NCBI GenBank assembly: GCA_016185945.1 | Contig: JACPMR010000015.1 | Span: 133,256 to 197,255 of the forward strand | Direction of reading: 5' to 3' | Length of the DNA: 64,000 bases | Source: Candidatus Woesearchaeota archaeon | GTDB lineage: Archaea; Nanobdellota; Nanobdellia; Woesearchaeales; GW2011-AR4 | In this document: piece by piece, positions 1-64,000 of the stretch | Numbering within the stretch: the first letter of the stretch is position 1 | Layout of the letters: each line of letters starts with the position of its first letter | The notes under the pieces: generated by a model | Told to the model about the DNA's origin: nothing | The model's input: only the letters and a program-made list of their open reading frames with translations | Databases searched by the model: none | Program-made: the position numbers and the translations under genes

Positions 1-311
1 TTGAGAAAGCAGATGAAGGCAAGGTAATTGTTATCATACCCACAATAGTTCTTGCAGAATTGATTTTCATATGCGAGAAAAAAGATGCATCTATAAAATT
101 TAAGGAAATATTAGATAAAATTAATGAGAGTTCAAACTATATCTATTACAATCTTGATATCAAAGTAATATTAGAGATATCAAATTTGAGTAAAATCCCT
201 GAAATGCATGATAGAATAATAACAGCAACAGCCAAGTTAAATAGAGCTACCTTAATCACTAAAGATCCTGAGGTTATAAGGTCAAAGTTTGTTGATACTA
301 TTTGGGACTAA
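1..311 (+). CDS. PIN-domain protein (VapC-like), 5' end outside window
   Basis: The frame is open from base 3 with no start in view, so the gene begins upstream. What remains (about 100 residues) has the C-terminal half of a PIN fold: a helix IPTIVLAELIF holding the conserved Glu, then HDRIITATAKLNRATLITKD, matching the family pattern D-x-IxA-A-x-LITxD in which acidic residues bind Mg2+. PIN proteins are usually ribonucleases, often toxins of VapBC pairs. The antitoxin would be expected upstream and cannot be seen. Family assignment is by motif; a toxin role is inference. Confidence 0.7.
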   Translation, partial: EKADEGKVIVIIPTIVLAELIFICEKKDASIKFKEILDKINESSNYIYYNLDIKVILEISNLSKIPEMHDRIITATAKLNRATLITKDPEVIRSKFVDTIWD

Positions 312-359
312 CAAAATAACAAGCATTCTGGAAGTGTTATAATAAGATTGGGGTAAAAA

Positions 360-989
360 TCATCCCAGATTAACCGCATTGACTATCTTGTCTGCATTAT
401 AGTCATATATAATAAGTTTTGTCTGGTATCTAAGCAAGAAATCTCCTGCCTTTGCATTGGCATAAACATCTGGGAACTGCTGCCTTAAAGTATTAAGGGT
501 GTTGGCATCAAGCTGCCCGCCTATCGGCTGCTGGCTCTGCAACCCCGTCATTTCAGGGTGCTTGTTCAGCTTTGTTAAAAAATCAGCTGGCAATTGTCCT
601 TGCTGGGGCTGCTGGAAAGTTAAAGTACCCCTTACCAGGTCATTGTCATAATCATAAACTACAATCCTGTCTGTGTATTGTACAATGAAATTGCCAATGT
701 AAGAAACATCAAGCCCTGCTACCTGTGTCTGCAAGTTTGCAAAATTGTTGTTATTGATTTGCACCACGTTCAAAGGCGCAACTCCGACATAGCCCTTCAT
801 CTCATCATGAGCAGTTAACTTCTTCAGAAAATCATTCATGTTTATGGTTCTTGGCATAAGTGTTTTTTTTAATTGGTAAATATTGGTAAGAGCAATTAGG
901 CTTACGATTAATGTTGCCATTATTGAAAGAACTACAAGATATTGGAATGCGGGCTTTTCAAAAAGATGTTCACTATCACCTCTTGCCAT
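360..989 (-). CDS. Membrane-anchored protein with an internal duplication, unknown function
   Basis: 209 residues from ATG 989; an upstream in-frame TTG at 1007 would add six residues but ATG is preferred. One transmembrane segment lies near residues 17-38, followed by an outward or cytoplasmic soluble part. That part holds two copies of a roughly 70-residue unit, each starting FLKKL/FLTKL-x-HxEM-x-G and ending with a beta-rich stretch, GNFIVQYTDRIVVYDYDND in the first and GDFLLRYQTKLIIYDYNAD in the second. A Gln-rich linker joins them. I do not recognise the family. It is transcribed divergently from the envelope gene at 1084, and its tandem units suggest a binding or structural role. Confidence 0.75.
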   Translation of the reverse strand: MARGDSEHLFEKPAFQYLVVLSIMATLIVSLIALTNIYQLKKTLMPRTINMNDFLKKLTAHDEMKGYVGVAPLNVVQINNNNFANLQTQVAGLDVSYIGNFIVQYTDRIVVYDYDNDLVRGTLTFQQPQQGQLPADFLTKLNKHPEMTGLQSQQPIGGQLDANTLNTLRQQFPDVYANAKAGDFLLRYQTKLIIYDYNADKIVNAVNLG

Positions 990-1083
990 TTTAATTGTTA
1001 GATTCAAGGATGTATTTAAAGATTATGATTTTTGGCAAAAAACATAAAGAATAAAAAGAGACAATATAAAGAATGATTTTGAT

Positions 1084-2232
1084 ATGAAAAAGGCGAGAAT
1101 CACAATATTTCTGATAGTATTTTTACTTATGCCTATTAGTGTCTTTGCAGCCAAAATAAACAGCACATCTTATAAGCAGACTGTAATTGTATCAACAGGC
1201 GGCGAAAACGCCAGCAGCAGCTCTTATAAGATTGGTGTTGCAGTTGGCATAATTGCCAAGGTGATTAATTCAACATCCTACCTTAACAAGCTTGGCTTTT
1301 TCCATGTATGGCTTCTCGCAAACGGGCAGCCATGCACTTCAGCCAATCAGTGTGAAGGGGGATTTTGCTGCAGCAGCACATGCAGGAGCTCCGCATGTCC
1401 AACTGAAGAAGCAGCTGCAGGTGGAGGGGGAGGTGGGGGAGCAGCTGCAGGGGGCGGAAGTCCTCCACTTGTTGAGGAATTTGAGGATTTCAGCACAAGC
1501 CAAAGCTCAGTAAAAGAGCAAGTTGCATTAGGACAGGCGAAAGTCCAAAAAATAGGGATAAGGAATACAGGTACTGTTGCCTTAAGCTTTGACTTGAATG
1601 TTGCAACAATTAATGACTTCGTTTTCCTTTCAGACACAGGTTTTAGCCTAGATGCAGGACAGGAAAAGTTGGTGGAAGCAAACATAATCGGAAAAAAGCT
1701 CGGCTCCTACCTTGGCGAAATAGAAATTTCAGCAGGAGGCATTAAAAAATCAATAAGTGTTATTGTTGAGGTTGAATCAGAGCAGGCATTGTTTGATGTT
1801 AAAATTGACATACCATCTGGCTACAAGGAGATTGAAGCAGGAGGAGAGCTAAAAGCTCAGATTACATTGCTTAATGTGGGTCCGCCAAAAAAGGTTGATG
1901 TCACAACAACATACATGATCAAAGACAAGCAAGGCAATATTGTTCATGAAAGTTCAGAAACTTTTGCTGTTGAGAAGCAGACATCATTTGTAAAATCGTT
2001 TAAGGTACCAAAAAATCTTGCTCCAGGAGATTATCTTGCAATAATTGAATTGAGGTATGAGAACTCATTTGCAGTTTCAAGCGAATTATTCAGGATTGCT
2101 CCAAAAGAATCTCCATTGATTCAAAAGTTTGCAAAATACAATGCAACACTGGCATTCGTGTTTAGTATTTTGATTGGGTTTATGTTTTTGTTTGCCTATT
2201 TATTGCTTCCAAAAATAAAAATAAAAAATTGA
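1084..2232 (+). CDS. Secreted, C-terminally anchored protein with Cys-knot, Gly-rich linker and CARDB-like beta domains
   Basis: 382 residues. A signal peptide (about residues 1-23, ending VFA-A) precedes a short beta region, then a Cys-rich knot (about 94-116, eight Cys) and an Ala/Gly-rich linker. Two Ig/CARDB-like beta domains follow, and a single transmembrane helix closes the C-terminus with a KIKIKN tail. This is a typical archaeal surface-protein plan. The second beta domain (about 240-345) is clearly related to the extracellular domain of the next gene at 2534: both contain KD-x-xGN-I, a TSF/ASFFK strand and IPKNL-x-PG-Y. The two are neighbours on one strand, suggesting partners or a duplication. 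Function unknown. Confidence 0.8.
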   Translation: MKKARITIFLIVFLLMPISVFAAKINSTSYKQTVIVSTGGENASSSSYKIGVAVGIIAKVINSTSYLNKLGFFHVWLLANGQPCTSANQCEGGFCCSSTCRSSACPTEEAAAGGGGGGGAAAGGGSPPLVEEFEDFSTSQSSVKEQVALGQAKVQKIGIRNTGTVALSFDLNVATINDFVFLSDTGFSLDAGQEKLVEANIIGKKLGSYLGEIEISAGGIKKSISVIVEVESEQALFDVKIDIPSGYKEIEAGGELKAQITLLNVGPPKKVDVTTTYMIKDKQGNIVHESSETFAVEKQTSFVKSFKVPKNLAPGDYLAIIELRYENSFAVSSELFRIAPKESPLIQKFAKYNATLAFVFSILIGFMFLFAYLLLPKIKIKN

Positions 2233-2533
2233 AGTTTGAAAAATAAAATTTTTTGTTTTATTTCTGATGTTTTGATGAGCTTATTGCGCAATCCTTACAA
2301 ATAAATATCAACCTGTCAAATGACTGCCAAAACCCGTTACACTACACATAATTAACCGAAATATATTTAAACATAGGAAAAAGAGCCATTACACTACAAA
2401 AAAAGAGGTGAATTTTTGATGGTTTTGAAATCACTTAGATTTCAAAGCCCAGAAAAACTTAGTTTTTCGGTGGGTTTTAGCCGTCTAATTAGAGTTCTTC
2501 ATTGCAATTTCTCAGTGCCCGGGGTGGAAAGCC
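2233..2533 (+). promoter_or_regulatory. Intergenic leader region: TATA-like box between two TTACACTACA repeats
   Basis: This spacer of about 300 bp precedes the long gene at 2534. A TATA-like ATATATTTAA sits at 2361-2370. An identical 10-mer TTACACTACA occurs at 2337-2346 and 2389-2398, that is, upstream of the TATA box and near the expected transcription start. Two identical copies 52 bp apart around a promoter look like operator sites, which is inference. From about 2400 to the gene the leader holds a strong Shine-Dalgarno (GAGGTGA at 2405-2411), a short open frame and two hairpins, listed separately. Confidence 0.45.
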
Positions 2534-2544
2534 TTGGCATTTAA
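2419..2544 (+). CDS. Possible 41-residue leader ORF overlapping the next start
   Basis: ATG 2419 lies 7 nt after a strong Shine-Dalgarno (GAGGTGA), better than the signal of the following long gene. The frame runs 41 codons and stops at 2542-2544, just past the TTG start (2534) of the 805-residue protein, in another frame. The peptide resembles no family I know, and its DNA contains two perfect hairpins (2424-2474). It could be a translated leader coupling or attenuating the downstream gene, or coincidence. Confidence 0.3.
   Translation: MVLKSLRFQSPEKLSFSVGFSRLIRVLHCNFSVPGVESLGI
2424..2474. repeat. Double hairpin in the leader
   Basis: Two adjacent perfect hairpins: TTTGAAATC/GATTTCAAA with loop ACTTA, and GAAAAAC/GTTTTTC with loop TTA, the second flanked by CCC and GGG. 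Both loops carry CTTAG at the same relative place. Similar paired hairpins sit at 20105-20152 and 24410-24456. Confidence 0.6.
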
Positions 2545-4951
2545 GAGATACATACGCAAGCATGGAAAAAAGCTCGGGCCTTATTATTATGAAAATGTCA
2601 GGAGCCCTGATGGAAAAGTAAAAACAGTTTACATTGGCACGAACCCTGAGCACCATCCGAAGCACAGGATAAGAAAACCGTTGTTTTTCTTGATTCTTGT
2701 TTTGATACTTATCTTAATTTTAGGCGGCTCATTGTTTGTAATGCAAAATAAAGCTTTTCTGGAAAAAAAAGTAGTCTTGCAACAGCCAGATTTCGAGATA
2801 GACCAGATTTTACTGAAGGTCCTTGTCAAGAGCGGCGAGTTTATTGAAAAACAAATAAGGGTTATGAATGTTGGAGGCAGCGCAACAGGAATTGATGTTC
2901 TTGCGCAGGACCTTGATGACATTATAAAAATTGATTCTCCCTCATTTTCAATCAAGCCAGGGCAGACAAAAATCGTCACTTTGAACTTCTCATCTTATTT
3001 GCCTGAGCAAAAAATTGAGCAGCAGCCCGGGATTTACATTGGCAAATTTTTAGTGAAGTCTGAAAAGGCGGCAAAGGATATTCCCATAGTTGTTGAGATT
3101 GAAACCAAGAATGTGCTGTTTGACATGAACCTTAACCCTGTTGCGCTTGAAAGAAGAGTAAAACAGGGAACTGACACAACAATTGAAGTAAGATTGTTCA
3201 ACCTTGAAAGCATAGAATCGCAGAATGTCGATGTGGAGTATTTTGTGAAGGACATGAACGGCAACACGATTGTGACAGAAAGCGAGACAGTTGTTGTAAG
3301 AACCCAAGCTTCGTTCTTCAAGACCATTTCGATACCCAAAAACCTCAAGCCAGGCCCTTATGTATTTGCTGCTCAGGCAAAGTTTGGCAATTCAATAGGA
3401 ACTGCAAGCTACCTGTTTGATGTTGTTGGTCCAGAGGAAGTGAGCTTTGTGCAGTTCTGCAAGAACAATGTATTATGCCTTGGACTCTCAATAGCCACTA
3501 TACTATTGCTGTTTGCATTGGTTGCGTACTTTTATTTCTTCATCGGAGCTTATTTGTACGACAAAATAACAGGGACTATCAAACTGCCAACAAAAAGGAA
3601 AGAAGCTGTAGCAGAGCCAAAAGAAAGCGTCTTTGAGTCAATAAAAAGCAGGCTTGATGAATGGAAAAGACGGATAGAGTTAAGGAAAGTGGAGAAGGAA
3701 AGACAAAAAGAAGAATTTGAACTTGGAAAGCAAAGAGAAGCAGAGCAAAGGCAAAGGGAGATTGGGATACAAAAGACTGAAGAGCAGAGAAAGAAGAAAT
3801 GGGAAGAATTAAAAGCCGGTGTAGAAGGAAAAAAGGAGCCTGAGGAAAAAATAAGCCCGGTAAGCAATCTCAAGAGCTTCTACCAGATATTAGGAAACCT
3901 GAAAAAAGCAATTGAAAGAAAAGACACTTCTAAAGTGGATGATTTTTACCTAGAAGCGAGAAACATGTATAACGGTCTTTCAGATCAAGGTAAAAGGGAT
4001 GTTTACGGTCAATTGGTGGTTTTGTACAAGCAAAGGAATGAGTTGATGGAAGAGTATGAGCAGCAAGAAAAATTAAGAAAAGGGGAAAAGGAGAAAAAAC
4101 AAAAAGAGGAAAACAAAAAGAGAGAAGAGATTGAAAAGGAGAGATTACGCCAGCAAAGGCGGGAGAAAGTAAAGGAGCTCTTCCACAAAATCGGACTTTA
4201 CAAGACGCCTGAAGAAAAAAGGCAGATTGCATTGCAAAAAGAAAGGGAAAGGCAAGAGAAGCTAAAAAAGGAGGAAGAGCTGAGAAAGCAGAAGGAAGCA
4301 CAGCAAAGGGAACTTGAGAGACAGAAACAGCTTGAGCAGAAAAGAAGGGAAGAAGATGAGAGAAAAAGAAAACAGGAAGAACTAAAACGCCAGAAAGAAC
4401 TGGAAAGGCAGAGGGTAGAAGAGGAAAGAATAAATCTAAAAGAGCTGGAAAGGCAAAAAAGGCAGGAGCTGAGGAAACAAAAGGAACTTGGAGCAGCGCA
4501 AAAAAAGGCCGAAGAGGAACTCAAAAAACAGAAAGAATTAGAAGCAAAGAAGATAAAAGAAGAAAAGGCAATAAAAAAAGAGATAAAAACACCAAAAGAG
4601 GAAGTATCAAAAAAGAGAAAGGACGAAGCAGAAGAGATTGAAGAGGCAATTAAAAGCCTAGAGTTATTTGAAACAAAAGAAGAGAAAAAGGCAGAGAAAA
4701 GTCCGAGCATAGTCGAAAGATTTTTGAAAAAAGAGAAAGAACCAGAAATACCAATCGGCAAAAGCAAGAAATTTCAGAGATGCTACAAAACTCTGAATGA
4801 GGTTAAAGATGCAATTTCAAAAGATAATATTGAAAAAGCCAAGAAATTTTATGTCGAGGCAAGAAAGCTTTATGTTGAGTTGGACTACAATGAAAGAAAG
4901 GATGTCTATAATGAGTTGATGGAGGTATTTAATAAATTAACGCAATATTAG
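2534..4951 (+). CDS. Two-TM protein with extracellular CARDB-like domain and long cytoplasmic coiled coil
   Basis: 805 residues from TTG 2534, chosen because GGGGTGG lies 6 nt upstream and an in-frame stop lies just before. The basic N-terminus (RYIRKHGKKLGPYYYE) precedes TM1 (about 49-70). An extracellular beta domain related to that of the 1084 gene follows, then TM2 (about 312-345). The rest is a Lys/Glu/Arg-rich coiled coil that must be cytoplasmic. It contains two copies of a helical unit, near residues 450-505 and 750-805, with the pattern L-x-x-AI-x-K-x-x-x-K-x-F-Y-x-EAR-x-x-Y, then KRDVY/RKDVYNEL. The same unit ends the protein at 28273. Likely a transmembrane scaffold; function not established. 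Confidence 0.8.
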   Translation: MAFKRYIRKHGKKLGPYYYENVRSPDGKVKTVYIGTNPEHHPKHRIRKPLFFLILVLILILILGGSLFVMQNKAFLEKKVVLQQPDFEIDQILLKVLVKSGEFIEKQIRVMNVGGSATGIDVLAQDLDDIIKIDSPSFSIKPGQTKIVTLNFSSYLPEQKIEQQPGIYIGKFLVKSEKAAKDIPIVVEIETKNVLFDMNLNPVALERRVKQGTDTTIEVRLFNLESIESQNVDVEYFVKDMNGNTIVTESETVVVRTQASFFKTISIPKNLKPGPYVFAAQAKFGNSIGTASYLFDVVGPEEVSFVQFCKNNVLCLGLSIATILLLFALVAYFYFFIGAYLYDKITGTIKLPTKRKEAVAEPKESVFESIKSRLDEWKRRIELRKVEKERQKEEFELGKQREAEQRQREIGIQKTEEQRKKKWEELKAGVEGKKEPEEKISPVSNLKSFYQILGNLKKAIERKDTSKVDDFYLEARNMYNGLSDQGKRDVYGQLVVLYKQRNELMEEYEQQEKLRKGEKEKKQKEENKKREEIEKERLRQQRREKVKELFHKIGLYKTPEEKRQIALQKERERQEKLKKEEELRKQKEAQQRELERQKQLEQKRREEDERKRKQEELKRQKELERQRVEEERINLKELERQKRQELRKQKELGAAQKKAEEELKKQKELEAKKIKEEKAIKKEIKTPKEEVSKKRKDEAEEIEEAIKSLELFETKEEKKAEKSPSIVERFLKKEKEPEIPIGKSKKFQRCYKTLNEVKDAISKDNIEKAKKFYVEARKLYVELDYNERKDVYNELMEVFNKLTQY

Positions 4952-5040
4952 AAAATGACATTAATTATTGGACATTTGTGTCATTTTCTAAGATAGTAAA
5001 AGACATTATAAATTGTCCTAAAATTTGTGTCTTTTACTAT
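4949..5040. repeat. Tandem perfect dyads between convergent genes
   Basis: A 12-bp perfect inverted repeat (4949-4960 with 4979-4990, 18-nt loop) is followed two bases later by a 13-bp one (4993-5005 with 5028-5040, 22-nt loop). The left arms are similar (AAAATGACA and AAAAGACA). The first loop contains GGACA and the second its complement TGTCC, so the loops could kiss. The pair fills the gap between two converging genes. A bidirectional 3'-end structure is likely. Confidence 0.7.
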
Positions 5041-5049
5041 ATAAACGAC

Positions 5050-5274
5050 TTATTTTAAAGAATCCTCGATTTTTCTTTTTGAATTCTTAGATGTTGCCTG
5101 CGCTTCCTGCTGCAAATCAACTCCAAGTTCCTTCAAGCCCTTGATGTGCATCTGCATAAGCTGCTCAACAATTGACAGAATTCTTATCATTTCCTCCCTT
5201 TCCTTTGCAAGAGTGGTAAGAGCGCCTTTGTGAAAGCCAACCTGCTCTTCTTTGCTTATCTGTTCCTTTGGCAT
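5050..5274 (-). CDS. Small helical protein, unknown function
   Basis: 74 residues, start ATG. The sequence is helix-forming throughout, with a heptad-like stretch EEMIRILSIVEQLMQMHIKG and a charged tail (SKNSKRKIEDSLK). There is no signal peptide or membrane segment, so it is cytoplasmic and probably oligomeric. It converges on the coiled-coil gene at 2534. I recognise no family, but codon use and a clean start support a real gene. Confidence 0.65.
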   Translation of the reverse strand: MPKEQISKEEQVGFHKGALTTLAKEREEMIRILSIVEQLMQMHIKGLKELGVDLQQEAQATSKNSKRKIEDSLK

Positions 5275-5390
5275 TAAGAAAATTAAAAGGATGTGATATT
5301 TAAGGGTTTCTGAAAGGGAAAGGGAACATCACAAATGATGAATACTTCAAACCATCGAGGGGGGGCTTTCTAAAAAATACTTAAATCTTC

Positions 5391-5540
5391 TCAATCACGG
5401 GGCTTCCTAGGCTCTCTCCTGACAATCATAGGAGACCTGCCTTTTCGGTTGTGCTTGAAAGTCCAACAGAATAGCACTTCACTCACAAACGAGTTACCTT
5501 TTTACTGCTTACATATAAAGGTCGTTCCGTGTTTGTTGAA
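5391..5540 (-). repeat. Modular intergenic element, copy 1
   Basis: Terminal TCAATCACGG (5391) is matched imperfectly by CCGTGTTTGTTGAA (to 5540). The + strand reads an arm of the TTCCT...AGGAGACCTGC type, a hairpin GTGCT...AGCAC, then an arm of the ACGAC-CTTT...AAAG-GTAA type in reverse. Its first arm (about 42 bp) differs by one base from the arm in the copy at 33461-33615. It lies in the divergent gap upstream of the AsnB-like gene. Confidence 0.85.
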
Positions 5541-5609
5541 AATTTTGTTAATTATTTTTAGTGTTTCTGAATCTAAACCTTTTTAAAAAATACAAAAATC
5601 CATTATTTT

Positions 5610-6518
5610 ATGACACAAGTTTTGGGCGTTGTAAAGGAAGGCAAGCTTATTCCAGAAGATTTATGGATAAAGTTTGTAAATAGATTGGAGAATGATTTTG
5701 ACAATCTTGAGACAAACCAAGAAAGGGCAAAAAGGGAGCTTGCAAGAGTAATAGTTGAGGCAGTCAAAAAAAGGGTTGTGCCAAAATTCGGGATTCTATT
5801 TAGCGGAGGTGTAGATAGTTCATTAATTGCTTTTGTTGCAAAACAGCTTAAATGCAGTTTTACTTGCTATACGGTTGGCATTGAAGGCTCTGATGATATT
5901 GCATGGGCAAAAAAGGTGGCAAATGAATATGGGTTTAATCTCAAATATAAGATGTTAAGCTTGTATGAATTTGAAAATGTCTTGAAGAATGTTGTCAAAC
6001 TGCTGAATGATGTGGATATTGTTAAAGTTAGTGTTGGCTCTGTTTTGTACGCTGCCGTAAAGCTTGCATTGGCAAATAACGATAATGTCCTTTTTGGAGG
6101 GCTTGGAAGCGAAGAGATATTTGCAGGCTACCAAAGGCATCAAGATGCTTTGGGCAACAACAATTTTGAGGCGCTGCATAAAGAGTGCTGGAATGGCTTG
6201 AAGCAGATGTGGGGCAGAGATTTGGCAAGGGATTTTACAATTGCAAAAGCACTTGGCTTGGACTTAAGGACGCCATTTCTTGACAAGGATTTGATAAAAA
6301 TAGCCATGAACGTGCACCCTATGTTTAAGCTGGATAAACAAAATAAAAAAATAATATTAAGGGAAGCTGCAGAATTCATTGGATTGAAGAAGGAGTTTGC
6401 ATGGAGGAAGAAACAGGCAGCCCAATATGGCAGCAATTTTGTCAATGGAATTGAGAAATTGGCAAAAAAGAATGGGTTTAAGATGAAGAAAGAGTATTTA
6501 ATGAGTTTGTTAAGGTGA
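5610..6518 (+). CDS. Asparagine synthase-like ATP pyrophosphatase domain protein (no glutaminase domain)
   Basis: 302 residues. The PP-loop SGGVDSS (about residues 69-75) and GGLGSEEIFAGYQRH are hallmarks of the asparagine synthetase C-terminal domain, which adenylates a carboxylate before amide transfer. LDLRTPFLDKDL and a late Lys-rich segment also match. The usual N-terminal glutamine amidotransferase domain, with its Cys at position 2, is absent, so ammonia would have to be free or come from a partner. Short archaeal homologues of this shape exist; the true substrate is unknown. A TATA-like TTTTAAAAAATAC lies about 25 nt upstream of the ATG, fitting a short or absent leader. Confidence 0.75.
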   Translation: MTQVLGVVKEGKLIPEDLWIKFVNRLENDFDNLETNQERAKRELARVIVEAVKKRVVPKFGILFSGGVDSSLIAFVAKQLKCSFTCYTVGIEGSDDIAWAKKVANEYGFNLKYKMLSLYEFENVLKNVVKLLNDVDIVKVSVGSVLYAAVKLALANNDNVLFGGLGSEEIFAGYQRHQDALGNNNFEALHKECWNGLKQMWGRDLARDFTIAKALGLDLRTPFLDKDLIKIAMNVHPMFKLDKQNKKIILREAAEFIGLKKEFAWRKKQAAQYGSNFVNGIEKLAKKNGFKMKKEYLMSLLR

Positions 6519-6540
6519 TTTTTAATTAAAAATAAAATAA

Positions 6541-6625
6541 TTTCAATCTGTTCGCTTCGCTCACAAAATTTACTGCTCGGGCTCGCTGTCCTGCCACACG
6601 CTCGCCCTCGCTTATACATTTAATA
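6541..6625 (-). repeat. GC-rich intergenic element, group B short copy
   Basis: This GC-rich island starts TTTCAATCTGTT and ends TGCCACACGCTCG, then TATACATTTAATAA. The complement of 48336-48494 has the same two ends with a longer middle. It separates the AsnB-like gene from the DUF371 gene and contrasts with the AT-rich surroundings. Confidence 0.6.
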
Positions 6626-6628
6626 AAA

Positions 6629-7042
6629 ATGATCTACAAATTTATTGCTTACGGACATCCAAACATTCTAGCAACTCATAAAACAACGCTGGAGTTTACA
6701 AAAGACAAAGTATTAAGCTTGAAAGGAGACTGCATTGTTGGGGTTAATGCTGATTTTGATTTAAATGAACTGAAAAAGTTTATACGAAAATCTAAAAACA
6801 ATAAAGTTGCAATAAAAATTCAATCATCAAACAAAAAATTTCAAGAAACTATAAACGCACAGATTAATCCGAAATTCAACAGCAATAAGGAATTAGTCAT
6901 AAGAAAGACGGATTTCGTGTCTGAAAGGACTTTTGCAATAAAGTCGAATAAAGCTGCTTTTGAGGTGAATAGAGATTTGATTGAATTTTTGAAGGTGAAA
7001 GAAAACAGAATAATTATTGTTTTTAAAAATAAACAAATCTAA
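6629..7042 (+). CDS. DUF371 family protein
   Basis: 137 residues. The N-terminus AYGHPNILATHKTTLEFTKD followed by LKGDCIVGVNADFDL is the signature of archaeal DUF371: a conserved GHPN, a TLE strand and GDCIxGV. The family is nearly universal in archaea and small, but its function is unknown to me. Full length, no membrane segment. It follows the group B repeat and begins 4 nt after it, so its promoter may lie in or upstream of that repeat. Confidence 0.8.
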   Translation: MIYKFIAYGHPNILATHKTTLEFTKDKVLSLKGDCIVGVNADFDLNELKKFIRKSKNNKVAIKIQSSNKKFQETINAQINPKFNSNKELVIRKTDFVSERTFAIKSNKAAFEVNRDLIEFLKVKENRIIIVFKNKQI

Positions 7043-7074
7043 AAGAAAAGTAAATTAATTTTGGGTTATTGTGA

Positions 7075-7905
7075 CTATTTTATTTTGGTAAGCGTACTAT
7101 CTCTAACAACTTTTGAAGCTAATCTACCTACAATTTGGCTAATTAAGGCAGCATTTTGATGTGTGTTAAATGGCTTACGTAACGCCCATATAGCATAAGA
7201 ATAGGCTTGTCGCTGTAGATCTATCAAACCTATAGGCCATTGAGGTGCTTGTTCAAAATAACCTTTAAAGTAGCTTTCCAATAACTTTTGAAGATATATA
7301 ATTGCCTTATCATTTCCTCCAGATTGAAGAGCTGTCACTAAAATTGATGTTGGGAGAACTACAAGGTTCTTATGTGTCTCAACTTCCCCAAAAGATTCGA
7401 AATCAATTAATTTCATTTCAAGTGAGCCATTTGGAACCATCACATTTTCGTCTATAAAATCCTCGACCATTCTCACATTATACGAGGCGCCACTTCTCTC
7501 TATTGTGGCACCATGAACACTTCTTAATTTTCTTCCTAATTCCCTGCAGAGGCCTTCTAGTTGTGTGTATAATCTATTAAGTTGAATTTGAGAAACATTG
7601 GAATGAACATTGGCGCCTAACATACTTTGCAATGTTATTATACCCTTAACTAATTCGTCTAATCTTTGGTGATTGCTTAAGAATTCGTACTGTATAATTA
7701 ATCTATCTGGGTGTATGCCTATTCTTGCTGGAACAGGAAAAAAATGTCTTAGGAAATCGTATCCTGCTATCTCCCCTTGAAATCCAGTAACGTCCCTAGT
7801 TACAAATGGCTCAGTACTATAAAGGATAGGACTACAATATCTAACAAAACTTTTTTCAAACGCTCCCCCTTCTACTCTTGTATCATGTCTTGTTTGCGAA
7901 ACCAT
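7075..7905 (-). CDS. Diverged kinase-fold (aminoglycoside phosphotransferase-like) protein
   Basis: 276 residues, ATG 7905. No clear family, but the layout recalls a protein-kinase-like fold: GEIAGYDFL could supply the helix-C Glu, a helix with LGRKLRSVHG follows, then EDFIDENVMVPNG resembles the catalytic loop HGDxHPENVLV, and KLIDFESFG resembles the DFG/DFE metal site. No glycine-rich loop is obvious. If active it would phosphorylate a small molecule or protein. It is divergent from the TyrRS-receiver gene at 8239, sharing a 333-bp control region. Fold assignment is inference. Confidence 0.5.
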   Translation of the reverse strand: MVSQTRHDTRVEGGAFEKSFVRYCSPILYSTEPFVTRDVTGFQGEIAGYDFLRHFFPVPARIGIHPDRLIIQYEFLSNHQRLDELVKGIITLQSMLGANVHSNVSQIQLNRLYTQLEGLCRELGRKLRSVHGATIERSGASYNVRMVEDFIDENVMVPNGSLEMKLIDFESFGEVETHKNLVVLPTSILVTALQSGGNDKAIIYLQKLLESYFKGYFEQAPQWPIGLIDLQRQAYSYAIWALRKPFNTHQNAALISQIVGRLASKVVRDSTLTKIK

Positions 7906-8238
7906 TTTTATTTAAAATAGTTATTCTCATTGAATAACCATTATTTAAATCTTTTGTTTTTTAACTACTAAATAGTCAAAAATGAAAAATATTAACACAT
8001 AATTTCCATATTGAAAAATATATTTATTATTTATAGACTAAATAGAAAGATTTAAAAGTTAAATAATCCTTTATACACAAAAGGGGCATTGCAATTTAGG
8101 TTCTTAGGAAAAGTGAAAAGATGGTAGTTAGATGTAAGAATCAAAAGTGTCTAAAATAATCAGTGAATATTAGTACTAAAAAGTAACAAAAAAAGAAAAG
8201 CTTTTTAAACGAGGATAGGTAACTGCTAATAAGAAGAT
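7906..8238. promoter_or_regulatory. Divergent control region with dyad and ACTAAATAG repeats
   Basis: No gene. A perfect 7-bp dyad GTTATTC-TCATT-GAATAAC (7920-7938) lies 15 nt upstream of the leftward ATG and just downstream of a TATA-like TTTAAAT (about 7943-7950, other strand), where an operator would overlap the transcription start. ACTAAATAG occurs at 7967-7975 and 8037-8045, with a near copy at 8175-8183. For the rightward gene a TATA-like CTTTTTAAAC lies near 8201-8210, about 28 nt before ATG 8239, suggesting a leaderless mRNA. Confidence 0.45.
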
Positions 8239-10413
8239 ATGGTAAGGGAAAATGGTGTTAGTGCTGTAATAGGGGAGTTAAGTGCCATCAAAGGTACTGA
8301 TTATGTTAGCCTTCTTGCCGATAAATTTGGGCCCAGATTTGAAGAATTTGTTGGGGATTTGCAAAGACAACTTGCAGGGGCACTACCTCAAAAAGTAGTA
8401 CAAAGAACAACTGCAAGAGTTCTTGCTGGCTTAGAAACAATTGTTGATGATATGATTGCCCATGTTGGTGCTATAGAAAGAGGAATAGCATGGGTTAATT
8501 CTGATTTTGACTTATATGTAGCTTATGTTAGAATGAAGTCTAATGATGTCCCTGAATCACTAAGGCTCAATCCAAGCCAACATAATGTCAAGCTTGGCAT
8601 GGACCCTACGAATGATAGTCTACATTTAGGGCATTTGGTTCCTTTAAGAAAGCTTAATGATTTTGCAAGGCTTGGTTATAACACAGTTGCGCTACTTGGA
8701 ACTTTTACTGCAACTATTGGTGATCCAAGCGGCAGAAATGAGGCCAGACCACCTTTAAGCGAAGAAGAAGTAATGGCTTACGCAAGAAGATTTGAAGAGC
8801 AATTAAGAAGAATATTGGTTGACGGCATGCGAATAGAATATAACCATAAGTGGCTTACAGAGTTAACTGCTGCAGATTTAATTAGAATTGCAAATGGGGT
8901 GAATGCTAGCACCATTGATAGCAGGCCGGATTTTTTACAAAGAAAAAGAACAGGTGGGCGTATTTCTTTTGCAGAGTATATCTATCCACTACTTCAAGCG
9001 TATGATTCTGTGGCTCTAAGGGCATTATTTGAAATAGGCGGAACTGACCAAAAGAGAAACATGTTAGTTGGCAGGGATTTACAGCGTTATGTGGGACAAG
9101 AAGAGCAAGGTTGTATTGCAATGCCGTTGTTGCCCAGTATTGATGGAGTAACAAAAATGAGCAAAACAAATCCAGATACCTGCATATTTTTGAAGGACGA
9201 ACCCAAAGACATGTATGGCAAGCTGATGCGTATTCCTGACTTCTTGATGCCCCTATATTTTGAATTATTAACAGACAGAAGTATAAATGATATTGATGCG
9301 ATGAAAAGGGCACTTGGCGAGATGGGCCTCATCGCTCAACAAGGTGCAAAATTCGCAAGGCATTTTAAAATAGGTGATTTAACTGCCAGCAGAACTGAAT
9401 TGCTAAATATAATTAAGGAAGAAGAAAGAAGGTATACAGGTTCTGTTTTGATATACACCCCTGCTAGAATGAGGGGCATAGTAGAGCAGCTTGTCACAAA
9501 GCTTAGCGAGGACGGTTTCTTTGTCAGGACTGTTAGCGCATTACCAGAAGCGCAAAGAGAGTTTAGTAGCAGAGAGTATAGTGTTTTGATAATGGATTTG
9601 TCTGCTAAAGGAAATTATGATGTATTAAGAACGTTAAGAGGGATGAACAAGGACATTGGAGTTTTAGGCTTAAGAAGTGAAAATTCTAGATTAACAAATG
9701 GTTTGCAAACTCGTTTAATGAGTGATTTGAATGTGTCTCAAGTCTTTCCTGTCTTAAGCGAGCAAATGCCTGATGTGATAATAAGGGTTATTGGTTCAGT
9801 TTATAGAAATTTGCCAAGAGGCGAAAGTAGAAGAAAAGATGTAATAAGCGATTTGCAACCTTTGATATTGAGAATAGAAGGTGCACTAAAAAGATATGTT
9901 ACACAACGAGATTATTCAATTAGGGTAAGTGGAGGTAGATTTGAAATTTTAGGCAACAATGAAGAAACCCAAAAAGCAATAGACATGCTTAAGGGAACTG
10001 AAGATATGAGTGAAGGATACCATCCAATGATGTTAAAGCACGACCTTGCTTATAGAGTTGTAAGTCAACTTCATGGAGAAGATGCTACAAGGGCTGCAAG
10101 ACAACACTTTGAAACACAATATCAACGAAGAGGTTTGACTGAAGATTTACCAATCTATCAAGTTCCTCCGTCACTTGTTCAAGAGGGTGGTGTAAACATG
10201 CTTGATTTAGTAAGGGCTTTAAGAGAAGGTGTTAGTAACTCACAAATAAGAAGATGGAGTGATGAAGGCGCTTTGAGAATTAGGCTGCCAGAGGGGAATG
10301 ATTGGAAACGGGTAAAGTATGATCACGTCATACCAGTTTCAGATTTAGAGAGAGTTGCTGTGAAAATAGGAAGAGGGTCGTACAGACTTGCTTACCAACC
10401 GCCACAACAATAA
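8239..10413 (+). CDS. Tyrosyl-tRNA synthetase (TyrRS2-like) with receiver-like insertion and N-terminal extension
   Basis: 724 residues, far longer than the usual 400 or so. Residues 1-110 are an unfamiliar helical extension. Residues 115-390 are a class I TyrRS core: LGMDPTNDSLHLGH (HIGH motif at 129-132), GDPSGR, GGTDQ (267-271) and KMSKT (306-310, normally KMSKS). Residues 401-525 read like a CheY-type receiver with Asp452 at the end of strand 3, but strand 1 lacks the acidic pair. About 65 further residues lead to YHPMMLKHDLAYRVVSQLHG (593-612), the normal TyrRS linker, and an S4-like C-terminus (645-715). So the extra domain interrupts a synthetase. It may charge tRNA-Tyr under control, or have another role. 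Confidence 0.75.
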   Translation: MVRENGVSAVIGELSAIKGTDYVSLLADKFGPRFEEFVGDLQRQLAGALPQKVVQRTTARVLAGLETIVDDMIAHVGAIERGIAWVNSDFDLYVAYVRMKSNDVPESLRLNPSQHNVKLGMDPTNDSLHLGHLVPLRKLNDFARLGYNTVALLGTFTATIGDPSGRNEARPPLSEEEVMAYARRFEEQLRRILVDGMRIEYNHKWLTELTAADLIRIANGVNASTIDSRPDFLQRKRTGGRISFAEYIYPLLQAYDSVALRALFEIGGTDQKRNMLVGRDLQRYVGQEEQGCIAMPLLPSIDGVTKMSKTNPDTCIFLKDEPKDMYGKLMRIPDFLMPLYFELLTDRSINDIDAMKRALGEMGLIAQQGAKFARHFKIGDLTASRTELLNIIKEEERRYTGSVLIYTPARMRGIVEQLVTKLSEDGFFVRTVSALPEAQREFSSREYSVLIMDLSAKGNYDVLRTLRGMNKDIGVLGLRSENSRLTNGLQTRLMSDLNVSQVFPVLSEQMPDVIIRVIGSVYRNLPRGESRRKDVISDLQPLILRIEGALKRYVTQRDYSIRVSGGRFEILGNNEETQKAIDMLKGTEDMSEGYHPMMLKHDLAYRVVSQLHGEDATRAARQHFETQYQRRGLTEDLPIYQVPPSLVQEGGVNMLDLVRALREGVSNSQIRRWSDEGALRIRLPEGNDWKRVKYDHVIPVSDLERVAVKIGRGSYRLAYQPPQQ

Positions 10414-10471
10414 ATAATTTTAAATTCCAAATCATAAAGCATTTTAAAAGTTTGTCTTGCATTCTATTTCT

Positions 10472-10936
10472 CTAATGGCTTTGGGGTATAATAACCCTCC
10501 TCGTCTTCCCCACATAATTCAAAACCCTTCCATTAGAGTATTTTCCTGTTCCTAGAAAATCTTTGTTGTGCTTTAAAATAACAAAACCCTTGCAATCCTT
10601 GCATTCTTTTTGCAAATCTTCGCCTCTGAACCATTTCCTTGTTTCTTCTTCATTCAATTCAACAACATTCTTTGTCGCCTTTGTGCCTATAATCTGGCTT
10701 CCTTCTATGCTCAATCTTATTCCTAATTTATCATGCTCGCAAAAATACATTCCGACAGAGTTAAGGCGAAGCTTTGAAGTGTCAATTTTGGAAATGTCTT
10801 TGCTTATTACAAAAACTCGATTTTTGTTGTTTTTCAGGAAGCCATAATCTAACTTTATTTTAGCGCCCCATTGGTTTTCTATCATTTCAAGGATTTGTTT
10901 TATTTCTTTGTTGTTTAAGATTTTTAATTCTGGCAT
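10472..10936 (-). CDS. Standalone PUA-like RNA-binding protein (RsmF/NOL1 C-terminal type)
   Basis: 154 residues. The sequence runs LRLNSVGMYF, IRLSIEGSQIIG, ATKNVVELNEEE, W-x-x-GEDL, then GFVILKHNKDFLGTGK and LNYVGKTRRVI. This matches the PUA-like domain that ends RsmF/NOL1-type rRNA and tRNA methyltransferases, where it binds RNA, but no methyltransferase domain is attached. Archaeal genomes often encode it alone; it may assist a separate m5C methyltransferase or ribosome assembly. A Cys pair (KECKDCKG) is unusual. The next upstream gene on this strand is aIF5B. Confidence 0.75.
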   Translation of the reverse strand: MPELKILNNKEIKQILEMIENQWGAKIKLDYGFLKNNKNRVFVISKDISKIDTSKLRLNSVGMYFCEHDKLGIRLSIEGSQIIGTKATKNVVELNEEETRKWFRGEDLQKECKDCKGFVILKHNKDFLGTGKYSNGRVLNYVGKTRRVIIPQSH

Positions 10937-10973
10937 TTTTATTTGGTGATTTTGATTTAATTAAAATTTAATT

Positions 10974-11145
10974 TTTCAATCTGCCTGCGGCGCATATTAG
11001 TGCGCCTCGGCATTCAGACGTTGAAGTAGCTTTCCTTTGTGCTTCCCCTCGGCGCCTATTTATTGGAACCAGATAGACAAACATTCCTGAGCTGGGCTCC
11101 CATATCGCGCTTGCTGATATTGGGAAGCGACGTTATTTTTGATTT
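10974..11145 (+). repeat. Modular intergenic element, copy 2 (GC-rich left arm)
   Basis: It starts TTTCAATCTGCC and ends in GGGAAGCGACGTTATTTTTGA. The right arm CTGAGCTGGGCTCCCA...TTGGGAAGC is shared with the copies at 32257 and 54133. The left arm is GC-rich (GCGCATATTAGTGCGC) and aligns only with the complement of 54133-54308. It lies between two leftward genes, the PUA gene and aIF5B. Confidence 0.85.
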
Positions 11146-11204
11146 AATTTTTATTATTGTTTTATTTCATTATTTGGATTTTTATTTATAATTTAATATC
11201 TATT

Positions 11205-12965
11205 TCAAATCCCCCACATGGGATTATTATTTCTCATTATCTCTGCTATCTCCTTCAATATTTCTATTTCCTCCTGTGTCAAATATTTCTTAAATTCCTT
11301 CAGCTTTTTGAAATGCCCTTCTGGAATTGCAGAGTAAAGAATGTCCTCCTCATGAAGCTGTCTTCCTATTGTTACATTCGGCAATGAAACTGCTACTTGC
11401 TTGCCTTTCTCTGCTTTTTCAATATTTTCCTGCTCATGCTGTATACTTTTTGCTTCTGTTATTACAGTTCCGTCTTTTTTCATCAATGGCAAGTCTGTTT
11501 TTAATGTGCCTGCCAGTACTTCAACACCGACAATTGCAGGATTGCTTTGTCTGAAAACATAACCCTTAAGCAGCTTGATTTTACATGGCTTAATAAGATA
11601 CTCTATTTCTTTTGCCTCAATCTTTTTCCTTTCTTCCTGCTGCCATTTCTCGAAGTCTTCCATAAGCTTGTAAATGATATTGCTTGTAATCACCTTAATG
11701 TTGCCTGCCTTTACTTCAGACATAGGCTCGACGTTAAATCCAAGAATCACGCCTTGCAGGACATCTTTTTCGTAGCTTGCCTCTGCATCAGTAATGTCTT
11801 TTTTGGATATATTGCCGATTGATGCCTTTCTTATTTCAATATTTTTCTCTTTCAAAATTTTTACAAGTGCTTCCAATGAGCCAAGAGAATCCGCTTTTAT
11901 CACAATTCCTTGTTTGTCTGTTTCTATTACAACTTCTTCTACTTCTTTTTTTATCTCCACCTTTACTTTTTCAATTTCATCAGGTAAGCAACTTCTCAGA
12001 GGCATGCCTGCAACAACATTGCCAAGCTCAGGAGATGCAATCTTAACACCTGTTGCTGCCTTGACTTCTTTTACAGACTTGAATTTTGCTTTTTTGTCGC
12101 GCATCTCTGCCAGTGGCACTGGCTCAAACAACGCCTTAACCTTTGTGACAATCGGCTCGGTTAGAGAGCCAATCACAATAATATCGTTTTGCTTTAGAGA
12201 GCCATCATAAACAATAACCTCAATTGTTGTGCCTAGCCCTTTTTCTTCCTTGACTTCAAGGACTGTGCCTTTTGCACTGCCTTCAACATTCACTTTAAGG
12301 ATTTCTTCAAGGAATCTTTGCGACAACCCAACCATTACCATCAACAATTCAGGCAATCCTTCGCTTGTCTTTGCAGAAGTGGGTATTATTGCTATTTGCT
12401 TTGTATAGTCCTCTACCCTGTCGAATCTTTCAGAATTAAAGCCTAGCTCGCTTAACTTCCCAACAACCTCGTAAAGTTTTTTTTCGAGAAGAAGCATCAC
12501 ATTTTCATTTTGCTTTTGTATGTTTTCCAGCAAAGTTAGTTCTGATTTTGAATTCCAGCCAGGCAGCAAGTCAATCTTGTTCAATGCAATGACAAAAGGA
12601 GTTTTGTATTGTTTTAGTATGTCTATGCATTCCAAAGTTTGATGTTTGATGCCTTCATTTATATCTATAACAAGAATTGCTATATCGGCAAGATTACCGC
12701 CCCTTTTCCTCAGGTTAGTGAAGGCGGCATGCCCTGGCGTGTCAAGGATGATAAAGCCAGGAATTTTTAGTTCAGTTTTTGCCTTCTCAATCAGCTTGCC
12801 ACAGATTTTCTTTATTGTTGAAATTGGTATTTGGGAGCAGCCAATGCATTGAGTTATTCTGCCCGGCTCCGACTCGACAATAGCGGTGCTTCTAATTGTA
12901 TCCAGCAATTGAGTTTTTCCAGAATCTACATTTCCTATTACTGTGATGATAAGCTGCCTTAGCAT
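11205..12965 (-). CDS. infB: Translation initiation factor aIF5B (IF-2)
   Basis: 586 residues from ATG 12965; a TTG nine bases upstream is less likely. It is the GTPase that joins ribosomal subunits with initiator tRNA in place. The G1 loop reads GNVDSGKT (residues 11-18) where the family normally has GHVDHGKT, and switch I reads GRITQCIGCSQIP rather than GxITQHIGA. DTPGHAAF (G3) and NKID (G4) are intact, so it should still be an active GTPase. Domains II-IV follow, with KADSLGSLEALVKIL marking domain III. Length fits archaeal aIF5B. The following gene on the other strand is Trm1. Confidence 0.95.
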   Translation of the reverse strand: MLRQLIITVIGNVDSGKTQLLDTIRSTAIVESEPGRITQCIGCSQIPISTIKKICGKLIEKAKTELKIPGFIILDTPGHAAFTNLRKRGGNLADIAILVIDINEGIKHQTLECIDILKQYKTPFVIALNKIDLLPGWNSKSELTLLENIQKQNENVMLLLEKKLYEVVGKLSELGFNSERFDRVEDYTKQIAIIPTSAKTSEGLPELLMVMVGLSQRFLEEILKVNVEGSAKGTVLEVKEEKGLGTTIEVIVYDGSLKQNDIIVIGSLTEPIVTKVKALFEPVPLAEMRDKKAKFKSVKEVKAATGVKIASPELGNVVAGMPLRSCLPDEIEKVKVEIKKEVEEVVIETDKQGIVIKADSLGSLEALVKILKEKNIEIRKASIGNISKKDITDAEASYEKDVLQGVILGFNVEPMSEVKAGNIKVITSNIIYKLMEDFEKWQQEERKKIEAKEIEYLIKPCKIKLLKGYVFRQSNPAIVGVEVLAGTLKTDLPLMKKDGTVITEAKSIQHEQENIEKAEKGKQVAVSLPNVTIGRQLHEEDILYSAIPEGHFKKLKEFKKYLTQEEIEILKEIAEIMRNNNPMWGI

Positions 12966-13051
12966 TTTAACCAAGACAAAGTAAGAGTAATATATTTTTA
13001 AAGTTATGTATGTAAGAAAGCTTTTTATTGGAATAAAAGTTATTTGTTATT

Positions 13052-14119
13052 ATGTCAAATCCCATTAACGAAGGCTCTATAAAATTGATTGCACCAAAAA
13101 CTGAAAAAATATCCAAGGAAATGGGCGTGTTTTACAATCCTGTAATGAGTTTAAATAGGGATATTTCTATTTTGCTTCTTAACTCAATTAACAAAAACAA
13201 TCTGCAAATAGCAGATATTTTGGCAGCAACTGGAGTGAGAAGCATAAGATTTTTGAAGGAATTAAGTAAAATTAAGATTAAAAAAATATACATTAACGAC
13301 TATGATAAAAAAGCTATAAAACTAATCAAGGAAAATTTGACATTAAACGGAATTCAATATAAAAACAATAAAAAAATAAATATCCATAATGAAGACGCAA
13401 ATTTATTCCTTCTAAACTCAACTGGTTTTGACTACATTGACATTGATCCGTTCGGAACCCCGAATAATTTTCTTGATGCATCTTGCAGAAGAATCTCAAG
13501 AGACGGCATTCTGGCAGTGACTGCAACTGACACAAGTGCTTTATGCGGCACTTTTCCAAAAGCTTGCTTGAGAAAGTACTGGGCAATGCCAAGAAAAGAC
13601 GCAATAATGCACGAGACAGGGTTGAGGATTTTGATAAGAAAAATACAGCTTGCTGCCGCACAATATGACAAGGCCTTGATTCCGATATTTTCGTATTCGA
13701 AACAGCACTATATGAGGATATTTTTGAAGAATGAGAAAGGAAAAAACAAGGTTGATGCAATATTAAAGCAACATGGATTTTTCAATAATGCAGGGCCTAT
13801 TTGGCTTGGCAGTTTGTGGGATAAAAATTTGGTTAATAAAATGCACAAAAACGCATTAAAAAATAAGATATTTGATCAAAACAAAGAATTAATCAAATTT
13901 TTAAAAACAATAAAAGAAGAATCAAAAATAAATGCTGTTGGATTTTACGATTTGCATGATATTTCCGAAAAAAATAAAATAAAGCATTTGCAAAAAAAAG
14001 AAGTAATATTGGATAAGATTAAAAAAGTTGGCTATAAAGCGAGCGAAACTCATTTTAAAGGAGAAGGAATAAGAAGCGACATACCTTATCCAAAATTGAT
14101 CAAGTTGCTACAAAAATAA
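13052..14119 (+). CDS. trm1: tRNA (guanine26-N2) dimethyltransferase Trm1
   Basis: 355 residues. Trm1 uses S-adenosylmethionine to make N2,N2-dimethylguanosine at position 26 of tRNA. It shows EGSIKL near the N-terminus, the SAM pocket ADILAATGVRSIRFLKE (54-70), DIDPFGTP (about 130-137) and GPIWLGSLWD in the C-terminal domain. In relatives a four-Cys zinc site usually precedes the GPLWxG stretch; here that stretch has no Cys, so the zinc site is lost. It diverges from aIF5B with an 86-bp gap. Confidence 0.92.
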   Translation: MSNPINEGSIKLIAPKTEKISKEMGVFYNPVMSLNRDISILLLNSINKNNLQIADILAATGVRSIRFLKELSKIKIKKIYINDYDKKAIKLIKENLTLNGIQYKNNKKINIHNEDANLFLLNSTGFDYIDIDPFGTPNNFLDASCRRISRDGILAVTATDTSALCGTFPKACLRKYWAMPRKDAIMHETGLRILIRKIQLAAAQYDKALIPIFSYSKQHYMRIFLKNEKGKNKVDAILKQHGFFNNAGPIWLGSLWDKNLVNKMHKNALKNKIFDQNKELIKFLKTIKEESKINAVGFYDLHDISEKNKIKHLQKKEVILDKIKKVGYKASETHFKGEGIRSDIPYPKLIKLLQK

Positions 14120-14155
14120 ATAGATTTTTATATATCTTATTCCCGTTATTTTTAT

Positions 14156-14887
14156 ATGAAAAATAACGCCCTTAATATTGCAATATTCTTTATTGTCTTT
14201 GCTATATTTGCTGCCGGATGTGTGCAGAAAGCTGAAGAGCCGTCTGTTGAAGAACCTGAAGAGTTTGTAGATACTGGAGTGCTCTTTGTCGATTCAACAC
14301 CTACCCAAGCACAAGTGTATGTTAATGGCGAACTTAAAGGAGACACTCCGCTAACGCTGTATAACCTGCCTGTAGGAGCCTATGACACAGTCGTCAAGAA
14401 AGAAGGGTATGGTGACTCACAAAAAACTGTTGTAGTGAAGGTTGGCAAGACAGAAGAAGTGTATGTTGAATTAAACCAATTGGCAGCTTCAAAAACTACT
14501 GAAGGGAAAAAGACAGAGGATGTTAAACTTGAAGAGGCACCAAAAAATATATCAGCGACTCAATTCAACAAAATCAATGTAAGCGCTTTTGCAATGTACC
14601 ATGATTTTGAAAAATCACTTTTTACTGATGTAAGGACGGACAAAAGCGACTTGTTTTCAAGAAAATACGACAATTACGTGCATTTCACTGCAATAACGCC
14701 AGCAAAAATAGGCATCATTAACAAGCCGCTAAAGGATGTTGATAAGGCAGACTGCATTACTGCTGAAAGCGGCGCTCTACCTGTATTTTCAGGGCAGACT
14801 CTTTGCGTTAGAACTATTGAAGGCTCTTCCATTGCCATAGGGTGGGATAAATCTCCGAGCGAATTGGAATGGGTTCTATTTAGCTAA
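14156..14887 (+). CDS. Lipoprotein with PEGA domain
   Basis: 243 residues. The N-terminus ends in a lipobox-like AAGC (Cys22), so the protein is probably a lipid-anchored surface protein. Residues about 40-105 form a PEGA repeat: GVLFVDSTPTQAQVYVNGELKGDTPLTLYNLPVG-x-Y, K-x-GY. PEGA domains are beta sandwiches of surface proteins. The C-terminal 130 residues match nothing I know. Its stop codon overlaps the stop of the convergent aEF1-beta gene. ATG follows a TATA-like TTTTTATATATCTTATT by a normal distance. Confidence 0.75.
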   Translation: MKNNALNIAIFFIVFAIFAAGCVQKAEEPSVEEPEEFVDTGVLFVDSTPTQAQVYVNGELKGDTPLTLYNLPVGAYDTVVKKEGYGDSQKTVVVKVGKTEEVYVELNQLAASKTTEGKKTEDVKLEEAPKNISATQFNKINVSAFAMYHDFEKSLFTDVRTDKSDLFSRKYDNYVHFTAITPAKIGIINKPLKDVDKADCITAESGALPVFSGQTLCVRTIEGSSIAIGWDKSPSELEWVLFS

Positions 14888-15162
14888 CCAACTGCTCTTC
14901 TTACATCAGTAACTTCAACTGATTCAATACCATGGATATGCCCTATTCTTTTCTCCAATTCCTCTGTGCTGCCTTTGCTTTCGTCCATCACAAAAAAAAT
15001 GTCCAGTGCTTTCAAACCGAATGCAATGGGTACTATACTGGTTTTAAATTCCTGAGAACTGCAAAACTTGACAATCTCCTTCTTTGCCTCTACCCCTATT
15101 TTAGATAAATCTATGCTTGGATTAGAGGGCATTATCCTTAAAGTAACAACTACATTAGCCAT
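14884..15162 (-). CDS. ef1b: Elongation factor 1-beta (aEF1B)
   Basis: 92 residues from ATG 15162. This nucleotide exchange factor reloads aEF1A with GTP. Archaeal members start MxNVVVTL-x-x-MPxxPxxDL, exactly as seen here (MANVVVTLRIMPSNPSIDL), and end in a ferredoxin-like fold with IGHIHGIESVEVTDV. A longer reading from TTG 15213 would overlap the preceding Zn-ribbon gene and lacks family support. Only one base separates the Zn-ribbon stop from this ATG, so the two are cotranscribed and probably translationally coupled. Confidence 0.92.
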   Translation of the reverse strand: MANVVVTLRIMPSNPSIDLSKIGVEAKKEIVKFCSSQEFKTSIVPIAFGLKALDIFFVMDESKGSTEELEKRIGHIHGIESVEVTDVRRAVG

Positions 15163-15163
15163 A

Positions 15164-15340
15164 TCAGTTAGGACCTTCAAAATTGCAATTTGAACATCTG
15201 TACTTTGCGGCAATCTCCCTGCAATGATGACACCTTACAATCTCTACCTTGCCGCATTTAGGGCAATTGAACCTTGTAGAGCCGATTGTGTTTGTGATTC
15301 TTTTCTTGCATGATGTGCATAGTGCCTGCTTCTCTGTCAT
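15164..15340 (-). CDS. Zn-ribbon translation-associated protein (archaeal HVO_2753/COG2888 type)
   Basis: 58 residues. Four CxxC-type pairs are visible: CTSC, CPKC, CHHC (as RCHHC) and CSNC, with the sequence TRFNCPKCGKVEIVRCHHCREIAAKYRCSNC. This is the small archaeal zinc-finger protein commonly found just before aEF1-beta and predicted to bind RNA in translation. Starts with ATG 15340 and ends one base before the aEF1-beta ATG. Function beyond the family description is inference. Confidence 0.88.
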   Translation of the reverse strand: MTEKQALCTSCKKRITNTIGSTRFNCPKCGKVEIVRCHHCREIAAKYRCSNCNFEGPN

Positions 15341-15432
15341 TTTGTTTGGGATAAGAAATTGGTTTAAAAAGGTTGTGCTGGTTTTAATTTGGATAGTAAA
15401 TTGGTACTATTAAAAAATTCGATAAAAATAAA

Positions 15433-18045
15433 TCATATATGCTTTACGTTTGCAGTTGCAGAACCTCCATAAGAGGAAGTAACTGTTACAGTCTGTCCTG
15501 GATCCGCAACATTCTTCTTCCTGTAAACCCATTTGCTAAGTTGCTTTGTCATCTGCCCGTAACCTAAAAGCGTAAGCACTGCATCGGGCTTTGTTGAAAC
15601 TGCTTCTACAAGTATTTCCTTGTTGCTTGCCTTATATTGAGCTCTTGTTATTGTAACTTTGTCAGTGACAGCCACCGATACAAAATCCGACCCTGACACA
15701 CCTAAATTATCAGTTACTTTTAGTTGTATGCTATGGGTTCCCACAGGCAAGCTTGTTGTTATAATCGAAGAGGTTCCTAGCAGGGTTGTTCCTTCTTTCC
15801 ACTCATAACCTATAATTGTGCCATCCGGATCATAAGAAGCTGAGCCGTTAAGCGTTACTGTTTCGTTGCCACTGCCGTCGCTGTCGGCAACAATCTGGTC
15901 AGGGCCTGCATTTGCTACTGGAGGGTTATTGATTGATGCCGCATCTGTTAAAATAGTGAAATCGTCAATTGACCAGCCCCAATAATTATTGTAAAAACTA
16001 TCAATGCTATCAAAAAAGAATCTAAACTGGATGACATTGCCAGCATAAGAAGCCAAATCTATTTCATGCTGATGCCACGAATTCATTGGTTCTCCGTACA
16101 ATTGAGCGAGATTTGTAAAAGGACCATTATTTAAAGAAACCTGAACCCATCTTTGATCCCAGTCAGTGCTAGCTTCTGTTTCGTAATAATCTTGGAATCT
16201 CAGAGACGCGCTTGATTTTGAAGTCAAATCTATGGATGGAGATGTCAATGCGCCTGAATTACTTGTCCCAGTATCATAATCATAGGTTGGGGCACCTTTA
16301 TTGTAGGTCCAGCTTGTGCTCAGGCTATAGTATTTTGAGTTTTCAAGATGCCACAACCCATTTGCTGTCCATCCGACATCTGATTCAAAATCGTCATAGA
16401 AAAACACTGCAGATGATGTTGTTGTTTCAGTTGCTATGTTCGATATCGTGCCTGCATTTCCAACATTATCAATTGCCTTTATTGCAAAATAGTATGTTGT
16501 AGAAGAGCTTAAGCCACTCACCTTAAATGACTCTGAGGAGTCTGGTGACTTTGGCTTAGGCAAATTAGTTGCCTTTACAGCAGTATCCCAGTTCGCGTCA
16601 CTTATGGAGGAAGTGGAATACCTTAACTCATATGCGGAAGCTGTTCCAGAAGAGCCATCTTCTCCTGTTGCTGTCCAATTCAAAGTTATTGAGTTGAATG
16701 ACTTGTCTACAGCAGTCAAGTCTGTTATTGCTGCAGGAGCAATACTGTCATTTTCCAAGGAACTAAAAACATTCAGTCTTCCTTCGCTTACTATTTTGTC
16801 TTGTAAGCTTACAATAGAATCGACTCCCCTTAATAATCTCGTTTTTATTTGCAAATGAGTAGCGCCATATTGCGCCTTTATCAACGCTGCAGCTCCGGAA
16901 ACATGTGGAGTTGCCATTGAAGTGCCGCTTAGGGATTTGTAGCCTGAAGCATCACAAAAAGAGCATAAGCCTTGAGGCACGGTTGATAATATACTGACAC
17001 CGGGTGCAGCCAAATCTACTGACACGGCACCGTAATTTGAGAAATATACTAGAGTATCATTGTGATCGGTTGCTGCGACTGCAACAATGTTTTCATTGTC
17101 ATAAGCAGATGGATAATTTGGAGTTACGTCTGTGTTAACCCCGCTGTTGCCTGATGCTGCAACAAATAAAATTCCAGCCTGATTTGCAGCTTCGATAGCA
17201 TCTCTTAGAGCCTGTGAATAGTCCCCCCCTCCCCAACTGTTGCTCATAATATGGACATTCATCGTTGTTGCGTATTGCACGGCTGAAACAGCATTTGCAG
17301 TTGTGCCAAAGCCATCAGCCCCCAAGAATTTTAAAGGCATTATTTTGACGTTCCAACTTACGCCTGCAACCCCTATACCATTGTTTGCAACCGCACCAAT
17401 AGTTCCAGAAACATGAGTGCCATGCCCGTGATCGTCAATCGGATTGTTATCATTATTAATGAAATCCCAGCCAAGGTAATCATCCACAAATGTGTTATTA
17501 TCGTCGTCAATACCGTTGTTCGGGATTTCATTTGTGTTTGTCCACATATTGGTTGAGAGGTCTTCGTGATTGTAATCAACGCCTGTGTCAATCACAGCAA
17601 CAACAACATTGCTGCTTCCTGTTTGCGTATCCCACGACTCTGGAGCGTCTATGTCAGCATCAACTGTACCGCCTGTTTGACCAATATTGTGCAGTCCGTA
17701 AAGGTTTGAGAAATAAGGATCGTTTGGTATTACAGCTATTTTTACTATATAATTAGGTTCTGCGTATTCAATGCCCGGATTCTTTTCCAAACTCCTGATA
17801 GCTGATTTGACATCATTTACCTTTACGAGATAAAGTCTGTCTAGACCCATATCAAGTTTTTTGTTAGTGGGTATAATTTTCCTGACCTTTTCCTTTTCCA
17901 CACCTAAGACATCAGCATTATTATTCTCCTTAAGTTTGACTATAACTTCACCTTTAACAAAATTGGATGTTTTATGATTGCTTGCATAAGCAAAGCTTAA
18001 CAGCACAACAAGAACAAACGGCAGAAAAAAGAATATTTTTTTCAT
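15433..18045 (-). CDS. Secreted subtilisin-like serine protease with Fn3 and PKD domains
   Basis: 870 residues. Signal peptide 1-21, inhibitor I9-like prodomain about 28-105, S8 catalytic domain about 120-440. The triad is Asp153 (VIDTG), His208 (DDHGHGTHVSG) and Ser376 (GTSMATPHVSG); Asn300 is the oxyanion residue (AASGN). A fibronectin III domain (about 455-545), a jelly-roll/MAM-like beta domain (about 550-710), a PKD domain (NPPVANAGPDQ onward) and a final beta region follow. It should degrade external protein. The domain set is common in bacteria, so transfer is possible. Convergent with no partner; upstream gene is DoxX on the same strand. Confidence 0.93.
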   Translation of the reverse strand: MKKIFFFLPFVLVVLLSFAYASNHKTSNFVKGEVIVKLKENNNADVLGVEKEKVRKIIPTNKKLDMGLDRLYLVKVNDVKSAIRSLEKNPGIEYAEPNYIVKIAVIPNDPYFSNLYGLHNIGQTGGTVDADIDAPESWDTQTGSSNVVVAVIDTGVDYNHEDLSTNMWTNTNEIPNNGIDDDNNTFVDDYLGWDFINNDNNPIDDHGHGTHVSGTIGAVANNGIGVAGVSWNVKIMPLKFLGADGFGTTANAVSAVQYATTMNVHIMSNSWGGGDYSQALRDAIEAANQAGILFVAASGNSGVNTDVTPNYPSAYDNENIVAVAATDHNDTLVYFSNYGAVSVDLAAPGVSILSTVPQGLCSFCDASGYKSLSGTSMATPHVSGAAALIKAQYGATHLQIKTRLLRGVDSIVSLQDKIVSEGRLNVFSSLENDSIAPAAITDLTAVDKSFNSITLNWTATGEDGSSGTASAYELRYSTSSISDANWDTAVKATNLPKPKSPDSSESFKVSGLSSSTTYYFAIKAIDNVGNAGTISNIATETTTSSAVFFYDDFESDVGWTANGLWHLENSKYYSLSTSWTYNKGAPTYDYDTGTSNSGALTSPSIDLTSKSSASLRFQDYYETEASTDWDQRWVQVSLNNGPFTNLAQLYGEPMNSWHQHEIDLASYAGNVIQFRFFFDSIDSFYNNYWGWSIDDFTILTDAASINNPPVANAGPDQIVADSDGSGNETVTLNGSASYDPDGTIIGYEWKEGTTLLGTSSIITTSLPVGTHSIQLKVTDNLGVSGSDFVSVAVTDKVTITRAQYKASNKEILVEAVSTKPDAVLTLLGYGQMTKQLSKWVYRKKNVADPGQTVTVTSSYGGSATANVKHI

Positions 18046-18143
18046 CTAACTCACTCTCTTTTTTAGTTGATTATTAGTGCTTGTGAGCTTTTATGAAGTA
18101 TAAATATCTTTCTGTTTTAGTTGCTTTGCGCAATAATTAGCTT

Positions 18144-18548
18144 TCAGAAGAGCTCTTTCTTAAATATTGCTTGCTCCAAACTGGCTTTTCTCGCACCAAA
18201 TGCTAAGGTAACAACAAATGCGAGCATGAACAAAAGAGCCGGCATTCCCATATTAACGGCAGGATTCCATCCATTTGGCAAGGCATGCCCTATTATGTAT
18301 GCCACAATCATCTCTATGATGCCAAATGCAGATGCAAGCCGCACTAGGACACCAGCTATCAAAGATAGTCCAATTAGGAACTCGGCAGCGCCAGCATACC
18401 ATATCAAGGTTCCAAATTTAGCAGCACCGCCTGGCATGCCCCATAATCCAAACAATTTCATGATACCCAACATAAAAAACAATGCGCCGATGCCTATACG
18501 AAAAATCACATACAGGTAATCTCTATATTTTGTTTCTAAATAAGCCAT
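18144..18548 (-). CDS. DoxX family membrane protein
   Basis: 134 residues with four hydrophobic helices. FRIGIGALFFMLGIMKLFG in the first helix and GAAEFLIGLSLIAGVLVRLAS in the second to third are DoxX hallmarks, as is GMPALLFMLAF late on. DoxX proteins are small integral membrane proteins linked in some organisms to quinol or thiol redox at the membrane; the role here is unknown. The C-terminus is a short cytoplasmic basic helix. Standalone gene upstream of the protease on the same strand. Confidence 0.85.
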   Translation of the reverse strand: MAYLETKYRDYLYVIFRIGIGALFFMLGIMKLFGLWGMPGGAAKFGTLIWYAGAAEFLIGLSLIAGVLVRLASAFGIIEMIVAYIIGHALPNGWNPAVNMGMPALLFMLAFVVTLAFGARKASLEQAIFKKELF

Positions 18549-18632
18549 GATGTTCTACCTCCACGTATTTGTAAAACTTTAGCTAGATATATAAATGTTG
18601 GGCTGACTAAGTTGACTTACAGAGTAATTTAA

Positions 18633-19730
18633 TCAGTATAATGATATAACCTTTTTCTCTTCATCCACTTTAAAAATCTCACCCATAAACTGCTGTATCG
18701 TATAAATATTCGTTCTGCAATGGTTTGTTATCTCTGAGACCTTGATTGCTGAATTGCCTATCAACGCCATAAACGGCAATATTTGATCTGCCAAATGCCT
18801 GTCAACAGGGGCTTTGCTTTCAATTTCCTTTATTAAATTCCTTGCTGCTTCCTCTCCTACAATTTCTGCCCTTTTGCCCTGCTCCCCCAAAGCATCTGCA
18901 CCCAGCCTTATTGGACTGTTTTCATCAATATCTTCCTTATTTTTCGAGAATATAGCCCATAAAGTGATGCCAGAGCCAATTGAAAGAGTATCCTGATATT
19001 GAATTGTCAGATTTATCGGGATATTATATTTTTGTTTTAAAATTTGCTGTGCAGATTCTGCCTGCCTTTCTGTAACATTTGCAGATTGTAAATTCTTTGA
19101 AGCATGAGAAATACCTTTGATTTGAATAAAATGGTGCTGCTCAATTAAATTGTATGGATGAATATTTTGTTTTAGATGATTGTGAAATTCATCAAAATTA
19201 GAAAAATCATTTAGCTTGAATTTTGGATTAATTTTAATTTCAACCTTGCCGTTGCCTTTTGGGTAGTAACCCCTTTTCAATAATTTTGCTTCTATTTTTG
19301 CGAATCTTTGGAGTTGTGGAAGCAAAATATTGTTGAAGTAGTCGAAGGGCATACTCCACTTCCCATCGCTGCCTCCAATAATAGTAATTGTTATTGGTTT
19401 TGATACAAACATTGCTGGTAATAGTAAAGCTTGCATCAATAATGTTATAGAGCCTGCTGTTTCAATGTCAATGCTTAGATTTTTAGCAACAATCTTTTTT
19501 GGATAATATTTCAGGCCCAAAGAGCCTAGCTCAGCGCCTTCTGCTTCTGCATTGCATAACTCCTGCAATGACTTGACGCAATAAAGATGTTGGTTTTTCA
19601 GCCCTGAATCCTTCCTACCCTTTCTTATGTCATAGACTTCAAATGGTTTTTGAGTTACTGTAGAAAGGGCTAAAGCTGTTCGAGCGATTTGTCCTCCAGA
19701 CTCTAAGTAGCCACCATTAATTTTTATCAT
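18633..19730 (-). CDS. rtcA: RNA 3'-terminal phosphate cyclase RtcA
   Basis: 365 residues. RtcA converts RNA 3'-phosphates to 2',3'-cyclic phosphates with ATP through an AMP-His intermediate. The N-terminus INGGYLESGGQIARTALALS and RKGRKDSGLKNQH match the family; GGSDGKWSMPFDYF also fits. The nucleotidylated His is in VDRHLADQILPFMAL near residue 310. Length is normal. Its usual partner RtcB is not in this window. The downstream neighbour is a small lipoprotein gene, probably unrelated. Confidence 0.93.
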   Translation of the reverse strand: MIKINGGYLESGGQIARTALALSTVTQKPFEVYDIRKGRKDSGLKNQHLYCVKSLQELCNAEAEGAELGSLGLKYYPKKIVAKNLSIDIETAGSITLLMQALLLPAMFVSKPITITIIGGSDGKWSMPFDYFNNILLPQLQRFAKIEAKLLKRGYYPKGNGKVEIKINPKFKLNDFSNFDEFHNHLKQNIHPYNLIEQHHFIQIKGISHASKNLQSANVTERQAESAQQILKQKYNIPINLTIQYQDTLSIGSGITLWAIFSKNKEDIDENSPIRLGADALGEQGKRAEIVGEEAARNLIKEIESKAPVDRHLADQILPFMALIGNSAIKVSEITNHCRTNIYTIQQFMGEIFKVDEEKKVISLY

Positions 19731-19765
19731 AAAACAAAAGAAAAAGTATTAAATTATAAACCTTC

Positions 19766-20014
19766 TTATATATTCTGAACATCCTGCAATCCAGCATCCA
19801 AGTCAGCAAGCTCGTCTGTGCTTAAATCCTTATCTACAGTATCAACGCTGTTTAAGTCCTTGCCTACTGCATCGACAGCTGCATCGCCTGTTGTAGCAGG
19901 AACTTCTGTTTTTTCCATTGCTCCTTCTTTTTTTTCTGGTTCCTTAGCAGCTTGCTGGCACGCAGCTATAGAAATAAGAAATATAGTAAAAACAATGAAC
20001 AATAGTTTTTTCAT
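19766..20014 (-). CDS. Small lipoprotein, unknown function
   Basis: 82 residues from ATG 20014. A GGTGGTG Shine-Dalgarno immediately upstream supports this start over in-frame GTG/TTG codons (to 20023). A hydrophobic N-terminus ends in AAC with Cys at about 19, a lipobox, so the mature protein would be lipid-anchored outside. The rest is acidic and Asp/Ala/Val-rich (VDAVGKDLNSVDTVDKDL) without known domains. It lies downstream of the coiled-coil gene at 20158, separated by a double hairpin. Confidence 0.7.
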   Translation of the reverse strand: MKKLLFIVFTIFLISIAACQQAAKEPEKKEGAMEKTEVPATTGDAAVDAVGKDLNSVDTVDKDLSTDELADLDAGLQDVQNI

Positions 20015-20104
20015 CAACACCACCTTTTTGAGTGACTAATTTAACAATCATATTTAAACTTTTCTCAAAAGATAAACAAAAAATCAAAAAAATAAAAATT
20101 ATGC

Positions 20105-20152
20105 CAGAAATGCTTTGATTTCTGAGCACACTCAAAAATTTTCAATTTTCGA
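20105..20152. repeat. Double hairpin between two leftward genes
   Basis: CAGAAAT/ATTTCTG with a 6-nt loop is followed by AGCACAC and a second near-perfect hairpin based on TCAAAAATT. The segment ATTTCTGAGCACACTCAAAA aligns with ATTTCCGAGCATCTCAAAA at 24422-24440, so the two double hairpins are related copies. Confidence 0.6.
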
Positions 20153-20157
20153 CTGAA

Positions 20158-21693
20158 TCAAGTTGAGGCTGTTGCTTGAGTATTTGTTGTTGCTTCGGTT
20201 GATGCTGTAGTTGTGCCTGACGCTTCAGCACTAACACTTGCCTCTGCCTCAATCTCTACTTCAACTTCCTCTGACAAGTCAGCTTCTTTGTATTCTTCCC
20301 TTATCTTCTTGACAATGTCTTTTAATACATCATGGGCTTCCTTGATTGCATCTCTCGCTTCCTTGAGCAATGATTTGGCTTCGTCAGCTACTGCCTTGAC
20401 TTCTTCATTGGTTGCATTGCCTGCTTTCAAGTCAAGCATTGCATTCAATTTATCCTGTGCCTGTTTGTACTTGTCCTTGGCTGTTGCAATTTTCTCGCTG
20501 AAGGCACTTACCTCTGCGCTTACATCAACTTCAATGCCTTTTTCCTTTGCTTCTGCCAATATGTGATCAAGCTTCTTTTCAAGCACAGCGCCTCTGTTGA
20601 CAAGTCCCTCAACCCTTGCAGCCACAACTCGTTCGGCATGCACTCTTACAAGGTGCTTTAATCTTGCCCATTTGGTGTGGAGCTTTTTGGCAGCTTCCTT
20701 AATCTGCTCTTTTGTTGTTGCTGTTTGCACTTCTGCCTTTATTGTATTAACTTCTGCTATTTGGGCATCTATCTCAGCAACAATCTTTGCCTCAACGTCA
20801 GCAGCTATGTTCTCGCTTTCCTGCACCTTGGCTTTTATCTTTTCAAGATGCTTTATCAAAGCGTCTGCCGTATGCAGCAAGTAGTCCTTTGCCTGCTCTA
20901 AAGTTGCCTTTTCATCTCTTCTTTCTCTTGCATCTTTGAGCTTATCTCTCGCTTCTTTAAGTTCGTCTTTTGCTTCATCAAACTCTTCTTTTGCCTTGTC
21001 AAATGTCTGTCTTAACTGCGTCAATCTTGCTTCTGGAATATCTCTTCTGTCTAAATCTTCTGCATTTTTAATCTTTACAACCTTAAGAGCCCTTAACTCT
21101 ACCTTTAATCTTGCTTCGTCTAGATTAGCCAACTCTTTGAATCTTGCCCTACTTAATGTTGTAAATTTTTCTATTTCTGTTTCATTTAAATCAGAAACTT
21201 TTTCAAGCTTTTCCTTTTCAAGTTCAGAAAGCCGCTTTAGCTTTTCTTCATTAAGCTTTGATATTCTCTCAAGCCTTTCTTTCTTTAACTCTGCTATTTT
21301 TTCAACATTTTTTACATCCAAAGCAGTCAATCTTTCTATCTGCCTTTTATCAAGCTCTGCAATCTTTTGTAACCTATCTCTGCTCAAATTAGAAACTTTA
21401 TCTAGTCGTTCTGAATCAAGAGCTTCAAGTTTTGCTCTTTGCTCCTCTCTTAAGACTTTTAATCTATCAACATTTTCTTTCCTTCTTGCTTCTGCTTTTG
21501 CTTTTATTTCAGCCCTTGCCTCTGCTTTGTTTTCTTTTGCTTCTTCCCTGATTCTTACCTCTGTTCTTGTTTTGGTGTTGTCGTCCCTTGATTCCTCTTT
21601 AATCCTAATTTCTGTTCTTTCCTGCGCAAATGCCAAAGGCATTAAGCTAAATATAAATATTGTAATTATTGCCAATGAAATTATTTTTTTCAT
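20158..21693 (-). CDS. Secreted hendecad coiled-coil protein
   Basis: 511 residues. A signal peptide (about 1-23, LAFA-QE) is followed by a highly charged helical protein without any membrane anchor. Residues about 80-195 consist of roughly ten tandem 11-residue units with the pattern L-D/N-x-x-R/K-L/I-x-K-I/L/V-A/S-E, for example LSRDRLQKIAE and LEKEKLEKVSD. Eleven-residue periodicity gives a right-handed or untwisted coiled coil. A second helical region about 230-470 follows, then a Thr/Ser/Ala tail (TTTASTEATT) that could be glycosylated or flexible. Likely a structural surface or envelope filament. No family recognised beyond the repeat. Confidence 0.8.
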   Translation of the reverse strand: MKKIISLAIITIFIFSLMPLAFAQERTEIRIKEESRDDNTKTRTEVRIREEAKENKAEARAEIKAKAEARRKENVDRLKVLREEQRAKLEALDSERLDKVSNLSRDRLQKIAELDKRQIERLTALDVKNVEKIAELKKERLERISKLNEEKLKRLSELEKEKLEKVSDLNETEIEKFTTLSRARFKELANLDEARLKVELRALKVVKIKNAEDLDRRDIPEARLTQLRQTFDKAKEEFDEAKDELKEARDKLKDARERRDEKATLEQAKDYLLHTADALIKHLEKIKAKVQESENIAADVEAKIVAEIDAQIAEVNTIKAEVQTATTKEQIKEAAKKLHTKWARLKHLVRVHAERVVAARVEGLVNRGAVLEKKLDHILAEAKEKGIEVDVSAEVSAFSEKIATAKDKYKQAQDKLNAMLDLKAGNATNEEVKAVADEAKSLLKEARDAIKEAHDVLKDIVKKIREEYKEADLSEEVEVEIEAEASVSAEASGTTTASTEATTNTQATAST

Positions 21694-21793
21694 TTTGCAA
21701 CCTCCATTTTTTGTTTTTTAATCAAGATTTATTGATATTTTTGGAATGTTTTGGTGATTTTATTTATAAATAAACTTTTTTTGTTAAAAATTT

Positions 21794-21946
21794 AAAGGTT
21801 TATTATGTATTTTAAAACTTTACAAAGGTTTATTCTGCCTTATTTTGCTTTAAGGAGATTATTTTTGCCTTTTTTCTTTCAAAAAGACTTCAAAATAATT
21901 TTTCAATTTCAAAATGTTTTTATACCCATAAAATTCGCTATTGTTT
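21794..21946 (+). promoter_or_regulatory. Promoter of the membrane-bound regulator, leaderless, with upstream direct repeats
   Basis: TTTTTATACC (21917-21926) is a good TATA box about 26 nt before ATG 21947, so the transcript should start at or next to the start codon. Two copies of AAAGGTTTATT lie upstream at 21794-21804 and 21824-21834, 30 bp apart (about three helical turns), and could bind a dimeric factor on one DNA face. The latter is inference. Confidence 0.45.
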
Positions 21947-22642
21947 ATGGGGGCAAAGGTTTTAATTTATTTGCTGCTGGGTATTTTCCTAATTAGTTCC
22001 GTAAATGCCGCCACAATATATGGCACAGTTTATGATTTGTCTTTGAAAAAAATTAACAATGCGAGGGTTGAGATAAATACTTCTCCTAAACAGGTTTTTG
22101 TAACTCAGAACGGCTCTTACTCTTTTAATGTGCCGAATGGCTTCTACACAATAAAAGCCCAGTTGATACAAAAAAATACGGTTATTGCTTCTGTTAAAGA
22201 GAATATAACAATAAAGCAGCCAGGCGAGTATGTGCTTGACTTGATTTTGTTTCCGGATGTTGAGGAAGGCGTTGAAGAGATTGATTTTGATGTAAATGAA
22301 GATGTTTTAGGAAGAGAAAGAAATGGCGTTTTGATTGTTTTTGTGGTTTTAGTTGTTTTATTGGCTGGGATTGGATTTTATTATTTTAGAAAAATTAGAT
22401 CTTCAAAAGAAGAGATAAAGGAAGATAAGATAATTGAAAAAGAAGAACAAAAAGATGATTTGGAACAAATAATTAAAATAATTAAACAGGAAGGTGGCAG
22501 GGCTACTCAGAAAGAAATAAGAAAGCAGATTCCACTTTCAGAGGCAAAGATAAGCTTGATGATTGCTGAGCTGGAACATAAAGGGTTCATTGAAAAGATA
22601 AAAAAGGGAAGAGGGAATATTATACTTTTGAAGAAGAGATGA
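21947..22642 (+). CDS. Membrane-anchored winged-helix regulator with extracellular carboxypeptidase-regulatory-like domain
   Basis: 231 residues from ATG 21947; an in-frame TTG six bases upstream lies at the expected transcript start, so ATG fits a leaderless mRNA. Signal/TM helix about 1-20, then an extracellular beta domain starting TIYGTVYDLSLKKINNARVEI (carboxypeptidase regulatory-like), a TM helix about 126-147, a charged linker, and a C-terminal winged helix (IIKIIKQEGGRATQKEIRKQ, ELEHKGFIEKIKKGRGNII). This plan matches archaeal membrane-associated transcriptional regulators. It overlaps the next gene by 4 nt (ATGA), so the two form an operon. Confidence 0.82.
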   Translation: MGAKVLIYLLLGIFLISSVNAATIYGTVYDLSLKKINNARVEINTSPKQVFVTQNGSYSFNVPNGFYTIKAQLIQKNTVIASVKENITIKQPGEYVLDLILFPDVEEGVEEIDFDVNEDVLGRERNGVLIVFVVLVVLLAGIGFYYFRKIRSSKEEIKEDKIIEKEEQKDDLEQIIKIIKQEGGRATQKEIRKQIPLSEAKISLMIAELEHKGFIEKIKKGRGNIILLKKR

Positions 22643-23058
22643 AAGTCAAGAAAATTAATGACACATATGTAATAAAACTTGAAAGAGGAGAAAAGATAAT
22701 TGAAACATTGAAGAATTTCTGCAGTGAAAACAATATTTTTGCCGGCTATTTTTTCGGCATTGGCGCTTTGGATGAGGCAGAGCTGGCCCACTATATTGTG
22801 AAAAGCAAGAAATACAACTATGAAGTTTTCAGGCAGCCATTGGAAATAGTCAACTTGAGCGGCAACATAACAACAATGAGCAATGAAGTATATTTGCATT
22901 GCCATGCGACATTAAGCGACGTCAACATGGAAGCGATTGCAGGGCATTTGAAAGAAGGGACAATAGCGGCAACTTGCGAGATTATTTTGGTTAAATTGAA
23001 TGCCAAAATCGAAAGAAAGTATGATGATTTTATTGGATTGAATTTGATGGATTTGTAG
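22639..23058 (+). CDS. PPC (DUF296) domain protein
   Basis: 139 residues. The fold signature is seen in order: GYFFGIGALDEAELAHY, Y-x-x-x-x-x-PLEIVNLSGNI, VYLHCHATLSD and GHLKEGTIAATCEIIL. Histidines in LHCHA and GHL are those that bind metal in archaeal and bacterial PPC proteins. In plants the domain accompanies AT-hooks; prokaryotic single-domain forms are trimeric and may bind DNA or a ligand. ATG overlaps the stop of the membrane-bound regulator, so both are translated from one mRNA, suggesting a shared regulatory task. Confidence 0.88.
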   Translation: MKVKKINDTYVIKLERGEKIIETLKNFCSENNIFAGYFFGIGALDEAELAHYIVKSKKYNYEVFRQPLEIVNLSGNITTMSNEVYLHCHATLSDVNMEAIAGHLKEGTIAATCEIILVKLNAKIERKYDDFIGLNLMDL

Positions 23059-23087
23059 TTTAGTTAAGTACAATATCAAATATAAAA

Positions 23088-23140
23088 ATTCAAACACTTG
23101 GAGACCCATGCACTTCCACGAAGTAAAATGGGTGCCCCTT
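23088..23140. repeat. Solo arm of the modular element (copy 9)
   Basis: ATTCAAACACTTGGAGACCC and, after a loop, ATGGGTGCCCC reproduce the terminal motif plus the GACCCA...TGGGTGCCCC arm of the copy at 45365-45522. The central GTGC hairpin and second arm are absent. It lies directly upstream of the promoter of the gene at 23267. Confidence 0.65.
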
Positions 23141-23202
23141 GTATAACTGTTTTCTTGGCAATAATCATTAAGAGATTCTCTATTAATCCAAAAACCGCAA
23201 AC

Positions 23203-23239
23203 CTTATAAATAATAGTGAAAAGGGGCTTTTCACTATTA
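23203..23239 (+). promoter_or_regulatory. TATA box and 13-bp perfect dyad at the expected transcription start
   Basis: CCTTATAAA (23203-23211) is a TATA box. TAATAGTGAAAAG (23211-23223) and its exact complement (23227-23239) flank GGG, forming a strong hairpin right where transcription of the downstream gene would begin. It could be an operator or an mRNA structure. Confidence 0.55.
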
Positions 23240-23266
23240 ATAATATTAAAACTAAAAACAATAGAG

Positions 23267-23991
23267 ATGCCGGAATTCTTGCATTAAAGTTTGACAAGGA
23301 CAAAGTCAATGAAGTGTTTCATATTGAAGTAAGCTGCTCAATAACAAACAATATTTCTGAAACCACAAATCTTGACAAGTCCGTAAGCAAGATTGTTGAG
23401 GAGAAATTTGATGATAAAACAATAACCGAAACAATAAACAGCTATACCAAGCAATTTTCAGTTCCAAAGCAAAGGTTAAAGAAGATAATGGTGCTTGGCG
23501 CTGTTGCTAAGTCAAGAAAAAACGAGATAATAAGGAATTTCAATGAAAAAGAGGTTGAGGTTATCGAGTTCGAAGACATTCTTCATGATGTCTTGGAAAA
23601 TTTAGACACGCAGTATTATAAAAATGACATAATAAGGACTTTGCAATTGACAAAATTCCTGCTTCTGAGCGAGCCGACAAAGCTTGCAAAGATGCTTGTT
23701 AATGACACTTTCAGCTCAAATTCAAGAAAAGAGTTTTTGACAAGCATTCTGGATAAGGAAGAGATTGTCAGGGAATTCAAAAAAACAAATACCGAGAGAT
23801 TGGGAGCGATTTTGAAGAATTCCGGATTGAAGCCGGCAGAGTTGGCTGAGATGCTGGAGCAGAACATCCTCAACAAGAGAACAAGAGGCATGTTCCTAAA
23901 GTCATTGATGGAGCAGGAAAAAACAAGAAAAATTGTCAATAAGCAAAATAAAATAAAGAAATTAAACGTGCCTTTGGAAAAGTTTATTTAG
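23267..23991 (+). CDS. Conserved-looking hypothetical protein with disrupted N-terminus
   Basis: The reading frame ending at 23991 is open back to 23098, but the first ATGs there lie inside the solo repeat arm and upstream of the TATA box (23203), so they are unlikely starts. The best-placed ATG, 23267, is in another frame (MPEFLH, stop). One extra base near 23278 would give MPEFLALKFDKDKVNEVFHIE and join the long frame. So either a single-base deletion or an unusual start is present. The protein (about 240 residues) has an alpha/beta half (IMVLGAVAKSRKNEII, VEVIEFEDIL), then RTLQLTKFLLLSEPTK and a helical basic tail. Family not recognised. Confidence 0.55.
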
Positions 23992-24392
23992 CTACTTCTA
24001 AGCATCTTAACAACTGAGTCAACAGCCCTTATAGCATACTCTTCAATCCTCTTTTCGCTCTGCTGCCAGGTTATATTAGGGCCAGAAATGCCAAGAGAAA
24101 CTGGCTTTTTATATTCAACCGACAAGTCAAGCAATTTTCTTGCAACAGAATGCGCAACAACCGTATCATGATCTGTGCCGCCTTTTATGATTGTGCCGAT
24201 GGTTACAACACCGTTTATGTCTTTGTTTTCCAAAAGCTCTTTGACTGCAAGTGGAATTTCAAAAGAGCCTGGCACTTCCACCAGTTTGACAATTCTTGCG
24301 CCCACTTCTTTGGCTCTTTCCCGGGCTCTTTTAGCCATTTCCCCTGTTATCTCGTAATTAAATGTTGAGACAACCATGCCAAGCTTTTCCAT
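23988..24392 (-). CDS. ribH: 6,7-dimethyl-8-ribityllumazine synthase
   Basis: 134 residues, normal archaeal length. It condenses the ribityl-diaminopyrimidine with dihydroxybutanone phosphate, the penultimate step to riboflavin. VVSTFNYEITGEM, EVPGSFEIPLAVKELL, GTIIKGGTDHDTVVAHSV (with the catalytic His of the GxTxHxxVV region) and GISGPNITWQQSEKR follow the family. It follows the ribC gene on the same strand after a 50-nt spacer with a double hairpin, completing a ribK-ribC-ribH cluster. Its stop overlaps the stop of the convergent gene by 4 nt. Confidence 0.94.
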   Translation of the reverse strand: MEKLGMVVSTFNYEITGEMAKRARERAKEVGARIVKLVEVPGSFEIPLAVKELLENKDINGVVTIGTIIKGGTDHDTVVAHSVARKLLDLSVEYKKPVSLGISGPNITWQQSEKRIEEYAIRAVDSVVKMLRSS

Positions 24393-24409
24393 TTTACACC
24401 TTTATATGT

Positions 24410-25296
<887 letters not shown>

Positions 25297-25373
25297 GTGT
25301 CTTTTAGTAGCCCAATTTTGCTTATAAAGGTTATGGCAAGTTTTTTAAATTGACAAATCTACTCAAAAAGCAG

Positions 25374-26540
25374 ATGGAAAACAAGAAGCTGCTCATTGTA
25401 GGCATTGACCCAGGCACAACTATAGGCTATGCAGTTCTTGACATTGAAGGCAACTTGATTTATTTGCATTCTTCAAAGCAGCTTGATTTGAACTCTTTAA
25501 TTGCGAAAACAGTTGAGCTTGGTAAAGCTGTTTTAGTTGGAACTGACAAATTAAAAGTGCCTGGCTTAGTGCAGGCATTTGCAACAAAGCTTGGAGCAAG
25601 AATTGTAAGCCCAGAGCAGGATTTAAAGGTTGATGAAAAAAGGAGTATAGTAAAGAATTTCAAATGCGAAGATGAGCATCAAAGTGATGCATTGGCATCT
25701 GCATTGTTTACCTTCAAAGAAAGCAGGCAGTTGCTTGACAAAATAGACGCATTCGCTAGCGACAATAAAAAACACAGCATAAAAAACAAGATAAAAGAAT
25801 TAGTGATAACAAAGAGAATCAGCATAAAGAACGCGGCTGGGATAATAGAGAAAAGAGAAGAGGATAAAATAATGGAAAAGTTTATTGTTGAGAAGAAGTT
25901 GAATGAAGATGATTTTTCAAGGTTGCATAACAAACTAAAGAGATTTGAAAATGAAATAGGATTAATAAAAAACTACAATAATAAACTGAAAAAATCCATA
26001 GCATATTTGGAGAAAAGGCAAAACAAAAATGAAGAACAAAAAACAGGCAAAAGAACTGAAGATTTCAGAGAGAACAGGATTAAGTTTCTTGAATTTGCCT
26101 TAAAGTCAAAAGAAAAAGCTATTGAAGAATTGGGTTTAGCAATTAAAAATTACTGCAAAATTATATCAAATATAAACAATTTTTACATATTGAAGAAGCT
26201 GGACAATCTTGGGATTAATGAATTTAATTTCAAGAATAAAATCATTAATATTCAAAGAAATGATTTGCTTCTTGTTGATGATCCAAACATTATTAGTGAG
26301 GGTGTCATAGATTTTCTCAAAAACAGGGCTTTTGTTATAGTGCATAAAAAACAGATAAGCAAGAAAAATGAAAGCAATATGCCGTTTGTTTTTATAAGCG
26401 CCAAAAACCTAAAAATTGAGGAGGAAGTGTATTTTGGGTTTGTTGAGAGAAAACAATTTGAAATCGAAAAGGACAAGGTTAACTGGGTTAAGAAGGTTAT
26501 TGAAGATTACAAAAGGGAGAAAGAGCAGTTAATCAGGTAA
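25374..26540 (+). CDS. DUF460 family RuvC/RNase H-fold protein
   Basis: 388 residues from ATG 25374; an in-frame TTG at 25350 is less likely. VGIDPGTTIGYAVLDIEGN near the N-terminus is the first strand pair of a RuvC/YqgF-like fold with its catalytic Asp. CEDEHQSDALASALF carries the second acidic pair. A coiled coil (about 170-270) and a C-terminal domain follow. This matches archaeal DUF460 (COG2433), predicted to be a nuclease or RNase H-like enzyme; no activity is established that I can cite. It converges on the NMD3-core gene with a 12-nt overlap of stops. Confidence 0.85.
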   Translation: MENKKLLIVGIDPGTTIGYAVLDIEGNLIYLHSSKQLDLNSLIAKTVELGKAVLVGTDKLKVPGLVQAFATKLGARIVSPEQDLKVDEKRSIVKNFKCEDEHQSDALASALFTFKESRQLLDKIDAFASDNKKHSIKNKIKELVITKRISIKNAAGIIEKREEDKIMEKFIVEKKLNEDDFSRLHNKLKRFENEIGLIKNYNNKLKKSIAYLEKRQNKNEEQKTGKRTEDFRENRIKFLEFALKSKEKAIEELGLAIKNYCKIISNINNFYILKKLDNLGINEFNFKNKIINIQRNDLLLVDDPNIISEGVIDFLKNRAFVIVHKKQISKKNESNMPFVFISAKNLKIEEEVYFGFVERKQFEIEKDKVNWVKKVIEDYKREKEQLIR

Positions 26541-26960
26541 GTCGCTGCTTCTTATTGTCACCTTTTTTCCTGTCTTGAGGTTCCTGGCAAATGTCTTTTT
26601 GCCTATGCTTATAAGCCTGACCTCATCCCCCCTTACAGTAACTATGTCGCCTTTTCTGTATTTTGAAAGCTTGAAAAGAACATTTACCCTGTGCAGTTCC
26701 TTGCCTTCTTTGCTTTTGGAATGGAGCTTTGAGCTGATTTTTAGTTCGCCTCCAAAACTATCTTTCAATTTTTTGCCAAGGATTCTTATAAACTTCTGCG
26801 AAGTCATGTATAAATCCAAGCCATTCTGGTGCTTTACAGTCTTTGTTACAGCCACATCCCCTCTTTTATTAATCCGGTTATGGACAAAACTAATTATTTC
26901 ATCATTCACATCCCTAAGTTGGAGTACTCCTTGATAATAGTCTGAGCGCGGCAGTGCCAT
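26529..26960 (-). CDS. NMD3-like ribosomal protein, core domain only
   Basis: 143 residues from ATG 26960 (a TTG 18 bases upstream would add MILWLY). LPRSDYYQGVLQLRDVNDEI, VAVTKTVKHQNGLDLYMTSQKFIRILGKKLKDSFGG, KISSKLHSKSKEGKELHRVNVLFKL and a KOW/SH3-like end (YRKGDIVTVRGDEVRLI) match archaeal NMD3, which binds the large ribosomal subunit. The CxxC zinc domains that normally precede this core are missing. In the reduced genome this may be the native short form. Its start diverges from the signal peptidase gene. Confidence 0.8.
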   Translation of the reverse strand: MALPRSDYYQGVLQLRDVNDEIISFVHNRINKRGDVAVTKTVKHQNGLDLYMTSQKFIRILGKKLKDSFGGELKISSKLHSKSKEGKELHRVNVLFKLSKYRKGDIVTVRGDEVRLISIGKKTFARNLKTGKKVTIRSSDLPD

Positions 26961-27012
26961 ATAAAGCCATAAAATCAAAACCTTTTTATTCTTTTTGCAA
27001 AGAGCAAGCTAT

Positions 27013-27627
27013 ATGAGGAAAGGGAGAGTAACCTGGAAAAAAGTATGGTACTTTATATGGGAGGATGAAAGTATATGGAGCTGGATTGTTAATATTATTC
27101 TGGCTTTTGTTCTAATTAAGTTTATTATTTATCCTGGGCTGGGTTTCTTGCTCAGCACAAGCCATCCAGTTGTTGCAGTTGTGAGCGAAAGCATGGAGCA
27201 CAATAATGGATTTGAGCAATGGTGGGAGAAGGCAGGCAAATGGTATGTTGAAAATGGCATAAGCAAAGAAGACTTTGAGGATTTTCCATTGAAAAACGGC
27301 TTTGACAAAGGTGACATTATAGCGCTGAAGGGCAAAAAGCCGGAAAATATTGAAATTGGCGATGTTGTAGTGTTCTGGAGCGCCAAGAAAGACCCCATAA
27401 TACACAGAGTAGTCAAAAAATGGCAAGATAAAGGGGTTTATTACTTCCAAACAAAAGGGGATAACTATAAGACAAACCCCATGTCAATTAGAAATGCCTT
27501 TTTGGACGAGACAAAGGTTAGCGAAAACCAGCTTGTCGGTTATGCTGTTTTGAGGGTTCCATTGCTTGGCTACATAAAGATATGGTTTGTTGAGTTTCTA
27601 AATATTATAAAAAGCCTGTTTGTATAA
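27013..27627 (+). CDS. Signal peptidase I, archaeal S26B type
   Basis: 204 residues from ATG 27013; a TTG at 26995 is in frame but less likely. One N-terminal TM helix (about 25-47) anchors the enzyme. The catalytic Ser is in VSESMEH; the archaeal/eukaryal-type catalytic His, which replaces Lys, is in DPIIHRVV; FQTKGDNYKTNP holds the conserved Gly-Asp-Asn. A roughly 40-residue insertion (FEQWWEKAGKWYVENG) follows the Ser box, as in several archaeal members. A hydrophobic C-terminal segment may be a second membrane anchor. It cleaves signal peptides of the many secreted proteins in this window. Confidence 0.92.
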   Translation: MRKGRVTWKKVWYFIWEDESIWSWIVNIILAFVLIKFIIYPGLGFLLSTSHPVVAVVSESMEHNNGFEQWWEKAGKWYVENGISKEDFEDFPLKNGFDKGDIIALKGKKPENIEIGDVVVFWSAKKDPIIHRVVKKWQDKGVYYFQTKGDNYKTNPMSIRNAFLDETKVSENQLVGYAVLRVPLLGYIKIWFVEFLNIIKSLFV

Positions 27628-27672
27628 AAAAGTTAAATTTATATAGGATTTGTTAAAGTTTCCAAGATTAAG

Positions 27673-27990
27673 ATGTTTTGCCCGAAATGCGGCTCCATAC
27701 TGGTGCCAAGAAAGGAGGACAGCAAGAAGATGCTTGTATGCTCCTGTGGATACAAGACAACACAGGTAGCTGGGGCTATGGTAAAGGAAACTGTCCTTAA
27801 AACAGAGAAAGAAGTCGAAGTCATAGACAAGGGCGAGCTTCAGACATTGCCAAAAACAACTGCTGAATGCCCGAAATGCGGGCACAAGACAGCTTATTTC
27901 TGGCTAGTGCAGACAAGGGCTGGGGATGAGCCAGAGACAAAGTTCCTGAGATGCGAGAAATGCGGGCATACTTGGCGGGATTATGATTAA
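27673..27990 (+). CDS. tfs: Transcription factor S (TFS)
   Basis: 105 residues. Two zinc ribbons: an N-terminal one with FCPKCG and CSCG, and a C-terminal one with CPKCGH and CEKCGHTW. The loop GDEPETKF contains the acidic DE pair that enters the RNA polymerase active site and stimulates transcript cleavage, as in eukaryal TFIIS. Length is normal. Its last codons overlap the following DUF167 gene by 8 nt, an operon with tight coupling. A TATA-like TTTATATAGG lies 35 nt upstream. Confidence 0.94.
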   Translation: MFCPKCGSILVPRKEDSKKMLVCSCGYKTTQVAGAMVKETVLKTEKEVEVIDKGELQTLPKTTAECPKCGHKTAYFWLVQTRAGDEPETKFLRCEKCGHTWRDYD

Positions 27991-28219
27991 TATTGCAGGC
28001 AAAAGGTTCAAAATCATAGTTAAGCCGAATTCTAAAGAGAATAAAGTTGAAGAATATGACAAAGACAAAAATGCCTATAGAATAAGCATAAAGGCAAGGG
28101 CTGAGGACAACAAGGCAAACATTGAGATTGTCAAATTTCTTTCAAAGACATTAAAAAAGAGAGTAAGGATTGTTTCGGGGCTTAAATCAAAAGAAAAGGT
28201 TATTGAGGTATTTCAATAA
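27983..28219 (+). CDS. DUF167 (YggU) family protein
   Basis: 78 residues. KIIVKPNSKENKVEEYD, YRISIKARAEDNKANIEIVKFLSK, VRIVSGLKSKEKVIEV is the standard DUF167 pattern (V-x-PxxKxxxI... GKANxxL...GxxSRxKxV). The family is a small alpha/beta protein widespread in all domains; its function is unsettled. It starts inside the last codons of TFS (ATGATTAA overlap), so it is cotranslated with it. Confidence 0.9.
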   Translation: MINIAGKRFKIIVKPNSKENKVEEYDKDKNAYRISIKARAEDNKANIEIVKFLSKTLKKRVRIVSGLKSKEKVIEVFQ

Positions 28220-28272
28220 ACCAATAAATATTTAAAAATAAGCGAATTAAATAAGAAAAAAGAGGTATTGTA

Positions 28273-29124
28273 ATGATTTTCTTTAAAAAGCCAAAGCAAG
28301 AGGATCTTTTGCCGCCTCCTCCCCCTTTTCCGAGCCTTGAACTAGAAGAAAAACCAGAATTCTTTGACGAAACTATTAAGCCTTTTAAGGAGCAAAAAGA
28401 AGAATCCTTTCCTGAAGTGCAAGAGTTCGGCAATCTGATTGAAGATTTGAAAAAAGAAACAAAAGTAAAGAAAACAAAATTGGATAAAAAAGAAAAAATC
28501 AAAAAGAAAATTGAGATTAAAAAACCAAAAATTCAGAAAAGCAGGGAATCAGAAAAGATTCAAGTCAGAAAGGCAAAGGGGATAGAATCAGGCATAGAAT
28601 TTCCTGAACTAGGCGGGAGCTTAGATAAAGAGCTTGATATTGAGCTACCAGAAGAATTAAAAGAACCCGAGCAAGGAATGGAATTGCCGGATACACTAGG
28701 GACAGAAGAGATTGAGCTACCTGAAAAACTAGAGGAGCTTGGAATTGAACAAGAGTTGATGCCGGAAACAAAGCCAAAAGAGATTTTAGAAGCAGAGGAA
28801 GAAATAAAGAGCGCAATTGAAAGAATAAAAGGACAAGAAAAGCCCTCGTTCTTCAAAAGCTTGTTTGCAAAAAAGAAAGAGCCAGAGAAAATGCTTGAAC
28901 CTATGCCGGAAATTTCAGAAACAAACGGCATCACCGCTGTACAAAACAGCATAAACAAGGCAAGGGAAGCATTGATTAAATTTGACTTGGATACTGCAAA
29001 AAGGAGTTACGCTGATGTGATGAAGATGTACAACAAACTAAAGCCAGAAAAACAGGCAAAGGTTTACCACGAAATCAAGGAACTTTACTTAGAAAGGAAG
29101 AGTGCAGAGGAACTGAAAGTTTAG
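28273..29124 (+). CDS. Charged cytoplasmic protein with Pro-rich N-terminus and C-terminal helical unit
   Basis: 283 residues. The start MIFFKKPKQEDLLPPPPPFP resembles that of the 52770 gene (MGFLKFLKREK...LPPAPPP). The middle is Glu/Lys/Leu/Pro-rich and probably disordered. The last 60 residues form a helical unit INKAREALIKFDLDTAKRSY, then MYNKLKPEKQAKVYHEIKELY. This matches the two units in the cytoplasmic part of the 2534 protein. No signal peptide. A shared adaptor role with those proteins is inference. Its stop overlaps that of the convergent SAM hydrolase gene. Confidence 0.72.
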   Translation: MIFFKKPKQEDLLPPPPPFPSLELEEKPEFFDETIKPFKEQKEESFPEVQEFGNLIEDLKKETKVKKTKLDKKEKIKKKIEIKKPKIQKSRESEKIQVRKAKGIESGIEFPELGGSLDKELDIELPEELKEPEQGMELPDTLGTEEIELPEKLEELGIEQELMPETKPKEILEAEEEIKSAIERIKGQEKPSFFKSLFAKKKEPEKMLEPMPEISETNGITAVQNSINKAREALIKFDLDTAKRSYADVMKMYNKLKPEKQAKVYHEIKELYLERKSAEELKV

Positions 29125-29846
29125 ATTAATTTTATTTTATCGCTGACCTTTAACCTTAATATCTCATTCGCACTTGAATTTTTTATTGAGATTTCGAGAG
29201 TTTCTGAGCTCCCTTTAACCAGAAACAATTTATCTTTTGGTGCTTCATCATACGTTTTATAAAATGTTAGCTTTTCATTAAAATTATTTGTCTTTATTTT
29301 GTAAAAACTCTTTTTCAGAGAAGTTAAATTTGTGATTATATTTCCAAAATTATCTATATTTACAACTTCTCCTTCCCTGCCTTTAAGATGGAATTTTAGC
29401 TTCTCCTCTACACTTGTCCTTAACCCAAGCAAATCTATTTCCATGCCTTTTTCAAGCTGCGCTGCTGCTTTTGCAAAAACATCCCTGCCATGGAATGTCA
29501 TTGAAGCATCTTTAACAGGCAGCTTTATTGCTGATAAAATCTTGTCTTTTGAAGCTGCAGGGTGCATCAAGCCATTGTCAGGACCGACAAAGAAGTAATT
29601 TTTTGTTTTTATCGCCAGGCATTGCCTTTTGCTTCCTACGCCAGGATCAACAACACACAAGAATATCGAATTTTTTGGAAAATATTTATAGTTATTATAA
29701 AGAATCCATGCGCCTTCCCTTATGTTTTGTGGGTTTACAAAGTTATATAAGTCAACTATTTTTGAGTTTTGGTTAATTGAATAGATAACGCCCTTTATTA
29801 CTCCAAGATATTCTGAATTGCCAAAATCAGTTAATGTTACAATCAT
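29121..29846 (-). CDS. SAM hydroxide adenosyltransferase (DUF62)
   Basis: 241 residues. The family cleaves S-adenosylmethionine with water to adenosine and methionine. TLTDFGNSEYLGVIKGVIYSI carries the conserved Asp, VVDPGVGSKRQCLAIKTKNYFFVGPDNGL is the central signature, FHGRDVFAKAAAQL follows, and NIDNFGNIITNL starts the C-terminal beta domain. All key segments are present and the length is normal. It diverges from the thymidylate kinase gene by an 80-bp gap and converges with the gene at 28273. Confidence 0.92.
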   Translation of the reverse strand: MIVTLTDFGNSEYLGVIKGVIYSINQNSKIVDLYNFVNPQNIREGAWILYNNYKYFPKNSIFLCVVDPGVGSKRQCLAIKTKNYFFVGPDNGLMHPAASKDKILSAIKLPVKDASMTFHGRDVFAKAAAQLEKGMEIDLLGLRTSVEEKLKFHLKGREGEVVNIDNFGNIITNLTSLKKSFYKIKTNNFNEKLTFYKTYDEAPKDKLFLVKGSSETLEISIKNSSANEILRLKVSDKIKLI

Positions 29847-29926
29847 AAAACTGGCTAAGCTGTATTTTATTTAAATTTTTGCGATTTGACACAAACTTAA
29901 TAAATGCGCTGAAAATCTCAAAAGAT

Positions 29927-30550
29927 ATGAAAAAGGGCATTTTTATCGTTATTGATGGGCTAGACGGCTCTGGCAAAAGCGAAATAGTGAAGATGCTCCA
30001 TAATTATTTATTTTCTAAGCATAAAAAATACAGGATTCTGACAACAAGAGAACCGACAAATGGAAGGTATGGGAAGCAGATAAGGGAAATGCTGAGGAAA
30101 GAAAATGATCCAAAAAGCAGCAGCAAAAAACTGACTGAATTGTTTATAAAAGACAGGGCAGAGCACTTGAAAAACACTATTGAACCGTTCTTAAGGAATT
30201 CAAATAAGCATGAGCTTAACATTGTTATTTGTGACAGATACTATTATTCAACTATTGCGTTTCAAGGAGCTCAAGGATTGGGCATTAAAAAGTTGATTGC
30301 CAAAAATAAAAAGTTTAGGAAGCCTGACATCGCTTTTATACTTGATGTCAAGCCGTCCATTGCTCTTCGAAGGATTAAGCAGAGGGAAAAAGAGAAATTT
30401 GAGCATCTTGAGTTCATGAAAAAGATAAGAGAGAATTTTTTAAAACTGCCAAAGCTTTTGGAAGAGAACATAAAGATTATAAATGCCTCCAAGCCATTGA
30501 AAGATGTTTTCAATGATGTAAAAAAAGAAGTTGACAGATTACTGGATTAA
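29927..30550 (+). CDS. tmk: Thymidylate kinase
   Basis: 207 residues from ATG 29927; an in-frame TTG at 29879 has no family support. It makes dTDP from dTMP. The P-loop is GLDGSGKSE (residues about 10-18). TREPTNGRYG is the TMP-binding DRX-like region, and DRYYYSTIAFQGAQGLG carries the conserved DRY with the Gln-Gly stretch. The LID region is Arg/Lys-rich (RRIKQREKEKFEH). Its stop overlaps that of a convergent membrane-protein gene by 4 nt. With the nearby dUTPase gene it supplies dTTP precursors. Confidence 0.92.
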   Translation: MKKGIFIVIDGLDGSGKSEIVKMLHNYLFSKHKKYRILTTREPTNGRYGKQIREMLRKENDPKSSSKKLTELFIKDRAEHLKNTIEPFLRNSNKHELNIVICDRYYYSTIAFQGAQGLGIKKLIAKNKKFRKPDIAFILDVKPSIALRRIKQREKEKFEHLEFMKKIRENFLKLPKLLEENIKIINASKPLKDVFNDVKKEVDRLLD

Positions 30551-30924
30551 GGAGTTTTTATATTGCCCGGCTTGTAATATGGCTCGCTTATGTCTTCAAC
30601 CTCTTGGGGCTTAATTTCAACTTGCTCTTGTACTTTTGCCTGCACTTCTGTTTTTTGCTCCTTTCTGAGAATCCAAGCTGCAAAGACTATTGCAATGCCT
30701 AATATTACTGCAGGCAAGAACAAGTTGTACTGAACAACAGTTTTTTGTATTGTTGGGTATTGATGACATGCAAAGTCAGAGCCGCAATAAGATTCTGAGC
30801 CGCAGTCCTTGTTGGTTCTGCACTCCCTGCCAAAATTAATTAATACGCCAAATAAAAGAATTACTATAACAACTATAAGCAGAATTGTAAGCCCTGCATC
30901 TGCCTTTTTGTGAAAACCACCCAT
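30547..30924 (-). CDS. Two-TM protein with small Cys-rich loop
   Basis: 125 residues from ATG 30924; a TATA-like TTTAAAAACC lies about 30 nt upstream, so the leaderless ATG is preferred to the GTG at 30963. TM1 is about residues 10-30 and TM2 about 65-85. The loop between them has six Cys in CRTNKDCGSESYCGSDFACH, a compact knot like that of the secreted protein at 1084. The C-terminal 35 residues are acidic and Pro-containing. Probably the loop faces outward, where disulfides could form. Family unknown. Confidence 0.68.
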   Translation of the reverse strand: MGGFHKKADAGLTILLIVVIVILLFGVLINFGRECRTNKDCGSESYCGSDFACHQYPTIQKTVVQYNLFLPAVILGIAIVFAAWILRKEQKTEVQAKVQEQVEIKPQEVEDISEPYYKPGNIKTP

Positions 30925-30977
30925 GAGTTGAGCTAATATATGTAGGTTTTTAAACTTTTTCACTTAAAAGTAAAGAA

Positions 30978-31097
30978 CTAGTCAATATTCTGCTGTTCTT
31001 CAGGATTAGTTTGGGGGTTTTCTTCTACAAATTCAGCAAGCTTTGTGTTCTTCTGTATCGTCTTGAATCTTATCGGCTTGCTAGTGTCCTTTCCCAT
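30978..31097 (-). CDS. 39-residue protein downstream of dUTPase
   Basis: ATG 31097 lies 5 nt after the dUTPase stop, so it would be cotranscribed with it. The peptide MGKDTSKPIRFKTIQKNTKL is basic at the N-terminus, and the C-terminal half is acidic and Gln/Asn-rich (EENPQTNPEEQQNID). It has no membrane segment. I recognise no family. The tight spacing and lack of rare codons favour a real small gene, but this is not certain. Confidence 0.45.
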   Translation of the reverse strand: MGKDTSKPIRFKTIQKNTKLAEFVEENPQTNPEEQQNID

Positions 31098-31102
31098 TTT
31101 GC

Positions 31103-31537
31103 TCAGTCCAGTCCGGTGCTTCCAAATCCAGCTTCATTCCTTGTTGTTTCATCCAGCTCATTAACTTCCTCGAAAATGGCTTCCTCAACTTTTGCAAAAA
31201 CCATCTGGGCTATTTTCTTTCCATTTTCTATCTTGTACGGCTTGTCGCTTAAATTGATGAGCGGAACTTTTATTTCGCCTCTGTACGAGGAGTCAATTGT
31301 GCCAACGCAATTGGCATGGCTTATGCCATGATTTAAAGCCAAGCCAGACTTAGGCCTTATCTGGGCTTCATAGCCATATGGAATTGACGCCATTATTCCT
31401 GTTGCAACAAGCTTTCTTTCCATTGGCATGAGCATGCATTCTTCAGCAGAGTACAAATCAACTCCAGAATCGCCGTTATGGGCATAAAAAGGCGTTTTGA
31501 CATCAGCGACTTTTTTTATTTTTATTGTCAATGCCAT
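31103..31537 (-). CDS. dut: dUTPase (dUTP pyrophosphatase)
   Basis: 144 residues from ATG 31537; the frame is open further upstream, but the family begins here. It hydrolyses dUTP to dUMP, protecting DNA from uracil and feeding dTMP synthesis. The five trimeric dUTPase motifs are seen: DSGVDLYS, RPKSGLA, GTIDSSYRGEI (with the catalytic Asp), KIAQMVFAKV and the C-terminal FGSTG. Length is normal. A 39-residue gene follows 5 nt downstream on this strand. Confidence 0.93.
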   Translation of the reverse strand: MALTIKIKKVADVKTPFYAHNGDSGVDLYSAEECMLMPMERKLVATGIMASIPYGYEAQIRPKSGLALNHGISHANCVGTIDSSYRGEIKVPLINLSDKPYKIENGKKIAQMVFAKVEEAIFEEVNELDETTRNEAGFGSTGLD

Positions 31538-31656
31538 TTTAACCACAAAAGAAAACAGGATTTTAGCAACAAGCTGGTATTTAAAGAAATCGTAATTAAA
31601 AAATATAGGTTTGAAAGATATATTTTTGTTGCGTATGTTTATTAAGTTATTTTGCA

Positions 31657-32157
31657 TTATTCCTTTCTAAAAGAAAAAACAGATTGTATGTTATGTTCAA
31701 GCATCTTGCCACTTGCTGCATCTATCTTCATATTTAAAGTATTGAATGCCTCTGTTAAGTATGTTATGTTCCATATATTGCCAAGCTTTGGAAGGTTCTG
31801 GAGTATTGCAATTGTCTTGATGCTTCTGTCTTTAGGAAAGTTTTTCTGCTGGAACTCATTGGCTTTTTTAATTGCAGTGTCAAAGGTAAGCTTTACTTTG
31901 GCAATACTTATTTCATTAACTTTGGCGCTTTCCTTTTTGAAAACATCCTCTTCCAGGCGTACCTTGATATTGTTGCCGTTTATCACAAAAGTTGTTATCT
32001 TGTCTTTCTTCTTATCATAAAAGCCGAGCTGCCATTCATTTGGCATTTCCTGAGGAATCTTGAAGGCATATGAAAGATATGTATCCTTGTTCTTCTGCTT
32101 CCATTTTTTAAACTCAGGAGATTCCTCCAGCTTCTCCAATGCTGGTTTTAAGTCCAT
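31657..32157 (-). CDS. Cytoplasmic protein with PepSY-like end, unknown function
   Basis: 166 residues. The fold looks alpha/beta with repeated strands (WQLGFYDKKKDKITTFVING, GNIWNITYLTEAFNTLNMKI) ending in DAASGKMLEHNIQSVFSF, reminiscent of PepSY domains where a strand pair ends in D-x-xTGKVL. No signal peptide or TM is seen, unlike most PepSY proteins. Standalone gene, with TYW1 divergent across a modular repeat. Family placement is uncertain. Confidence 0.6.
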   Translation of the reverse strand: MDLKPALEKLEESPEFKKWKQKNKDTYLSYAFKIPQEMPNEWQLGFYDKKKDKITTFVINGNNIKVRLEEDVFKKESAKVNEISIAKVKLTFDTAIKKANEFQQKNFPKDRSIKTIAILQNLPKLGNIWNITYLTEAFNTLNMKIDAASGKMLEHNIQSVFSFRKE

Positions 32158-32256
32158 AAACAGAAAATAAAACCTAAAGTTTATATAGATTTGTATCTTA
32201 ACTGTTGGAAATTAGTAATCAATAAAAATATTAAAATCCAAAATAATAAATAAAAA

Positions 32257-32410
32257 TTTCAAACAATACGAGCTTCCTTTGAAAGCAAGCATAATGAAGG
32301 AGACCTGCTTTTGATTTGGCACTTTTAAGCCAAGAAATATAGTGCCACTTTCCTGAGCTGGGCTCCCATATCACGCTTGCAGATGCTGGGAAGCGAAGTT
32401 GATTGAAATT
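32257..32410 (+). repeat. Modular intergenic element, copy 3
   Basis: Ends TTTCAAACAA and TTGATTGAAA. Left arm TTCCTTT...AAGGAGACCTGC, central GGCACT...AGTGCC hairpin, right arm CTGAGCTGGGCTCCCA...TGGGAAGC. The left arm is shared with the copy at 41157 and the right with the copies at 10974 and 54133. It fills the divergent gap before TYW1 and ends 36 bp before its start. Confidence 0.88.
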
Positions 32411-32446
32411 CAATGAAAATAAAAAAAAACAAAATCAAATATCAAA

Positions 32447-33397
32447 ATGGCTGTTGCAAATGTTAAGCTGTTGCTTAAGAATCAGGGTTATGAAACAGTG
32501 GGCAATCATAGCAGGGTTAAGACATGCCATTGGACTAAAAGCGACTTAAGAGGGGAAGGAGGCTGCTATAAGAACAAGTTCTATGGAATTAATTCTCATC
32601 AATGCGTACAGATGACCCCTACTTTTACTTGCAACAATGCATGCGTGTTTTGCTGGCGTGATTTAAGATATCATACACAGCCGACAATGGAAAATGGAAT
32701 TGATGATCCTGAACTTATAGTTGATGGCACAATAGAGGCACAGAGAAAGCTGCTTTCTGGGTTTGGAGGCAATGAAAAGACATCAAAGCAGAAATTTGAA
32801 AGGGCAATGACGCCCCAGCATGTTGCAATTTCCCTTGATGGAGAACCAACTCTTTATCCAAGATTGACTGAGCTGATAAGAGAGTACAAGAAAAGGAATT
32901 TCTCAACATTTGTTGTGAGCAATGGCTTATTGCCGGAAAGGATAGAGAAATTGCTTGAAGAGCCTCCAACACAGCTTTACATTTCTGTTGATGCCCCAAA
33001 TGAGGAGTTGTTTAGTATAATTGACAGGCCAATAATAAAGAATGCATGGCAGGGCTTGATAAAAACATTAAGCATGCTTCCAAAATTAAGGGAAAAGATG
33101 AGGACTGTGTTAAGGTTTACTTTGATTAAGGGCTTGAATATGGTGCAGGCAGAGCAATGGGCTGAAATAATAAAGCTTAGCAATCCAATGTTTGTTGAGG
33201 TAAAAGCATATATGTGGGTGGGCATGTCAAGGGAAAGGTTGGAGCAGGAAAATATGCCAAGCCATGAAGAAGTTAAGCAGTTTGCTCTTGAAATTACAAA
33301 ATATGCTGATTACAAGTTAATAGATGAGCACGAACCTTCCAGAGTTGTTTTATTGATGAAAGAGGACTTTGAAGGGAGGGTTATGAAGTTTGAATAA
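32447..33397 (+). CDS. taw1: 4-demethylwyosine synthase TYW1
   Basis: 316 residues. This radical SAM enzyme makes the tricyclic wyosine precursor on tRNA-Phe position 37 from m1G and pyruvate. Cys62, Cys66 and Cys69 (CNNACVFCW) bind the radical SAM cluster. Cys27, Cys40 and Cys53 match the spacing of the second Fe-S cluster in archaeal TYW1. VAISLDGEPTLYPRL and KAYMWVGMSRERL are further family marks. Full length. With Trm1 it shows normal archaeal tRNA modification. It starts 36 bp after a modular repeat, whose end may hold or displace the promoter. Confidence 0.95.
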   Translation: MAVANVKLLLKNQGYETVGNHSRVKTCHWTKSDLRGEGGCYKNKFYGINSHQCVQMTPTFTCNNACVFCWRDLRYHTQPTMENGIDDPELIVDGTIEAQRKLLSGFGGNEKTSKQKFERAMTPQHVAISLDGEPTLYPRLTELIREYKKRNFSTFVVSNGLLPERIEKLLEEPPTQLYISVDAPNEELFSIIDRPIIKNAWQGLIKTLSMLPKLREKMRTVLRFTLIKGLNMVQAEQWAEIIKLSNPMFVEVKAYMWVGMSRERLEQENMPSHEEVKQFALEITKYADYKLIDEHEPSRVVLLMKEDFEGRVMKFE

Positions 33398-33460
33398 AAG
33401 GAATAGAGTTTGTTTCAATAATAAAATAAACAGCTTTTCTCATTAAAAACGACAAAGATA

Positions 33461-33615
33461 ATTCAATCAACGAGAACGACTTTTGGATTCTCAGCGTGAT
33501 TAAAGTAAACCGTTTGTAATAAATGCACTATATCGGTAGCATTAAAGTGCAAGTAAAATGGCAGGTCTCCTATGATTGTCAGGAGAGAACCTAGGAAGCC
33601 CAAAGTGTTTGAAAA
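33461..33615 (+). repeat. Modular intergenic element, copy 4
   Basis: Ends ATTCAATCAACGAGAACGAC and GTGTTTGAAAATT. Left arm CTTTT...AAAGTAAACCG, central TGCACT...AAGTGCA, right arm GGCAGGTCTCCTATGATTGT continuing to CCTAGGAAGCCC. The right arm is 41 of 42 identical to the arm in 5391-5540. Lies between the convergent TYW1 and phosphoesterase genes. Confidence 0.88.
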
Positions 33616-33626
33616 TTTTAATTGAT

Positions 33627-34232
33627 TTAAATCTTAATTACCTTCCCAAAAGGGCCAGGATTTAGAACTTTAGTCTTTTTTATTTTGTCTTCTCTGCCGA
33701 AGTTTTCATGCAAATGCCCGCAAACTAGCAAATCAATACGGTTTTTTTCAGCAAAATGCCTTATTGACTTGTTGCCTGCATGGTTTCTGCCTATTTTATC
33801 CAGCTTAGTCCTATAGGGTGGTGCATGTGTTACAAGAATTATTTTTTTGTTTTTGTTGTTTTTAATTATTTTTTTAAATTTTGTTTTTGCAATTTTTTCA
33901 AAACCTTTGTCAATCATAGAAAAACCACCGCCGCCATAGCCAAGAAACAATGAATTGTTTTTTATATAATGATTTTTGTGGATGAAGGTGATGTTCTTAA
34001 ACAATTTTGATAATTTTTTAAAGGTAGATGCGTCCTCATGATTGCCATGAATAATCAAGATTTTTTTGTTCAGTTTGTTCAATCTCCTGATTATTCCAAC
34101 TATACCGTGCTCAAATATTGAAATGTCGCCTGCGCAGACTAGCAAGTCAGGATTTTGGGCTTTGGCTTTGTGCTCTATTCTTTTTAAGGCTTTTAAAGAG
34201 CCGTGGGTGTCTGTGAAAGTGAGAAGTTTCAT
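33627..34232 (-). CDS. Calcineurin-like metallophosphoesterase (YfcE/MJ0936-like)
   Basis: 201 residues from ATG 34232 (MKLLTFTDTHG). The metal ligands appear in order: D-x-H (TDTHG), GD (CAGDIS), GNHED, H (VTHAPP) and GHLH (CGHLHENFG). This is the full set for a two-metal phosphoesterase; archaeal relatives hydrolyse phosphodiesters or nucleotides, with substrate unknown here. Length is normal for the single-domain family. The convergent gap with TYW1 is filled by a modular repeat, ending 12 bp from this stop. Confidence 0.9.
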   Translation of the reverse strand: MKLLTFTDTHGSLKALKRIEHKAKAQNPDLLVCAGDISIFEHGIVGIIRRLNKLNKKILIIHGNHEDASTFKKLSKLFKNITFIHKNHYIKNNSLFLGYGGGGFSMIDKGFEKIAKTKFKKIIKNNKNKKIILVTHAPPYRTKLDKIGRNHAGNKSIRHFAEKNRIDLLVCGHLHENFGREDKIKKTKVLNPGPFGKVIKI

Positions 34233-34308
34233 AATAAACAAAATTTTAAAGTTATATTTAAAGGTGATGATGAAAGGTTTATAAAAGTCAAGATATGACC
34301 GGTGGTAT

Positions 34309-34896
34309 ATGGAAGAAAAAGCAAAACTAGTTTTAATACCAAATTACTACGGCCATATCAATAAAGTAATAGATGAAGCGAATAGACTAACGTTACCTGT
34401 AAGAGTAAGGAGAACGATAAGTGATAGAAACAGATATAACTTAATGAATGATGCTTTCCAAATAACGAGATCAGAAAGTGGTATTTATCAATTAACTTTT
34501 CAGGGATTTCCATTTGCAGACATACAAACAGAAAAATCAGTAACTAAGAAAGATATTGATATCTCAAGTATAGATGATGTTGTCTTTGTTGCTGAAGGAA
34601 TAATAAGAAATACAATACCACCACAACCAGATTTTATTAGTCCAAATCCAGATACTGTTTTTATTTACTCTGCTACAGATGCACAGACAATGATTTATGA
34701 TCCACATTGGGCACAATATGGTTTCTCATCAAGATTTCAAAAAGTGAATATAGAGAGTCAAGGAAGAATTACACTTAAAAAACTATTTGAAGAATCTGAG
34801 TATCTGATAAATGTTATAACAGATAAAGATCGTAATACTCGTGTAACTGGGCAACCTACACTTTTTTGTGTAACATTATCTAAACCCCCTTCTTAA
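34309..34896 (+). CDS. Hypothetical protein
   Basis: 195 residues starting ATG 34309 after a short divergent gap. It seems soluble and mixed alpha/beta, with IPNYYGHINKVIDEANRL at the start, FPFADIQTEKSVTKKDIDIS and VFIYSATDAQTMIYDPHW in the middle. No motif I recognise. Codon use is less purine-skewed than in its neighbours, as is that of the TyrRS-kinase pair, so it may be an acquisition. Its stop overlaps that of the VWA gene by 4 nt. Confidence 0.6.
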   Translation: MEEKAKLVLIPNYYGHINKVIDEANRLTLPVRVRRTISDRNRYNLMNDAFQITRSESGIYQLTFQGFPFADIQTEKSVTKKDIDISSIDDVVFVAEGIIRNTIPPQPDFISPNPDTVFIYSATDAQTMIYDPHWAQYGFSSRFQKVNIESQGRITLKKLFEESEYLINVITDKDRNTRVTGQPTLFCVTLSKPPS

Positions 34897-36128
34897 ACAC
34901 TATAATAATCCTCAAGCACAATCTTGTCAACATCCTCAAGATTCCTGACAACATACAATCTCCCTTCTCCAAGTTCTACAATTTTCTCTGCAAGCTTTTT
35001 GCCTTTTTCATTCAGATTAATGCCAATCAAAGATATTGTTATGCCTTTGCTTCTTGCAATCGATGCTTCCTCCAGTGTTGACTTTTCCGGCTCATCGCCT
35101 TTTGTCGGCAACGCATCTGTTATCAAGATAAGATGTTTTGTAATATTTTCACTCGGGAAAAGCCCTATTGCTTTTTGCAAAGTCGCTACAATGTCTGTCT
35201 CTTTGGAAGCCCTTATTCTTGTTATTTCCTTGAGCAATCTTGTGAAATCAGATGTTGGTTCTATAACCTCCTTGACTTCAGAGCCAAAGACAATCAAGCC
35301 AACTTTGTCTTTTTCATTTATTGCCTTGTATGCAAGCGCAATTCCTGCTTTCTTGCATGCATCAATCTTTGCGCCTTTCATCGAGCCAGATGCGTCAAGC
35401 GCATAAACAAGGTAAGTTTGCCCTTTGCTCTGCTTTTCATATACTTCCAAATCTTTCTCATCAAAATGGCTGTGCCCTCTCCTTATTGCAAGCTTGATGG
35501 ATTTTTTTAAAGCAATGTCCCTGTACCTGTCGCCTTTCTTGTACAATCTTGCATTTTCCTTCTCGCCGTAAATGAAGGTTTTTTTGCTTATCTTTTCTCC
35601 GATAATGCCTTTTGGAATAATTTTATCCAATTCTTCAAAATATAAAACAAGGGAAGCAAGCTCCACTCCTTTCTCAGATAAAGTATCGTCCTTAAGCAAA
35701 AATCCCTCTTCCTTCAAATCTTCCATCTTCTGCTGAATTCTCTCCTTCAACTCTTTTTGAAATTCGGGGATGCCTATGTTTTTCTTTATATAATCCGGCT
35801 CGTAGCCAGAAACTAACCTTATGATTGACTCGCCATAAATCTGCTTTGCCATTGTATAGTTTTTGACAAGCTGCTCAAACATCAAGTCAGGGCTAAAAGA
35901 ACTCATGCCTTGATTGATTGCGTCGCTGATTAATTTTCCGCTATCTATGATTTTTCTATCATTTTCGAGAACTGAATGCATGAACTTGTCTTCAAGCTGC
36001 TGGAACTGAAGTTTGCCGCTTAACTCCTCTGCCTTGCTTAGTTCTTTGATTTCAAGCTTTTGGCTACCGGTAATCACCAGCTTCTTGCTCTTGTTCCAAA
36101 TGGTTCTGCCATTTTGCTGCTTCCACAT
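34893..36128 (-). CDS. von Willebrand factor A (VWA) domain protein, MoxR partner
   Basis: 411 residues. The C-terminal half is a VWA domain with the metal-dependent adhesion site DASGS (in VYALDASGSMKG), the Thr in ETDIVATL and ITDALPTKGDEP. The N-terminal half is helical. Its start lies 65 nt inside the 3' end of the MoxR ATPase gene upstream, an extensive overlap that implies coupled translation. MoxR-VWA pairs act as metal-insertion or complex-remodelling chaperones; the target here is not evident. Confidence 0.88.
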   Translation of the reverse strand: MWKQQNGRTIWNKSKKLVITGSQKLEIKELSKAEELSGKLQFQQLEDKFMHSVLENDRKIIDSGKLISDAINQGMSSFSPDLMFEQLVKNYTMAKQIYGESIIRLVSGYEPDYIKKNIGIPEFQKELKERIQQKMEDLKEEGFLLKDDTLSEKGVELASLVLYFEELDKIIPKGIIGEKISKKTFIYGEKENARLYKKGDRYRDIALKKSIKLAIRRGHSHFDEKDLEVYEKQSKGQTYLVYALDASGSMKGAKIDACKKAGIALAYKAINEKDKVGLIVFGSEVKEVIEPTSDFTRLLKEITRIRASKETDIVATLQKAIGLFPSENITKHLILITDALPTKGDEPEKSTLEEASIARSKGITISLIGINLNEKGKKLAEKIVELGEGRLYVVRNLEDVDKIVLEDYYSV

Positions 36129-37107
36129 TTTTGTGGAACTGCTCGCTTATGTAGTTTTCAATGCTCTCAAGATATCTTACAGAGGGCTTTAACCTTATCC
36201 TATGTGATAAAACAGAAACAAGCACATCCTTTACATCTTCAAACTGGACATTTTTCCTGCCTTTAAGCAGGGCATTTGACTGGGCTCTTTCATACAAGCC
36301 GATGGAAGCCCTGACGCTTGGCTTTTTCTCAAGCTTATCATCCTGCCTGAGCAATCTTATGAAGTAAACCATTAAATTTAGCAATTCATCGCTCACATTT
36401 GCGGTTTTTTTGCCTTTAGTCAAAACAATTTTCTTCTCTATCTCTATGCTTTCAGGATAGTCCATATAAATAATGTCAAACCTGTCAAGCAGAACATCGC
36501 TAAGCTTTTCTGTTGAAGTGTCTTCTGGGTTCATTGTCCCTATGAAGATGAAATTAATGTCAAAATCAACATCATAGCTGCCAATTGTTGCTTTTCTTTC
36601 TTCCAAAACTTGCAGCAGAGAGTTTTGAAGCTTTTCAGGGCATCTATTAAGTTCGTCAAAGAACAAAATGCCGTTGTTGGCTTTGAATATTTTTCCAGGA
36701 GTGAACGCCTCCAAGCTTAAAGGCCCGAACTTTAATGCTTTTATCGGATCTATGTCGCCAAGCAAGTCCTCAACTGTCAAATCAGGGCTGCCCTGTATCC
36801 TTACAAATCTTTTTGCCCCTAGCAATTTTGCTGTTTTGTACTTTGCTTTGGCTTTGCAGGATGGGCAGATTGGCTCTTTTGAAGTGCAGTGATAGCTGCA
36901 GCCATCAACAATCTCAATGTCTGGCAGAAGCTTTGCAATGTTCTTTGCCAGAGTCGTCTTGCCAATGCCTGGAGCGCCTACTATGATTATGTGCCTGTTC
37001 ATGAGCAAAGCTGACTTTATGCCCTGCTTTGCATTTTCCTGCCCCAATATGTCTGTAAATGTATCTTTATCTTTGAGGAAGATTTCCTTTAGCTGTTCGC
37101 TTAGCAT
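36064..37107 (-). CDS. MoxR-family AAA+ ATPase
   Basis: 347 residues. Walker A is GAPGIGKTT (about residues 41-49) and Walker B is ILFFDELNR; sensor 1 is GTMNPED, and the Arg finger region DVLLDRFD fits. Between Walker A and B an insertion carries four Cys (CSYHCTSKEPICPSCKAKAK), probably a zinc ribbon, recalling magnesium-chelatase I subunits. The ATPase would work on or with the VWA protein encoded in the overlapping next gene. Starts at ATG 37107 with no upstream partner. Confidence 0.9.
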   Translation of the reverse strand: MLSEQLKEIFLKDKDTFTDILGQENAKQGIKSALLMNRHIIIVGAPGIGKTTLAKNIAKLLPDIEIVDGCSYHCTSKEPICPSCKAKAKYKTAKLLGAKRFVRIQGSPDLTVEDLLGDIDPIKALKFGPLSLEAFTPGKIFKANNGILFFDELNRCPEKLQNSLLQVLEERKATIGSYDVDFDINFIFIGTMNPEDTSTEKLSDVLLDRFDIIYMDYPESIEIEKKIVLTKGKKTANVSDELLNLMVYFIRLLRQDDKLEKKPSVRASIGLYERAQSNALLKGRKNVQFEDVKDVLVSVLSHRIRLKPSVRYLESIENYISEQFHKNVEAAKWQNHLEQEQEAGDYR

Positions 37108-37193
37108 TTTAAAAGCAATGGATTAAATGATATACGTTTATAAAAGTATTGATTAAATTTATATACTATACTCCTTATATTTAATCAAAAAAG

Positions 37194-37973
37194 ATGGCGG
37201 GAATGTTCAATAGTAAGAAATGCAATCTATACTTGATAGCATTAGTAATTTTTATTTTTGTCGTATCTGGAATTTTATTTTTTATGTATTTCAAAAGCCA
37301 GAAAAAAGAGAAAGATGATTTAAGACTGGACTTGGTTTTGGAAAAGACAAATCTCTACAGCAACGAATCTCTTGATTTTTCAGCAAGTTTGTACTACAAC
37401 AAAAAATGCGATGGCGTTTTTCATTATGAAATATTCAGGCTTAGTGATGTAAGTGTTGTTATCAGCGAGAGCGAAGACATAAGATTAAATGGCGATGATT
37501 CCAGAGCAAAAAGTTTGGCGCTAAGCAGATTATTGCCAGGAGAGCATATTTTAAGGGCAAAGTTAAAATGCGGCGATAAAGTTGAGATTTCTATTGCGAG
37601 ATTCAGCATACTTCAAAGTGGGGAGATTGCCAGTTCGAGCAAAATTTTTGATGAACAGACTGCCAAAGGATCTATAGAAATAACAAAAACTGAGGAATCT
37701 AAAATTCTTGAGATTATTGATTCAAGCGAGCAAAATCAAAATCAGGCATTGCAGATGTGCGATTCATTGGATACAAGTTCGAAAGACAAATGCTATTCCG
37801 GCATTGCCGAGAAAACAAAAAACAAGGAGTATTGTGCAAAAATACAAGACATAACAACAAGAGATGGCTGCTATGCCAGCCTTGCCCTGGAAGGAGTTTA
37901 TGGTGCCTGTGAGCATATTGTTGATTCTTACCAAAGAGAAGCGTGCAATTCGTTAAAAGCAAATCAGGGTTAA
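37194..37973 (+). CDS. Membrane-anchored protein with Cys-repeat C-terminus
   Basis: 259 residues. One N-terminal TM helix (about 12-33), a beta-rich middle (LDLVLEKTNLYSNESLDFSA) and a C-terminal region with regular Cys: CDSLDTSSKDKCYSGIAEK, YCAKIQDITTRDGCYASLA, CEHIVDSYQREACNSL. The spacing suggests tandem helical hairpins of about 25 residues, each tied by disulfides and containing RDxCY/KDxCY. This type is common on DPANN surface proteins. The stop is one base before the next ATG, so it forms an operon with the large Cys-rich protein. Confidence 0.72.
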   Translation: MAGMFNSKKCNLYLIALVIFIFVVSGILFFMYFKSQKKEKDDLRLDLVLEKTNLYSNESLDFSASLYYNKKCDGVFHYEIFRLSDVSVVISESEDIRLNGDDSRAKSLALSRLLPGEHILRAKLKCGDKVEISIARFSILQSGEIASSSKIFDEQTAKGSIEITKTEESKILEIIDSSEQNQNQALQMCDSLDTSSKDKCYSGIAEKTKNKEYCAKIQDITTRDGCYASLALEGVYGACEHIVDSYQREACNSLKANQG

Positions 37974-37974
37974 A

Positions 37975-40596
37975 ATGAAGAAATCACAGATTACAATGTT
38001 CATGGTGCTTGGCATTGTAGTGGTTATTATAGTTGCCTTATTCATTTACGCATCAAAATTCATGCGGGAAAACAAAGACGTTGTTGAAGATACAAGCAGA
38101 ATAAATGCAGACAGGATTGCAATAAGGGAATATGTGCAGAATTGCCTTTCACAAGTGTCTTCTTCTATTGCTTCTGAGCTTGCAAAAAGGGGCGGCTCCT
38201 TTAATGGCTCTGGGATTTATTGGGATAATGTAAATTTGAATGCGCTGGCTGTTTATAAAACTGGTGTAGGGTACGAGAACAATCTGCTTTTGAAACATGA
38301 CATGGAAAATGCATTATCAAGTGCAATCAAAGAGGATTTAAAGCATTGCATAAATTTAGATGTGTTCAGGGATAAAGACTATGAGATTTCTGAAGAAGAA
38401 AAAAAGGTGAGTGTAGGCATCAACAAAGACAACCTCATAGTCAAATTAAATTATCCTTTGAAATTCAGGCTTGGCTCAAATGCCATAGATTTTGATGAAT
38501 TCAGCGCAAGACTTGACTCTTCTTTTGGCGAGCTTTACGCTGCTGCCATTGATATTTTGAATGAGGAAATTGCTTTCGGTTATTTCGACAAGGAAGATTT
38601 TATGCTAAAGCATGACAAGATTATAGTTGAGAAGCACAAGCCATATCCTGACATTGTTTATGTCATGAGAAAATCCGATGATAAGAATGGCTTGGTTTTT
38701 CAGTTTGCAATAAAAGGCAAAGACACTGCTGGGAAAGAAGTTTTAAAGTTTGATAACGTATATGGATGCTGCACAAACAAAATTGACAATACATGCTTTA
38801 AAAATGTGAATCCAATAAAGTGCACTGGCAATTACGAAAAGAACATTAATTGTGAATGCCCAAAAAATCTAAAGACAGATGCTGAAGGCTGCTGTGTGAG
38901 GAAGGAAGGCGATGTAGACAACTGCGGTTTGACAAACGAAAAGGAATGCAAGTCAAGCAATGGAGTGTTCTACAAAAATGACTTCAGATGCGCAAAAGCG
39001 AACTGCAATAACTGGGGGTGCAAATCAACTTACAACTATGCAAAGGACGATTTTTCAGGGCAGAGCAAAAGGCATGGCGAGTCATGGTGCAGCTATGAAA
39101 GTATTGCAGGAAAGGGGCTTGACTATGTTGGGACAAGGCATTATCTGCATTCATGTATACAAGGCAAGGAATATATTGAGGAGTGCAGGGATTTCAGGGA
39201 AGAGCTTTGCACAGAGGGTTATATTGGAGTTTATGATAAATTCTATCAGAAAGGGTTATGCAGGGTAAACAGATGGTATGATTGTGCGCTACAAAACAAT
39301 CAAGAGTCATGCGAAGATGAAAGATACAGAGATTGCTACTGGGCTGACTACCTGCATACAAACCTAAAATGCCATCCAGAAGTGCCTCCTGGCTTTAAGT
39401 TCTGGGAAGGAAATGGCAAGGCAATATGCAATTATGCAAGCTTTGACAAAGATGAGTTTGGAAATGAGTTTCCTGAAACATGGGGGCATTCTGCACTGCT
39501 GTACTGCCAGAAGAGCGGCGATTGCGGGAATAAAAGGAATTTTGCAGATGAAATTACGCAGTTTGGATATTACAACAAGGATATTGTGCCAAAGCAATGG
39601 GCTTATCTCGATAATGGATTCACTAAAAGAGGAGATGAGTTTGCAGTAAGGACAAGCCTGTATTTCAATGCTTTAAGTGATTCTGCATCTGTTGAAAGAG
39701 GTTCAGGAGGAAACTATGCAGTATGTGATTTATGGCAGGCTCCTTTAACTGGAAACTGCGCATTATGCCATAACTCAAAGCTTTATCCCTGCACAGAGTA
39801 CAGGTGCAAGAGTCTTGGCAAGAATTGCCAGTTTTTAAGCCATAACAACAGTTGTGTCAGCGGATTTATTGGAAACTTAACCCCCCCTATAGTATTGCTG
39901 GACGAGGCAAAAAATGATTTCAAATTCACGCAAAGGAAAAGCACTAGCTTTAATGCCAAGGAATATGTGGTTAAAGAAACAATACAAGTACATCAGCCAC
40001 TCAGCTTTGTGTTTGAAACAACAAAACTAACAAGGTGCAAGCTCAGCTTGTTTCCTCCAACAATAAGCCAGAGTGCAATTGAAAATGCTGCAATACCATT
40101 GCCTGAGATCCTTCTTAATGATTATGAGTACAAGACAAGCTATAATGTTACGCTTAGGTTTCCATCCTCTAATTTTACTAGGTTGAATTCTTATAATTTG
40201 TTTATACGGTGCTCTGACAGGCAAGGCATTAAAAGCCAGGAAACAATAATGAAAGTGAATACAAAAGAGTTGGTTATTGATAATATTGCTCCTGAAATAT
40301 TAGAGGTTAGAGCAAAAAACAAAATTCAAAAAAATGCAAATAATGACTTTTCAATATTTGTAAATGAGCCGTTTAATTCCTGCAGGTATTCGTTCTCGGA
40401 CGGTTCGTTTGCCAATATGAACGCTATAAACTGCACAACTAAGGAAAGCGACATAATTTATAATGTTAATAGTCCATTGGGCTCTTACAGATGCGATGCA
40501 AATATATTTGCTCTGGAAAATGCTTCCAGAGTTTATTTTGCTTGTGAAGATAAGAATGGAAATAAAAATGAAGTTTATAAAGTAGATTTAGTTTGA
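37975..40596 (+). CDS. Large Cys-rich surface protein with GQITMF-type N-terminal anchor
   Basis: 873 residues. The start MKKSQITMFMVLGIVVVIIV resembles a recurrent archaeal N-terminal anchor (K-x-Q-I/V-T-x-F-xxLGIV) and may be a pilin-like or uncleaved signal. The rest is external. Over fifty Cys occur, clustered in residues about 260-620 (for example CCTNKIDNTCF, CPKNLKTDAEGCC), suggesting several disulfide knots, followed by an Ig-like C-terminal half. No catalytic motif is seen. An adhesin or structural S-layer-like role is plausible. Cotranscribed with the preceding Cys-repeat protein. Confidence 0.7.
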   Translation: MKKSQITMFMVLGIVVVIIVALFIYASKFMRENKDVVEDTSRINADRIAIREYVQNCLSQVSSSIASELAKRGGSFNGSGIYWDNVNLNALAVYKTGVGYENNLLLKHDMENALSSAIKEDLKHCINLDVFRDKDYEISEEEKKVSVGINKDNLIVKLNYPLKFRLGSNAIDFDEFSARLDSSFGELYAAAIDILNEEIAFGYFDKEDFMLKHDKIIVEKHKPYPDIVYVMRKSDDKNGLVFQFAIKGKDTAGKEVLKFDNVYGCCTNKIDNTCFKNVNPIKCTGNYEKNINCECPKNLKTDAEGCCVRKEGDVDNCGLTNEKECKSSNGVFYKNDFRCAKANCNNWGCKSTYNYAKDDFSGQSKRHGESWCSYESIAGKGLDYVGTRHYLHSCIQGKEYIEECRDFREELCTEGYIGVYDKFYQKGLCRVNRWYDCALQNNQESCEDERYRDCYWADYLHTNLKCHPEVPPGFKFWEGNGKAICNYASFDKDEFGNEFPETWGHSALLYCQKSGDCGNKRNFADEITQFGYYNKDIVPKQWAYLDNGFTKRGDEFAVRTSLYFNALSDSASVERGSGGNYAVCDLWQAPLTGNCALCHNSKLYPCTEYRCKSLGKNCQFLSHNNSCVSGFIGNLTPPIVLLDEAKNDFKFTQRKSTSFNAKEYVVKETIQVHQPLSFVFETTKLTRCKLSLFPPTISQSAIENAAIPLPEILLNDYEYKTSYNVTLRFPSSNFTRLNSYNLFIRCSDRQGIKSQETIMKVNTKELVIDNIAPEILEVRAKNKIQKNANNDFSIFVNEPFNSCRYSFSDGSFANMNAINCTTKESDIIYNVNSPLGSYRCDANIFALENASRVYFACEDKNGNKNEVYKVDLV

Positions 40597-40604
40597 CTCT
40601 ACAC

Positions 40605-41006
40605 TTATGAAGCGTTTGTTATATCCTTAGCGGTTAGGCATCTGCCCGTATGGATAGTTATTGAGGGCGTGTTTTTACCCTGAGCAGTTGAATTCTTTGA
40701 CAATATGCAAGCTGTCTGTTCTGGGCAGACACAGGTTAATGTCGGTGCTTTACTGCATGCGGTTGGGTCTGTAGCCAGTCCAAAGCTCTGGCAATTTATT
40801 CCATCCTGCGCACAAACCGCACCTGCGGAGCAAACACTTAGGTTATATCTCATTGTTTCGTTAACTACTGCTGTAGAATTTCTCCTTTGTGCTTCTTGAT
40901 TTGCAGCGTCCTTTTTAGGGTCTGTGCCACCTCCACTCGCACAACCAATAGCTATCAAAGTCAAGATTACAAGAAAACCAAAAATAACAAGCCCTCTTTT
41001 AGCCAT
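40605..41006 (-). CDS. Small Cys-containing lipoprotein
   Basis: 133 residues. The signal ends in the lipobox IAIGC (Cys22), followed by a GGG-Thr linker. The mature part has about nine Cys, including CSAGAVCAQDGINCQSF and CVCPEQTAC, and looks disulfide-bonded. Several N-x-S/T sites occur. Probably surface-attached. It converges on the Cys-rich surface-protein gene with a 9-bp gap. Family unknown. Confidence 0.68.
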   Translation of the reverse strand: MAKRGLVIFGFLVILTLIAIGCASGGGTDPKKDAANQEAQRRNSTAVVNETMRYNLSVCSAGAVCAQDGINCQSFGLATDPTACSKAPTLTCVCPEQTACILSKNSTAQGKNTPSITIHTGRCLTAKDITNAS

Positions 41007-41156
41007 ATCTACTCTCCTGAAGTAACTTTTATTTAAACTTTGTGGTTTTTAGGTTGGAAAATCCAATGAAATATTATCAAACAATACTATCTTCTTTCAA
41101 ATTTATTGATAAATATGAGCGACTTTTAGATTCAATAATAAAAAACAATTCAATTA

Positions 41157-41316
41157 ATTCAAACAAAAACGAGAGCTTCCTTTGGGTTCTAAAACTGAAA
41201 AAGGAGACCTGCTTTGACAGACGCACTATCTATCGTAGCAATCAAGTGCAATAAGAACTGCGAGATATCCATTTTGGTTTATAGAAGTAAATGGGTCGCT
41301 TGTTGGTTGATTTAAA
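41157..41316 (+). repeat. Modular intergenic element, copy 5
   Basis: Left end AATTCAAACAAAAACGAGAG, right end TTGGTTGATTTAAA. Left arm CTTCCTTT...AAAGGAGACCTGC, central GCACT...AAGTGC, right arm CTGCGAGATATCCATT...AATGGGTCGC. The bases after the central hairpin, AGTGCAATAAGAACTGCG, match the copy at 61268 closely. Just upstream, GAGCGACTTTTAG at 41117-41129 is a stray fragment of another arm. Confidence 0.85.
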
Positions 41317-41339
41317 TTTTTTATTTTGTTATATTGATT

Positions 41340-41930
41340 TTATAATAGTCTAACAATCCAAACAACAGCACCAGCAACTAAAGGCACTATCAAATTATCA
41401 TCTACCTGTGCTGTGCCTATCTTTATTTCAATTGCCTCAACAATCATTGCTGCCAATGAAGCGAAGAATGCCTCAAGCCATGGCAGAAACAGCAAAGCGC
41501 CTATAAAGCCAGCTACAAAGCCGGCAATCGTGCCTTCAAGAAATTTTGTCTTTGACAATGGATGCCTTGTTTTGCCGAAATGCAGGCCAAACAAATGACT
41601 TACCGAGTCTCCTAAAGCAAGCACCATAATGGATGCCATTGCAATGTCTTTTGAAAACAATAATAATGAGATATAAACTCCAATGAGATAGAATATTATT
41701 CCCTTGCCTGGAAATTCTTTGACGTCTTCTTTTCGCTCAAACATATCAAGCAGTTCATAAATCACTGGAATTCTTGTCTTTCTGCTTAAGTAAGACAGAA
41801 TCAGTCCAATTATTATTGCCATCAGAATGATTTCCTTGTTAAGAAACCCATACATAAGCAATATGACAATGGAGATGCCTAAAATCATATGAAAAAGCTG
41901 CCTTCTAAGCTCAAATTTGATTATTTCCAT
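41340..41930 (-). CDS. Dolichol kinase-like / CTP-dependent lipid kinase, paralogue 1
   Basis: 196 residues, six to seven hydrophobic helices. LALGDSVSHLFGLHFGKTRHPLSKTKFLEGTIAG contains the conserved GD, GK and K-S/T-x-EG of the dolichol kinase / DGK1 / phytol kinase family, which use CTP to phosphorylate lipid alcohols. QVDDNLIVPL near the end is the second signature. In archaea the likely substrate is dolichol or geranylgeranyl-type lipids. A paralogue is at 59066. It overlaps the PAP2 phosphatase gene by 10 nt; kinase and phosphatase together suggest polyprenol (phosphate) metabolism. Confidence 0.8.
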   Translation of the reverse strand: MEIIKFELRRQLFHMILGISIVILLMYGFLNKEIILMAIIIGLILSYLSRKTRIPVIYELLDMFERKEDVKEFPGKGIIFYLIGVYISLLLFSKDIAMASIMVLALGDSVSHLFGLHFGKTRHPLSKTKFLEGTIAGFVAGFIGALLFLPWLEAFFASLAAMIVEAIEIKIGTAQVDDNLIVPLVAGAVVWIVRLL

Positions 41931-42490
41931 ACTTTTCCTCTTTTGTGCAAATCAAACAGCCAATTTCCAATAAAATAACCTGCTAATGCCCCAAAAACAA
42001 CATCGCTCAAGAAATGAAACCTGAAATAGACTCTGCTGAAAGCAACAGCAAAGGCAAACAAAACCCAGAAATGCCTGTATTTTGGTAGAGAACTTGCCAA
42101 TAAAGGCAATACAGAAAAAACAATCATGGCGTGCATGCTCGGAAAAGAATAATCAATTATATTTGTAAATGGAAATATCAACACATCTGCTGGCCTGTCT
42201 CTGAGCACAATCAACTTTAAAATAAAAGCCAAAACAAATGAGATAAATGCTGTAAGCCAGAGCAGATAAATTGATTTTTTGTTCTTTTTATGCAGCAGGA
42301 TTGAAGGTGTTAAAATTATTATAACAAAAATAAATTCCATATTTGTGACTACGCCAAAGATTGTTTTGAAGGTTATAGAATCTGTGTCCTTGAAATAAAG
42401 ACTGACTTGATTATCTAAATAGTAAGAAACAGCCAAAATCAAGATTGCAAGCGCCAGCAAACGAAATTCACTTATTCTTGCCTTTTTCAT
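41921..42490 (-). CDS. PAP2-family membrane phosphatase
   Basis: 189 residues from ATG 42490, preceded by GAGGAGA; a TTG at 42517 is in frame but weaker. Five to six TM helices. The three PAP2 motifs are present: KLIVLRDRP, SFPSMHA (PSGH form with M for G) and SRVYFRFHFLSDVVFG. It probably removes phosphate from polyprenyl or phosphatidate-type lipids. It overlaps both neighbours, DedA upstream (23 nt) and the dolichol kinase-like gene downstream (10 nt), forming an envelope-lipid operon. Confidence 0.88.
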   Translation of the reverse strand: MKKARISEFRLLALAILILAVSYYLDNQVSLYFKDTDSITFKTIFGVVTNMEFIFVIIILTPSILLHKKNKKSIYLLWLTAFISFVLAFILKLIVLRDRPADVLIFPFTNIIDYSFPSMHAMIVFSVLPLLASSLPKYRHFWVLFAFAVAFSRVYFRFHFLSDVVFGALAGYFIGNWLFDLHKRGKVWK

Positions 42491-43091
42491 TTCTCCTCTT
42501 GTGGTGCTTCCAAACAAAGTAAACTAAAAACGATACAACTGCTATGATAAATACTATGTCCAATTCTTTTGAAAACTCATGTATCTTGTCCCAGTGCGAG
42601 CCAAGCCTGAAGCCTGCATAAAGCAATATCCAGTTCCATGCAGTTGCTCCGACAAAAGTGTATATAATAAATTTGCGCATCGGCATCCTTGCTATGCCTG
42701 CCGGTATCGAGATAAGATGCCGCACAACTGGGACAAACCTGCTTACAAGAATTGTCTTGTCACCCTGCTTTTTAAACCATTTCTCTGTGAACTCGAGATG
42801 CTCTTCCTCAAGCAGAAAATATTTTCCGAATTTCAAAATAAAAGGCCTGCCTCCATAAAAGCCTATGTAATACGACAAGAGAGAGCCGAAAATAGAGCCC
42901 ATGCTGCTTGCAAGAAGCGCAAGCCAAAAATCAAACCTGCCCTGCAAAACCAAGTAGCCGGCAAAGGGCATAACAACCTCGCTAGGCACAGGAGCAATCA
43001 TGCTTTCGAGAGCCATTAAAATTGTTATACCGATATAGCCGCCGAATGATATGCCTGCAACTATAAACTCAACAAGCTTTTCAACAATCAT
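42468..43091 (-). CDS. DedA family membrane protein
   Basis: 207 residues. FGGYIGITILMALESMIAPVPSEVVMPFAGYLV, GSLLSYYIGFYGGRPFILKFGKY, then FKKQGDKTILVSRFVPVVRHLISIPAGIARMPMRKF is the DedA/SNARE-associated signature with its F-x-R-x-x-P-x-x-R core. DedA proteins act as lipid (undecaprenyl phosphate) flippases or proton-coupled transporters in bacteria; here it is grouped with a lipid phosphatase and kinase, consistent with polyprenyl-phosphate recycling. Its first codon overlaps the stop of the preceding nucleotidyltransferase gene. Confidence 0.93.
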   Translation of the reverse strand: MIVEKLVEFIVAGISFGGYIGITILMALESMIAPVPSEVVMPFAGYLVLQGRFDFWLALLASSMGSIFGSLLSYYIGFYGGRPFILKFGKYFLLEEEHLEFTEKWFKKQGDKTILVSRFVPVVRHLISIPAGIARMPMRKFIIYTFVGATAWNWILLYAGFRLGSHWDKIHEFSKELDIVFIIAVVSFLVYFVWKHHKRRNEKGKNK

Positions 43092-44062
43092 TGAACATCA
43101 TGCTCTATAGTTTTATTTTCTATAATTTTATTCGGCCAGATTTTTGAATTTTTTATTGTTGAATTTTTAATTTTAACATTGTCCGCTATGATAGAATTAA
43201 ATGCCTTTCCATCAATACTGACATTTTCTCCAACAACGGAATTTTCAACAATTGAGTTTTTATCAACAACGGTTTTGTCCATTATTATTGAGTTTTTGAC
43301 AATGCCTTTTATAATGCAGTTGTTTCCAATGCTCGAATTTCTTATTTTTTCATAAATTTTTGAATTTTTCCCAATACTGTTTTTGTTTTTTCTTAATGCT
43401 TTGTCTGCTTTCAGCAAATCTGATGCATATACTATTGGCAGCCATTTTTTGCTCCTGATGCAGTGAATTTTTTCCTCTTTTGCAAGCAATTTAACGGCAT
43501 CCGGCAATTCAAACTCATTTCTTCCTGATTTTTTTATTTGCTTTATATATGTGAATATTTCTTTATTTAATGAATAGAATGCATTGCTTATCAAGTCAGA
43601 AATGAAGTGCTTTGGCTTTTCAACAAAATCAATTAGGATGTTGTTTTTTTCGATAACGACTCCAAAATTCTGCGGATTCTTTGCTCTTGTTGTCAATAAA
43701 GAATATCTATGCTTGATGCAGTTTTTAATATCTTCTCTCGAATAAATATCATCTCCCATCATCAAAACAAATCTGCCCTTTACGTATGTCTCAACAACAG
43801 ACAGCGCATGAGCTGTGCCAAGCTGCTCTTTTTGCTCAACATACCTGATTTTGATATTTTTGTATTTTTTCCCTAGATGCTTTTTAATCATGTTTTTCCT
43901 GTAACCAACAACAATGACTGCTTCATTAACAATATGGTTTAGGCTATCCAGATTATGCTCTAACAATGTCTTGTTTGCAACTTTCAGCAATGGTTTTGGC
44001 TTCGTCAATGTCAATGGATAGGTTCTTGTCGATTTTCCTGCTGCCAATATTACTGCCTGCAT
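43088..44062 (-). CDS. Sugar-1-phosphate nucleotidyltransferase with left-handed beta-helix
   Basis: 324 residues from ATG 44062, right at the stop of Cca; the TTG at 44077 would overlap Cca and adds nothing. MQAVILAAGKSTRTYPLTLTKPKPLLKVANK is the nucleotidyltransferase loop (G-x-G-T/S-R with K). LMMGDDIY holds the metal Asp, and FVEKPKHF the second site. The C-terminal third has hexapeptide-like repeats (SSIGNNCIIKGIVKNSIIMD), a beta-helix lacking an evident acetyltransferase His. It makes an NDP-sugar for glycosylation. The base and sugar cannot be told from sequence. First envelope gene after Cca, coupled to DedA. Confidence 0.87.
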   Translation of the reverse strand: MQAVILAAGKSTRTYPLTLTKPKPLLKVANKTLLEHNLDSLNHIVNEAVIVVGYRKNMIKKHLGKKYKNIKIRYVEQKEQLGTAHALSVVETYVKGRFVLMMGDDIYSREDIKNCIKHRYSLLTTRAKNPQNFGVVIEKNNILIDFVEKPKHFISDLISNAFYSLNKEIFTYIKQIKKSGRNEFELPDAVKLLAKEEKIHCIRSKKWLPIVYASDLLKADKALRKNKNSIGKNSKIYEKIRNSSIGNNCIIKGIVKNSIIMDKTVVDKNSIVENSVVGENVSIDGKAFNSIIADNVKIKNSTIKNSKIWPNKIIENKTIEHDVQ

Positions 44063-44063
44063 T

Positions 44064-45320
44064 TTAGAGAATTTCAATTTTTATAGATTTGCACCTTTCT
44101 TTAATGGATTTATTTTTTATTAGATTTTTCGATAATTGCTCCGGCAAGATGAACTTTCTTTTTTCCGTGGCATATACTTTATTGTTTTTTATGAATGTTC
44201 TTTTGTGCCGCTTTCTGAAATTATCAGCATGTTGCTTTATCTTTATAGGGGGACCTTCAATTTCTGTGGTTTTTGGCAATGGCTTTTTGTCAAATAGGAA
44301 ATAAAATGATGCATCATCTTTTTTATTCCATTCCCAATTAGAATTGATTATCTTGAAGTTGTGTTTTTTAAATTCTTCATTCAAAAATTCATAAATTTTC
44401 AACAGCTTGCCGCCAACAACATCGATTTTTCCGGTTAATGGAGTTGCTTTCACTATTATTTTTTTATTATTTGATTTTTGCTTTAAAAACTCTTGCAAAA
44501 TATCTTTTTTAACGAAAAATTCCTTTGACGGGTGCCTTAAAAATCCTCTTGCGGCTTTTTTGAATACCTCAAACTTTTCAATGCTTAAAGCAGCTGCTGC
44601 ATTCCTGTCTTTCTGCACAGGATCTATTACTATTAATGGAGAAACTAGTTTTGAAGTATTGACTAGCTTGAAAATGTCCTTGCCTCTATAATATCTGTTA
44701 ACGTCAATCACAAATTTATCCTGCCATTTGGCTGCGTTTTTAATCAAGTTTAAGAAAGAACCATAATAAACCGTTAATATTTCGCATACATAGCCGGAAA
44801 ATCCCCTTATGTAGCTTTCTGCGCCATAGACATTCTGGGCCTGGCAGAACTGCTTTGTCAGTTTCATTTCGTTGACTACCTTTTTGTGCTTAAGAACCCA
44901 TTTTGAGTGCAAAGGACTGACATCTGTTATGTTTTTTGCCTGCTCTGCTTTGCTTATTTTTAGGATTGGAACTATTTCAAAAGTAAAGTTGCCTTGCCTT
45001 ATCTGGAAGTAATCTCGGGAGCCATGCAATCTTTTGAGATTCTTGAATTTCTTATTCAGAATTTTTTCAAGAAAATCTGATAATTTATCACTTTTATTCT
45101 TGAATTTGTTGTAATCAAATAATATGAAGATATCTGCATCAAACGTCTTTAGCCAAGTGCCTTTTGCCCCTGAGCCGCCTAGGATTGCCTTGATATGTTT
45201 CTGGTTTTGATTGATTTTTTTGACTATTGAGTTCAGTTTGCTGAATATTTCTTTCTCATAATTCTTGTCTGGCTGGATTTCTTCTAAAATTTCGCTAAGC
45301 AATGCTTTGATGTTTTTCAT
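44064..45320 (-). CDS. cca: Archaeal class I CCA-adding enzyme
   Basis: 418 residues. It adds CCA to tRNA 3' ends; the two tRNA genes here encode no CCA, so it is needed. The nucleotidyltransferase motif is GGSGAKGTWLKTFDADIFILF (about 48-68, G-S with D-x-D). FTFEIVPILKI holds the third acidic residue; SKWVLKHKKVVNEMKLTKQFCQAQNVYGAESYIRGFSGYV is the conserved tail of the catalytic region. Length is near the archaeal norm (about 440). It leads an operon-like run of genes down to 41340. Confidence 0.94.
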   Translation of the reverse strand: MKNIKALLSEILEEIQPDKNYEKEIFSKLNSIVKKINQNQKHIKAILGGSGAKGTWLKTFDADIFILFDYNKFKNKSDKLSDFLEKILNKKFKNLKRLHGSRDYFQIRQGNFTFEIVPILKISKAEQAKNITDVSPLHSKWVLKHKKVVNEMKLTKQFCQAQNVYGAESYIRGFSGYVCEILTVYYGSFLNLIKNAAKWQDKFVIDVNRYYRGKDIFKLVNTSKLVSPLIVIDPVQKDRNAAAALSIEKFEVFKKAARGFLRHPSKEFFVKKDILQEFLKQKSNNKKIIVKATPLTGKIDVVGGKLLKIYEFLNEEFKKHNFKIINSNWEWNKKDDASFYFLFDKKPLPKTTEIEGPPIKIKQHADNFRKRHKRTFIKNNKVYATEKRKFILPEQLSKNLIKNKSIKERCKSIKIEIL

Positions 45321-45364
45321 TGTACGATATTTTTACATTTATTTTTAATTATATAACAAATAAA

Positions 45365-45522
45365 AATAATTCAATCACGAGGCGACCCAATAACTGCCCA
45401 GCATTCATGGGTGCCCCGCAGTGATTGTTGCACTTAATCGCTGAACTTTATAGTGCATCATTAAAAGCGGATTACTTTAATCATGCTTACATCTCAAAGT
45501 CGCTCTCAGGTTTTGAATTATT
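45365..45522 (-). repeat. Modular intergenic element, copy 6
   Basis: A perfect 10-bp terminal inverted repeat AATAATTCAA/TTGAATTATT. Read on the minus strand: GAGAGCGACTTT, AAAGTAATCCGCTTTTA, ATGCACT...AAGTGCA, then ACTGCGGGGCACCCA...TTATTGGGTCGC. The core aligns base for base with 61268-61420 at many positions. Lies between Cca and GyrA. Confidence 0.9.
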
Positions 45523-45587
45523 ATTTAATTAAATGTTTTATAACTTTAGAAATCAAATCTAAGCTTATAAAAAGGTTTGGGTTTTTG

Positions 45588-48044
45588 TTATTCCTGTTTA
45601 TGATTATTCTCCCTTGCAACCTTGACAGCACTTACAACCTTATCATTTGCTTCCAGTTTCATGATCCTGACACCTTGCGTATTCCTTCCAATTATAGAAA
45701 TATCTTTTGCCGGGACTCTTATGATAATTCCATTTTTGCTGATGAACAAAACATCGTCATTGCCTGTTACAGGGCAAATATTTACAACCTTGCCGTTTCT
45801 TTCACTGCATTGAATGTTGATGACTCCTGAGCCGCCCCTGTTAATCAGCCTGTACTCAGAAATCGGAGTTCTTTTGCCATAGCCGTTTTCTGTCACGCTG
45901 AGCAATGTCTTTTCATCGGATGCAACAACCATGCCGATGACTTCATCATTGTCCTTCAGAGTAATTCCTCTAACTCCTTGCGCAGACCTTCCAGTCGGCC
46001 TTACGCCTTTTTCTTCAAATCTAACTGCCAGCCCATTTTTGGTTGCAAGAATTATCTGCTGGTTGCCATCAGTAAGCTCAACATTTATCAGTTCATCCCC
46101 CTGCTCAAGAGTTATTGCAACAATTCCATGCCTTCTAGGATTGCTGTAGGCCATAAGCTCTGTTTTCTTGGCAGTGCCCTTTTTTGTTGCAAAAATCAAA
46201 TAATGCTGGTTGTCAAAATTTCTAACAGGTACAAAGGCAGTTACTATTTCATCGTTCTGAAGCTCGAGAAGATTAACAATAGCTTTGCCTCTTGCCTGTC
46301 TGCTCGCTTCTGGGATATTGTAAACCTTCAGCCAGTAAACCTTTCCCTTGTTTGTGAAGAATAAAATGTAAGAATGTGTGCTTGCAACAAAAATGTCCTT
46401 TACAATATCTTCGTCTTTTGTTGCCGCTGCAATTACTCCTTTGCCGCCGCGATGCTGTAATTTATACGTTTGAAGCGGAATTCTTTTAATGTAGCCGGAA
46501 TTTGTGATTGTTATCGCCATCTCCTCTTCCTTAATCAAGTCCTCTGTCTCAAGCTCGACGCTTTCAAGCTCTATGATTTGCGTTCTTCTTGCATCATTGT
46601 ATTTTTCTTTCAACTCCGATAATTCTTTCTTTATTATATCAAGTATTTTCTGCGGGTTTGACAATATTGATTTTAATTCCTCAATCAATTTTAGCAAATC
46701 AGAATGCTCCTGCCTGATCTTTTCCTGCTCAAGAGAGGTTAACCTCTGCAATCTCATTTCAAGGATTGCGACTGCCTGCTCATTTGTCAAGTTATAATTA
46801 TTAACTAATGCTTCCTTGGCAGTTTCGACTGATTTGCTTTCTTTAATTAGCTTAATTACATCATTTATATTTGCTAGTGCTATCATCAATCCTTCAAGAA
46901 TGTGGGCTCTTGTCTGCGCCTTGTTCAAGTCAAACAAGGTTCTTTTTCTTACAACATCTTTCCTATGCTCTATGTAATAGTGAATGAGCTGCTTTATGTT
47001 AAGAATTTTCGGCTCATTATTGACTAGAGCAAGCATTATTATGCCAAATGTTGTCTGCATTCTTGTGTGCTGGAACAATTGATTAAGCACAACATTAGAG
47101 TCTGCATCTTTTTTTAGTTCAATTAATATTCTTATGCCATGCCTATCGCTTTCATCCCTCAAGTCAGAAATTCCAACGATTTTCTTGTCCCTGACAAGAT
47201 CTGCCATTTCCTCAAGAAGCTCTGACTTGTTCACCATGAAAGGAATTTCATTGACAAGAATTATAGATTTGTTTTTGTCCTGCTGTACTGTTGTTTTTGC
47301 TCTTACAAGAATTTTGCCTCTTCCAGTAGAGTATGCTTCTTTAATGCCTGCTTTGCCGCAGATTAAGGCAGCTGTAGGAAAATCAGGACCTTGTATTATT
47401 TGCATTATTTCTTCTACGCCTATATTTGGATTGTTGATTTGTTTTATTGCAGCGTCTATGACTTCCCCAATGTTATGGGGTGGAATGTTTGTTGCCATTC
47501 CAACTGCGATTCCTGAACTGCCATTAATAAGGAGGTTTGGCAATTTGGAAGGCAAAACAATTGGCTCTGTTGTGCTGTTGTCAAAATTTGGGATAAAGCG
47601 AACTGTTTTCTTGTCAATGTCCTCAAGCATCTCTTCTGCTAGTTTTGTCAAGCGGCATTCTGTGTAACGCATTGCTGCGCTTGGATCTCCGTCAATTGAA
47701 CCCCAATTGCCTTGCCCATCTACAAGAGGATACCTCATTGAGAAGTCTTGCGCTAAACGGACTAGGGTGTCGTAAATAGCTGCATCAGAATGGGGGTGAA
47801 AACGAGCCATACAATTTCCTACGACATTTGCAGATTTTTTGAATGGTTTATTATGAAGCAAACCTATCTCCCACATCGTAAACAAAACACGCCTGTGAAC
47901 AGGTTTAAGTCCATCTCTAACATCAGGCAAAGCCCTGCCAACTATCACAGACATTGAGTAATCAAGATAGCTCTGCTTCATCTCATCCTGGATGATTCTA
48001 GGTACTATTCTCGTACCTAATTTTTGCTCATTTTCTGATGTCAT
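45588..48044 (-). CDS. gyrA: DNA gyrase subunit A
   Basis: 818 residues, full length. The catalytic Tyr127 is in RYTECRL. QDEMKQSYLDYSMSVIVGRALPDVRDGLKPVHRRVLF is near-invariant, as is VGNCMARFHPHSD (usually HPHGD). The GyrA box is QHRGGKG rather than QRRGGKG; its presence marks gyrase, able to wrap DNA and supercoil, rather than Topo IV. Six C-terminal blades follow. GyrB is not adjacent, unlike in many genomes. Gyrase in archaea derives from bacteria. ScpB lies nearby, so chromosome-structure genes cluster here. Confidence 0.96.
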   Translation of the reverse strand: MTSENEQKLGTRIVPRIIQDEMKQSYLDYSMSVIVGRALPDVRDGLKPVHRRVLFTMWEIGLLHNKPFKKSANVVGNCMARFHPHSDAAIYDTLVRLAQDFSMRYPLVDGQGNWGSIDGDPSAAMRYTECRLTKLAEEMLEDIDKKTVRFIPNFDNSTTEPIVLPSKLPNLLINGSSGIAVGMATNIPPHNIGEVIDAAIKQINNPNIGVEEIMQIIQGPDFPTAALICGKAGIKEAYSTGRGKILVRAKTTVQQDKNKSIILVNEIPFMVNKSELLEEMADLVRDKKIVGISDLRDESDRHGIRILIELKKDADSNVVLNQLFQHTRMQTTFGIIMLALVNNEPKILNIKQLIHYYIEHRKDVVRKRTLFDLNKAQTRAHILEGLMIALANINDVIKLIKESKSVETAKEALVNNYNLTNEQAVAILEMRLQRLTSLEQEKIRQEHSDLLKLIEELKSILSNPQKILDIIKKELSELKEKYNDARRTQIIELESVELETEDLIKEEEMAITITNSGYIKRIPLQTYKLQHRGGKGVIAAATKDEDIVKDIFVASTHSYILFFTNKGKVYWLKVYNIPEASRQARGKAIVNLLELQNDEIVTAFVPVRNFDNQHYLIFATKKGTAKKTELMAYSNPRRHGIVAITLEQGDELINVELTDGNQQIILATKNGLAVRFEEKGVRPTGRSAQGVRGITLKDNDEVIGMVVASDEKTLLSVTENGYGKRTPISEYRLINRGGSGVINIQCSERNGKVVNICPVTGNDDVLFISKNGIIIRVPAKDISIIGRNTQGVRIMKLEANDKVVSAVKVARENNHKQE

Positions 48045-48159
48045 TTTTTTGAGAATTTCATAAGCACTTTATCGTCTATAAATTGATATGTTTTAGGCTT
48101 TATATTTGTTGTGTTTTTGTATTATTTTCTATACTGAAAATTTCAATATGGAAAAAAAG

Positions 48160-48300
48160 TCACACTTTCTTAATTATAGCTTTGTTCACAGAAAACGCAT
48201 GGTTGCAATAAACACACTTTTTCTTCTTGCCTGTAAGATAAATGTCTTTGCTCTGGTATTTCATCCTGTTTTTGCATTTCGGGCATTGAAGAAGGAACAT
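48160..48300 (-). CDS. 46-residue zinc-ribbon protein
   Basis: Starts at ATG 48300 (MFLLQCPKCKNRMKYQ). Two Cys pairs, CPKC and CVYC, form a zinc ribbon, with a basic middle and the C-terminal end FSVNKAIIKKV. A longer reading back to 48429 runs into the GC-rich group B repeat and is rejected. Small proteins of this kind are often nucleic-acid binders. It lies upstream of gyrA on the same strand, separated by 115 bp. Confidence 0.75.
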   Translation of the reverse strand: MFLLQCPKCKNRMKYQSKDIYLTGKKKKCVYCNHAFSVNKAIIKKV

Positions 48301-48335
48301 TTTAGTTTGATTTGATTTTGGTTTTTTTAAATATT

Positions 48336-48494
48336 TATTGAATGTATAGGCGAAGCCGAGCGTGTGGCAGACAGCGTGTGACATGCGAGTGAGCTCGACC
48401 TGCTTGCGAGAATGCTCGCAAGCTCGCATTCAACAGCGAACTCGCTCACAAGTCACTCGAGCACTAAATGTTGTTGCAAAGCAACAGATTGAAG
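48336..48494 (-). repeat. GC-rich intergenic element, group B long copy
   Basis: On the minus strand it starts CTTCAATCTGTTGCTTTGCA and ends TGCCACACGCTCGGCTTCGC then TATACATTCAATAAA, matching the ends of 6541-6625. Internal hairpins include GTTGC-TTT-GCAAC and CTTGCGAG-AATG-CTCGCAAG. It lies between two leftward genes, ScpB and the small zinc ribbon. Confidence 0.65.
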
Positions 48495-48606
48495 ATTTTT
48501 TATATGGGGATGTTTTTGTTAAAGTTTTCCTTTAGTTGATATACTTGTGCTTCTTGCCCTTGCCAATAAGGCAATTTCAATTAAAATTATTTTTTCAAAC
48601 AATAAA

Positions 48607-49617
48607 TTAGAGCTCCTTGCTTTCTTCCTTTGGTTGGTTTTCTGGATGTAATATTTTCTCTGTCTTCTCTTCAACAATTTTTTCCATTTCTGGGGTTAGT
48701 TTAATGCCTTCTGATTTTCTTTTTGATTTTTTGACTTTAGTTTGTTGCCCTGTTTTTTGTTGGATTTCAGTTGATTGGGTTTCTGGAGGTTGCGTTGTTT
48801 CTGTTTCTTTAATATGCGTTTCTTCTTTTTTGGATTTTATTTTTTCCTCTTCCTCGACAATTTCCATCTCCCCTAATTTTTCCTTCTCGATAATCAGATT
48901 TCCTTCCTGCTGAAATTCTTCAGAAATCGTCTCTTTTGGCTTTGCTTCATACGTCTCCAGAGGAATTTCAAACTTTTCTTCTGATTCATCTAAAGTCTCT
49001 ATTTCCTTTTTTATCTTTTCATCCTCTTTTTTCAATTCTTCTGCCTTCTTTCGCTGCTCTTCCTTTATTTGTTCAACTTCCTCCTCTTTTTCCTTTATTG
49101 CCCTTGCTATGCTATCAAAGTCCCTAAACTGCTCCTTTAGCTTTTCTTCTGTCAAGTCAAAATACCTGAAAAATTTTTCAGTCAGTTTTATTAGGTTAGT
49201 TCTACCGTGTTTCTGCCTTGAAATGTAGCCAGATTTTTCCAGTTCGACAAGATGGTCGTATGCCTTATTTGTTCTGATTTTTATTAAATCTGATTGAAGA
49301 ATTGGATATTTGAATGCTATCACCGCCAAAGTTTCAAGCACGGTTTTTGTAAGCTCTGTTTCTGTCACAATCTTTCTGACAATAGGTATGAAATTATCCC
49401 TAACTGTGAACTTCCAGTAATCCCCCTCTTCAACAAGCATTAAGGATGACTGCTTGGCATCATACTCCTGCTGGAGTTCCTTAAGCGCATTAAGAATATC
49501 CTCTTTTCTGGAACGGCTAAGCTTGCTTATCTCATCCAAGCTTATCCTGTGCCCTGTTGAGAAAAGTATTGCTTCTACCTTGCTTTTCACGCTTGGCTTT
49601 TTTAGCTCTGCCATCAT
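48607..49617 (-). CDS. scpB: Segregation and condensation protein ScpB with charged tail
   Basis: 336 residues. Residues 1-170 match ScpB: KVEAILFSTGHRISLDEISKL, then ETELTKTVLETLAVIAFKYPILQSDLIKIR and YDHLVELEKSGYISRQKHGR, two winged helices that bind kleisin in SMC complexes. The remaining 165 residues are a Lys/Glu-rich tail without fold, ending TPEMEKIVEEKTEKIL, absent from ordinary ScpB. ATG overlaps the stop of the preceding gene. No ScpA or SMC lies in the window; the partner gene upstream may contribute. Confidence 0.9.
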   Translation of the reverse strand: MMAELKKPSVKSKVEAILFSTGHRISLDEISKLSRSRKEDILNALKELQQEYDAKQSSLMLVEEGDYWKFTVRDNFIPIVRKIVTETELTKTVLETLAVIAFKYPILQSDLIKIRTNKAYDHLVELEKSGYISRQKHGRTNLIKLTEKFFRYFDLTEEKLKEQFRDFDSIARAIKEKEEEVEQIKEEQRKKAEELKKEDEKIKKEIETLDESEEKFEIPLETYEAKPKETISEEFQQEGNLIIEKEKLGEMEIVEEEEKIKSKKEETHIKETETTQPPETQSTEIQQKTGQQTKVKKSKRKSEGIKLTPEMEKIVEEKTEKILHPENQPKEESKEL

Positions 49618-50198
49618 ACCAAAGTGTATATTTCGCCTTCTTTTTTAATTTTGTTTTCTTTAACGAGTTTATCGATAAAGATTTCAAGTTCTTTTTTGTC
49701 AACTCCTGTGACTTGTGAAAGCTGTTCCAGCGTGAGTTTGCTTACTTTTAGACAAATTAATACGGCATTATGCAGTATTGCGTTCATATTGTGCCTTAAA
49801 AAATCATTCTCTGCCTTTTGTTGCTTGACTATCATATCAACATTGTGCAATCTTGCCTGCAAGTCATTCAAAAAATTTGATAGCTCTGGGTTTGTCAATG
49901 TGAAGTTTTCAGGTTTTAAAACCTCCAGCGAGGAGGGCATGTAATCAAAGCAGAAAGCTATCAACTTTTTTGTGCCTTTTATAACCAAATCAAGCTCTAC
50001 AAACTTGCTCCAAAGCTTGCCTTGCTCTTTTGCCTCTGAATAGTCCTCATTCAAAATAACAAGCTCAGAATCCTGCTTGATATGCTCTATATACTCCTTT
50101 AATGAATCCTCCACATACTCTTTTGGCTTGCCCAGCACTTCAATTATAGTCCTGCACCTTATATGAGCGTGCTGCCCCTGCTTTTCTGCCTCTGCCAT
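49614..50198 (-). CDS. ScpB-linked conserved protein with C-terminal winged helix
   Basis: 194 residues. It starts MAEAEKQGQHAHIRCRTIIEVLGKPKEYVED, with a core KLWSKFVELDLVIKGTKKLIAFCFDYMPSSLEVLKPE, a coiled coil (about 105-140) and a winged-helix end (SKLTLEQLSQVTGVDKKELEIFIDKLVKENKIKKE). I recall similar proteins in other archaea but know no function. The last bases overlap the ScpB start, so they are cotranslated; a role in condensin or chromosome organisation is inference from linkage. Confidence 0.75.
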   Translation of the reverse strand: MAEAEKQGQHAHIRCRTIIEVLGKPKEYVEDSLKEYIEHIKQDSELVILNEDYSEAKEQGKLWSKFVELDLVIKGTKKLIAFCFDYMPSSLEVLKPENFTLTNPELSNFLNDLQARLHNVDMIVKQQKAENDFLRHNMNAILHNAVLICLKVSKLTLEQLSQVTGVDKKELEIFIDKLVKENKIKKEGEIYTLV

Positions 50199-50253
50199 GG
50201 CTCATCAGAAACGAAATTTGTTTAAAAATGTTTCCTACTATTGGTTAACGAAA

Positions 50254-50286
50254 CTTATTTATACAACTCTTAAGGAAATTCATAAT
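50254..50286 (+). promoter_or_regulatory. TATA box of the phosphate-transport operon
   Basis: CTTATTTATAC at 50254-50264 is centred about 28 nt before ATG 50287, the distance expected for a leaderless archaeal transcript. It decides the start of the DUF47 gene against an upstream in-frame ATG at 50197. Confidence 0.55.
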
Positions 50287-50928
50287 ATGGTAAATATAAT
50301 GCATTGGCTTGTTCCTAAAGAGGATAAGTTCTTTGAAATGCTAACAGAACAAGCAGAAAATGCTCTTGAAGGGGCCAAAGAATTGAAAACTTTTGTAGAT
50401 AACTATTCTAAATTTGATAGAAGTGAAAGAAAGGCAAAGACTCAAATAATAAAGAACATTGAGCGTAAAGGTGATGAAATAACCCATAAGATGATTGACA
50501 AATTAAACAAAACTTTCGTAACGCCAATTGACAAGGAAGACATACATCGTATGGCTGTGCTACTTGATGATGTAATAGATCTTATTAATGCGGTCGCTTT
50601 AAGATTTGTGCTTCTGAGCGTTGAAAGAATAGATGAATATATCACTAAATTGACTGACTTGATTTTAAGTTCGGTTAGTGAATTGAACAAAAGTATCTCG
50701 GACTTAAGGAAATTAAAGGATATGAAAGAACAATATATAAAAATACACAGCTTAGAGAATGAAGCAGATGATGTTTATCATAGTGCATTGTCTGATTTGT
50801 TTCATTATCATAAGAATTCTATAGACATAATAAAATACAAAGAAATTTATGAGCTTTTGGAGGAGATTACAGACAAATGTGAGGATATAACTCATGTTAT
50901 AGAAACCATAGTGGTAAAGCATGCTTGA
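50287..50928 (+). CDS. DUF47 (PhoU-like) phosphate-transport accessory protein
   Basis: 213 residues from ATG 50287. The protein is all-helical with HWLVPKEDKFFEMLTEQAENALEGA at the start, then IERKGDEITHKMIDKLNKTFVTPIDKEDIHRMAVLLDDVIDLI and LENEADDVYHSAL, matching DUF47/PF01865. Acidic E-x-x-x-D pairs could bind metal as in PhoU. Such proteins accompany PiT permeases and modulate them. The stop overlaps the PiT start by 8 nt. Confidence 0.9.
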   Translation: MVNIMHWLVPKEDKFFEMLTEQAENALEGAKELKTFVDNYSKFDRSERKAKTQIIKNIERKGDEITHKMIDKLNKTFVTPIDKEDIHRMAVLLDDVIDLINAVALRFVLLSVERIDEYITKLTDLILSSVSELNKSISDLRKLKDMKEQYIKIHSLENEADDVYHSALSDLFHYHKNSIDIIKYKEIYELLEEITDKCEDITHVIETIVVKHA

Positions 50929-51919
50929 AGTTCCCCTTGTTGTTATAGTTGCTGTTATTATTGCCTTGATATTTGATTTTGGCAATGGACTTAACGATGC
51001 TGCAAATTCTATCTCTACTATTGTCGCAACAAGAGTTATGAATATGCGCCAAGCTGTTCTTCTGGCAGCAATTGGCAATTTTATCGGCGCTTTTGTGTTT
51101 GGTGTTGCTGTTGCCACAACGATTGGAAAAGGATTAATAGAGCCAAGTGCAGTTAACTCTTATGTCATTTTAGCAGGCTTAATAGGAGCTGTTTTTTGGG
51201 TTTATCTTACAACTTACTTCGGACTTCCAATTTCAGCAAGCCATTCTTTAATAGGAGGTTATATTGGAAGTGCTATTGCCGCATCTGGGCTTAAAGCAGT
51301 TATATTTTCAGGTGTTGCTAAGGTTGTAATTTTTATTTTTGTAGCACCAATATTGGGTATGATGGGTGGCTTTTTGTTTCAATTGCTTATGTTTCACATT
51401 TTCAAAAAAGCAGAGCCTTTCAAAGTCAACAAATATTTCAGAAAACTCCAGATTTTATCATCATCTGTTTATAGCATAGGGCACGGCACAAATGATGCTC
51501 AAAAGACAATGGGCATTATTTCAATTCTGCTGTTTAGCGCAGGTCTTTTAGGAAAAGAGTTTTATATTCCATTTTGGGTTATTCTTTTGTCATATACAAC
51601 AATAGCACTTGGCACTTTGGTAGGGGGCTGGAAGGTTGTAAAAACAATGGGAATGAGAATAACAAAGCTTCAGCCTGTGAATGGTTTTTGTGCAGAAACT
51701 GCAGGAGCGTCTGTCATTATAGGCTCAACAATTTTGGGGATTCCAGTAAGCACTACACATATAATATCTGGTTCTATAATGGGTGTTGGAGCTTTAAAAA
51801 GGGTATCAGCAGTAAGATGGGGTATTGCAAGAAATATATTGCGAGCTTGGATTTTAACAATACCCATGTCGGCGCTTGTTGGCGGCTTGAGCTATTTAAT
51901 TATTAAACTATTTATATAG
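50921..51919 (+). CDS. pit: PiT-type inorganic phosphate transporter
   Basis: 332 residues, about nine to ten TM helices. FDFGNGLNDAANSISTIVATRVM near the N-terminus and SIGHGTNDAQKTMGII in the second half are the duplicated PiT signatures (GxNDxxx), each binding cation and phosphate; PISASHSLIGGYIG and PVSTTHIISGSIMG are the matching H-loops. Uptake of phosphate with H+ or Na+ is expected. Cotranslated with the DUF47 gene. It converges on the gene at 51921 with almost no gap. Confidence 0.95.
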   Translation: MLEVPLVVIVAVIIALIFDFGNGLNDAANSISTIVATRVMNMRQAVLLAAIGNFIGAFVFGVAVATTIGKGLIEPSAVNSYVILAGLIGAVFWVYLTTYFGLPISASHSLIGGYIGSAIAASGLKAVIFSGVAKVVIFIFVAPILGMMGGFLFQLLMFHIFKKAEPFKVNKYFRKLQILSSSVYSIGHGTNDAQKTMGIISILLFSAGLLGKEFYIPFWVILLSYTTIALGTLVGGWKVVKTMGMRITKLQPVNGFCAETAGASVIIGSTILGIPVSTTHIISGSIMGVGALKRVSAVRWGIARNILRAWILTIPMSALVGGLSYLIIKLFI

Positions 51920-51920
51920 A

Positions 51921-52643
51921 CTATCTTCTCCATATAAGCACTATGTTGAGTAGAATTGACAAGGTTAGAAGAAAGACAAGTATCAGGTTTTTTGCTTTTT
52001 CGTTGCTTGATATATATACTATTTCTTGATTTTTTGTACTTTTAATGGTGTCAGAGGTTATTGGTTTTATTTGATTTTTATTGTCTTTATCTTTTAATTG
52101 AATTATATTATCTGCTCCCTCATCTTTAGCAGGTTTTGTCACGGTATTTTGAGTTGTTTTTGACTTTGTTTGAATTTGTTTTTTATTAGGGTTTTCAGCG
52201 GTAGTTTCATCTTTTACCTCATTATTTTTGCTATTCTGACTTTTAGTCTCTTTTGCTTCGCCTTTAATTTCAATCTTCTTTTCGTCCTTGTTATTATCTT
52301 TGTTTGTATCATCACAATTAACATTGATTTCAGCACTTATTTCGTAATTTCCGGGCTTTAAGTTTGGAGTATATTCGTTTGAAGTTTTTTGCTTTGATAT
52401 TGGCTGGGAAGTCCATGGCTTGTAGCTTTTTATTGTCTTACCATCGGAATTTTCTATTTTTGCTGTTCCAGTTATGTTTGTAGGAATTCCTTCAATCTTT
52501 GTTGCTTTCATGCGCCATTTGAAATCTTCCTGCTCAAACTCTTCTCCACCAACAAGAATCTCAATCCCGTAATCGCATTGCTGCTGTGCAACAACATATT
52601 GCATTGACACCATAAAAACCAACAAAAGAATTATTATCCTCAT
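51921..52643 (-). CDS. Secreted, C-terminally anchored protein, Lys/Asn-rich stalk
   Basis: 240 residues from ATG 52643; the TTG at 52664 is less likely. Signal peptide about 1-19 (VVAQ). A beta domain with two Cys (residue 21 and about 108) spans about 20-115; a long Lys/Asn/Thr-rich low-complexity stalk follows (about 115-215); the C-terminus is a TM helix (LILVFLLTLSILLNIVLIW) with an RR end. Typical anchored surface protein. Convergent with PiT by one base. No family known. Confidence 0.72.
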   Translation of the reverse strand: MRIIILLLVFMVSMQYVVAQQQCDYGIEILVGGEEFEQEDFKWRMKATKIEGIPTNITGTAKIENSDGKTIKSYKPWTSQPISKQKTSNEYTPNLKPGNYEISAEINVNCDDTNKDNNKDEKKIEIKGEAKETKSQNSKNNEVKDETTAENPNKKQIQTKSKTTQNTVTKPAKDEGADNIIQLKDKDNKNQIKPITSDTIKSTKNQEIVYISSNEKAKNLILVFLLTLSILLNIVLIWRR

Positions 52644-52769
52644 TTTAATGCTTATTTGACTCAATTTATTTATTTTTTGTGGAGATTTGTTTTTAAATAA
52701 TTACTATTTAAGAATGCTAACAAAAGTTTTAATAAATACTGCTTTGTATATTCAACAGGGTGCGTTTAA

Positions 52770-53432
52770 GTGGGATTTTTGAAGTTCTTAAAGAGGGAGA
52801 AGAAGGAAAGCTTAGATGAGCTAGATTTGCCTCCTGCGCCTCCGCCATTGGAGGGTTTTGAAGAGAATCTGCCAGAGCTTCCTGAATTGCCAGAGCTTGA
52901 AAGAGAAAAAATTTCTGCACCCCAAGAAGAGATGCCGAGATTTGAAGCAGAAGAGGAAAAGTTTCCTGATTTAGAGATGCCTAAATTCGATTTTCCAGAG
53001 CTGAAAATGGAAAATGGGGAGTTTGAGCTGCCTCCTTTGGAGCCGGAGACAGAGCAAATTTCGCCTGAATTGCCTGCACGCACAGCAATACCAGAGCCAA
53101 AATTCACAATACCCGAGCCAGCTACTCAAACTGAAGCGCCTAAAATGGAAGCTGAGCCAAGTTTGCCGACAGCGAGAGGGCTTTTCAGAGAGGAGAAAAG
53201 ACCTATGGGAAAAACTCCAAAGACAATCTATGTGAGGGTCGACAGGTTTAAGGCAACTTTGGGAAATATAAATATTGTCAGAAGCGACTTGAGGAAGTCA
53301 GAAGAGGCATTGGCAAAGCTGGAGAACTTGAAAGTTTCAAAGGACAAGGCATTTGAAAAGACAAAATCTTCGCTAGAGGATTTGCAGAGAAAGCTAATTT
53401 TCATTGACAAAACTTTATTCAAAGGTGATTAG
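52770..53432 (+). CDS. Trio protein 1: Pro/Glu-rich protein with C-terminal helical domain
   Basis: 220 residues from GTG 52770 (GGGTG just upstream). MGFLKFLKREK then LDLPPAPPPLEGF recalls the start of the 28273 protein. Residues about 35-145 are Pro/Glu/Phe-rich repeats (LPELPELPELE, FPDLEMPKFDFPEL), probably disordered. Residues about 150-220 form a helical domain TIYVRVDRFKATLGNINIVR ending FIDKTLFKG. That domain recurs in the next two genes. First of a three-gene operon; the next ATG is 2 nt after this stop. Function unknown; a cytoplasmic scaffold is plausible. Confidence 0.72.
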   Translation: MGFLKFLKREKKESLDELDLPPAPPPLEGFEENLPELPELPELEREKISAPQEEMPRFEAEEEKFPDLEMPKFDFPELKMENGEFELPPLEPETEQISPELPARTAIPEPKFTIPEPATQTEAPKMEAEPSLPTARGLFREEKRPMGKTPKTIYVRVDRFKATLGNINIVRSDLRKSEEALAKLENLKVSKDKAFEKTKSSLEDLQRKLIFIDKTLFKGD

Positions 53433-53433
53433 A

Positions 53434-53676
53434 ATGAGAGAGCAAAGGACCGGCGCGCCTGTTTTTGTAAAGGTGGACGAGTACAAGGAGATTTTGGATG
53501 TGCTGGACATGGTTAAGTCAAAGGTTAGGGAGATTAAGGACACATTGAGCAGCATAAATTCTTTGCGGAATGAAGAGGATGCAGAGCTGCAGGCATGGAA
53601 CACCGCAATAAGCGAGATTGAGAAAAAGATTGAGAGCATAGACCAAGTAATGTTCGAACCAGAGCAGGCATGGTAA
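53434..53676 (+). CDS. Trio protein 2: small helical protein
   Basis: 80 residues from ATG 53434, with AAGGTGATT as Shine-Dalgarno; an earlier TTG (53404) overlaps trio protein 1 more and is rejected. PVFVKVDEYKEILDVLDMVKSKVREIKDTL, then a central helix and EIEKKIESIDQVMFEPE. It aligns with the C-terminal domain of trio protein 1 (V-x-VD-x-x-x at the start, ID-x-x-LF/MF at the end), so the genes are paralogous. Overlaps trio protein 3 by 7 nt. Confidence 0.75.
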   Translation: MREQRTGAPVFVKVDEYKEILDVLDMVKSKVREIKDTLSSINSLRNEEDAELQAWNTAISEIEKKIESIDQVMFEPEQAW

Positions 53677-54077
53677 AGAAAAAGAGCCAAAGCGAAGAGC
53701 TGTTTTTCGTGCAGGTTAGGGAGCCGACTGAAGCAAGAAGGTATATTCTTGAAACCCTGAAGGAGATAGTCGAGTTGCTGCACAGATTCGAGAAATTCAG
53801 GCATTTAAGGCATGAAAAGATTAGCAAGATAAACCATATGCGAGTTTTGATTAAGCAGGCAAACAAGATGCTTGGAGACTTAAGGGCAAAGTTGCCCCAG
53901 ACGAACTTAAGGGCAAGCGCAGTCAGGGAAGCTCCACAGCGTAAAGTTGCTGAGAAAAAGCAAAAAGCCAAGATAGAGAAAAAGCAGGAGAAACCGCAGA
54001 AAAGAGAGATGACAGAGCTTGAAAAGCTTGAGGCAGAGCTCAGCTCGATAGAAGTCAAGTTGAAAAGTTTGACTTGA
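53670..54077 (+). CDS. Trio protein 3: helical protein with basic tail
   Basis: 135 residues. ELFFVQVREPTEARRYILETLKEIVELLHRFEKF and INHMRVLIKQANKMLGDLRAKLP repeat the layout of trio proteins 1 and 2 (V-x-V strand, long helix, second helix ending with a hydrophobic cap). The C-terminal 55 residues are Lys/Glu/Gln-rich and could form a coiled coil (ELEKLEAELSSIEVKLKSL). The 7-nt overlap with trio 2 implies coupled translation and perhaps a hetero-oligomer, which is inference. Confidence 0.75.
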   Translation: MVKKKSQSEELFFVQVREPTEARRYILETLKEIVELLHRFEKFRHLRHEKISKINHMRVLIKQANKMLGDLRAKLPQTNLRASAVREAPQRKVAEKKQKAKIEKKQEKPQKREMTELEKLEAELSSIEVKLKSLT

Positions 54078-54132
54078 AAGATTTTTGATTTCTGAGATAA
54101 TTTAATTTATCAATCAATAACATTAGAAAATA

Positions 54133-54308
54133 AATTCAATCACGTCGCTTCCCAGCATCTGCTAAGGTGATGTGGGAGCCCAGCTCAGGAAAGTATCGCT
54201 GGCAGTACCAATAGATTTGCGCGGAGGGGGAGCACGAAGTAATGCTACCTACACAGCAGAATGCCGACGCGCCAAGATATTGTCGTGCGAAGCACGACGG
54301 ATTGAAAT
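54133..54308 (-). repeat. Modular intergenic element, copy 7 (GC-rich left arm)
   Basis: Ends ATTCAATCACGTCG and CGACGGATTGAAAT. On the minus strand the right arm is CTGAGCTGGGCTCCCA...TGGGAAGCGACGTGATTGAA, shared with copies 2 and 3; the left arm has GTCGTGC-TTC-GCACGAC and a GC-rich stretch related to copy 2. It lies between the trio operon and the tRNA gene. Confidence 0.88.
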
Positions 54309-54424
54309 AATAAGTTAATATCAAAATTTTTGCCGCAGGCTGATTGAATTTATTTTTTGAGTATCTTTTTATTCAACCTTATTTTCAGTAACGTTTTTAA
54401 ATCTAAATTCAATCCTAAGTTAAT

Positions 54425-54603
54425 GCGGGGATGCCGGAGCGGCCAAATCTCAAAAAGAGAGGCTTAACGGGATAGTGTTTCGGCATTAAGGTGCTAAAAC
54501 ATCCAAACTCAAGTTTGAAGTAACGAGGCTTAAAGGCTGATGAAGTACTTACGAGCCATCTATTGGCTTAGTGCCTTCGCAGGTTCGAATCCTGCTCCCC
54601 GCA
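54425..54603 (+). tRNA. Class II tRNA, probably tRNA-Leu, interrupted by extra sequence
   Basis: Acceptor stem GCGGGGA (54425-54431) pairs with TCCCCGC (54596-54602), discriminator A 54603, no encoded CCA. T-arm 54579-54595 (GCAGG-TTCGAAT-CCTGC). A long variable arm GGC-TTAGT-GCC (54565-54575) marks Leu or Ser; the D-loop GAGCGGCCAAA resembles archaeal tRNA-Leu. D-stem CCG (54434-54436) could pair with CGG (54468-54470), and ATAG (54472-54475) with CTAT (54560-54563) as anticodon stem. That leaves about 20 nt in the D-loop and about 80 nt in the anticodon loop, so introns are likely. The anticodon cannot be fixed by eye. Confidence 0.75.
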
Positions 54604-54622
54604 TTTATTATTTATATTTAAA

Positions 54623-54775
54623 ATGACAACGCCTAAACAATTTTTTGATATAGGTTTTTCTTTTATTAGAGAATTACCAAAAATAATTATTATAGTGATA
54701 TTAGGGATAATTATTACTCTGGCAGTTTATTTCTTATTAAAACACTTTAGTAATAACCGACCTTCACAACGCTAA
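54623..54775 (+). CDS. 50-residue single-TM protein
   Basis: ATG 54623 lies 19 nt after the tRNA, so the tRNA transcript could carry it. MTTPKQFFDIGFSFIRELPK is followed by a TM helix (about 20-38, IIIIVILGIIITLAVYFLL) and a short basic tail. Positive residues on both sides leave orientation open. No family known. It ends 42 nt before the RNase J gene. Confidence 0.6.
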   Translation: MTTPKQFFDIGFSFIRELPKIIIIVILGIIITLAVYFLLKHFSNNRPSQR

Positions 54776-54817
54776 TTTACAAACTTTTTTAAATCAACTT
54801 CTTTTTTCTGAAAAATA

Positions 54818-56146
54818 ATGGTTGAAATCTGCACTATTGGCGGCTACAATGAAGTAGGGAAAAACTCTACTGCAATAAAGATTAATGACGAAGCTTATGT
54901 TCTTGATTTGGGGATTCACCTTGAGAATTACATCAAATACACAGAAGACGAGGACCTAGTTGCCGCCAACCCCGAAGAGTTAATGCAGGCAGGAGCTGTT
55001 CCCGATGTTTCTGCAATCGACACCTGGAAATCAAAAGTCAAGATGATTCTGCCTACGCATGCGCATTTGGACCATGTTGGGGCAGTTCCGTACTTAGCAA
55101 ATAATTTCAAAGTTCCAATAATGTGCACGCCGTTTACTTCAGAGGTGCTGAAAGGGATTTTAACAGAGGATAAAATAAAAGTGAACAGCAAGATAAGAAG
55201 TATGTCTGCGAACTCCTTTTTTCAGGCATCAAGCAATGTGAAGATTGAGTTTATACATATGACTCATTCAACTCCGCATACTGTGATGATTGCTTTGCAC
55301 ACAAAAGAAGGCATTATCCTTTATGCAAACGACTTCAAGTTTGACTTGTTTCCGACGCTTGGAAAAAAGCCGAATTTCAAAAGACTGGAAGAGTTGGGAA
55401 AGCAGAAAGTTCTAGCTTTGATTTGCGACTCAACATATGCGGCAGATGCAAGAAAGATGCCTTCAGAGTCAGTTGCAAAGCAGATGCTTAAAGAGGTTAT
55501 GGTTGACATTGAGTCAAGAAACAAGCATGTTGTTGTGACAACATTCTCTTCCCATATTGCAAGATTAAACTCGATTGTTGAGTTCGGCAGGAAGATGAAC
55601 AGGAAAATTGTCTTTATGGGGCGCTCAATGGCAAAGTATGTAAGGGCTGCAGAGGCAACCGGAATTGCAAAATTTACAAACAGGGTTGATGTGTTTAAGT
55701 TCAGCGGACAGATAAAAAGGATACTGAAGAAAATAGCAAAAGACAGAGGCAAATATCTTATGGTTGTCACAGGACATCAGGGCGAGCCAAAATCAACCCT
55801 TGCAAAGATGATGAACGGCGAGCTCAAGTTCAAGTTCTTTCCAGAAGACCATATAATATTTTCATGCAGAACAATTCCAACTCCGACAAACATCGCCAAC
55901 AGGCAAAAGCTTGAATCAGATTTAAGAAGCTTTAACGTAAGGATTTTCAAGGACATACACCAAAGCGGGCATGCTGCAAGGGAAGATTTAAGGGATTTAA
56001 TCAATTTAGTCAAACCAAAGCACATAATTCCAGCACATGGGACAGCAGAAATGACTAATGCATTGGCTGACTTGGCGGTTGATATGGGCTACAAGCTAGG
56101 AGAGAATGTGCATATTATGGGTAATGGGGAAAGGTTAAAGATTTAA
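54818..56146 (+). CDS. rnj: Archaeal RNase J
   Basis: 442 residues. It is a metallo-beta-lactamase/beta-CASP 5'-3' exoribonuclease. THAHLDH (80-86) is the HxHxDH metal motif; HMTHSTPHTV, YANDFKFD and GHQGEP follow, and the beta-CASP domain includes VVTTFSSHIARLNSI and GRSM. The C-terminal HIIPAHGTAEMTNALADLA holds the last metal His. Archaeal RNase J lacks the bacterial C-terminal extension, as here. Possibly in one unit with the downstream PCNA gene. Confidence 0.94.
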   Translation: MVEICTIGGYNEVGKNSTAIKINDEAYVLDLGIHLENYIKYTEDEDLVAANPEELMQAGAVPDVSAIDTWKSKVKMILPTHAHLDHVGAVPYLANNFKVPIMCTPFTSEVLKGILTEDKIKVNSKIRSMSANSFFQASSNVKIEFIHMTHSTPHTVMIALHTKEGIILYANDFKFDLFPTLGKKPNFKRLEELGKQKVLALICDSTYAADARKMPSESVAKQMLKEVMVDIESRNKHVVVTTFSSHIARLNSIVEFGRKMNRKIVFMGRSMAKYVRAAEATGIAKFTNRVDVFKFSGQIKRILKKIAKDRGKYLMVVTGHQGEPKSTLAKMMNGELKFKFFPEDHIIFSCRTIPTPTNIANRQKLESDLRSFNVRIFKDIHQSGHAAREDLRDLINLVKPKHIIPAHGTAEMTNALADLAVDMGYKLGENVHIMGNGERLKI

Positions 56147-56195
56147 AACCAAAAATATTTAAATACGATAAGATAACTTCTTTGTGGGGGTAAAT

Positions 56196-56942
56196 ATGAG
56201 ATTGACTTTGGCCGAGCCTAGCTACTTAAAGGAGAGCATCTCCATTATTTCTGACTTAGTTAATGAAGCAAGATTTAAAATAACTCCCAATGCAATTGAA
56301 ATGGTTGCAATGGACCCTGCAAATGTTGCAATGGTTATTTTCAAGCTTTTAAGCAGTTCTTTTACAGAGTATGATGTAAAAAAAGACACTGAAATTGCTA
56401 TCAACCTTGCCAACCTGAAGCAAGTGCTGAGAAGGGCTTCCCAAAAAGACATGCTAACTATCGAGTTAAGCGAGGACAACAGATTGAGAATAACTTTGAA
56501 AAGCAACACGACAAGAACTTTCAACTTGCCAATTATTGAATTGGAAGAGAAAGAGCAGAAAGTTCCTGACTTGAAGTTTCCAGTAACTATAAAGACATCC
56601 TCAAGCGTTCTTAACGAGGCAATTGCAGATGTGGATGTTGTTGGCGAGTCAGTTGCCTTCATTGCAGAGCCAAATAAATTTACCTTGCAGGCAGAAGGCG
56701 ACTTAAACCAAGCTAAGATTGAGATAAAAGAGGATGAGGCAACAAAGGTAAGCACAAACAGCGACGACAAGGTAAAGGCAAAGTACAGCATTGAATACTT
56801 GAAAAAGATGATAAACGGCTCAAAATTAAGCGAGGATGTTGTTATACAATTCAACAAAGATTACCCCTTAAAGCTGGAGTACAAGACAGTTGACAAAGTA
56901 ATGCTGAGCTTTATACTTGCTCCAAGAGTGGAGAACGATTAG
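56196..56942 (+). CDS. pcn: DNA polymerase sliding clamp PCNA
   Basis: 248 residues from ATG 56196, after GGGGGT; a GTG at 56184 is in frame but less likely. MRLTLAEPSYLKESISIISDLVNEARFKITPNAIEMVAMDPANVAMV is the classic PCNA N-terminus. The centre has LPIIELEEKEQKVPDLKFP, the interdomain loop that binds PIP boxes, and the end is the C-terminal strand LSFILAPRVEND. Homotrimeric ring expected, holding replicative polymerases and FEN1 on DNA. Follows RNase J by 49 nt. Confidence 0.96.
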   Translation: MRLTLAEPSYLKESISIISDLVNEARFKITPNAIEMVAMDPANVAMVIFKLLSSSFTEYDVKKDTEIAINLANLKQVLRRASQKDMLTIELSEDNRLRITLKSNTTRTFNLPIIELEEKEQKVPDLKFPVTIKTSSSVLNEAIADVDVVGESVAFIAEPNKFTLQAEGDLNQAKIEIKEDEATKVSTNSDDKVKAKYSIEYLKKMINGSKLSEDVVIQFNKDYPLKLEYKTVDKVMLSFILAPRVEND

Positions 56943-57040
56943 AGTAAACTCATGCATGACGATTCCATAACTTTTGCCGTTCCTGGAGTGCTTTTGTTTG
57001 CGCAGATCTCTTGCACAATTATGTGTTTATTTACAAATGT

Positions 57041-58549
57041 ATGCAAAAAACTGATGAAGAATTGAAAAAAGAGATACTGAATTTTCTAAAAGAAAATAAA
57101 GGTAGGGTTTTTTATCTTGACGAGCCTCAGAGTGACGAACAGACGAAGCAATTAGATTTCTTAAAAAAGCATTTAAGTGAAATGGTGGCGAGAGGAGAAA
57201 TTATCGCGAAGAATACTGACAGAGGGACAGAATATTCGATACCTGATCCGAATAAAAACAGGTCTCTTAAGATAAACTTAATGATACTTATTCTCGCTAT
57301 CATAGTAAGTTTAATTTTAGGCGAGATTGTGATGAGGATTTATTACGTTAAAAAAAATTGGGTTGTAGGTATTGATGAAGAAGAGAAGTGCAATAGAGAA
57401 ACCTACAGAATATTGATTAATCCCGGCAGTGCCAATAGGTTTAGCCCGCAGCAGCTTATGTTTCACGAATACTGGAATTATTCAAGTGTTCGGCCAGTAG
57501 CTAACTTTAAAGGGAATATCATCTATTACGCGAAAGACGGCAAAAGGGTTTTATTTTACGATGACCCGACTAATTCCCAGCACATGAGGGGTTTTAAGGA
57601 TTACAGCTACATTAAACCGCCCAATACCACAAGGATAGTTGTTTTGGGCGACTCATTTGCTTGGGGTGACGAGTTTCCAGTAAGATTCTCTTTTCCTGCG
57701 GTTTTAGAGCTACTGATTCCATCGTCTGAGGTATTAAATATGGCAATCAGGGGAACAGGAATTGATAATATGTATTTAAGGTGGAAATATGATGCATTAA
57801 ACTACCATCCAGATGTTGTTATTTTCTCCATTTATGTGGGTGATATAGCGAGAGTTAGGCCATGCATATTTAAGCCTAAATTTAAAATAAAAAATGGAAA
57901 ACTGGAAATATCTAATTTGCCTCCGCCCAAGCTTGAAGATATTTTCAAAAATTATAAACCGCCTAAAATAGAAAGCGTCTTATTTAAGCATATGATATAC
58001 AATATCAGGTATGCCGGGGGCATTGAGGAAAAAATGTACGATTATGGATTGGGTATATTAAACCTAATTCTGGATGAAATGAACTCCAAGTCAAAAGAAG
58101 AGAATACTTATTTATTAGTGTTGCTGATACCAGAGGCCAATAATAATCCGATTACGCCTTTAAGAAACAGAGTAATTGAAGAAGTTAAAAACTCCTTAAA
58201 GGAAAAAAATATACCATATGTTGATTCCAGAGGCATTTTTGCCAAGGAATCGTACGACCTTACAGAGGAGAATAATATGCTTTCATTTGACAAAGGGCGT
58301 AAAGTGGGCCACTTTACCCCAAGAGGATATGCTTATATAGCTCAAGGTATAAAGAATAATTTGGAAGAAGCTGGATTAATCAGAAAAATAAAAGATTTTT
58401 ATTTTATTTGGAATCAAAACAACTACAGGCTTTTGGTACAGGACAAGCAAGATAGCTCAAATACTTTTGAGATTATACCCTATGATATAATACCCGATAA
58501 TTTAAATGATTCGGAAGTTCCGCATGTTGAAGTTTGGCGCCAGAAGTAA
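57041..58549 (+). CDS. Membrane-anchored SGNH hydrolase-like protein with N-terminal winged-helix-like domain
   Basis: 502 residues from ATG 57041; the TTG at 57011 is less likely. Residues 1-65 (TDEELKKEILNFLKENKGRVFYLDE, LKKHLSEMVARGEIIAKN) read as a winged-helix-like cytoplasmic domain. TM helix about 78-98. The external domain has VVLGDSFAWGDE, the block I Ser of SGNH esterases, an Asn-containing block (NMAIRGTGIDN) and VGHFTPRGYAYIAQGI with the block V His. It could acylate or deacylate surface glycans; a cytoplasmic DNA-binding-type domain on an external hydrolase is odd. Assigned by motif; substrate unknown. Confidence 0.78.
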   Translation: MQKTDEELKKEILNFLKENKGRVFYLDEPQSDEQTKQLDFLKKHLSEMVARGEIIAKNTDRGTEYSIPDPNKNRSLKINLMILILAIIVSLILGEIVMRIYYVKKNWVVGIDEEEKCNRETYRILINPGSANRFSPQQLMFHEYWNYSSVRPVANFKGNIIYYAKDGKRVLFYDDPTNSQHMRGFKDYSYIKPPNTTRIVVLGDSFAWGDEFPVRFSFPAVLELLIPSSEVLNMAIRGTGIDNMYLRWKYDALNYHPDVVIFSIYVGDIARVRPCIFKPKFKIKNGKLEISNLPPPKLEDIFKNYKPPKIESVLFKHMIYNIRYAGGIEEKMYDYGLGILNLILDEMNSKSKEENTYLLVLLIPEANNNPITPLRNRVIEEVKNSLKEKNIPYVDSRGIFAKESYDLTEENNMLSFDKGRKVGHFTPRGYAYIAQGIKNNLEEAGLIRKIKDFYFIWNQNNYRLLVQDKQDSSNTFEIIPYDIIPDNLNDSEVPHVEVWRQK

Positions 58550-58608
58550 TTTACGTATCTCAATGATGAATCGTTAATTTTATAAATAACTCTTCTAATG
58601 GATTTTGC

Positions 58609-59076
58609 ATGGAGAATAAAGCTTATTCTTATCTGCTTGAGTGGGCGATAAACTTTGTGAAGAACAAGGACATTGTTTCTAAAAAAATCGAAGCCATTGA
58701 GAATGGAAGGAATGGATTTGACTTATATGTTAAATATAAAGACAGAGAGCAGTATTTTTTAATTATTCCTAAAATTGAAGATATTGATTCAATAATACAA
58801 AAAATAAATAATGAAAATTATTTCAGCATTGTAACCCTAAATTCAAAGGAAAATTTTGAGGTTATATTAAAAAATTGGGGTAAGTTAATTGGTTTTAAAT
58901 TCCTAAATATAATTTTTGTCAACCCATTTTCAGAGCTTGATAAGAAATGGATAATCTTTCCACATACCCATCATAAGATATGTGATGAATCGGCTTTGGA
59001 AACCGGATTGAAGTCAATGTTTGGGATGGTTGAGCCGATTGAAGAAGAGCAGTTGGCTGCAAAAATCACAAGCTAA
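58609..59076 (+). CDS. Conserved-looking hypothetical protein
   Basis: 155 residues. MENKAYSYLLEWAINFVKNKDIVSKKI, then DLYVKYKDREQYFLIIPKIEDID, FSIVTLNSKENFEVILKNWGKLIGFKFLNIIFVNPFSELDKKWIIFPHTHHKICDESAL and GLKSMFG. The alpha/beta pattern with a basic and aromatic core recalls restriction-endonuclease-like folds, but no PD-(D/E)xK motif is clear. I recall related proteins in DPANN genomes, without a known function. The stop overlaps that of the convergent lipid kinase by 11 nt. Confidence 0.7.
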   Translation: MENKAYSYLLEWAINFVKNKDIVSKKIEAIENGRNGFDLYVKYKDREQYFLIIPKIEDIDSIIQKINNENYFSIVTLNSKENFEVILKNWGKLIGFKFLNIIFVNPFSELDKKWIIFPHTHHKICDESALETGLKSMFGMVEPIEEEQLAAKITS

Positions 59077-59647
59077 ACAATATCGCTTGTCCAACAAATC
59101 CAGAGAATAGCGGGATTAACAAATTGTCATCAAGCTCATCAACAATGGTTTCCACAATTGTTGCGACAGAAGCCATACCCAATATAACATATATGTTGTC
59201 TAGCACAAAAAATCCGACAATTAAGTTTGTGCCTAATTCTGCAAGAAATCCTGCCCATGTCTTATTTCTATATATGAGGGTTGTGCCGTATCTTTTGCCA
59301 ATTACTGCAGCCACCATATCCCCGAAAGTCGTCATTAGCAATGCTGCTAATGCAATTTTATTATCGAATACGGCAAACGAGATGATTGTAGCTGAAAGAA
59401 AATAAACGACCCCATACATCCTATACTGCTCCTTGGGTCTTATAAAATGCGAGAAAAAGGGTATTTTCAAGTTCAGCTCAAGCCGCAAGTATTCCAAAAT
59501 CAAAAACCCTATCAATAAAGCCACCAGAAACAGCAGGGCAATTTGCTTGCCCATGCTTTGATGGATGAAAAAATAAGCTACCAGAACCAGAAGAATTGTT
59601 ATGTGTATTATCTTCCTGCCAACCTCCTGCACTAAATTCAAAGTCAT
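59066..59647 (-). CDS. Dolichol kinase-like / CTP-dependent lipid kinase, paralogue 2
   Basis: 193 residues, about seven hydrophobic helices. EVGRKIIHITILLV at the start, TTFGDMVAAVIGKRYGTTLIYRNKTWAGFLAELGTNLIVG in the middle (GD, GK, K-T/S with the usual EG replaced by AGFLAE) and ELDDNLLIPLFSG at the end. It shares this plan with the paralogue at 41340 but little sequence outside the motifs. A lipid-alcohol kinase role is inferred from family. Confidence 0.78.
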   Translation of the reverse strand: MTLNLVQEVGRKIIHITILLVLVAYFFIHQSMGKQIALLFLVALLIGFLILEYLRLELNLKIPFFSHFIRPKEQYRMYGVVYFLSATIISFAVFDNKIALAALLMTTFGDMVAAVIGKRYGTTLIYRNKTWAGFLAELGTNLIVGFFVLDNIYVILGMASVATIVETIVDELDDNLLIPLFSGFVGQAILFSL

Positions 59648-59755
59648 AATACAAACTTTTGCTGATAAGTATAAATAAGTTTCTAAAGTATATACTCATT
59701 TCATTTAATATTATTTAGGATAAAATTAAATAGTAAACAGTATATCCAAACAAAC

Positions 59756-59902
59756 ATGCCCCATATAAAACGAGGATGGCACAACCCCTCAAAATATATT
59801 GAACAGACTACAGAAGGAAAATGCCCTTTTTGCCATAAGCATGTAAAATCCTTAAAAGACCATGTGCATGACAAACACAGATTAGAGAAGATAAAGAAAT
59901 AA
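59756..59902 (+). CDS. 48-residue C2H2 zinc-finger protein
   Basis: ATG 59756 opens a frame reading KCPFCHKHVKSLKDHVHDKH, a C2H2 finger with C-x2-C-x9-H-x4-H spacing near residues 23-41. MPHIKRGWHNPSKY forms a basic N-terminus. Single C2H2 fingers of this size are common in archaea and may bind DNA, RNA or protein. The spacing to the upstream leftward kinase gene is about 108 bp. Confidence 0.7.
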   Translation: MPHIKRGWHNPSKYIEQTTEGKCPFCHKHVKSLKDHVHDKHRLEKIKK

Positions 59903-59911
59903 ATTTTAGAA

Positions 59912-60136
59912 TTACCTTTTGCTTCTGGCTTTTCTCTCCGAGACAAATCTTTGTGGCGGCCTTCTGTAGTTTCGCCAGAACTCCCCTATATGCTGTTCAT
60001 CCGTCCTTCTCTCCTTGATCTGCTCTTCTGTCAGGTCTGGAGGGGCTATGGCCGTCATCGTGGGCTTTTCTTTCCTGAACTTCATGTATCTCTCTTTCTT
60101 GGCGCTTATTTTTTTAGGCTTGTCTTTTCTTCCCAT
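59912..60136 (-). CDS. Small basic protein, unknown function
   Basis: 74 residues, very basic (MGRKDKPKKISAKKERYMKF and VSERKARSKR at the end), with a conserved-looking centre MTAIAPPDLTEEQIKERRTDEQHIGEFWRNYRRPPQRF. No membrane segment, so probably cytoplasmic and nucleic-acid or ribosome associated. The opposite strand is open too, but its translation is unlike a protein. Convergent with the zinc-finger gene at 59756. Family not recognised. Confidence 0.6.
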   Translation of the reverse strand: MGRKDKPKKISAKKERYMKFRKEKPTMTAIAPPDLTEEQIKERRTDEQHIGEFWRNYRRPPQRFVSERKARSKR

Positions 60137-60202
60137 AGGGCATTGAAATCAAACTATGTTTATAAATGCTCGCAATGAAAGTATGGCTATCGCTCATCTG
60201 CC

Positions 60203-60369
60203 CTATAATTTGTCAAAATCTATCAAATACTCTTTTTGTGCCATGGATATTTTATCGACGGGCAATCCTCTTTGATATACAAATGTTTTAAAATTCATCA
60301 TACCAAAGGGTATTTCTTGCAATTGTCCTTTTCCATATTGACCTTCGGGATATACACCAAAACTATAAC
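60203..60369 (-). pseudogene. Protein-like remnant downstream of tRNA-Gly
   Basis: On the minus strand the frame is open from the tRNA 3' end to a stop at 60203-60205 and reads FGVYPEGQYGKGQLQEIPF, MMNFKTFVYQRGLPVDKISMAQ and a final KEYLIDFDKL. It looks like real coding sequence but has no start near its 5' end (first ATG 60301), so it is probably the tail of a gene cut by recombination at the tRNA, or a very short gene. Family not recognised. Confidence 0.35.
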
Positions 60370-60441
60370 TACGGCTGCCGGGATTTGAACCCGGGTCTCA
60401 AGCTTGGGAAGCTCGAATGTTAACCACTGCACCACAGCCGT
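60370..60441 (-). tRNA. tRNA-Gly (anticodon CCC)
   Basis: 72 nt, leftward. Acceptor ACGGCTG pairs with CAGCCGT, discriminator A, no encoded CCA. D-stem GTG/CAT, anticodon stem CGAGC/GCTTG, loop TTCCCAA giving CCC, T-arm CCGGG-TTCAAAT-CCCGG. All stems form; the A1-T72 pair is uncommon for Gly. No intron. Confidence 0.92.
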
Positions 60442-60521
60442 ATAAAACAAATAATCAAAACATAATATTTAAATATTTACATCATAAGAAAATTTTTGAT
60501 TTAAAAACAAAAGGTGAGAGC

Positions 60522-60863
60522 ATAGACAAAAACACAGAAATAACAATAAAATGCTACAAGTGCAGTAATGAATACCCAATGACAATGATGAGGATGGATT
60601 CAAACGGCAAGAGCCTTGTATGCAGGAATTGCCTGGAGAGAAAATCGGTTCAAAAGCATGAACTGGCAAAGCCCCAACAAGCACAAAAACAGGAAGAGCC
60701 AGCTTTAAAAGAATATTTCTGCAAGGAATGCAAATACAATTTCAAGAGGGCAAATCATTTGAAAATTACCACCTGCCCGTATTGCAGCTCATCCGGCTCT
60801 TTAATGGTTAAGGGAAGCACAGCAAGAATAATAGCAGACGCTGCCAAGATGAAGGGTGATTGA
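60522..60863 (+). CDS. Two-ribbon zinc protein, start uncertain
   Basis: About 113 residues. CYKC and CRNC form one ribbon, FCKECKYNFKR and CPYC a second. The neighbour at 60926 has the same layout, so this is a paralogue. No ATG, GTG or TTG lies in frame between the tRNA gene and the first ribbon. The in-frame ATG at 60417 sits inside the antisense of tRNA-Gly, and ATG 60579 would cut off the first Cys pair. An AGGTGA at 60512-60517 is placed 4 nt before ATA 60522, a possible noncanonical start. The protein ends GSTARIIADAAKMKGD. Confidence 0.65.
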   Translation: MDKNTEITIKCYKCSNEYPMTMMRMDSNGKSLVCRNCLERKSVQKHELAKPQQAQKQEEPALKEYFCKECKYNFKRANHLKITTCPYCSSSGSLMVKGSTARIIADAAKMKGD

Positions 60864-60938
60864 ATGAATTGCGAAGCAATTCCTTGCTTAGCTTTTTGCG
60901 AATGCAAAAAGGTTGGGGTGATTAGATGCAGGAAGTAA
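60864..60938 (+). CDS. Possible 24-residue Cys-rich peptide spanning a double hairpin
   Basis: ATG 60864 directly follows the stop of the preceding zinc protein. MNCEAIPCLAFCECKKVGVI has four Cys. But its DNA is two perfect hairpins (GAATTGC-GAA-GCAATTC and CTTTTTGC-GAAT-GCAAAAAG), so the frame may be a by-product of structure. It overlaps the next gene start by 13 nt. Confidence 0.25.
   Translation: MNCEAIPCLAFCECKKVGVIRCRK
60866..60911. repeat. Double hairpin between the two zinc-ribbon genes
   Basis: GAATTGC/GCAATTC (loop GAA, 60866-60882) and CTTTTTGC/GCAAAAAG (loop GAAT, 60892-60911). Same paired-hairpin style as at 2424, 20105 and 24410, and the loop context GCGAATGC recalls the hairpin in the group B repeat. 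Confidence 0.55.
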
Positions 60939-61222
60939 TGGTGCCATGCAAGAAGTGCGGCAATAAAGTGCCTGCCTCTTCTTTAAAGCTGGACATTGAC
61001 GAGAAGATGGTTATTTGTCCTGAATGCGTTAAAAGCAAGAAAATACACAAGGAAATACAAGAGGAGGTATTTCATAAGAAAGAAGAAAATAACGCACATG
61101 AAGAATCCGTAAAGAAGGTCGCGCACAAATGCACTTCCTGCGGCTATAAATTCAGGATAAACCCTGAGACTAAAGTGCCAAGAAACTGCCCGTACTGCAA
61201 TGCAAGAGTATTAAGTTTTTGA
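60926..61222 (+). CDS. Two-ribbon zinc protein, paralogue of the preceding gene
   Basis: 98 residues from ATG 60926 (GGGGTGATT just upstream). CKKC and CPEC make the first ribbon; CTSCGYKFRI and CPYC the second, joined by a Lys/Glu-rich linker. Same order as the gene at 60522, including the final CPYCNA. Zinc-ribbon pairs of this kind bind nucleic acid or protein; no specific role is known to me. End at 61222 is followed by a modular repeat. Confidence 0.8.
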   Translation: MQEVMVPCKKCGNKVPASSLKLDIDEKMVICPECVKSKKIHKEIQEEVFHKKEENNAHEESVKKVAHKCTSCGYKFRINPETKVPRNCPYCNARVLSF

Positions 61223-61267
61223 AATTGATAAACAGAATCAATTAAAAAACAATAAATTGATCAATAC

Positions 61268-61420
61268 TCAAACAAAAACGAGAGCGACTTTTAGCTTCCA
61301 TAGGCTAAGAAAGTAATCCGCTTTTACAGAGGCACTTTCGAGTAAAACTTTATAGTGCAATTAGAACTGCGGGGCACCCAATATATTATATGCAGTTATT
61401 GGGTCGCTCGGTGGTTGTTT
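61268..61420 (+). repeat. Modular intergenic element, copy 8
   Basis: Starts CTCAAACAAAAACGAGAGCG and ends GGGTCGCTCGGTGGTTG. GAGCGAC pairs with GTCGCTC at the two ends. Left arm ACTTTT...AAAGTAATCCGC, central GGCACT...AGTGC, then ACTGCGGGGCACCCAATA...TATTGGGTCGC. Near-identical in core to the complement of 45365-45522. Between convergent genes. Confidence 0.9.
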
Positions 61421-61448
61421 TATTCTTATATGTTTATGTTCCTTTAAA

Positions 61449-61730
61449 TTATTCTTCTTTCTCTTTTACCTCTCCTTCACTATAAGAAGGCACAGCTGCC
61501 TTGCTTATTATCATAATGTCGCCAATGGACTTGACAAGCTGATGGGGGACAATAACGCCTTTTGCACTACCCAAAACCTTGTTCAGGAAAGAATTCTTTG
61601 TTGCTCTTACCCTCCATCCAAATATCTTGTTTTGCGTCAAGATTGACTCCTCAACATCGCCAAAATACTCACCGTTGTCTGTAAATACCTTCATATCGTA
61701 AGTTTCGCTTATCTTTTTCATCTTTAGCAT
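61449..61730 (-). CDS. PRC-barrel domain protein
   Basis: 93 residues from ATG 61730, with GGTGATTTT upstream; the frame extends further but overlaps the divergent TraB gene and is not used. KISETYDMKVFTDNGEYFGDVEES, NKIFGWRVRATKN and KGVIVPHQLVKSIGDIMIIS make a PRC-barrel, a small beta barrel found in photosynthetic and RimM proteins and, in archaea, as a single-domain form. It may bind RNA or protein. A modular repeat lies just past its stop. Confidence 0.82.
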   Translation of the reverse strand: MLKMKKISETYDMKVFTDNGEYFGDVEESILTQNKIFGWRVRATKNSFLNKVLGSAKGVIVPHQLVKSIGDIMIISKAAVPSYSEGEVKEKEE

Positions 61731-61830
61731 TAAAATCACCTTATTTTGTTTAATTTGCATAATTTTATCTACTGCTAAGTATTTAAATCTTTTGGATAAC
61801 TTTTTAAAAAATATGGTTTTCTTATAACTG

Positions 61831-62523
61831 ATGAAGTACAAAAATCTTGTGTTTTTGGGCACCTCCCATATAGCAAGGCAGAGTCTGAGGGAAGTATGGG
61901 AATACATTCAAAAGGAAAAGCCGGATATGCTGGCTTTGGAGCTTGACAAAAAGAGATTAGATGCCTTGACGAGCAAAAGTGAAAGAAAGATCGACTTCAG
62001 AAGCATAGGCAAGGTTGGGTTGAAAGGTTTCTTATTTTCCTTGTTTGGCGCATGGGCTGAAAGAAAGCTTGGAAAGCTTGTCGGAGTTGCGCCTGGCTCT
62101 GAGATGAATAAAGCAATAAAGTTAGCAAAGAAAAAGGGCATTAAGATTGCATTAATAGACCAAGACATTGAAACAACACTGAGAAGATTATCGGAAGAGA
62201 TAACATGGAAAGAAAAGATGAATTTTTTAGCTGATGTTGCTAAGGCATTTTTCATAAGAAAAAAGGAAATTGAATTTGACTTGGAAACAGTACCTAGCAA
62301 GGAAATAATCAAAAAACTTGTAGAGAAGCTTAAGGAACGCTATCCAAACCTATACAAGGTTTTGATTGAGGAAAGAAACAAGGTTATTGCTGACAACATA
62401 AAACGGCTTATGAATTCTGTACCTGATAAGAAGATTCTTATAATCCTAGGAGCAGGGCATGTTGATGAAGTTGTTGAAAGGATTAAAGAGCAAAAAATAA
62501 GTTACAGCTTTTCACTTAGTTGA
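61831..62523 (+). CDS. TraB family protein
   Basis: 230 residues. VFLGTSHIARQSLREVWEYI carries the GxxHI site, LALELDKKRLDAL the conserved E-L-D/C-x-x-R, ALIDQDIETTLRRL the D-R-D-like stretch, and IIEERNKVIADNIKRL plus ILGAGHVDEVVERI the C-terminal GxxHxxG site. These match the TraB/PrgY family, proposed from its motif to be a peptidase; function uncertain. No TM segment; a hydrophobic patch (about 60-85) lies in the middle. Divergent from the PRC-barrel gene. Confidence 0.87.
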   Translation: MKYKNLVFLGTSHIARQSLREVWEYIQKEKPDMLALELDKKRLDALTSKSERKIDFRSIGKVGLKGFLFSLFGAWAERKLGKLVGVAPGSEMNKAIKLAKKKGIKIALIDQDIETTLRRLSEEITWKEKMNFLADVAKAFFIRKKEIEFDLETVPSKEIIKKLVEKLKERYPNLYKVLIEERNKVIADNIKRLMNSVPDKKILIILGAGHVDEVVERIKEQKISYSFSLS

Positions 62524-62566
62524 TTTTTCGATATGTTTAAATAGAATACTTTCAATTAAATCATCA

Positions 62567-63325
62567 ATGGCAGAGCTAGTTGATTTTGCAGATAAAATAA
62601 AAAGATACTACAGGTTCACAAAGCACGAACTCAAGGGACTTGTTATCTCGATACTTGTTATTGCATTCATTGTCTCTTTCAAGGAATGGGGCAAGGCAAC
62701 CTTTGACTTAAGCGTGGGGCTTTACAATTTGTTTAACTCAATTTTAATCGTTGCTCTGTCTGTGCTTATCCATGACATGGGGCAGCGCATTTTTGGCTTG
62801 ATCGCAGGCTACAGAGTAGAATTCCAGATGTGGACTTTTGGATTGATAGTTGCTTTGGTTATTGCATTCGTGAGCAACGGCAGTATTTGGGTTATTATTC
62901 CAAGCGGATTTCTGCTGCACCATCTTGCAGGCCCGCGCTTGGGGTGGTTCAGATACGGCATAGGTTATTTTGGACAAGCGATGGTTGCTTTAGCAGGCCC
63001 TCTGTTTAGTCTGATGCTAATCATCTTGTTGAAAGTGCTGAGTGTTTTCTCGCCAAATCCGTTAGTGCAAAAAGCAATTATATTTAATGTTGTTTATGCA
63101 ATAACAAGCTTGTTGCCAATCCCCCCATTAGATGGAAGCAAGATATACTTCGGAAGCAGGATGCTGTATGCGTTTTCATTTCCTGCAATTGCTATTTCAA
63201 CAATACTAATCATTGTTAACGTCCCAATATTCTTTTCATTGGTGCTTTCATTTTTGGTTGCTATTGTATTGTGGCTTGTGTATTACATAAGCTTTGAGAG
63301 AAAAGTTTGGAGAGGGTTGCACTAA
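62567..63325 (+). CDS. Degenerate M50 (site-2 protease-like) membrane protein
   Basis: 252 residues with about six TM helices. VLIHDMGQRIFGLIAGYRVEF stands where site-2 proteases have HExxHxxxA: the Glu is Asp and the second His is Gln, so zinc binding is probably lost. PLPPLDGSKIYFGS keeps the second ligand motif (LDG with its Asp). The rest, including GxxAxAGPLxxL (MVALAGPLFSL), follows the family. It is likely a noncatalytic homologue, perhaps binding membrane helices. Followed by a membrane protein gene 10 nt away. Confidence 0.82.
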   Translation: MAELVDFADKIKRYYRFTKHELKGLVISILVIAFIVSFKEWGKATFDLSVGLYNLFNSILIVALSVLIHDMGQRIFGLIAGYRVEFQMWTFGLIVALVIAFVSNGSIWVIIPSGFLLHHLAGPRLGWFRYGIGYFGQAMVALAGPLFSLMLIILLKVLSVFSPNPLVQKAIIFNVVYAITSLLPIPPLDGSKIYFGSRMLYAFSFPAIAISTILIIVNVPIFFSLVLSFLVAIVLWLVYYISFERKVWRGLH

Positions 63326-63335
63326 CTCAAGTAAA

Positions 63336-63659
63336 ATGTTCGAATTTTACAAGAACTGGATGGAATTTTTTTTTGTTGTAGTCATGATAATCGGGCTGCT
63401 GGTTGCATTGGCATCGCCTAGCGCAACTATAAGCTATGTGATTGCTTTCCTCTCTGGAATGTTTGCAGGAAGATTAGTTTATGAGAGAAAAAACAAGATA
63501 CAATTACCTTATTTTTTGATAATTGCCGGGTTTGTAATTGGCTTTGCCATGGGCGTTTACTACGGAAGCAAATGGGTTGTTATTGGTTTGTTTGTGCTTG
63601 GCGGCATATTAAGCTACAAAATGTACAACAAGAAAATATTGAAGGACATAAGATTTTAG
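63336..63659 (+). CDS. Small polytopic membrane protein
   Basis: 107 residues from ATG 63336; an in-frame TTG at 63294 lies inside the preceding gene. Three to four TM helices (about 6-28, 30-50, 60-80, 80-97) and a basic end (KMYNKKILKDIRF). No recognised motif. It starts 10 nt after the M50-like gene and ends 4 nt before the lipoprotein ATG, so the three form an operon. Confidence 0.75.
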   Translation: MFEFYKNWMEFFFVVVMIIGLLVALASPSATISYVIAFLSGMFAGRLVYERKNKIQLPYFLIIAGFVIGFAMGVYYGSKWVVIGLFVLGGILSYKMYNKKILKDIRF

Positions 63660-63663
63660 GAAA

Positions 63664-64000
63664 ATGAAACTGGCTTTTTCTCTAATTTTAGTTTTGTTGC
63701 TTGCTTCATGCGCAGAAACTGTAAATATTAAACCAGCCGATATTGAGAATATCGGCGTAAAAGAGCCTTTTATAAGGACAACAAAAATAGAGCCTGAAAG
63801 AGAGACTAAAGAAACGGACAAAGAGCCAAAAATTGACATTATAATTCCAAAGGATGGGGAAGTGTTTAAACATGGAAACATTACAGTCAAGCTGAACATC
63901 TCAAATTTCAAGCTCGTGCTGCCTGACAGGTACCCACAAAAAGGGCAAGGGCATGTCCAAGTCTGGTTTGATGGTATGGAATTCCGCGACTCAAAAACAG
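63664..64000 (+). CDS. Lipoprotein, 3' end outside window
   Basis: At least 112 residues. The signal MKLAFSLILVLLLASCAETV ends in a lipobox with Cys16, so the mature form is lipid-anchored. A short stalk (residues about 20-60) precedes a beta domain IDIIIPKDGEVFKHGNITVKL with GHVQVWFDGMEF. This resembles all-beta copper/DUF4399-type domains but no metal site is seen. Cotranscribed with the two membrane-protein genes upstream. Cut at the window end. Confidence 0.75.
   Translation, partial: MKLAFSLILVLLLASCAETVNIKPADIENIGVKEPFIRTTKIEPERETKETDKEPKIDIIIPKDGEVFKHGNITVKLNISNFKLVLPDRYPQKGQGHVQVWFDGMEFRDSKT

Follow-up and report, generated by a model that had tools for sequence, protein, structure and literature searches.

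What are the hairpin-rich repeats that recur between the genes of a 64,000-nt stretch of DNA (the window) from the genome of a Woesearchaeota archaeon? A preliminary description listed eight two-armed copies and one solo arm in the window as a single dispersed family. All eight copies and the solo arm were typed as members of one family (arm typing by nhmmer, cut-off E 0.05 or better). In 630 kb of this genome (G000), 90 elements of the family were found, and 58 of these are two-armed, i.e. extragenic inverted hairpin dimers present in high copy. One window copy used as a query gave at least 48 matches at E ≤ 1 in its own genome, 40 of the 97 candidates having been scored. A pattern based on structure alone (5-bp pairing and a 4-nt bulge) gave 183 hits versus 9 in the reversed sequence, where the 183-hit set consists partly of loci picked for one arm type, the A arm. 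A chance origin of the repeat family is excluded.

Copy numbers per genome were obtained with an A-arm model (R1) and an F-arm model (R2) and are lower bounds, because only part of the first-look candidates was scored (e.g. 146 of 1290 in G000). The R1 alignment was built of A arms from every third named locus, and then of 67 of the 74 listed arms; the R2 alignment has 38 of 39 arms. The search for the named loci used an exact A pattern; selection thus makes the stems of their A arms uniform and enriches their elements in A. Arm statistics leave out L056, L058, L059, L063, L073, L124–L127 and L128–L147, the last being genomes already represented.

The unit is a hairpin arm of approximately 55–80 nt, and each arm belongs to one of the discrete types A, B/b, C, D, G, E and F. 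The A, B, C, D and G arms display a stem, a 4-nt 3′ bulge, a stem and a loop mostly of 14–20 nt. The E and F arms have a stem with tandem GA/GA, a variable paired stem and an apical loop, often with a C(GNA)G mini-hairpin outside. An element consists of two unlike arms inverted relative to each other; some elements also have a small GCAC hairpin between the arms. This central GCAC/GTGC hairpin had been assigned to every copy; it is present in six of the eight window copies but absent from those at 10974 and 54133, which are of the D-E type. D-E elements have an inter-arm gap of 12–17 nt.

In each two-armed window element given here, the first arm is on the plus strand and its partner on the minus strand, and arms were typed by nhmmer unless a score is shown. 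Element 5391–5540 has a B arm (GCTTCCT..AGGAGACCTGC) at 5388–5451 and a variant A arm with a compensated stem, GACCTTT/AAAGGT, at 5478–5540 (R1 39.9 bits). Element 10974–11145 is formed by E (10987–11066) and D (11080–11140), element 32257–32410 by B (32257–32319) and D (32347–32409), element 33461–33615 by A (33463–33520) and B (33550–33614), and element 41157–41316 by B (41162–41223) and C (41249–41314). Element 45365–45522 carries C (45367–45430) and A (45457–45517), element 54133–54308 carries D (54132–54195) and E (54209–54285), and element 61268–61420 carries A (61270–61329) and C (61358–61422). The sequence outside the E arm of 54133–54308 has a C(GAA)G mini-hairpin together with GGATTGAA. 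The solo arm, at 23087–23138 on the plus strand, is of type C. All nine copies in the preliminary description are real, but two F modules had been overlooked: a solo F at 6542–6623 on the minus strand (R2 68.5 bits) and an F with an S1 palindrome nested in its loop at 48338–48493 on the plus strand (R2 40.9 bits, and the sequence).

Arms of the same type are not found in one element (0/58, compared to a shuffle mean of 9.1; none of 20000 shuffles was as low). Single arms are shared between elements of different composition. For example, the A arm of 61268–61420, an A-C element, and that of an A-F element at G000:C9:239549 are 100% identical over 58 nt. Another A arm (54 nt, 100% identity) is common to an E-A and an A-G element, and a G arm with its outer flank (95% over 164 nt) is common to a G-C and an A-G element. 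Single-arm copies have sharp borders and their partners differ. The single arm is a copied unit, and arms are shared as discrete units among elements with other partners.

The stems keep their pairing via compensatory change. The A arms show 91.8% paired cells, versus 86.6 when shuffled and 54.3 at best when slid, and 45 doubly changed cells versus 13.4 when shuffled. The F arms show 89.4% paired cells (70.0 shuffled) and 86 doubly changed cells (26 shuffled). Two of five covariation measures in the A arms were not above shuffles (double-change pairs, 6 vs 4.5; further pair types, 14 vs 14.4), nor was one of five in the F arms (21 vs 21.1).

There is also a strand asymmetry, which together with the covariation shows a constraint on the folded strand. 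Of 92 E/F ends, 66 carry the C(GNA)G terminal hairpin on the transcript strand and none carries it on the other strand, with 40 different stems. The A arms fold better on their sense strand (83/103). The F and C arms fold better on the A-sense strand as well, their own sense being better in only 1 of 57 and in 3 of 28, respectively; for D, G and E arms own-sense folding is better in 6/21, 3/12 and 12/25. The energy of five A-F or A-C elements is lower on the A strand in all five, by 5.6–11.4 kcal/mol (L118:6389–6535, which has an insert in the A loop and was folded on one strand only, was left out). The shuffle-corrected z is lower on the A strand in three of these (L095, −6.1/−3.6; 45365, −3.1/−2.3; 61268, −3.9/−2.6) and higher in two (L082, −4.1/−4.8; L046, −2.2/−2.7). 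After shuffle correction, these predictions give the A strand no consistent advantage. A D-E element of the window, D-E being the commonest pair type in this genome, is predicted to fold no better than shuffles (z −0.5, −0.3).

A-type arms number at least 101 in this genome and 0–36 in 19 congeners, and none were found in 16 genomes from ten other genera of the family; A arms occur in 18 of 20 genomes of one genus only. Of 36 genomes from the whole taxonomic family, 29 carry the F arm, as many as 93 F matches being found in a single genome. A sample covering the order had matches in 4 of 145 genomes, all of them members of this family. Among the matches listed, 75 of 80 named carriers are Candidatus Woesearchaeota, and the other five loci (L056, L058, L059, L063, L073) are taken for chance matches.

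Spread of the family is shown by this range of 0–101 A-type arms per genome and by presence and absence at given sites. Twelve element-bearing spacers of G000 were compared with those of G001 and G002: 11 are without an element there and one has a solo F; 26 spacers are without one in both. A model scan of the G001/G002 loci gave five F and no A arms. In four places G001 has a gap of at most 5 bp and G000 one of 258–322 bp. Spacers that bear an element in other species carry one here too in 16 of 25 cases, versus 7 of 96 element-free spacers (p = 8e-9); for spacers of at least 150 nt the numbers are 14/22 vs 3/38. Sites are thus common to different species, though the module type often differs. 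The resemblance between arms at shared sites does not clearly exceed that between random arms (0.39 vs 0.34, P = 0.13, 7 pairs), so repeated insertion at favored sites may also account for them.

How the arms moved can be considered by comparison with known mobile repeats. A classical MITE, i.e. a deletion derivative of a DNA transposon whose arms are long terminal inverted repeats moved by a DDE transposase, is unlikely here. Inverted arms in AT-rich intergenic sites, variable copy number, presence and absence among congeners (including the four short G001 gaps) and F-F inverted pairs in other genera would suit it, but the arms of one element are never of the same type and single arms are common to elements with other partners. 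The outer motif of the terminal inverted repeats previously described, TTCAATC (TTCAAWC-like), is loose, being found in 169 of 296 arms with a permissive pattern, and arm types differ in 58 of 58 elements. Among the 23 of 110 elements with both end motifs there is no clear excess of target duplications for k 3–9 (lowest 17/300 shuffles, one 8-mer), a test that is weak because the copies look old. By eye, no long arm-flanked open reading frame was seen in the C9 and C3 arm lists, and no parent IS was found in that part. A review of MITEs includes archaeal ones (Sulfolobus, Halobacterium), and its text does not use the word DPANN (PMC10969869). The Woesearchaeota elements resemble these MITEs in being short, non-coding, located at AT-rich sites, with inverted ends and, as proposed below, moved in trans; they differ in their unlike arms, in arm-level sharing, and in having no target duplication seen or parent IS found. 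Papers on REPs (PMC3733652) and REPINs (PMC3116915) describe these as extragenic, high copy, inverted hairpin dimers that include heterodimers in which the spacer is structured, and that lie mostly where genes run in one direction or converge; mosaicism is described for bacterial BIMEs. The Woesearchaeota elements share these traits, and CGTC is found in 17 of 21 D arms. It is nevertheless quite unlikely that these are true REP/REPIN elements moved by a RAYT (Y1 HUH) transposase. When A, b, B, C, D and G arms were tested, GTAG/CGTC was absent from 99 A, 15 b and 6 B arms, and GTAG was found in 1/12 G and 1/17 C arms, i.e. there is no common tag. The units exceed those of REP/REPIN elements in size, their loops are long, they contain either a fixed 4-nt bulge or tandem GA, they are archaeal, and interspecies sites show module swap. 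The Y1 transposase (PF01797) is absent from G000, which has the most A arms (0 in a 90.7% complete assembly), and from G015, which has the most F and is also incomplete, while G020–G022 have Y1 but 0–1 F. PF01797 occurs in 18 of 36 family genomes and its presence does not follow F; the distribution does not support Y1/RAYT as the mover. Reverse transcriptase was rejected as well, being found in 5 of 36 genomes, with two partial matches on C7 in this genome, and viral spread gained nothing from viral contigs (0 matches to the strict A pattern). Integron attC sites carry the R-box motifs RYYYAAC/GTTRRRY. That the elements are attC-like recombination sites is scarcely credible: the bulged imperfect hairpins, the module exchange and the tyrosine recombinases of 17 of 20 congeners recall an integron, but there are no cassette arrays, elements being dispersed at about 1 per 7 kb, and the motif pair is near both ends in 0/110, a weak test because the shuffled expectation is only 0.5. 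The tyrosine recombinase distribution is uninformative because some carriers have no A arms.

Are the elements signals in RNA as well? In tandem gaps, asymmetric elements (an arm plus E/F) lie with the transcript in 41 cases and against it in 8 (p = 2e-6), and solo A arms are oriented 23 to 4. No bias is seen in the A-C elements (4 to 3), and five of seven solo F in tandem gaps of this genome point against the transcript. The observation of both orientations stands for the symmetric GCAC type, which has no preference, but elements containing E/F are mostly oriented with transcription. As a correction to the wholly intergenic placement first described, 9 of 90 elements touch an open reading frame of at least 80 aa; three of these nine have a homologue in the loci compared, and by coordinates the match begins beyond the element in all three. 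Bidirectional transcription terminators, spread as ready-made 3′ ends, would fit the median distance of elements from gene 3′ ends (75 nt here, 58 nt elsewhere), the A arms being mostly in sense, and the CTTTT at the end of A, b and B arms. This reading is improbable: the other arm types have no T-run by inspection, 15 of 90 elements are in divergent gaps, and T-tracts are rare between stop codon and element, at 3.2/kb, with A-tracts at 24.4/kb (elements with a flank >300 nt left out); element-free tandem gaps have 5.3/kb and 7.7/kb, respectively. A conventional cis-regulatory RNA, i.e. a riboswitch-like leader for the downstream gene, is very unlikely given the number of F matches per genome, the presence of F in convergent gaps as well, and the differing module types at shared sites, even though the F stem covaries, its apical loop is conserved in part and its mini-hairpin is strand-locked. 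Orientation linked to replication was also considered; E-bearing elements are one-way in the first 183 kb of C3, but the skew follows gene strand, and C9 is without it.

The repeat family matches no family tested, and in the features tested it does not qualify as REP/REPIN or MITE: a consistent tag and a Y1 transposase are lacking here, and target duplications were not observed. Searches against Rfam left the elements unmatched: only tRNA was matched in the whole window at the gathering threshold, there was none in L046, L067, L082, L091 and window positions 5300–11300 at E ≤ 1, and none in L099, L107, L137, L096 and L193 at the gathering threshold. The modular, three-hairpin plan in a DPANN archaeon, without a named family, holds as far as tested. 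BOX, RUP, ERIC and Correia/NEMIS repeats are intergenic, modular or imperfectly palindromic, and transcribed. By description rather than by sequence the Woesearchaeota elements are like these in being intergenic and modular, but those families have bacterial hosts.

The preliminary alternatives, a MITE-like mobile repeat or a folded RNA, both appear to be partly right, in that there is spread and a constraint on the folded strand, but not a classical MITE. The reading we lean towards, with reserve, is a REP/BIME-like family of modular, trans-spread extragenic hairpins in one Woesearchaeota family, many of them probably kept as intercistronic RNA structure. Bacterial REP/BIME hairpins form intercistronic RNA structure that serves 3′-end protection or processing of the upstream message. 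A host enzyme would copy the hairpins in trans, and many copies would then be kept because they act as such structure in polycistronic transcripts, perhaps in 3′-end protection or processing as in REP/BIME. A further possibility, rather doubtful at present, is a mobile regulatory-RNA system of interchangeable three-hairpin RNA cassettes between DPANN cistrons, in which the same operon junctions would be occupied across species but the module there would give way to others of equal function (A, b or D as the first; E or F as the second) and the elements would be exchangeable intercistronic RNA punctuation.

The REP/BIME-like family would be the first such system described for DPANN archaea, as far as the open-licence full-text literature shows (most subscription papers are outside its reach). 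With a hairpin element every 7 kb in a 1.5-Mb genome, it takes up a large share of intergenic space, and its elements are candidate means of subdividing operons in Woesearchaeota. The enzyme that moves the elements may be of a new, hairpin-directed kind. The exchange of modules at sites common to different species represents a natural experiment on parasitic spread versus RNA function. In element 45365–45522 of the window, the minus strand, which is the sense strand of the gene, is also the one that folds better.

In the preliminary description, nine places in the window had been named as copies of one element, and profile typing of the arms confirms that they belong to one repeat family. A search with R2, a profile model of the F arm, detects two further modules in the window that had been overlooked. 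In the genome that holds the window (G000, 1.506 Mb), contigs C9 and C3 (630 kb) were sampled completely for the hairpin-element census, and profile typing gives 90 elements, i.e. 58 that are two-armed and 32 that are solo arms.

Arms of types A, B, C, D and G follow the plan GC-x-NNNNN, loop, N'N'N'N'N', bulge, y-GC, with a bulge of 4 nt, or 5 nt in the G arm (by inspection). A structural search that requires pairing but leaves the stem sequence free yielded 183 hits, compared with 9 in the reversed sequence, in a set partly made up of loci chosen for having an A arm; the frequent hits are discrete types with compensated stems. Pairing of the A arm continues outward to CGAGAGCG/CGCUUUUG and has two G.U positions (48/66 and 63/67 sequences), which on the opposite strand would be A.C mismatches. 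The F unit, on the strand continuing A, reads GGC-GA-GGC/GCC-GA-GC; its paired stem varies freely, with double changes at 9 of 11 pairs, and its apical loop is conserved in part. The E/F unit is followed by a C(GNA)G mini-hairpin, with 40 different stems, at 66 of 92 ends on the strand continuing A and at 0 of 92 on the other strand. Some covariation measures do not rise above shuffles, namely the count of further pair types for A and for F and the count of doubly changed pairs for the A arms. CGTC, the tag of one REP superfamily, immediately precedes the stem in 17 of 21 D arms, e.g. at window positions 54132–54195; A arms mostly have CGAG (79/99).

The two-armed elements have two layouts. 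A GCAC hairpin lies between the arms in one (gap of 24–44 nt, >100 nt with inserts), and in the other an E/F unit directly adjoins the first arm (gap of 3–19 nt). The central GCAC hairpin, initially assigned to every copy, does not extend to the D-E elements at 10974 and 54133, which are without one because their E/F units sit directly beside the first arm. Pairs of same-type arms are found in 0 of 58 elements (shuffled mean 9.1; none of 20000 trials reached 0). F-F inverted pairs are common in the congener G004 and in g7 and g10, two other genera of the taxonomic family, and are present in the congener G001 as well; two of those in named loci lie in tandem gaps, i.e. spacers between same-strand genes. 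The two arms of F-F pairs are unlike in the variable stem (by inspection of the F-F loci listed). As the arms of one element are unlike, each can fold alone rather than as one long palindrome.

Within the genus, 17 of 20 genomes carry the strict A pattern, against 0 for the reversed control. R1, a profile model of the A/b/B arms, matches 18 of the 20, one with a single match, and 0 of 16 genomes from ten other genera of the family. R2 matches 29 of 36 genomes of the family, including 20/20 in the genus; in an order-wide sample with stricter filters there are 4 carriers among 145 genomes, all four in this family (121 of the non-matching genomes are not listed one by one). The R1 and R2 counts are lower bounds, only part of the candidates having been scored. 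The A arm is also present in other named Candidatus Woesearchaeota genomes: at least 84 stretches matched, and the 80 that were listed comprise 75 from Woesearchaeota and 5 from other phyla, the latter taken for chance matches. The hairpin elements searched against Rfam gave no match.

The elements are dispersed and share arms with one another. Closely similar stretches between elements stop at arm borders, and the partner arm differs: 58 nt are identical between an A-F and an A-C element, 54 nt between E-A and A-G elements, and G-C and A-G elements have in common a G arm together with 87 nt of the flank outside it. Other pairs among the similar stretches have both arms, or an insert, in common. 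The A arms at C9 293942–294008 and 296331–296397 point the same way at a distance of 2.4 kb and are 98.5% identical over 67 nt; they represent a recent copy or a local duplication. Some E modules have an outer extension of ~50 nt, TTAATATCAAAATTT.., then GCAGGC, then GATTGAA again, which is itself repeated among elements (window 54285–54348, C3 177410, C3 74611). A second palindrome family, S1 (GTGAGCGAG...CTCGCATGYCACTG), is found among other places at C9 20527, 92746 and 239663 and C3 122474. Nine of its 11 copies are nested in a hairpin element or no more than 150 nt away from one, and a tenth falls within the F module at window 48338–48493 (R2 search). The S2 palindrome (ACGGCAAAGTCCGTTGACACCTTGTG) is similarly placed in 4 of 5 cases.

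Orthologous spacers in G000 and other carriers have an element in both in 16 cases, in the other only in 9, in G000 only in 7 and in neither in 89 (Fisher p = 8e-9). The sharing holds in spacers of at least 150 nt (14/8 vs 3/35). The same site often has a different module in different species. C3 274012 is D-E in G000, A-F in L095 and A plus an F-like unit in L050 (L-numbers are loci from other named genomes); C3 177410 is A-E in G000 and A-F in L067; and C9 144191 is D-E in G000 and A-F in L046 or solo A in L047. Similarity between the arms that occupy a shared site does not clearly exceed that of arms drawn at random (P = 0.13, 7 pairs). In the congeners G001 and G002, 11 of 12 such element sites are empty, and at four of these the gap is ≤5 bp, vs 258–322 bp in G000. 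The size difference exceeds the element itself, the surplus being AT-rich flank (by inspection).

A conserved non-coding block, GTGGC..GCCAC, CGCTTGCCTTCAT..AACGTTGGGGGTGGTTTTCTAATGAAGGC.., is found beside A-F elements in L099 (~6530–6660), L107, L137, L098, L212 and at the end of the spacer C9 74163–74876. It has no Rfam match at gathering threshold (L099, L107, L137) and may be a conserved RNA or leader that has not been described before. Another conserved intergenic segment, GGTGCACGC..GAACACCC..GTAACTGCTGAGCGTGT, is shared by C9 214921–215692 and L096 815–1250, and the two species differ in the side of this segment on which the repeat lies.

In tandem gaps, E- or F-bearing elements are oriented with rather than against the genes by 19 to 1 in G000 and 22 to 7 elsewhere (joint p = 2e-6), and solo A arms by 23 to 4. 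Symmetric GCAC elements display no preference; solo F arms run against the gene direction in 5 of 7 cases in G000 and with the gene in 2 of 2 elsewhere. The sense strand between stop codon and element is A-rich, with A-tracts at 24.4 and T-tracts at 3.2 per kb in G000 (15.4 and 4.4 in other genomes); in tandem gaps that lack an element the densities are 7.7 and 5.3. Archaeal transcripts end at T-tracts. With few of these between stop codon and element, the element-bearing gaps appear to be read through.

Five A-F or A-C elements show three predicted hairpins on the A strand, with an energy 5.6–11.4 kcal/mol below that of the other strand; in element 61268 these are predicted to be closed by an outer helix on the A strand. 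After correction for shuffles, 3 of the 5 favour the A strand and 2 the other strand, and for the window D-E element neither strand folds better than its shuffles. Single arms fold better in their own sense in 83/103 (A), 9/15 (b), 3/28 (C), 6/21 (D), 3/12 (G), 12/25 (E) and 1/57 (F) cases. The better-folding strand of A, C and F is predominantly the A strand, and D departs from this. Indirect signs that the hairpin elements may have an RNA function come from covariation, strand asymmetry, their orientation and the composition of their flanks.

By analogy, the hairpin elements would work like REP/BIME elements, which they resemble in their extragenic position, mosaic make-up and inverted hairpin dimers, most of them in gaps that appear read through. 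Heterodimers whose spacers are structured have been described for REPs (PMC3733652), and REPIN spread is proposed to rely on RAYTs (PMC3116915). Y1 transposases are absent from G000, their presence across the family does not track the repeats, and no target duplication is visible at the elements. The hairpin elements differ from REP/REPIN in that the tag and RAYT tests were both negative, and thus they are not placed within REP/REPIN. They are not placed among MITEs (PMC10969869) either.

Two adjoining partial matches to reverse transcriptase (PF00078) are present at positions 2831–3455 of C7, another contig of G000, and perhaps represent a split gene.

What the first reader, a model, noticed from the sequence alone, without database searches (positions are those of the whole stretch)
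8239..10413. Tyrosyl-tRNA synthetase with a receiver-like domain inserted in the middle
HLGH, GGTDQ and KMSKT show a TyrRS2-type core, and the normal linker YHPMMLK...LHGEDA reappears about 210 residues later with an S4-like end. Between them sits a CheY-like alpha/beta domain with a strand-3 Asp452 (VLIMD) but no acidic pair, plus an extra 65 residues. A 110-residue N-terminal extension is also new to me. A synthetase interrupted by a (pseudo)receiver suggests phosphorylation- or ligand-controlled charging, or a stress sensor.
Basis: partly seen in the sequence, partly recalled or inferred. Interest (0 to 1): 0.78.

Follow-up and report, generated by a model that had tools for sequence, protein, structure and literature searches.

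The report
Accessory tyrosyl-tRNA synthetase with regulatory-looking insert
A tiny archaeon carries, besides its normal enzyme for loading tyrosine onto tRNA, a second bacterial-type copy split in the middle by a domain that looks like a degenerate signalling switch; it sits in a two-gene cassette, which suggests a tyrosine-activating enzyme put under new control rather than an ordinary housekeeping gene.

Summary
Window 8239-10413 (+) is one uninterrupted 724-aa gene in a Woesearchaeota-type archaeal genome. Residues ~80-360 are an intact bacterial-type TyrRS core (TIGR00234, 1.6e-68) and the S4-like tail is recognisable. Between them lies a 233-residue insert (361-593): a CheY-like stretch with Asp453 (not 452) but without the acidic pair, Thr/Ser or Lys, then a small alpha/beta segment. 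The real N-terminal extension is ~70 residues. The receiver assignment is consistent but weak: sub-threshold profile hits that beat shuffles; AlphaFold confidence is too low to decide.

New: (1) the genome has its own archaeal TyrRS, so this copy is accessory. (2) The gene and a divergent neighbour (P0002, kinase-like motifs) form a 3.4-kb cassette between two genes that are adjacent in three same-genus genomes. (3) The only other TyrRS found with an insert there (843 aa, Woesearchaeota J091) is in the only other of 353 order genomes with a P0002 relative. (4) Both proteins sit on very long branches yet keep tyrosine-activation residues.

Best reading: a mobile, non-housekeeping TyrRS paralog whose tRNA-binding region is split by a pseudo-receiver-like module, probably controlled by ligand or partner. 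Backup-charging and RNA-binding rivals remain open.

The parts
8239..10413 (+). whole TyrRS-like gene (P0001, 724 aa)
8239..8448 (+). N-terminal extension, about residues 1-70, predicted helical
8584..9318 (+). TyrRS catalytic core and first part of the helical domain, residues 116-360 (HLGH 8623-8634, GGTDQ 9037-9051, KMSK 9154-9165)
9319..10017 (+). insert, residues 361-593, absent from ordinary TyrRSs
9439..9813 (+). receiver-like (pseudo-receiver) stretch, about residues 401-525; Asp453 at 9595-9597
   Evidence: fold not confirmed
9904..10008 (+). small alpha/beta segment, residues 556-590, shared with the J091 relative
10018..10410 (+). resumed TyrRS C-terminal part: helix from YHPMMLK and S4-like tail
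7075..7905 (-). P0002, divergent 276-aa partner gene with kinase-like motifs (D149, N154, D168)
7043..10471 (.). cassette holding both genes, absent from the same place in three same-genus genomes

Best explanation
An accessory, bacterial-type tyrosyl-tRNA synthetase paralog, probably horizontally acquired, that is not the cell's housekeeping TyrRS. Shown: it keeps the complete tyrosine/ATP-binding motif set and an S4-like tail; it has a ~70-residue N-terminal extension and a 233-residue insert in the helical tRNA-binding region; it sits with a divergent gene in one cassette that sister genomes lack. Inferred: the enzyme still makes Tyr-AMP, and the insert (a degenerate, phosphorylation-incompetent receiver plus a small alpha/beta module) gates tRNA access or binds another RNA or partner, so that tyrosine activation or transfer is controlled by a ligand or by the partner P0002 instead of running constitutively.
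For: Separate archaeal TyrRS (L002, 356 aa) and TrpRS (L003) in the same genome. Core motifs and tyrosine-site residues kept in both P0001 and J091 despite very long branches (2.4 and 2.7 against a median of 0.45): the activation site is conserved while the rest drifts, as after a change of role. Both genes together fill a gap in an otherwise conserved neighbourhood. Only two insert-bearing TyrRSs were found in 353 order genomes, no further one in the phylum and class samples, and the same two genomes alone hold P0002 relatives. Receiver-like signal: response regulators lead or dominate the weak hits in several libraries, 9.6 bits against a shuffle maximum of 4.5, best of 666 background windows apart from a true receiver, hhalign P 5e-5. 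Established rule: bacterial TyrRS reads G1-C72 plus a V-arm, archaeal tRNA-Tyr has C1-G72 and no V-arm (PMC5370408), so a bacterial-type enzyme is not expected to charge the host tRNA-Tyr; no bacterial-type tRNA-Tyr was seen.
Against: Every receiver hit is below curated cut-offs, and the models do not confirm the fold (insert pLDDT about 35-54; single-sequence model 46, Foldseek top hits not receivers). J091 lacks the receiver-like part, so it cannot be essential to the family. In J091 the P0002 relative is on another contig, incomplete, and not shown to be next to the TyrRS-like gene. Many expected tRNA genes were not detected, so the absence of a matching tRNA-Tyr is weak. No expression or activity data.
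Confidence: 0.5

Rival explanations
1. Plain backup TyrRS: it still charges tRNA-Tyr, like Bacillus TyrZ, and the extension and insert are lineage-specific decoration without a regulatory role.
For: All activation motifs and an S4-like tail are kept; a second TyrRS used under stress is known in bacteria (TyrZ, PMC9437257); about a dozen related genomes carry an ordinary bacterial-type TyrRS beside the archaeal one.
Against: Identity mismatch between bacterial TyrRS and archaeal tRNA-Tyr (PMC5370408); no bacterial-type tRNA-Tyr seen; branch far longer than those of the ordinary copies; insert splits the tRNA-binding helical region.
Confidence: 0.2
2. RNA-binding protein of the CYT-18 sort: the TyrRS fold, extension and insert form a new RNA-binding surface used in splicing or RNA folding; aminoacylation is secondary.
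For: Fungal mitochondrial TyrRSs became intron-splicing factors through an N-terminal helix and insertions (PMC4275181); the host has intron-bearing tRNA genes.
Against: No group I intron in the window or J091 contigs; the tRNA introns of archaea are removed by a protein endonuclease (established knowledge); the CYT-18 insertions are small and at other places; the kept tyrosine-activation residues would be unneeded.
Confidence: 0.12
3. Conflict module: P0002 is a kinase-like toxin or effector acting on translation and the TyrRS-like protein is its target mimic, antidote or insensitive replacement.
For: Mobile two-gene cassette with sporadic distribution; kinase-like motifs in P0002; HipA kinases act on synthetases (PMC7029023, abstract listed).
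Against: No match to PADLOC models for either gene; divergent rather than operon-like layout; P0002 has no profile-level kinase match; the two genes are not shown to be adjacent in J091.
Confidence: 0.12
4. The insert is not a receiver at all but some other alpha/beta domain, so no link with two-component signalling exists (this concerns the fold only and can be true together with any of the above).
For: Sub-threshold profile scores; the low-confidence model matches PII-like and NDK folds first; four of five active-site residues are missing.
Against: Receivers are the recurrent best hit in three libraries and the score exceeds all shuffles and nearly all real background proteins; strand-helix order fits.
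Confidence: 0.3

Closest known systems
Bacterial TyrRS of the T. thermophilus / A. baumannii type (1h3e, 6bqy; TIGR00234)
   Same: Catalytic core with all signature motifs, helical domain, S4-like tail
   Different: 233-residue insert, ~70-residue extension, archaeal host that has its own TyrRS, very long branch
[quoted passage not shown]
   Same: Rare extra class Ic synthetase in DPANN beside the canonical one, with insertions in the 'like' form, and associated with a gene of unknown family
   Different: Trp and archaeal-type there, Tyr and bacterial-type here; the ORF1 described there has HIGH/KMSKS-like motifs, P0002 has kinase-like ones; no receiver-like insert was mentioned in the passages read
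Neurospora CYT-18 mitochondrial TyrRS (PMC4275181)
   Same: Bacterial-type TyrRS given a new role by an N-terminal helical extension and insertions
   Different: Its inserts are small and elsewhere; no evidence of intron binding here
Pseudo-receiver domains (PMC12632262)
   Same: Receiver-like sequence that retains one Asp and lacks the rest of the active-site quintet
   Different: Known examples sit mostly in response regulators; none inside an aminoacyl-tRNA synthetase turned up in the papers searched

Membership tests
Tyrosyl-tRNA synthetase (bacterial type) | Sequence family score over the curated cut-off | tested here: met
   TIGR00234 231.7 bits against cut-off 113.8
Tyrosyl-tRNA synthetase (bacterial type) | HIGH, KMSKS and GGTDQ motifs and tyrosine-site Tyr/Gln/Asp | tested here: met
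   HLGH 129, KMSK 306, GGTDQ 267; Y249, Q253, D256 aligned with 1h3e
Tyrosyl-tRNA synthetase (bacterial type) | C-terminal S4-like domain | tested here: met
   By homology to TyrRS C-termini, 1e-4 to 9e-4; Pfam S4 not called in P0001 but called in the J091 relative
Tyrosyl-tRNA synthetase (bacterial type) | Uninterrupted helical tRNA-binding region | tested here: not met
   233-residue insert at 361-593; a usual rather than strictly defining feature
Tyrosyl-tRNA synthetase (bacterial type) | Charges tRNA-Tyr | not testable with these tools
   No biochemical data; matching tRNA-Tyr not found, tRNA set incomplete
Receiver domain (PF00072) | Profile score over the curated cut-off | tested here: not met
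   12.4 bits against 30.2
Receiver domain (PF00072) | (beta-alpha)5 fold | tested here: inconclusive
   Beta-alpha alternation in the right order but pLDDT below 55; Foldseek not supportive
Receiver domain (PF00072) | Phosphoacceptor Asp on strand 3 | tested here: met
   Asp453 in VLIMD
Receiver domain (PF00072) | Acidic pair, Thr/Ser and Lys of the active site | tested here: not met
   YTPA after strand 1; LRS after strand 4 (Thr/Ser position read as Arg, register uncertain by one residue); FPV at strand 5. By the definition in PMC12632262 it would at best be a pseudo-receiver
Kinase fold (APH/choline-kinase type), for P0002 | Recognised by family profiles | tested here: not met
   No Pfam, NCBIfam, PADLOC or PDB kinase match
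Kinase fold (APH/choline-kinase type), for P0002 | Catalytic loop D-x4-N followed by I-D-F-E | tested here: met
   D149, N154, D168; 8 of 20000 shuffles; the pattern was chosen after seeing the sequence
CYT-18-like splicing TyrRS | Group I intron substrate | tested here: inconclusive
   None in the window or J091 contigs; whole genome not searched for introns

The most novel reading that the evidence does not exclude
A mobile two-gene signalling module in DPANN archaea in which a tyrosine-activating synthetase is allosterically gated by a pseudo-receiver inserted in its tRNA-binding region, with a kinase-like partner: a synthetase turned into a switch or sensor.
Probability: 0.2. Interest if true: 0.78.

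Novelty: new variant of a known kind. Interest (0 to 1): 0.52.

Why it matters
If right, it is a case of a signalling-type domain spliced into an aminoacyl-tRNA synthetase, in organisms with small genomes that can ill afford spare synthetases, and it travels with a second gene. It would show a route by which tyrosine activation is placed under non-translational control, and it gives a defined, testable two-gene unit with a naturally empty site in sister genomes. It also extends the pattern of extra class Ic synthetases in DPANN/CPR (TrpRS-A) to TyrRS.

Tried and rejected
Chimeric assembly or frameshift: rejected. Viral or plasmid origin of the insert-bearing form: four viral-contig scans with the TyrRS-like proteins or their alignments, one with P0002, and plasmid and phage tblastn found no insert-bearing relative. 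A homologue of the insert elsewhere in the genome or class: none credible; one E 0.001 match on an unrelated 155-aa protein (L066) is taken as chance. Structured or tRNA-like RNA in the intergenic region: none. Terminal repeats of a transposon around the cassette: nothing beyond chance-like pairs. Similarity between P0002 and the J091 gene divergent from its TyrRS-like gene: none. Similarity between the P0001 insert and a stand-alone receiver on the J091 contig with the P0002 relative: none by BLASTP. Homology of the two N-terminal extensions: none detectable. Contigs C85 and C53 of J091 cannot be shown to join. A bacterial-type tRNA-Tyr near the J091 genes: the class II tRNA there is tRNA-Ser. 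Literature: no TyrRS with a receiver found.

Full report
What is there. The window lies in a 311-kb contig of a 1.5-Mb genome whose genes look archaeal (IF5B-like and Trm1-like genes next to the cassette, judged from their translations; archaeal TyrRS and TrpRS). Its only insert-bearing relative is in 'Candidatus Woesearchaeota archaeon J091', placed in the same order but another family. The gene at 8239-10413 is a single open frame of 724 codons. Its core scores 231.7 bits to TIGR00234 against a cut-off of 113.8 and aligns without large gaps to T. thermophilus TyrRS (1h3e) from residue 116 to 358. Aligned with ten DPANN TyrRSs of ordinary bacterial type and the J091 protein, it departs from the ordinary enzymes in two main places: about 70 extra residues at the N-terminus, and 233 residues (361-593) between the helix after 'ELLTD' and the helix beginning 'YHPMMLK'. 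The tail matches TyrRS C-termini.

The insert. Residues ~401-525 resemble receivers: Response_reg is the best Pfam match but at E 0.18, PmrA in NCBIfam at 0.0038, and response regulators lead the PDB list at 0.06. A receiver profile built from sequences of related archaea (loci) gives 9.6 bits; the best of 2000 shuffles (1505 scored) gives 4.5. Among 666 windows from 108 real proteins only a true receiver scores higher, with the next unrelated protein at 8.3. hhalign gives P 5e-5, probability 67%. So a receiver origin is more likely than not, but unproven. AlphaFold with 12 sequences gave a good core (mostly 70-91) but only about 35-54 over most of the insert; the stretch alone folded at 46 and Foldseek matched PII-like and NDK proteins rather than receivers. 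Of the five receiver active-site residues only the Asp is present; under the definition in PMC12632262 it would be a pseudo-receiver, for which ligand binding or dimerisation rather than Asp phosphorylation is the expected control. The small segment at 556-590 is shared with J091 (12 of 31 identical, pairwise E 0.006; for the whole insert 36 of 5000 shuffles reach the score), and the J091 insert occupies the same position but lacks the receiver-like part. This argues for an old insertion that was later enlarged or reduced.

Accessory status. The genome has one archaeal TyrRS and one archaeal TrpRS besides this gene. Of 15 genomes with a bacterial-type TyrRS, 14 also have the archaeal one. The tree puts P0001 and J091 on branches of 2.4 and 2.7 changes per site against a median of 0.45, joined weakly (67/72) with a long-branch warning; in the tree with an outgroup the data do not reject their union (p 0.30). 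Both keep HLGH, GGTDQ, KMSK and the tyrosine-site residues, though J091 has lost GDPSGR. Fast change around a conserved activation site is what one expects after a change of role, but it is not proof. Bacterial and archaeal tRNA-Tyr identities differ (PMC5370408), so charging of the host tRNA-Tyr is doubtful. No tRNA-Tyr of either type was among the 21 tRNA matches, several of which needed introns to be read, so this stays open.

The cassette. In three same-genus genomes the DUF371-like gene (6629-7042) and the PUA-like gene (10472-10936) are neighbours about 20-80 bp apart; in the window they are 3.4 kb apart, and exactly P0002 and the TyrRS-like gene fill the gap (sequences). They were thus gained together, or lost together in the sisters; gain is favoured by the near absence of both from the order. 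P0002 (276 aa) has no profile match. It carries 'EDFIDEN...LIDFES', the arrangement of the catalytic loop and DFE motif of APH/choline-kinase-type kinases (established knowledge). This occurs in none of the other 107 background proteins and in 8 of 20000 shuffles, but the pattern was chosen after seeing it. Of 353 genomes of the order, only J091 has a P0002 relative, the same genome that alone has the other insert-bearing TyrRS. If the two were independent, that coincidence has a chance of roughly 1 in 350 (inference). In J091 the P0002 relative is cut by a contig end and is not seen next to the TyrRS-like gene.

Interpretation. I commit to an accessory, mobile TyrRS paralog under new control, most likely through the insert and possibly with P0002 (0.5). 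Shown: anatomy, intact activation motifs, accessory status, cassette, co-occurrence. Inferred: tyrosine activation, gating, role of P0002. The rivals are a plain backup TyrRS (0.2), an RNA-binding role (0.12) and a conflict module (0.12); a non-receiver insert (0.3) is a separate question about the fold.

Novelty. It is a TyrRS by the membership tests, with an architecture for which I found no report in the searched papers. The closest precedents are TrpRS-A-like with ORF1 in DPANN/CPR (PMC5370408), CYT-18 (PMC4275181) and duplicated synthetases generally (PMC9437257). Hence 'new variant of a known kind'.

Noticed in passing
L027-L036, L040, L041 (genomes listed): About a dozen DPANN genomes, one with only 6 contigs, carry an ordinary ~410-aa bacterial-type TyrRS in addition to the archaeal TyrRS; what it charges is unclear.
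   Followed up: partly
L067 (G037:C53) 4296-4766 and 399-1457: The J091 contig with the P0002 relative also holds a receiver-like protein (Pfam E 2.4e-6) and a methyltransferase-like protein that matches the PADLOC mad2 model (1.2e-15).
   Followed up: partly
L042 124-1194 (-): A 356-aa protein without any family match lies divergent to the J091 TyrRS-like gene, in the slot that P0002 occupies in the window, but is not similar to P0002.
   Followed up: partly
L050-L060 (own genome): Many tRNA genes of this genome carry introns and only 21 tRNA matches were found by Rfam; tRNA-Tyr was not among them.
   Followed up: partly
G000:C13:16229-17424 (L070, L085): The genome has two full receivers close together, so genuine two-component parts exist in this archaeon.
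   Followed up: no
window 45588-48044 (-) and 48607-50198 (-): A gyrase A-like gene and ScpB/ScpA-like genes of bacterial flavour lie in this archaeal window (judged by reading the translations only).
   Followed up: no
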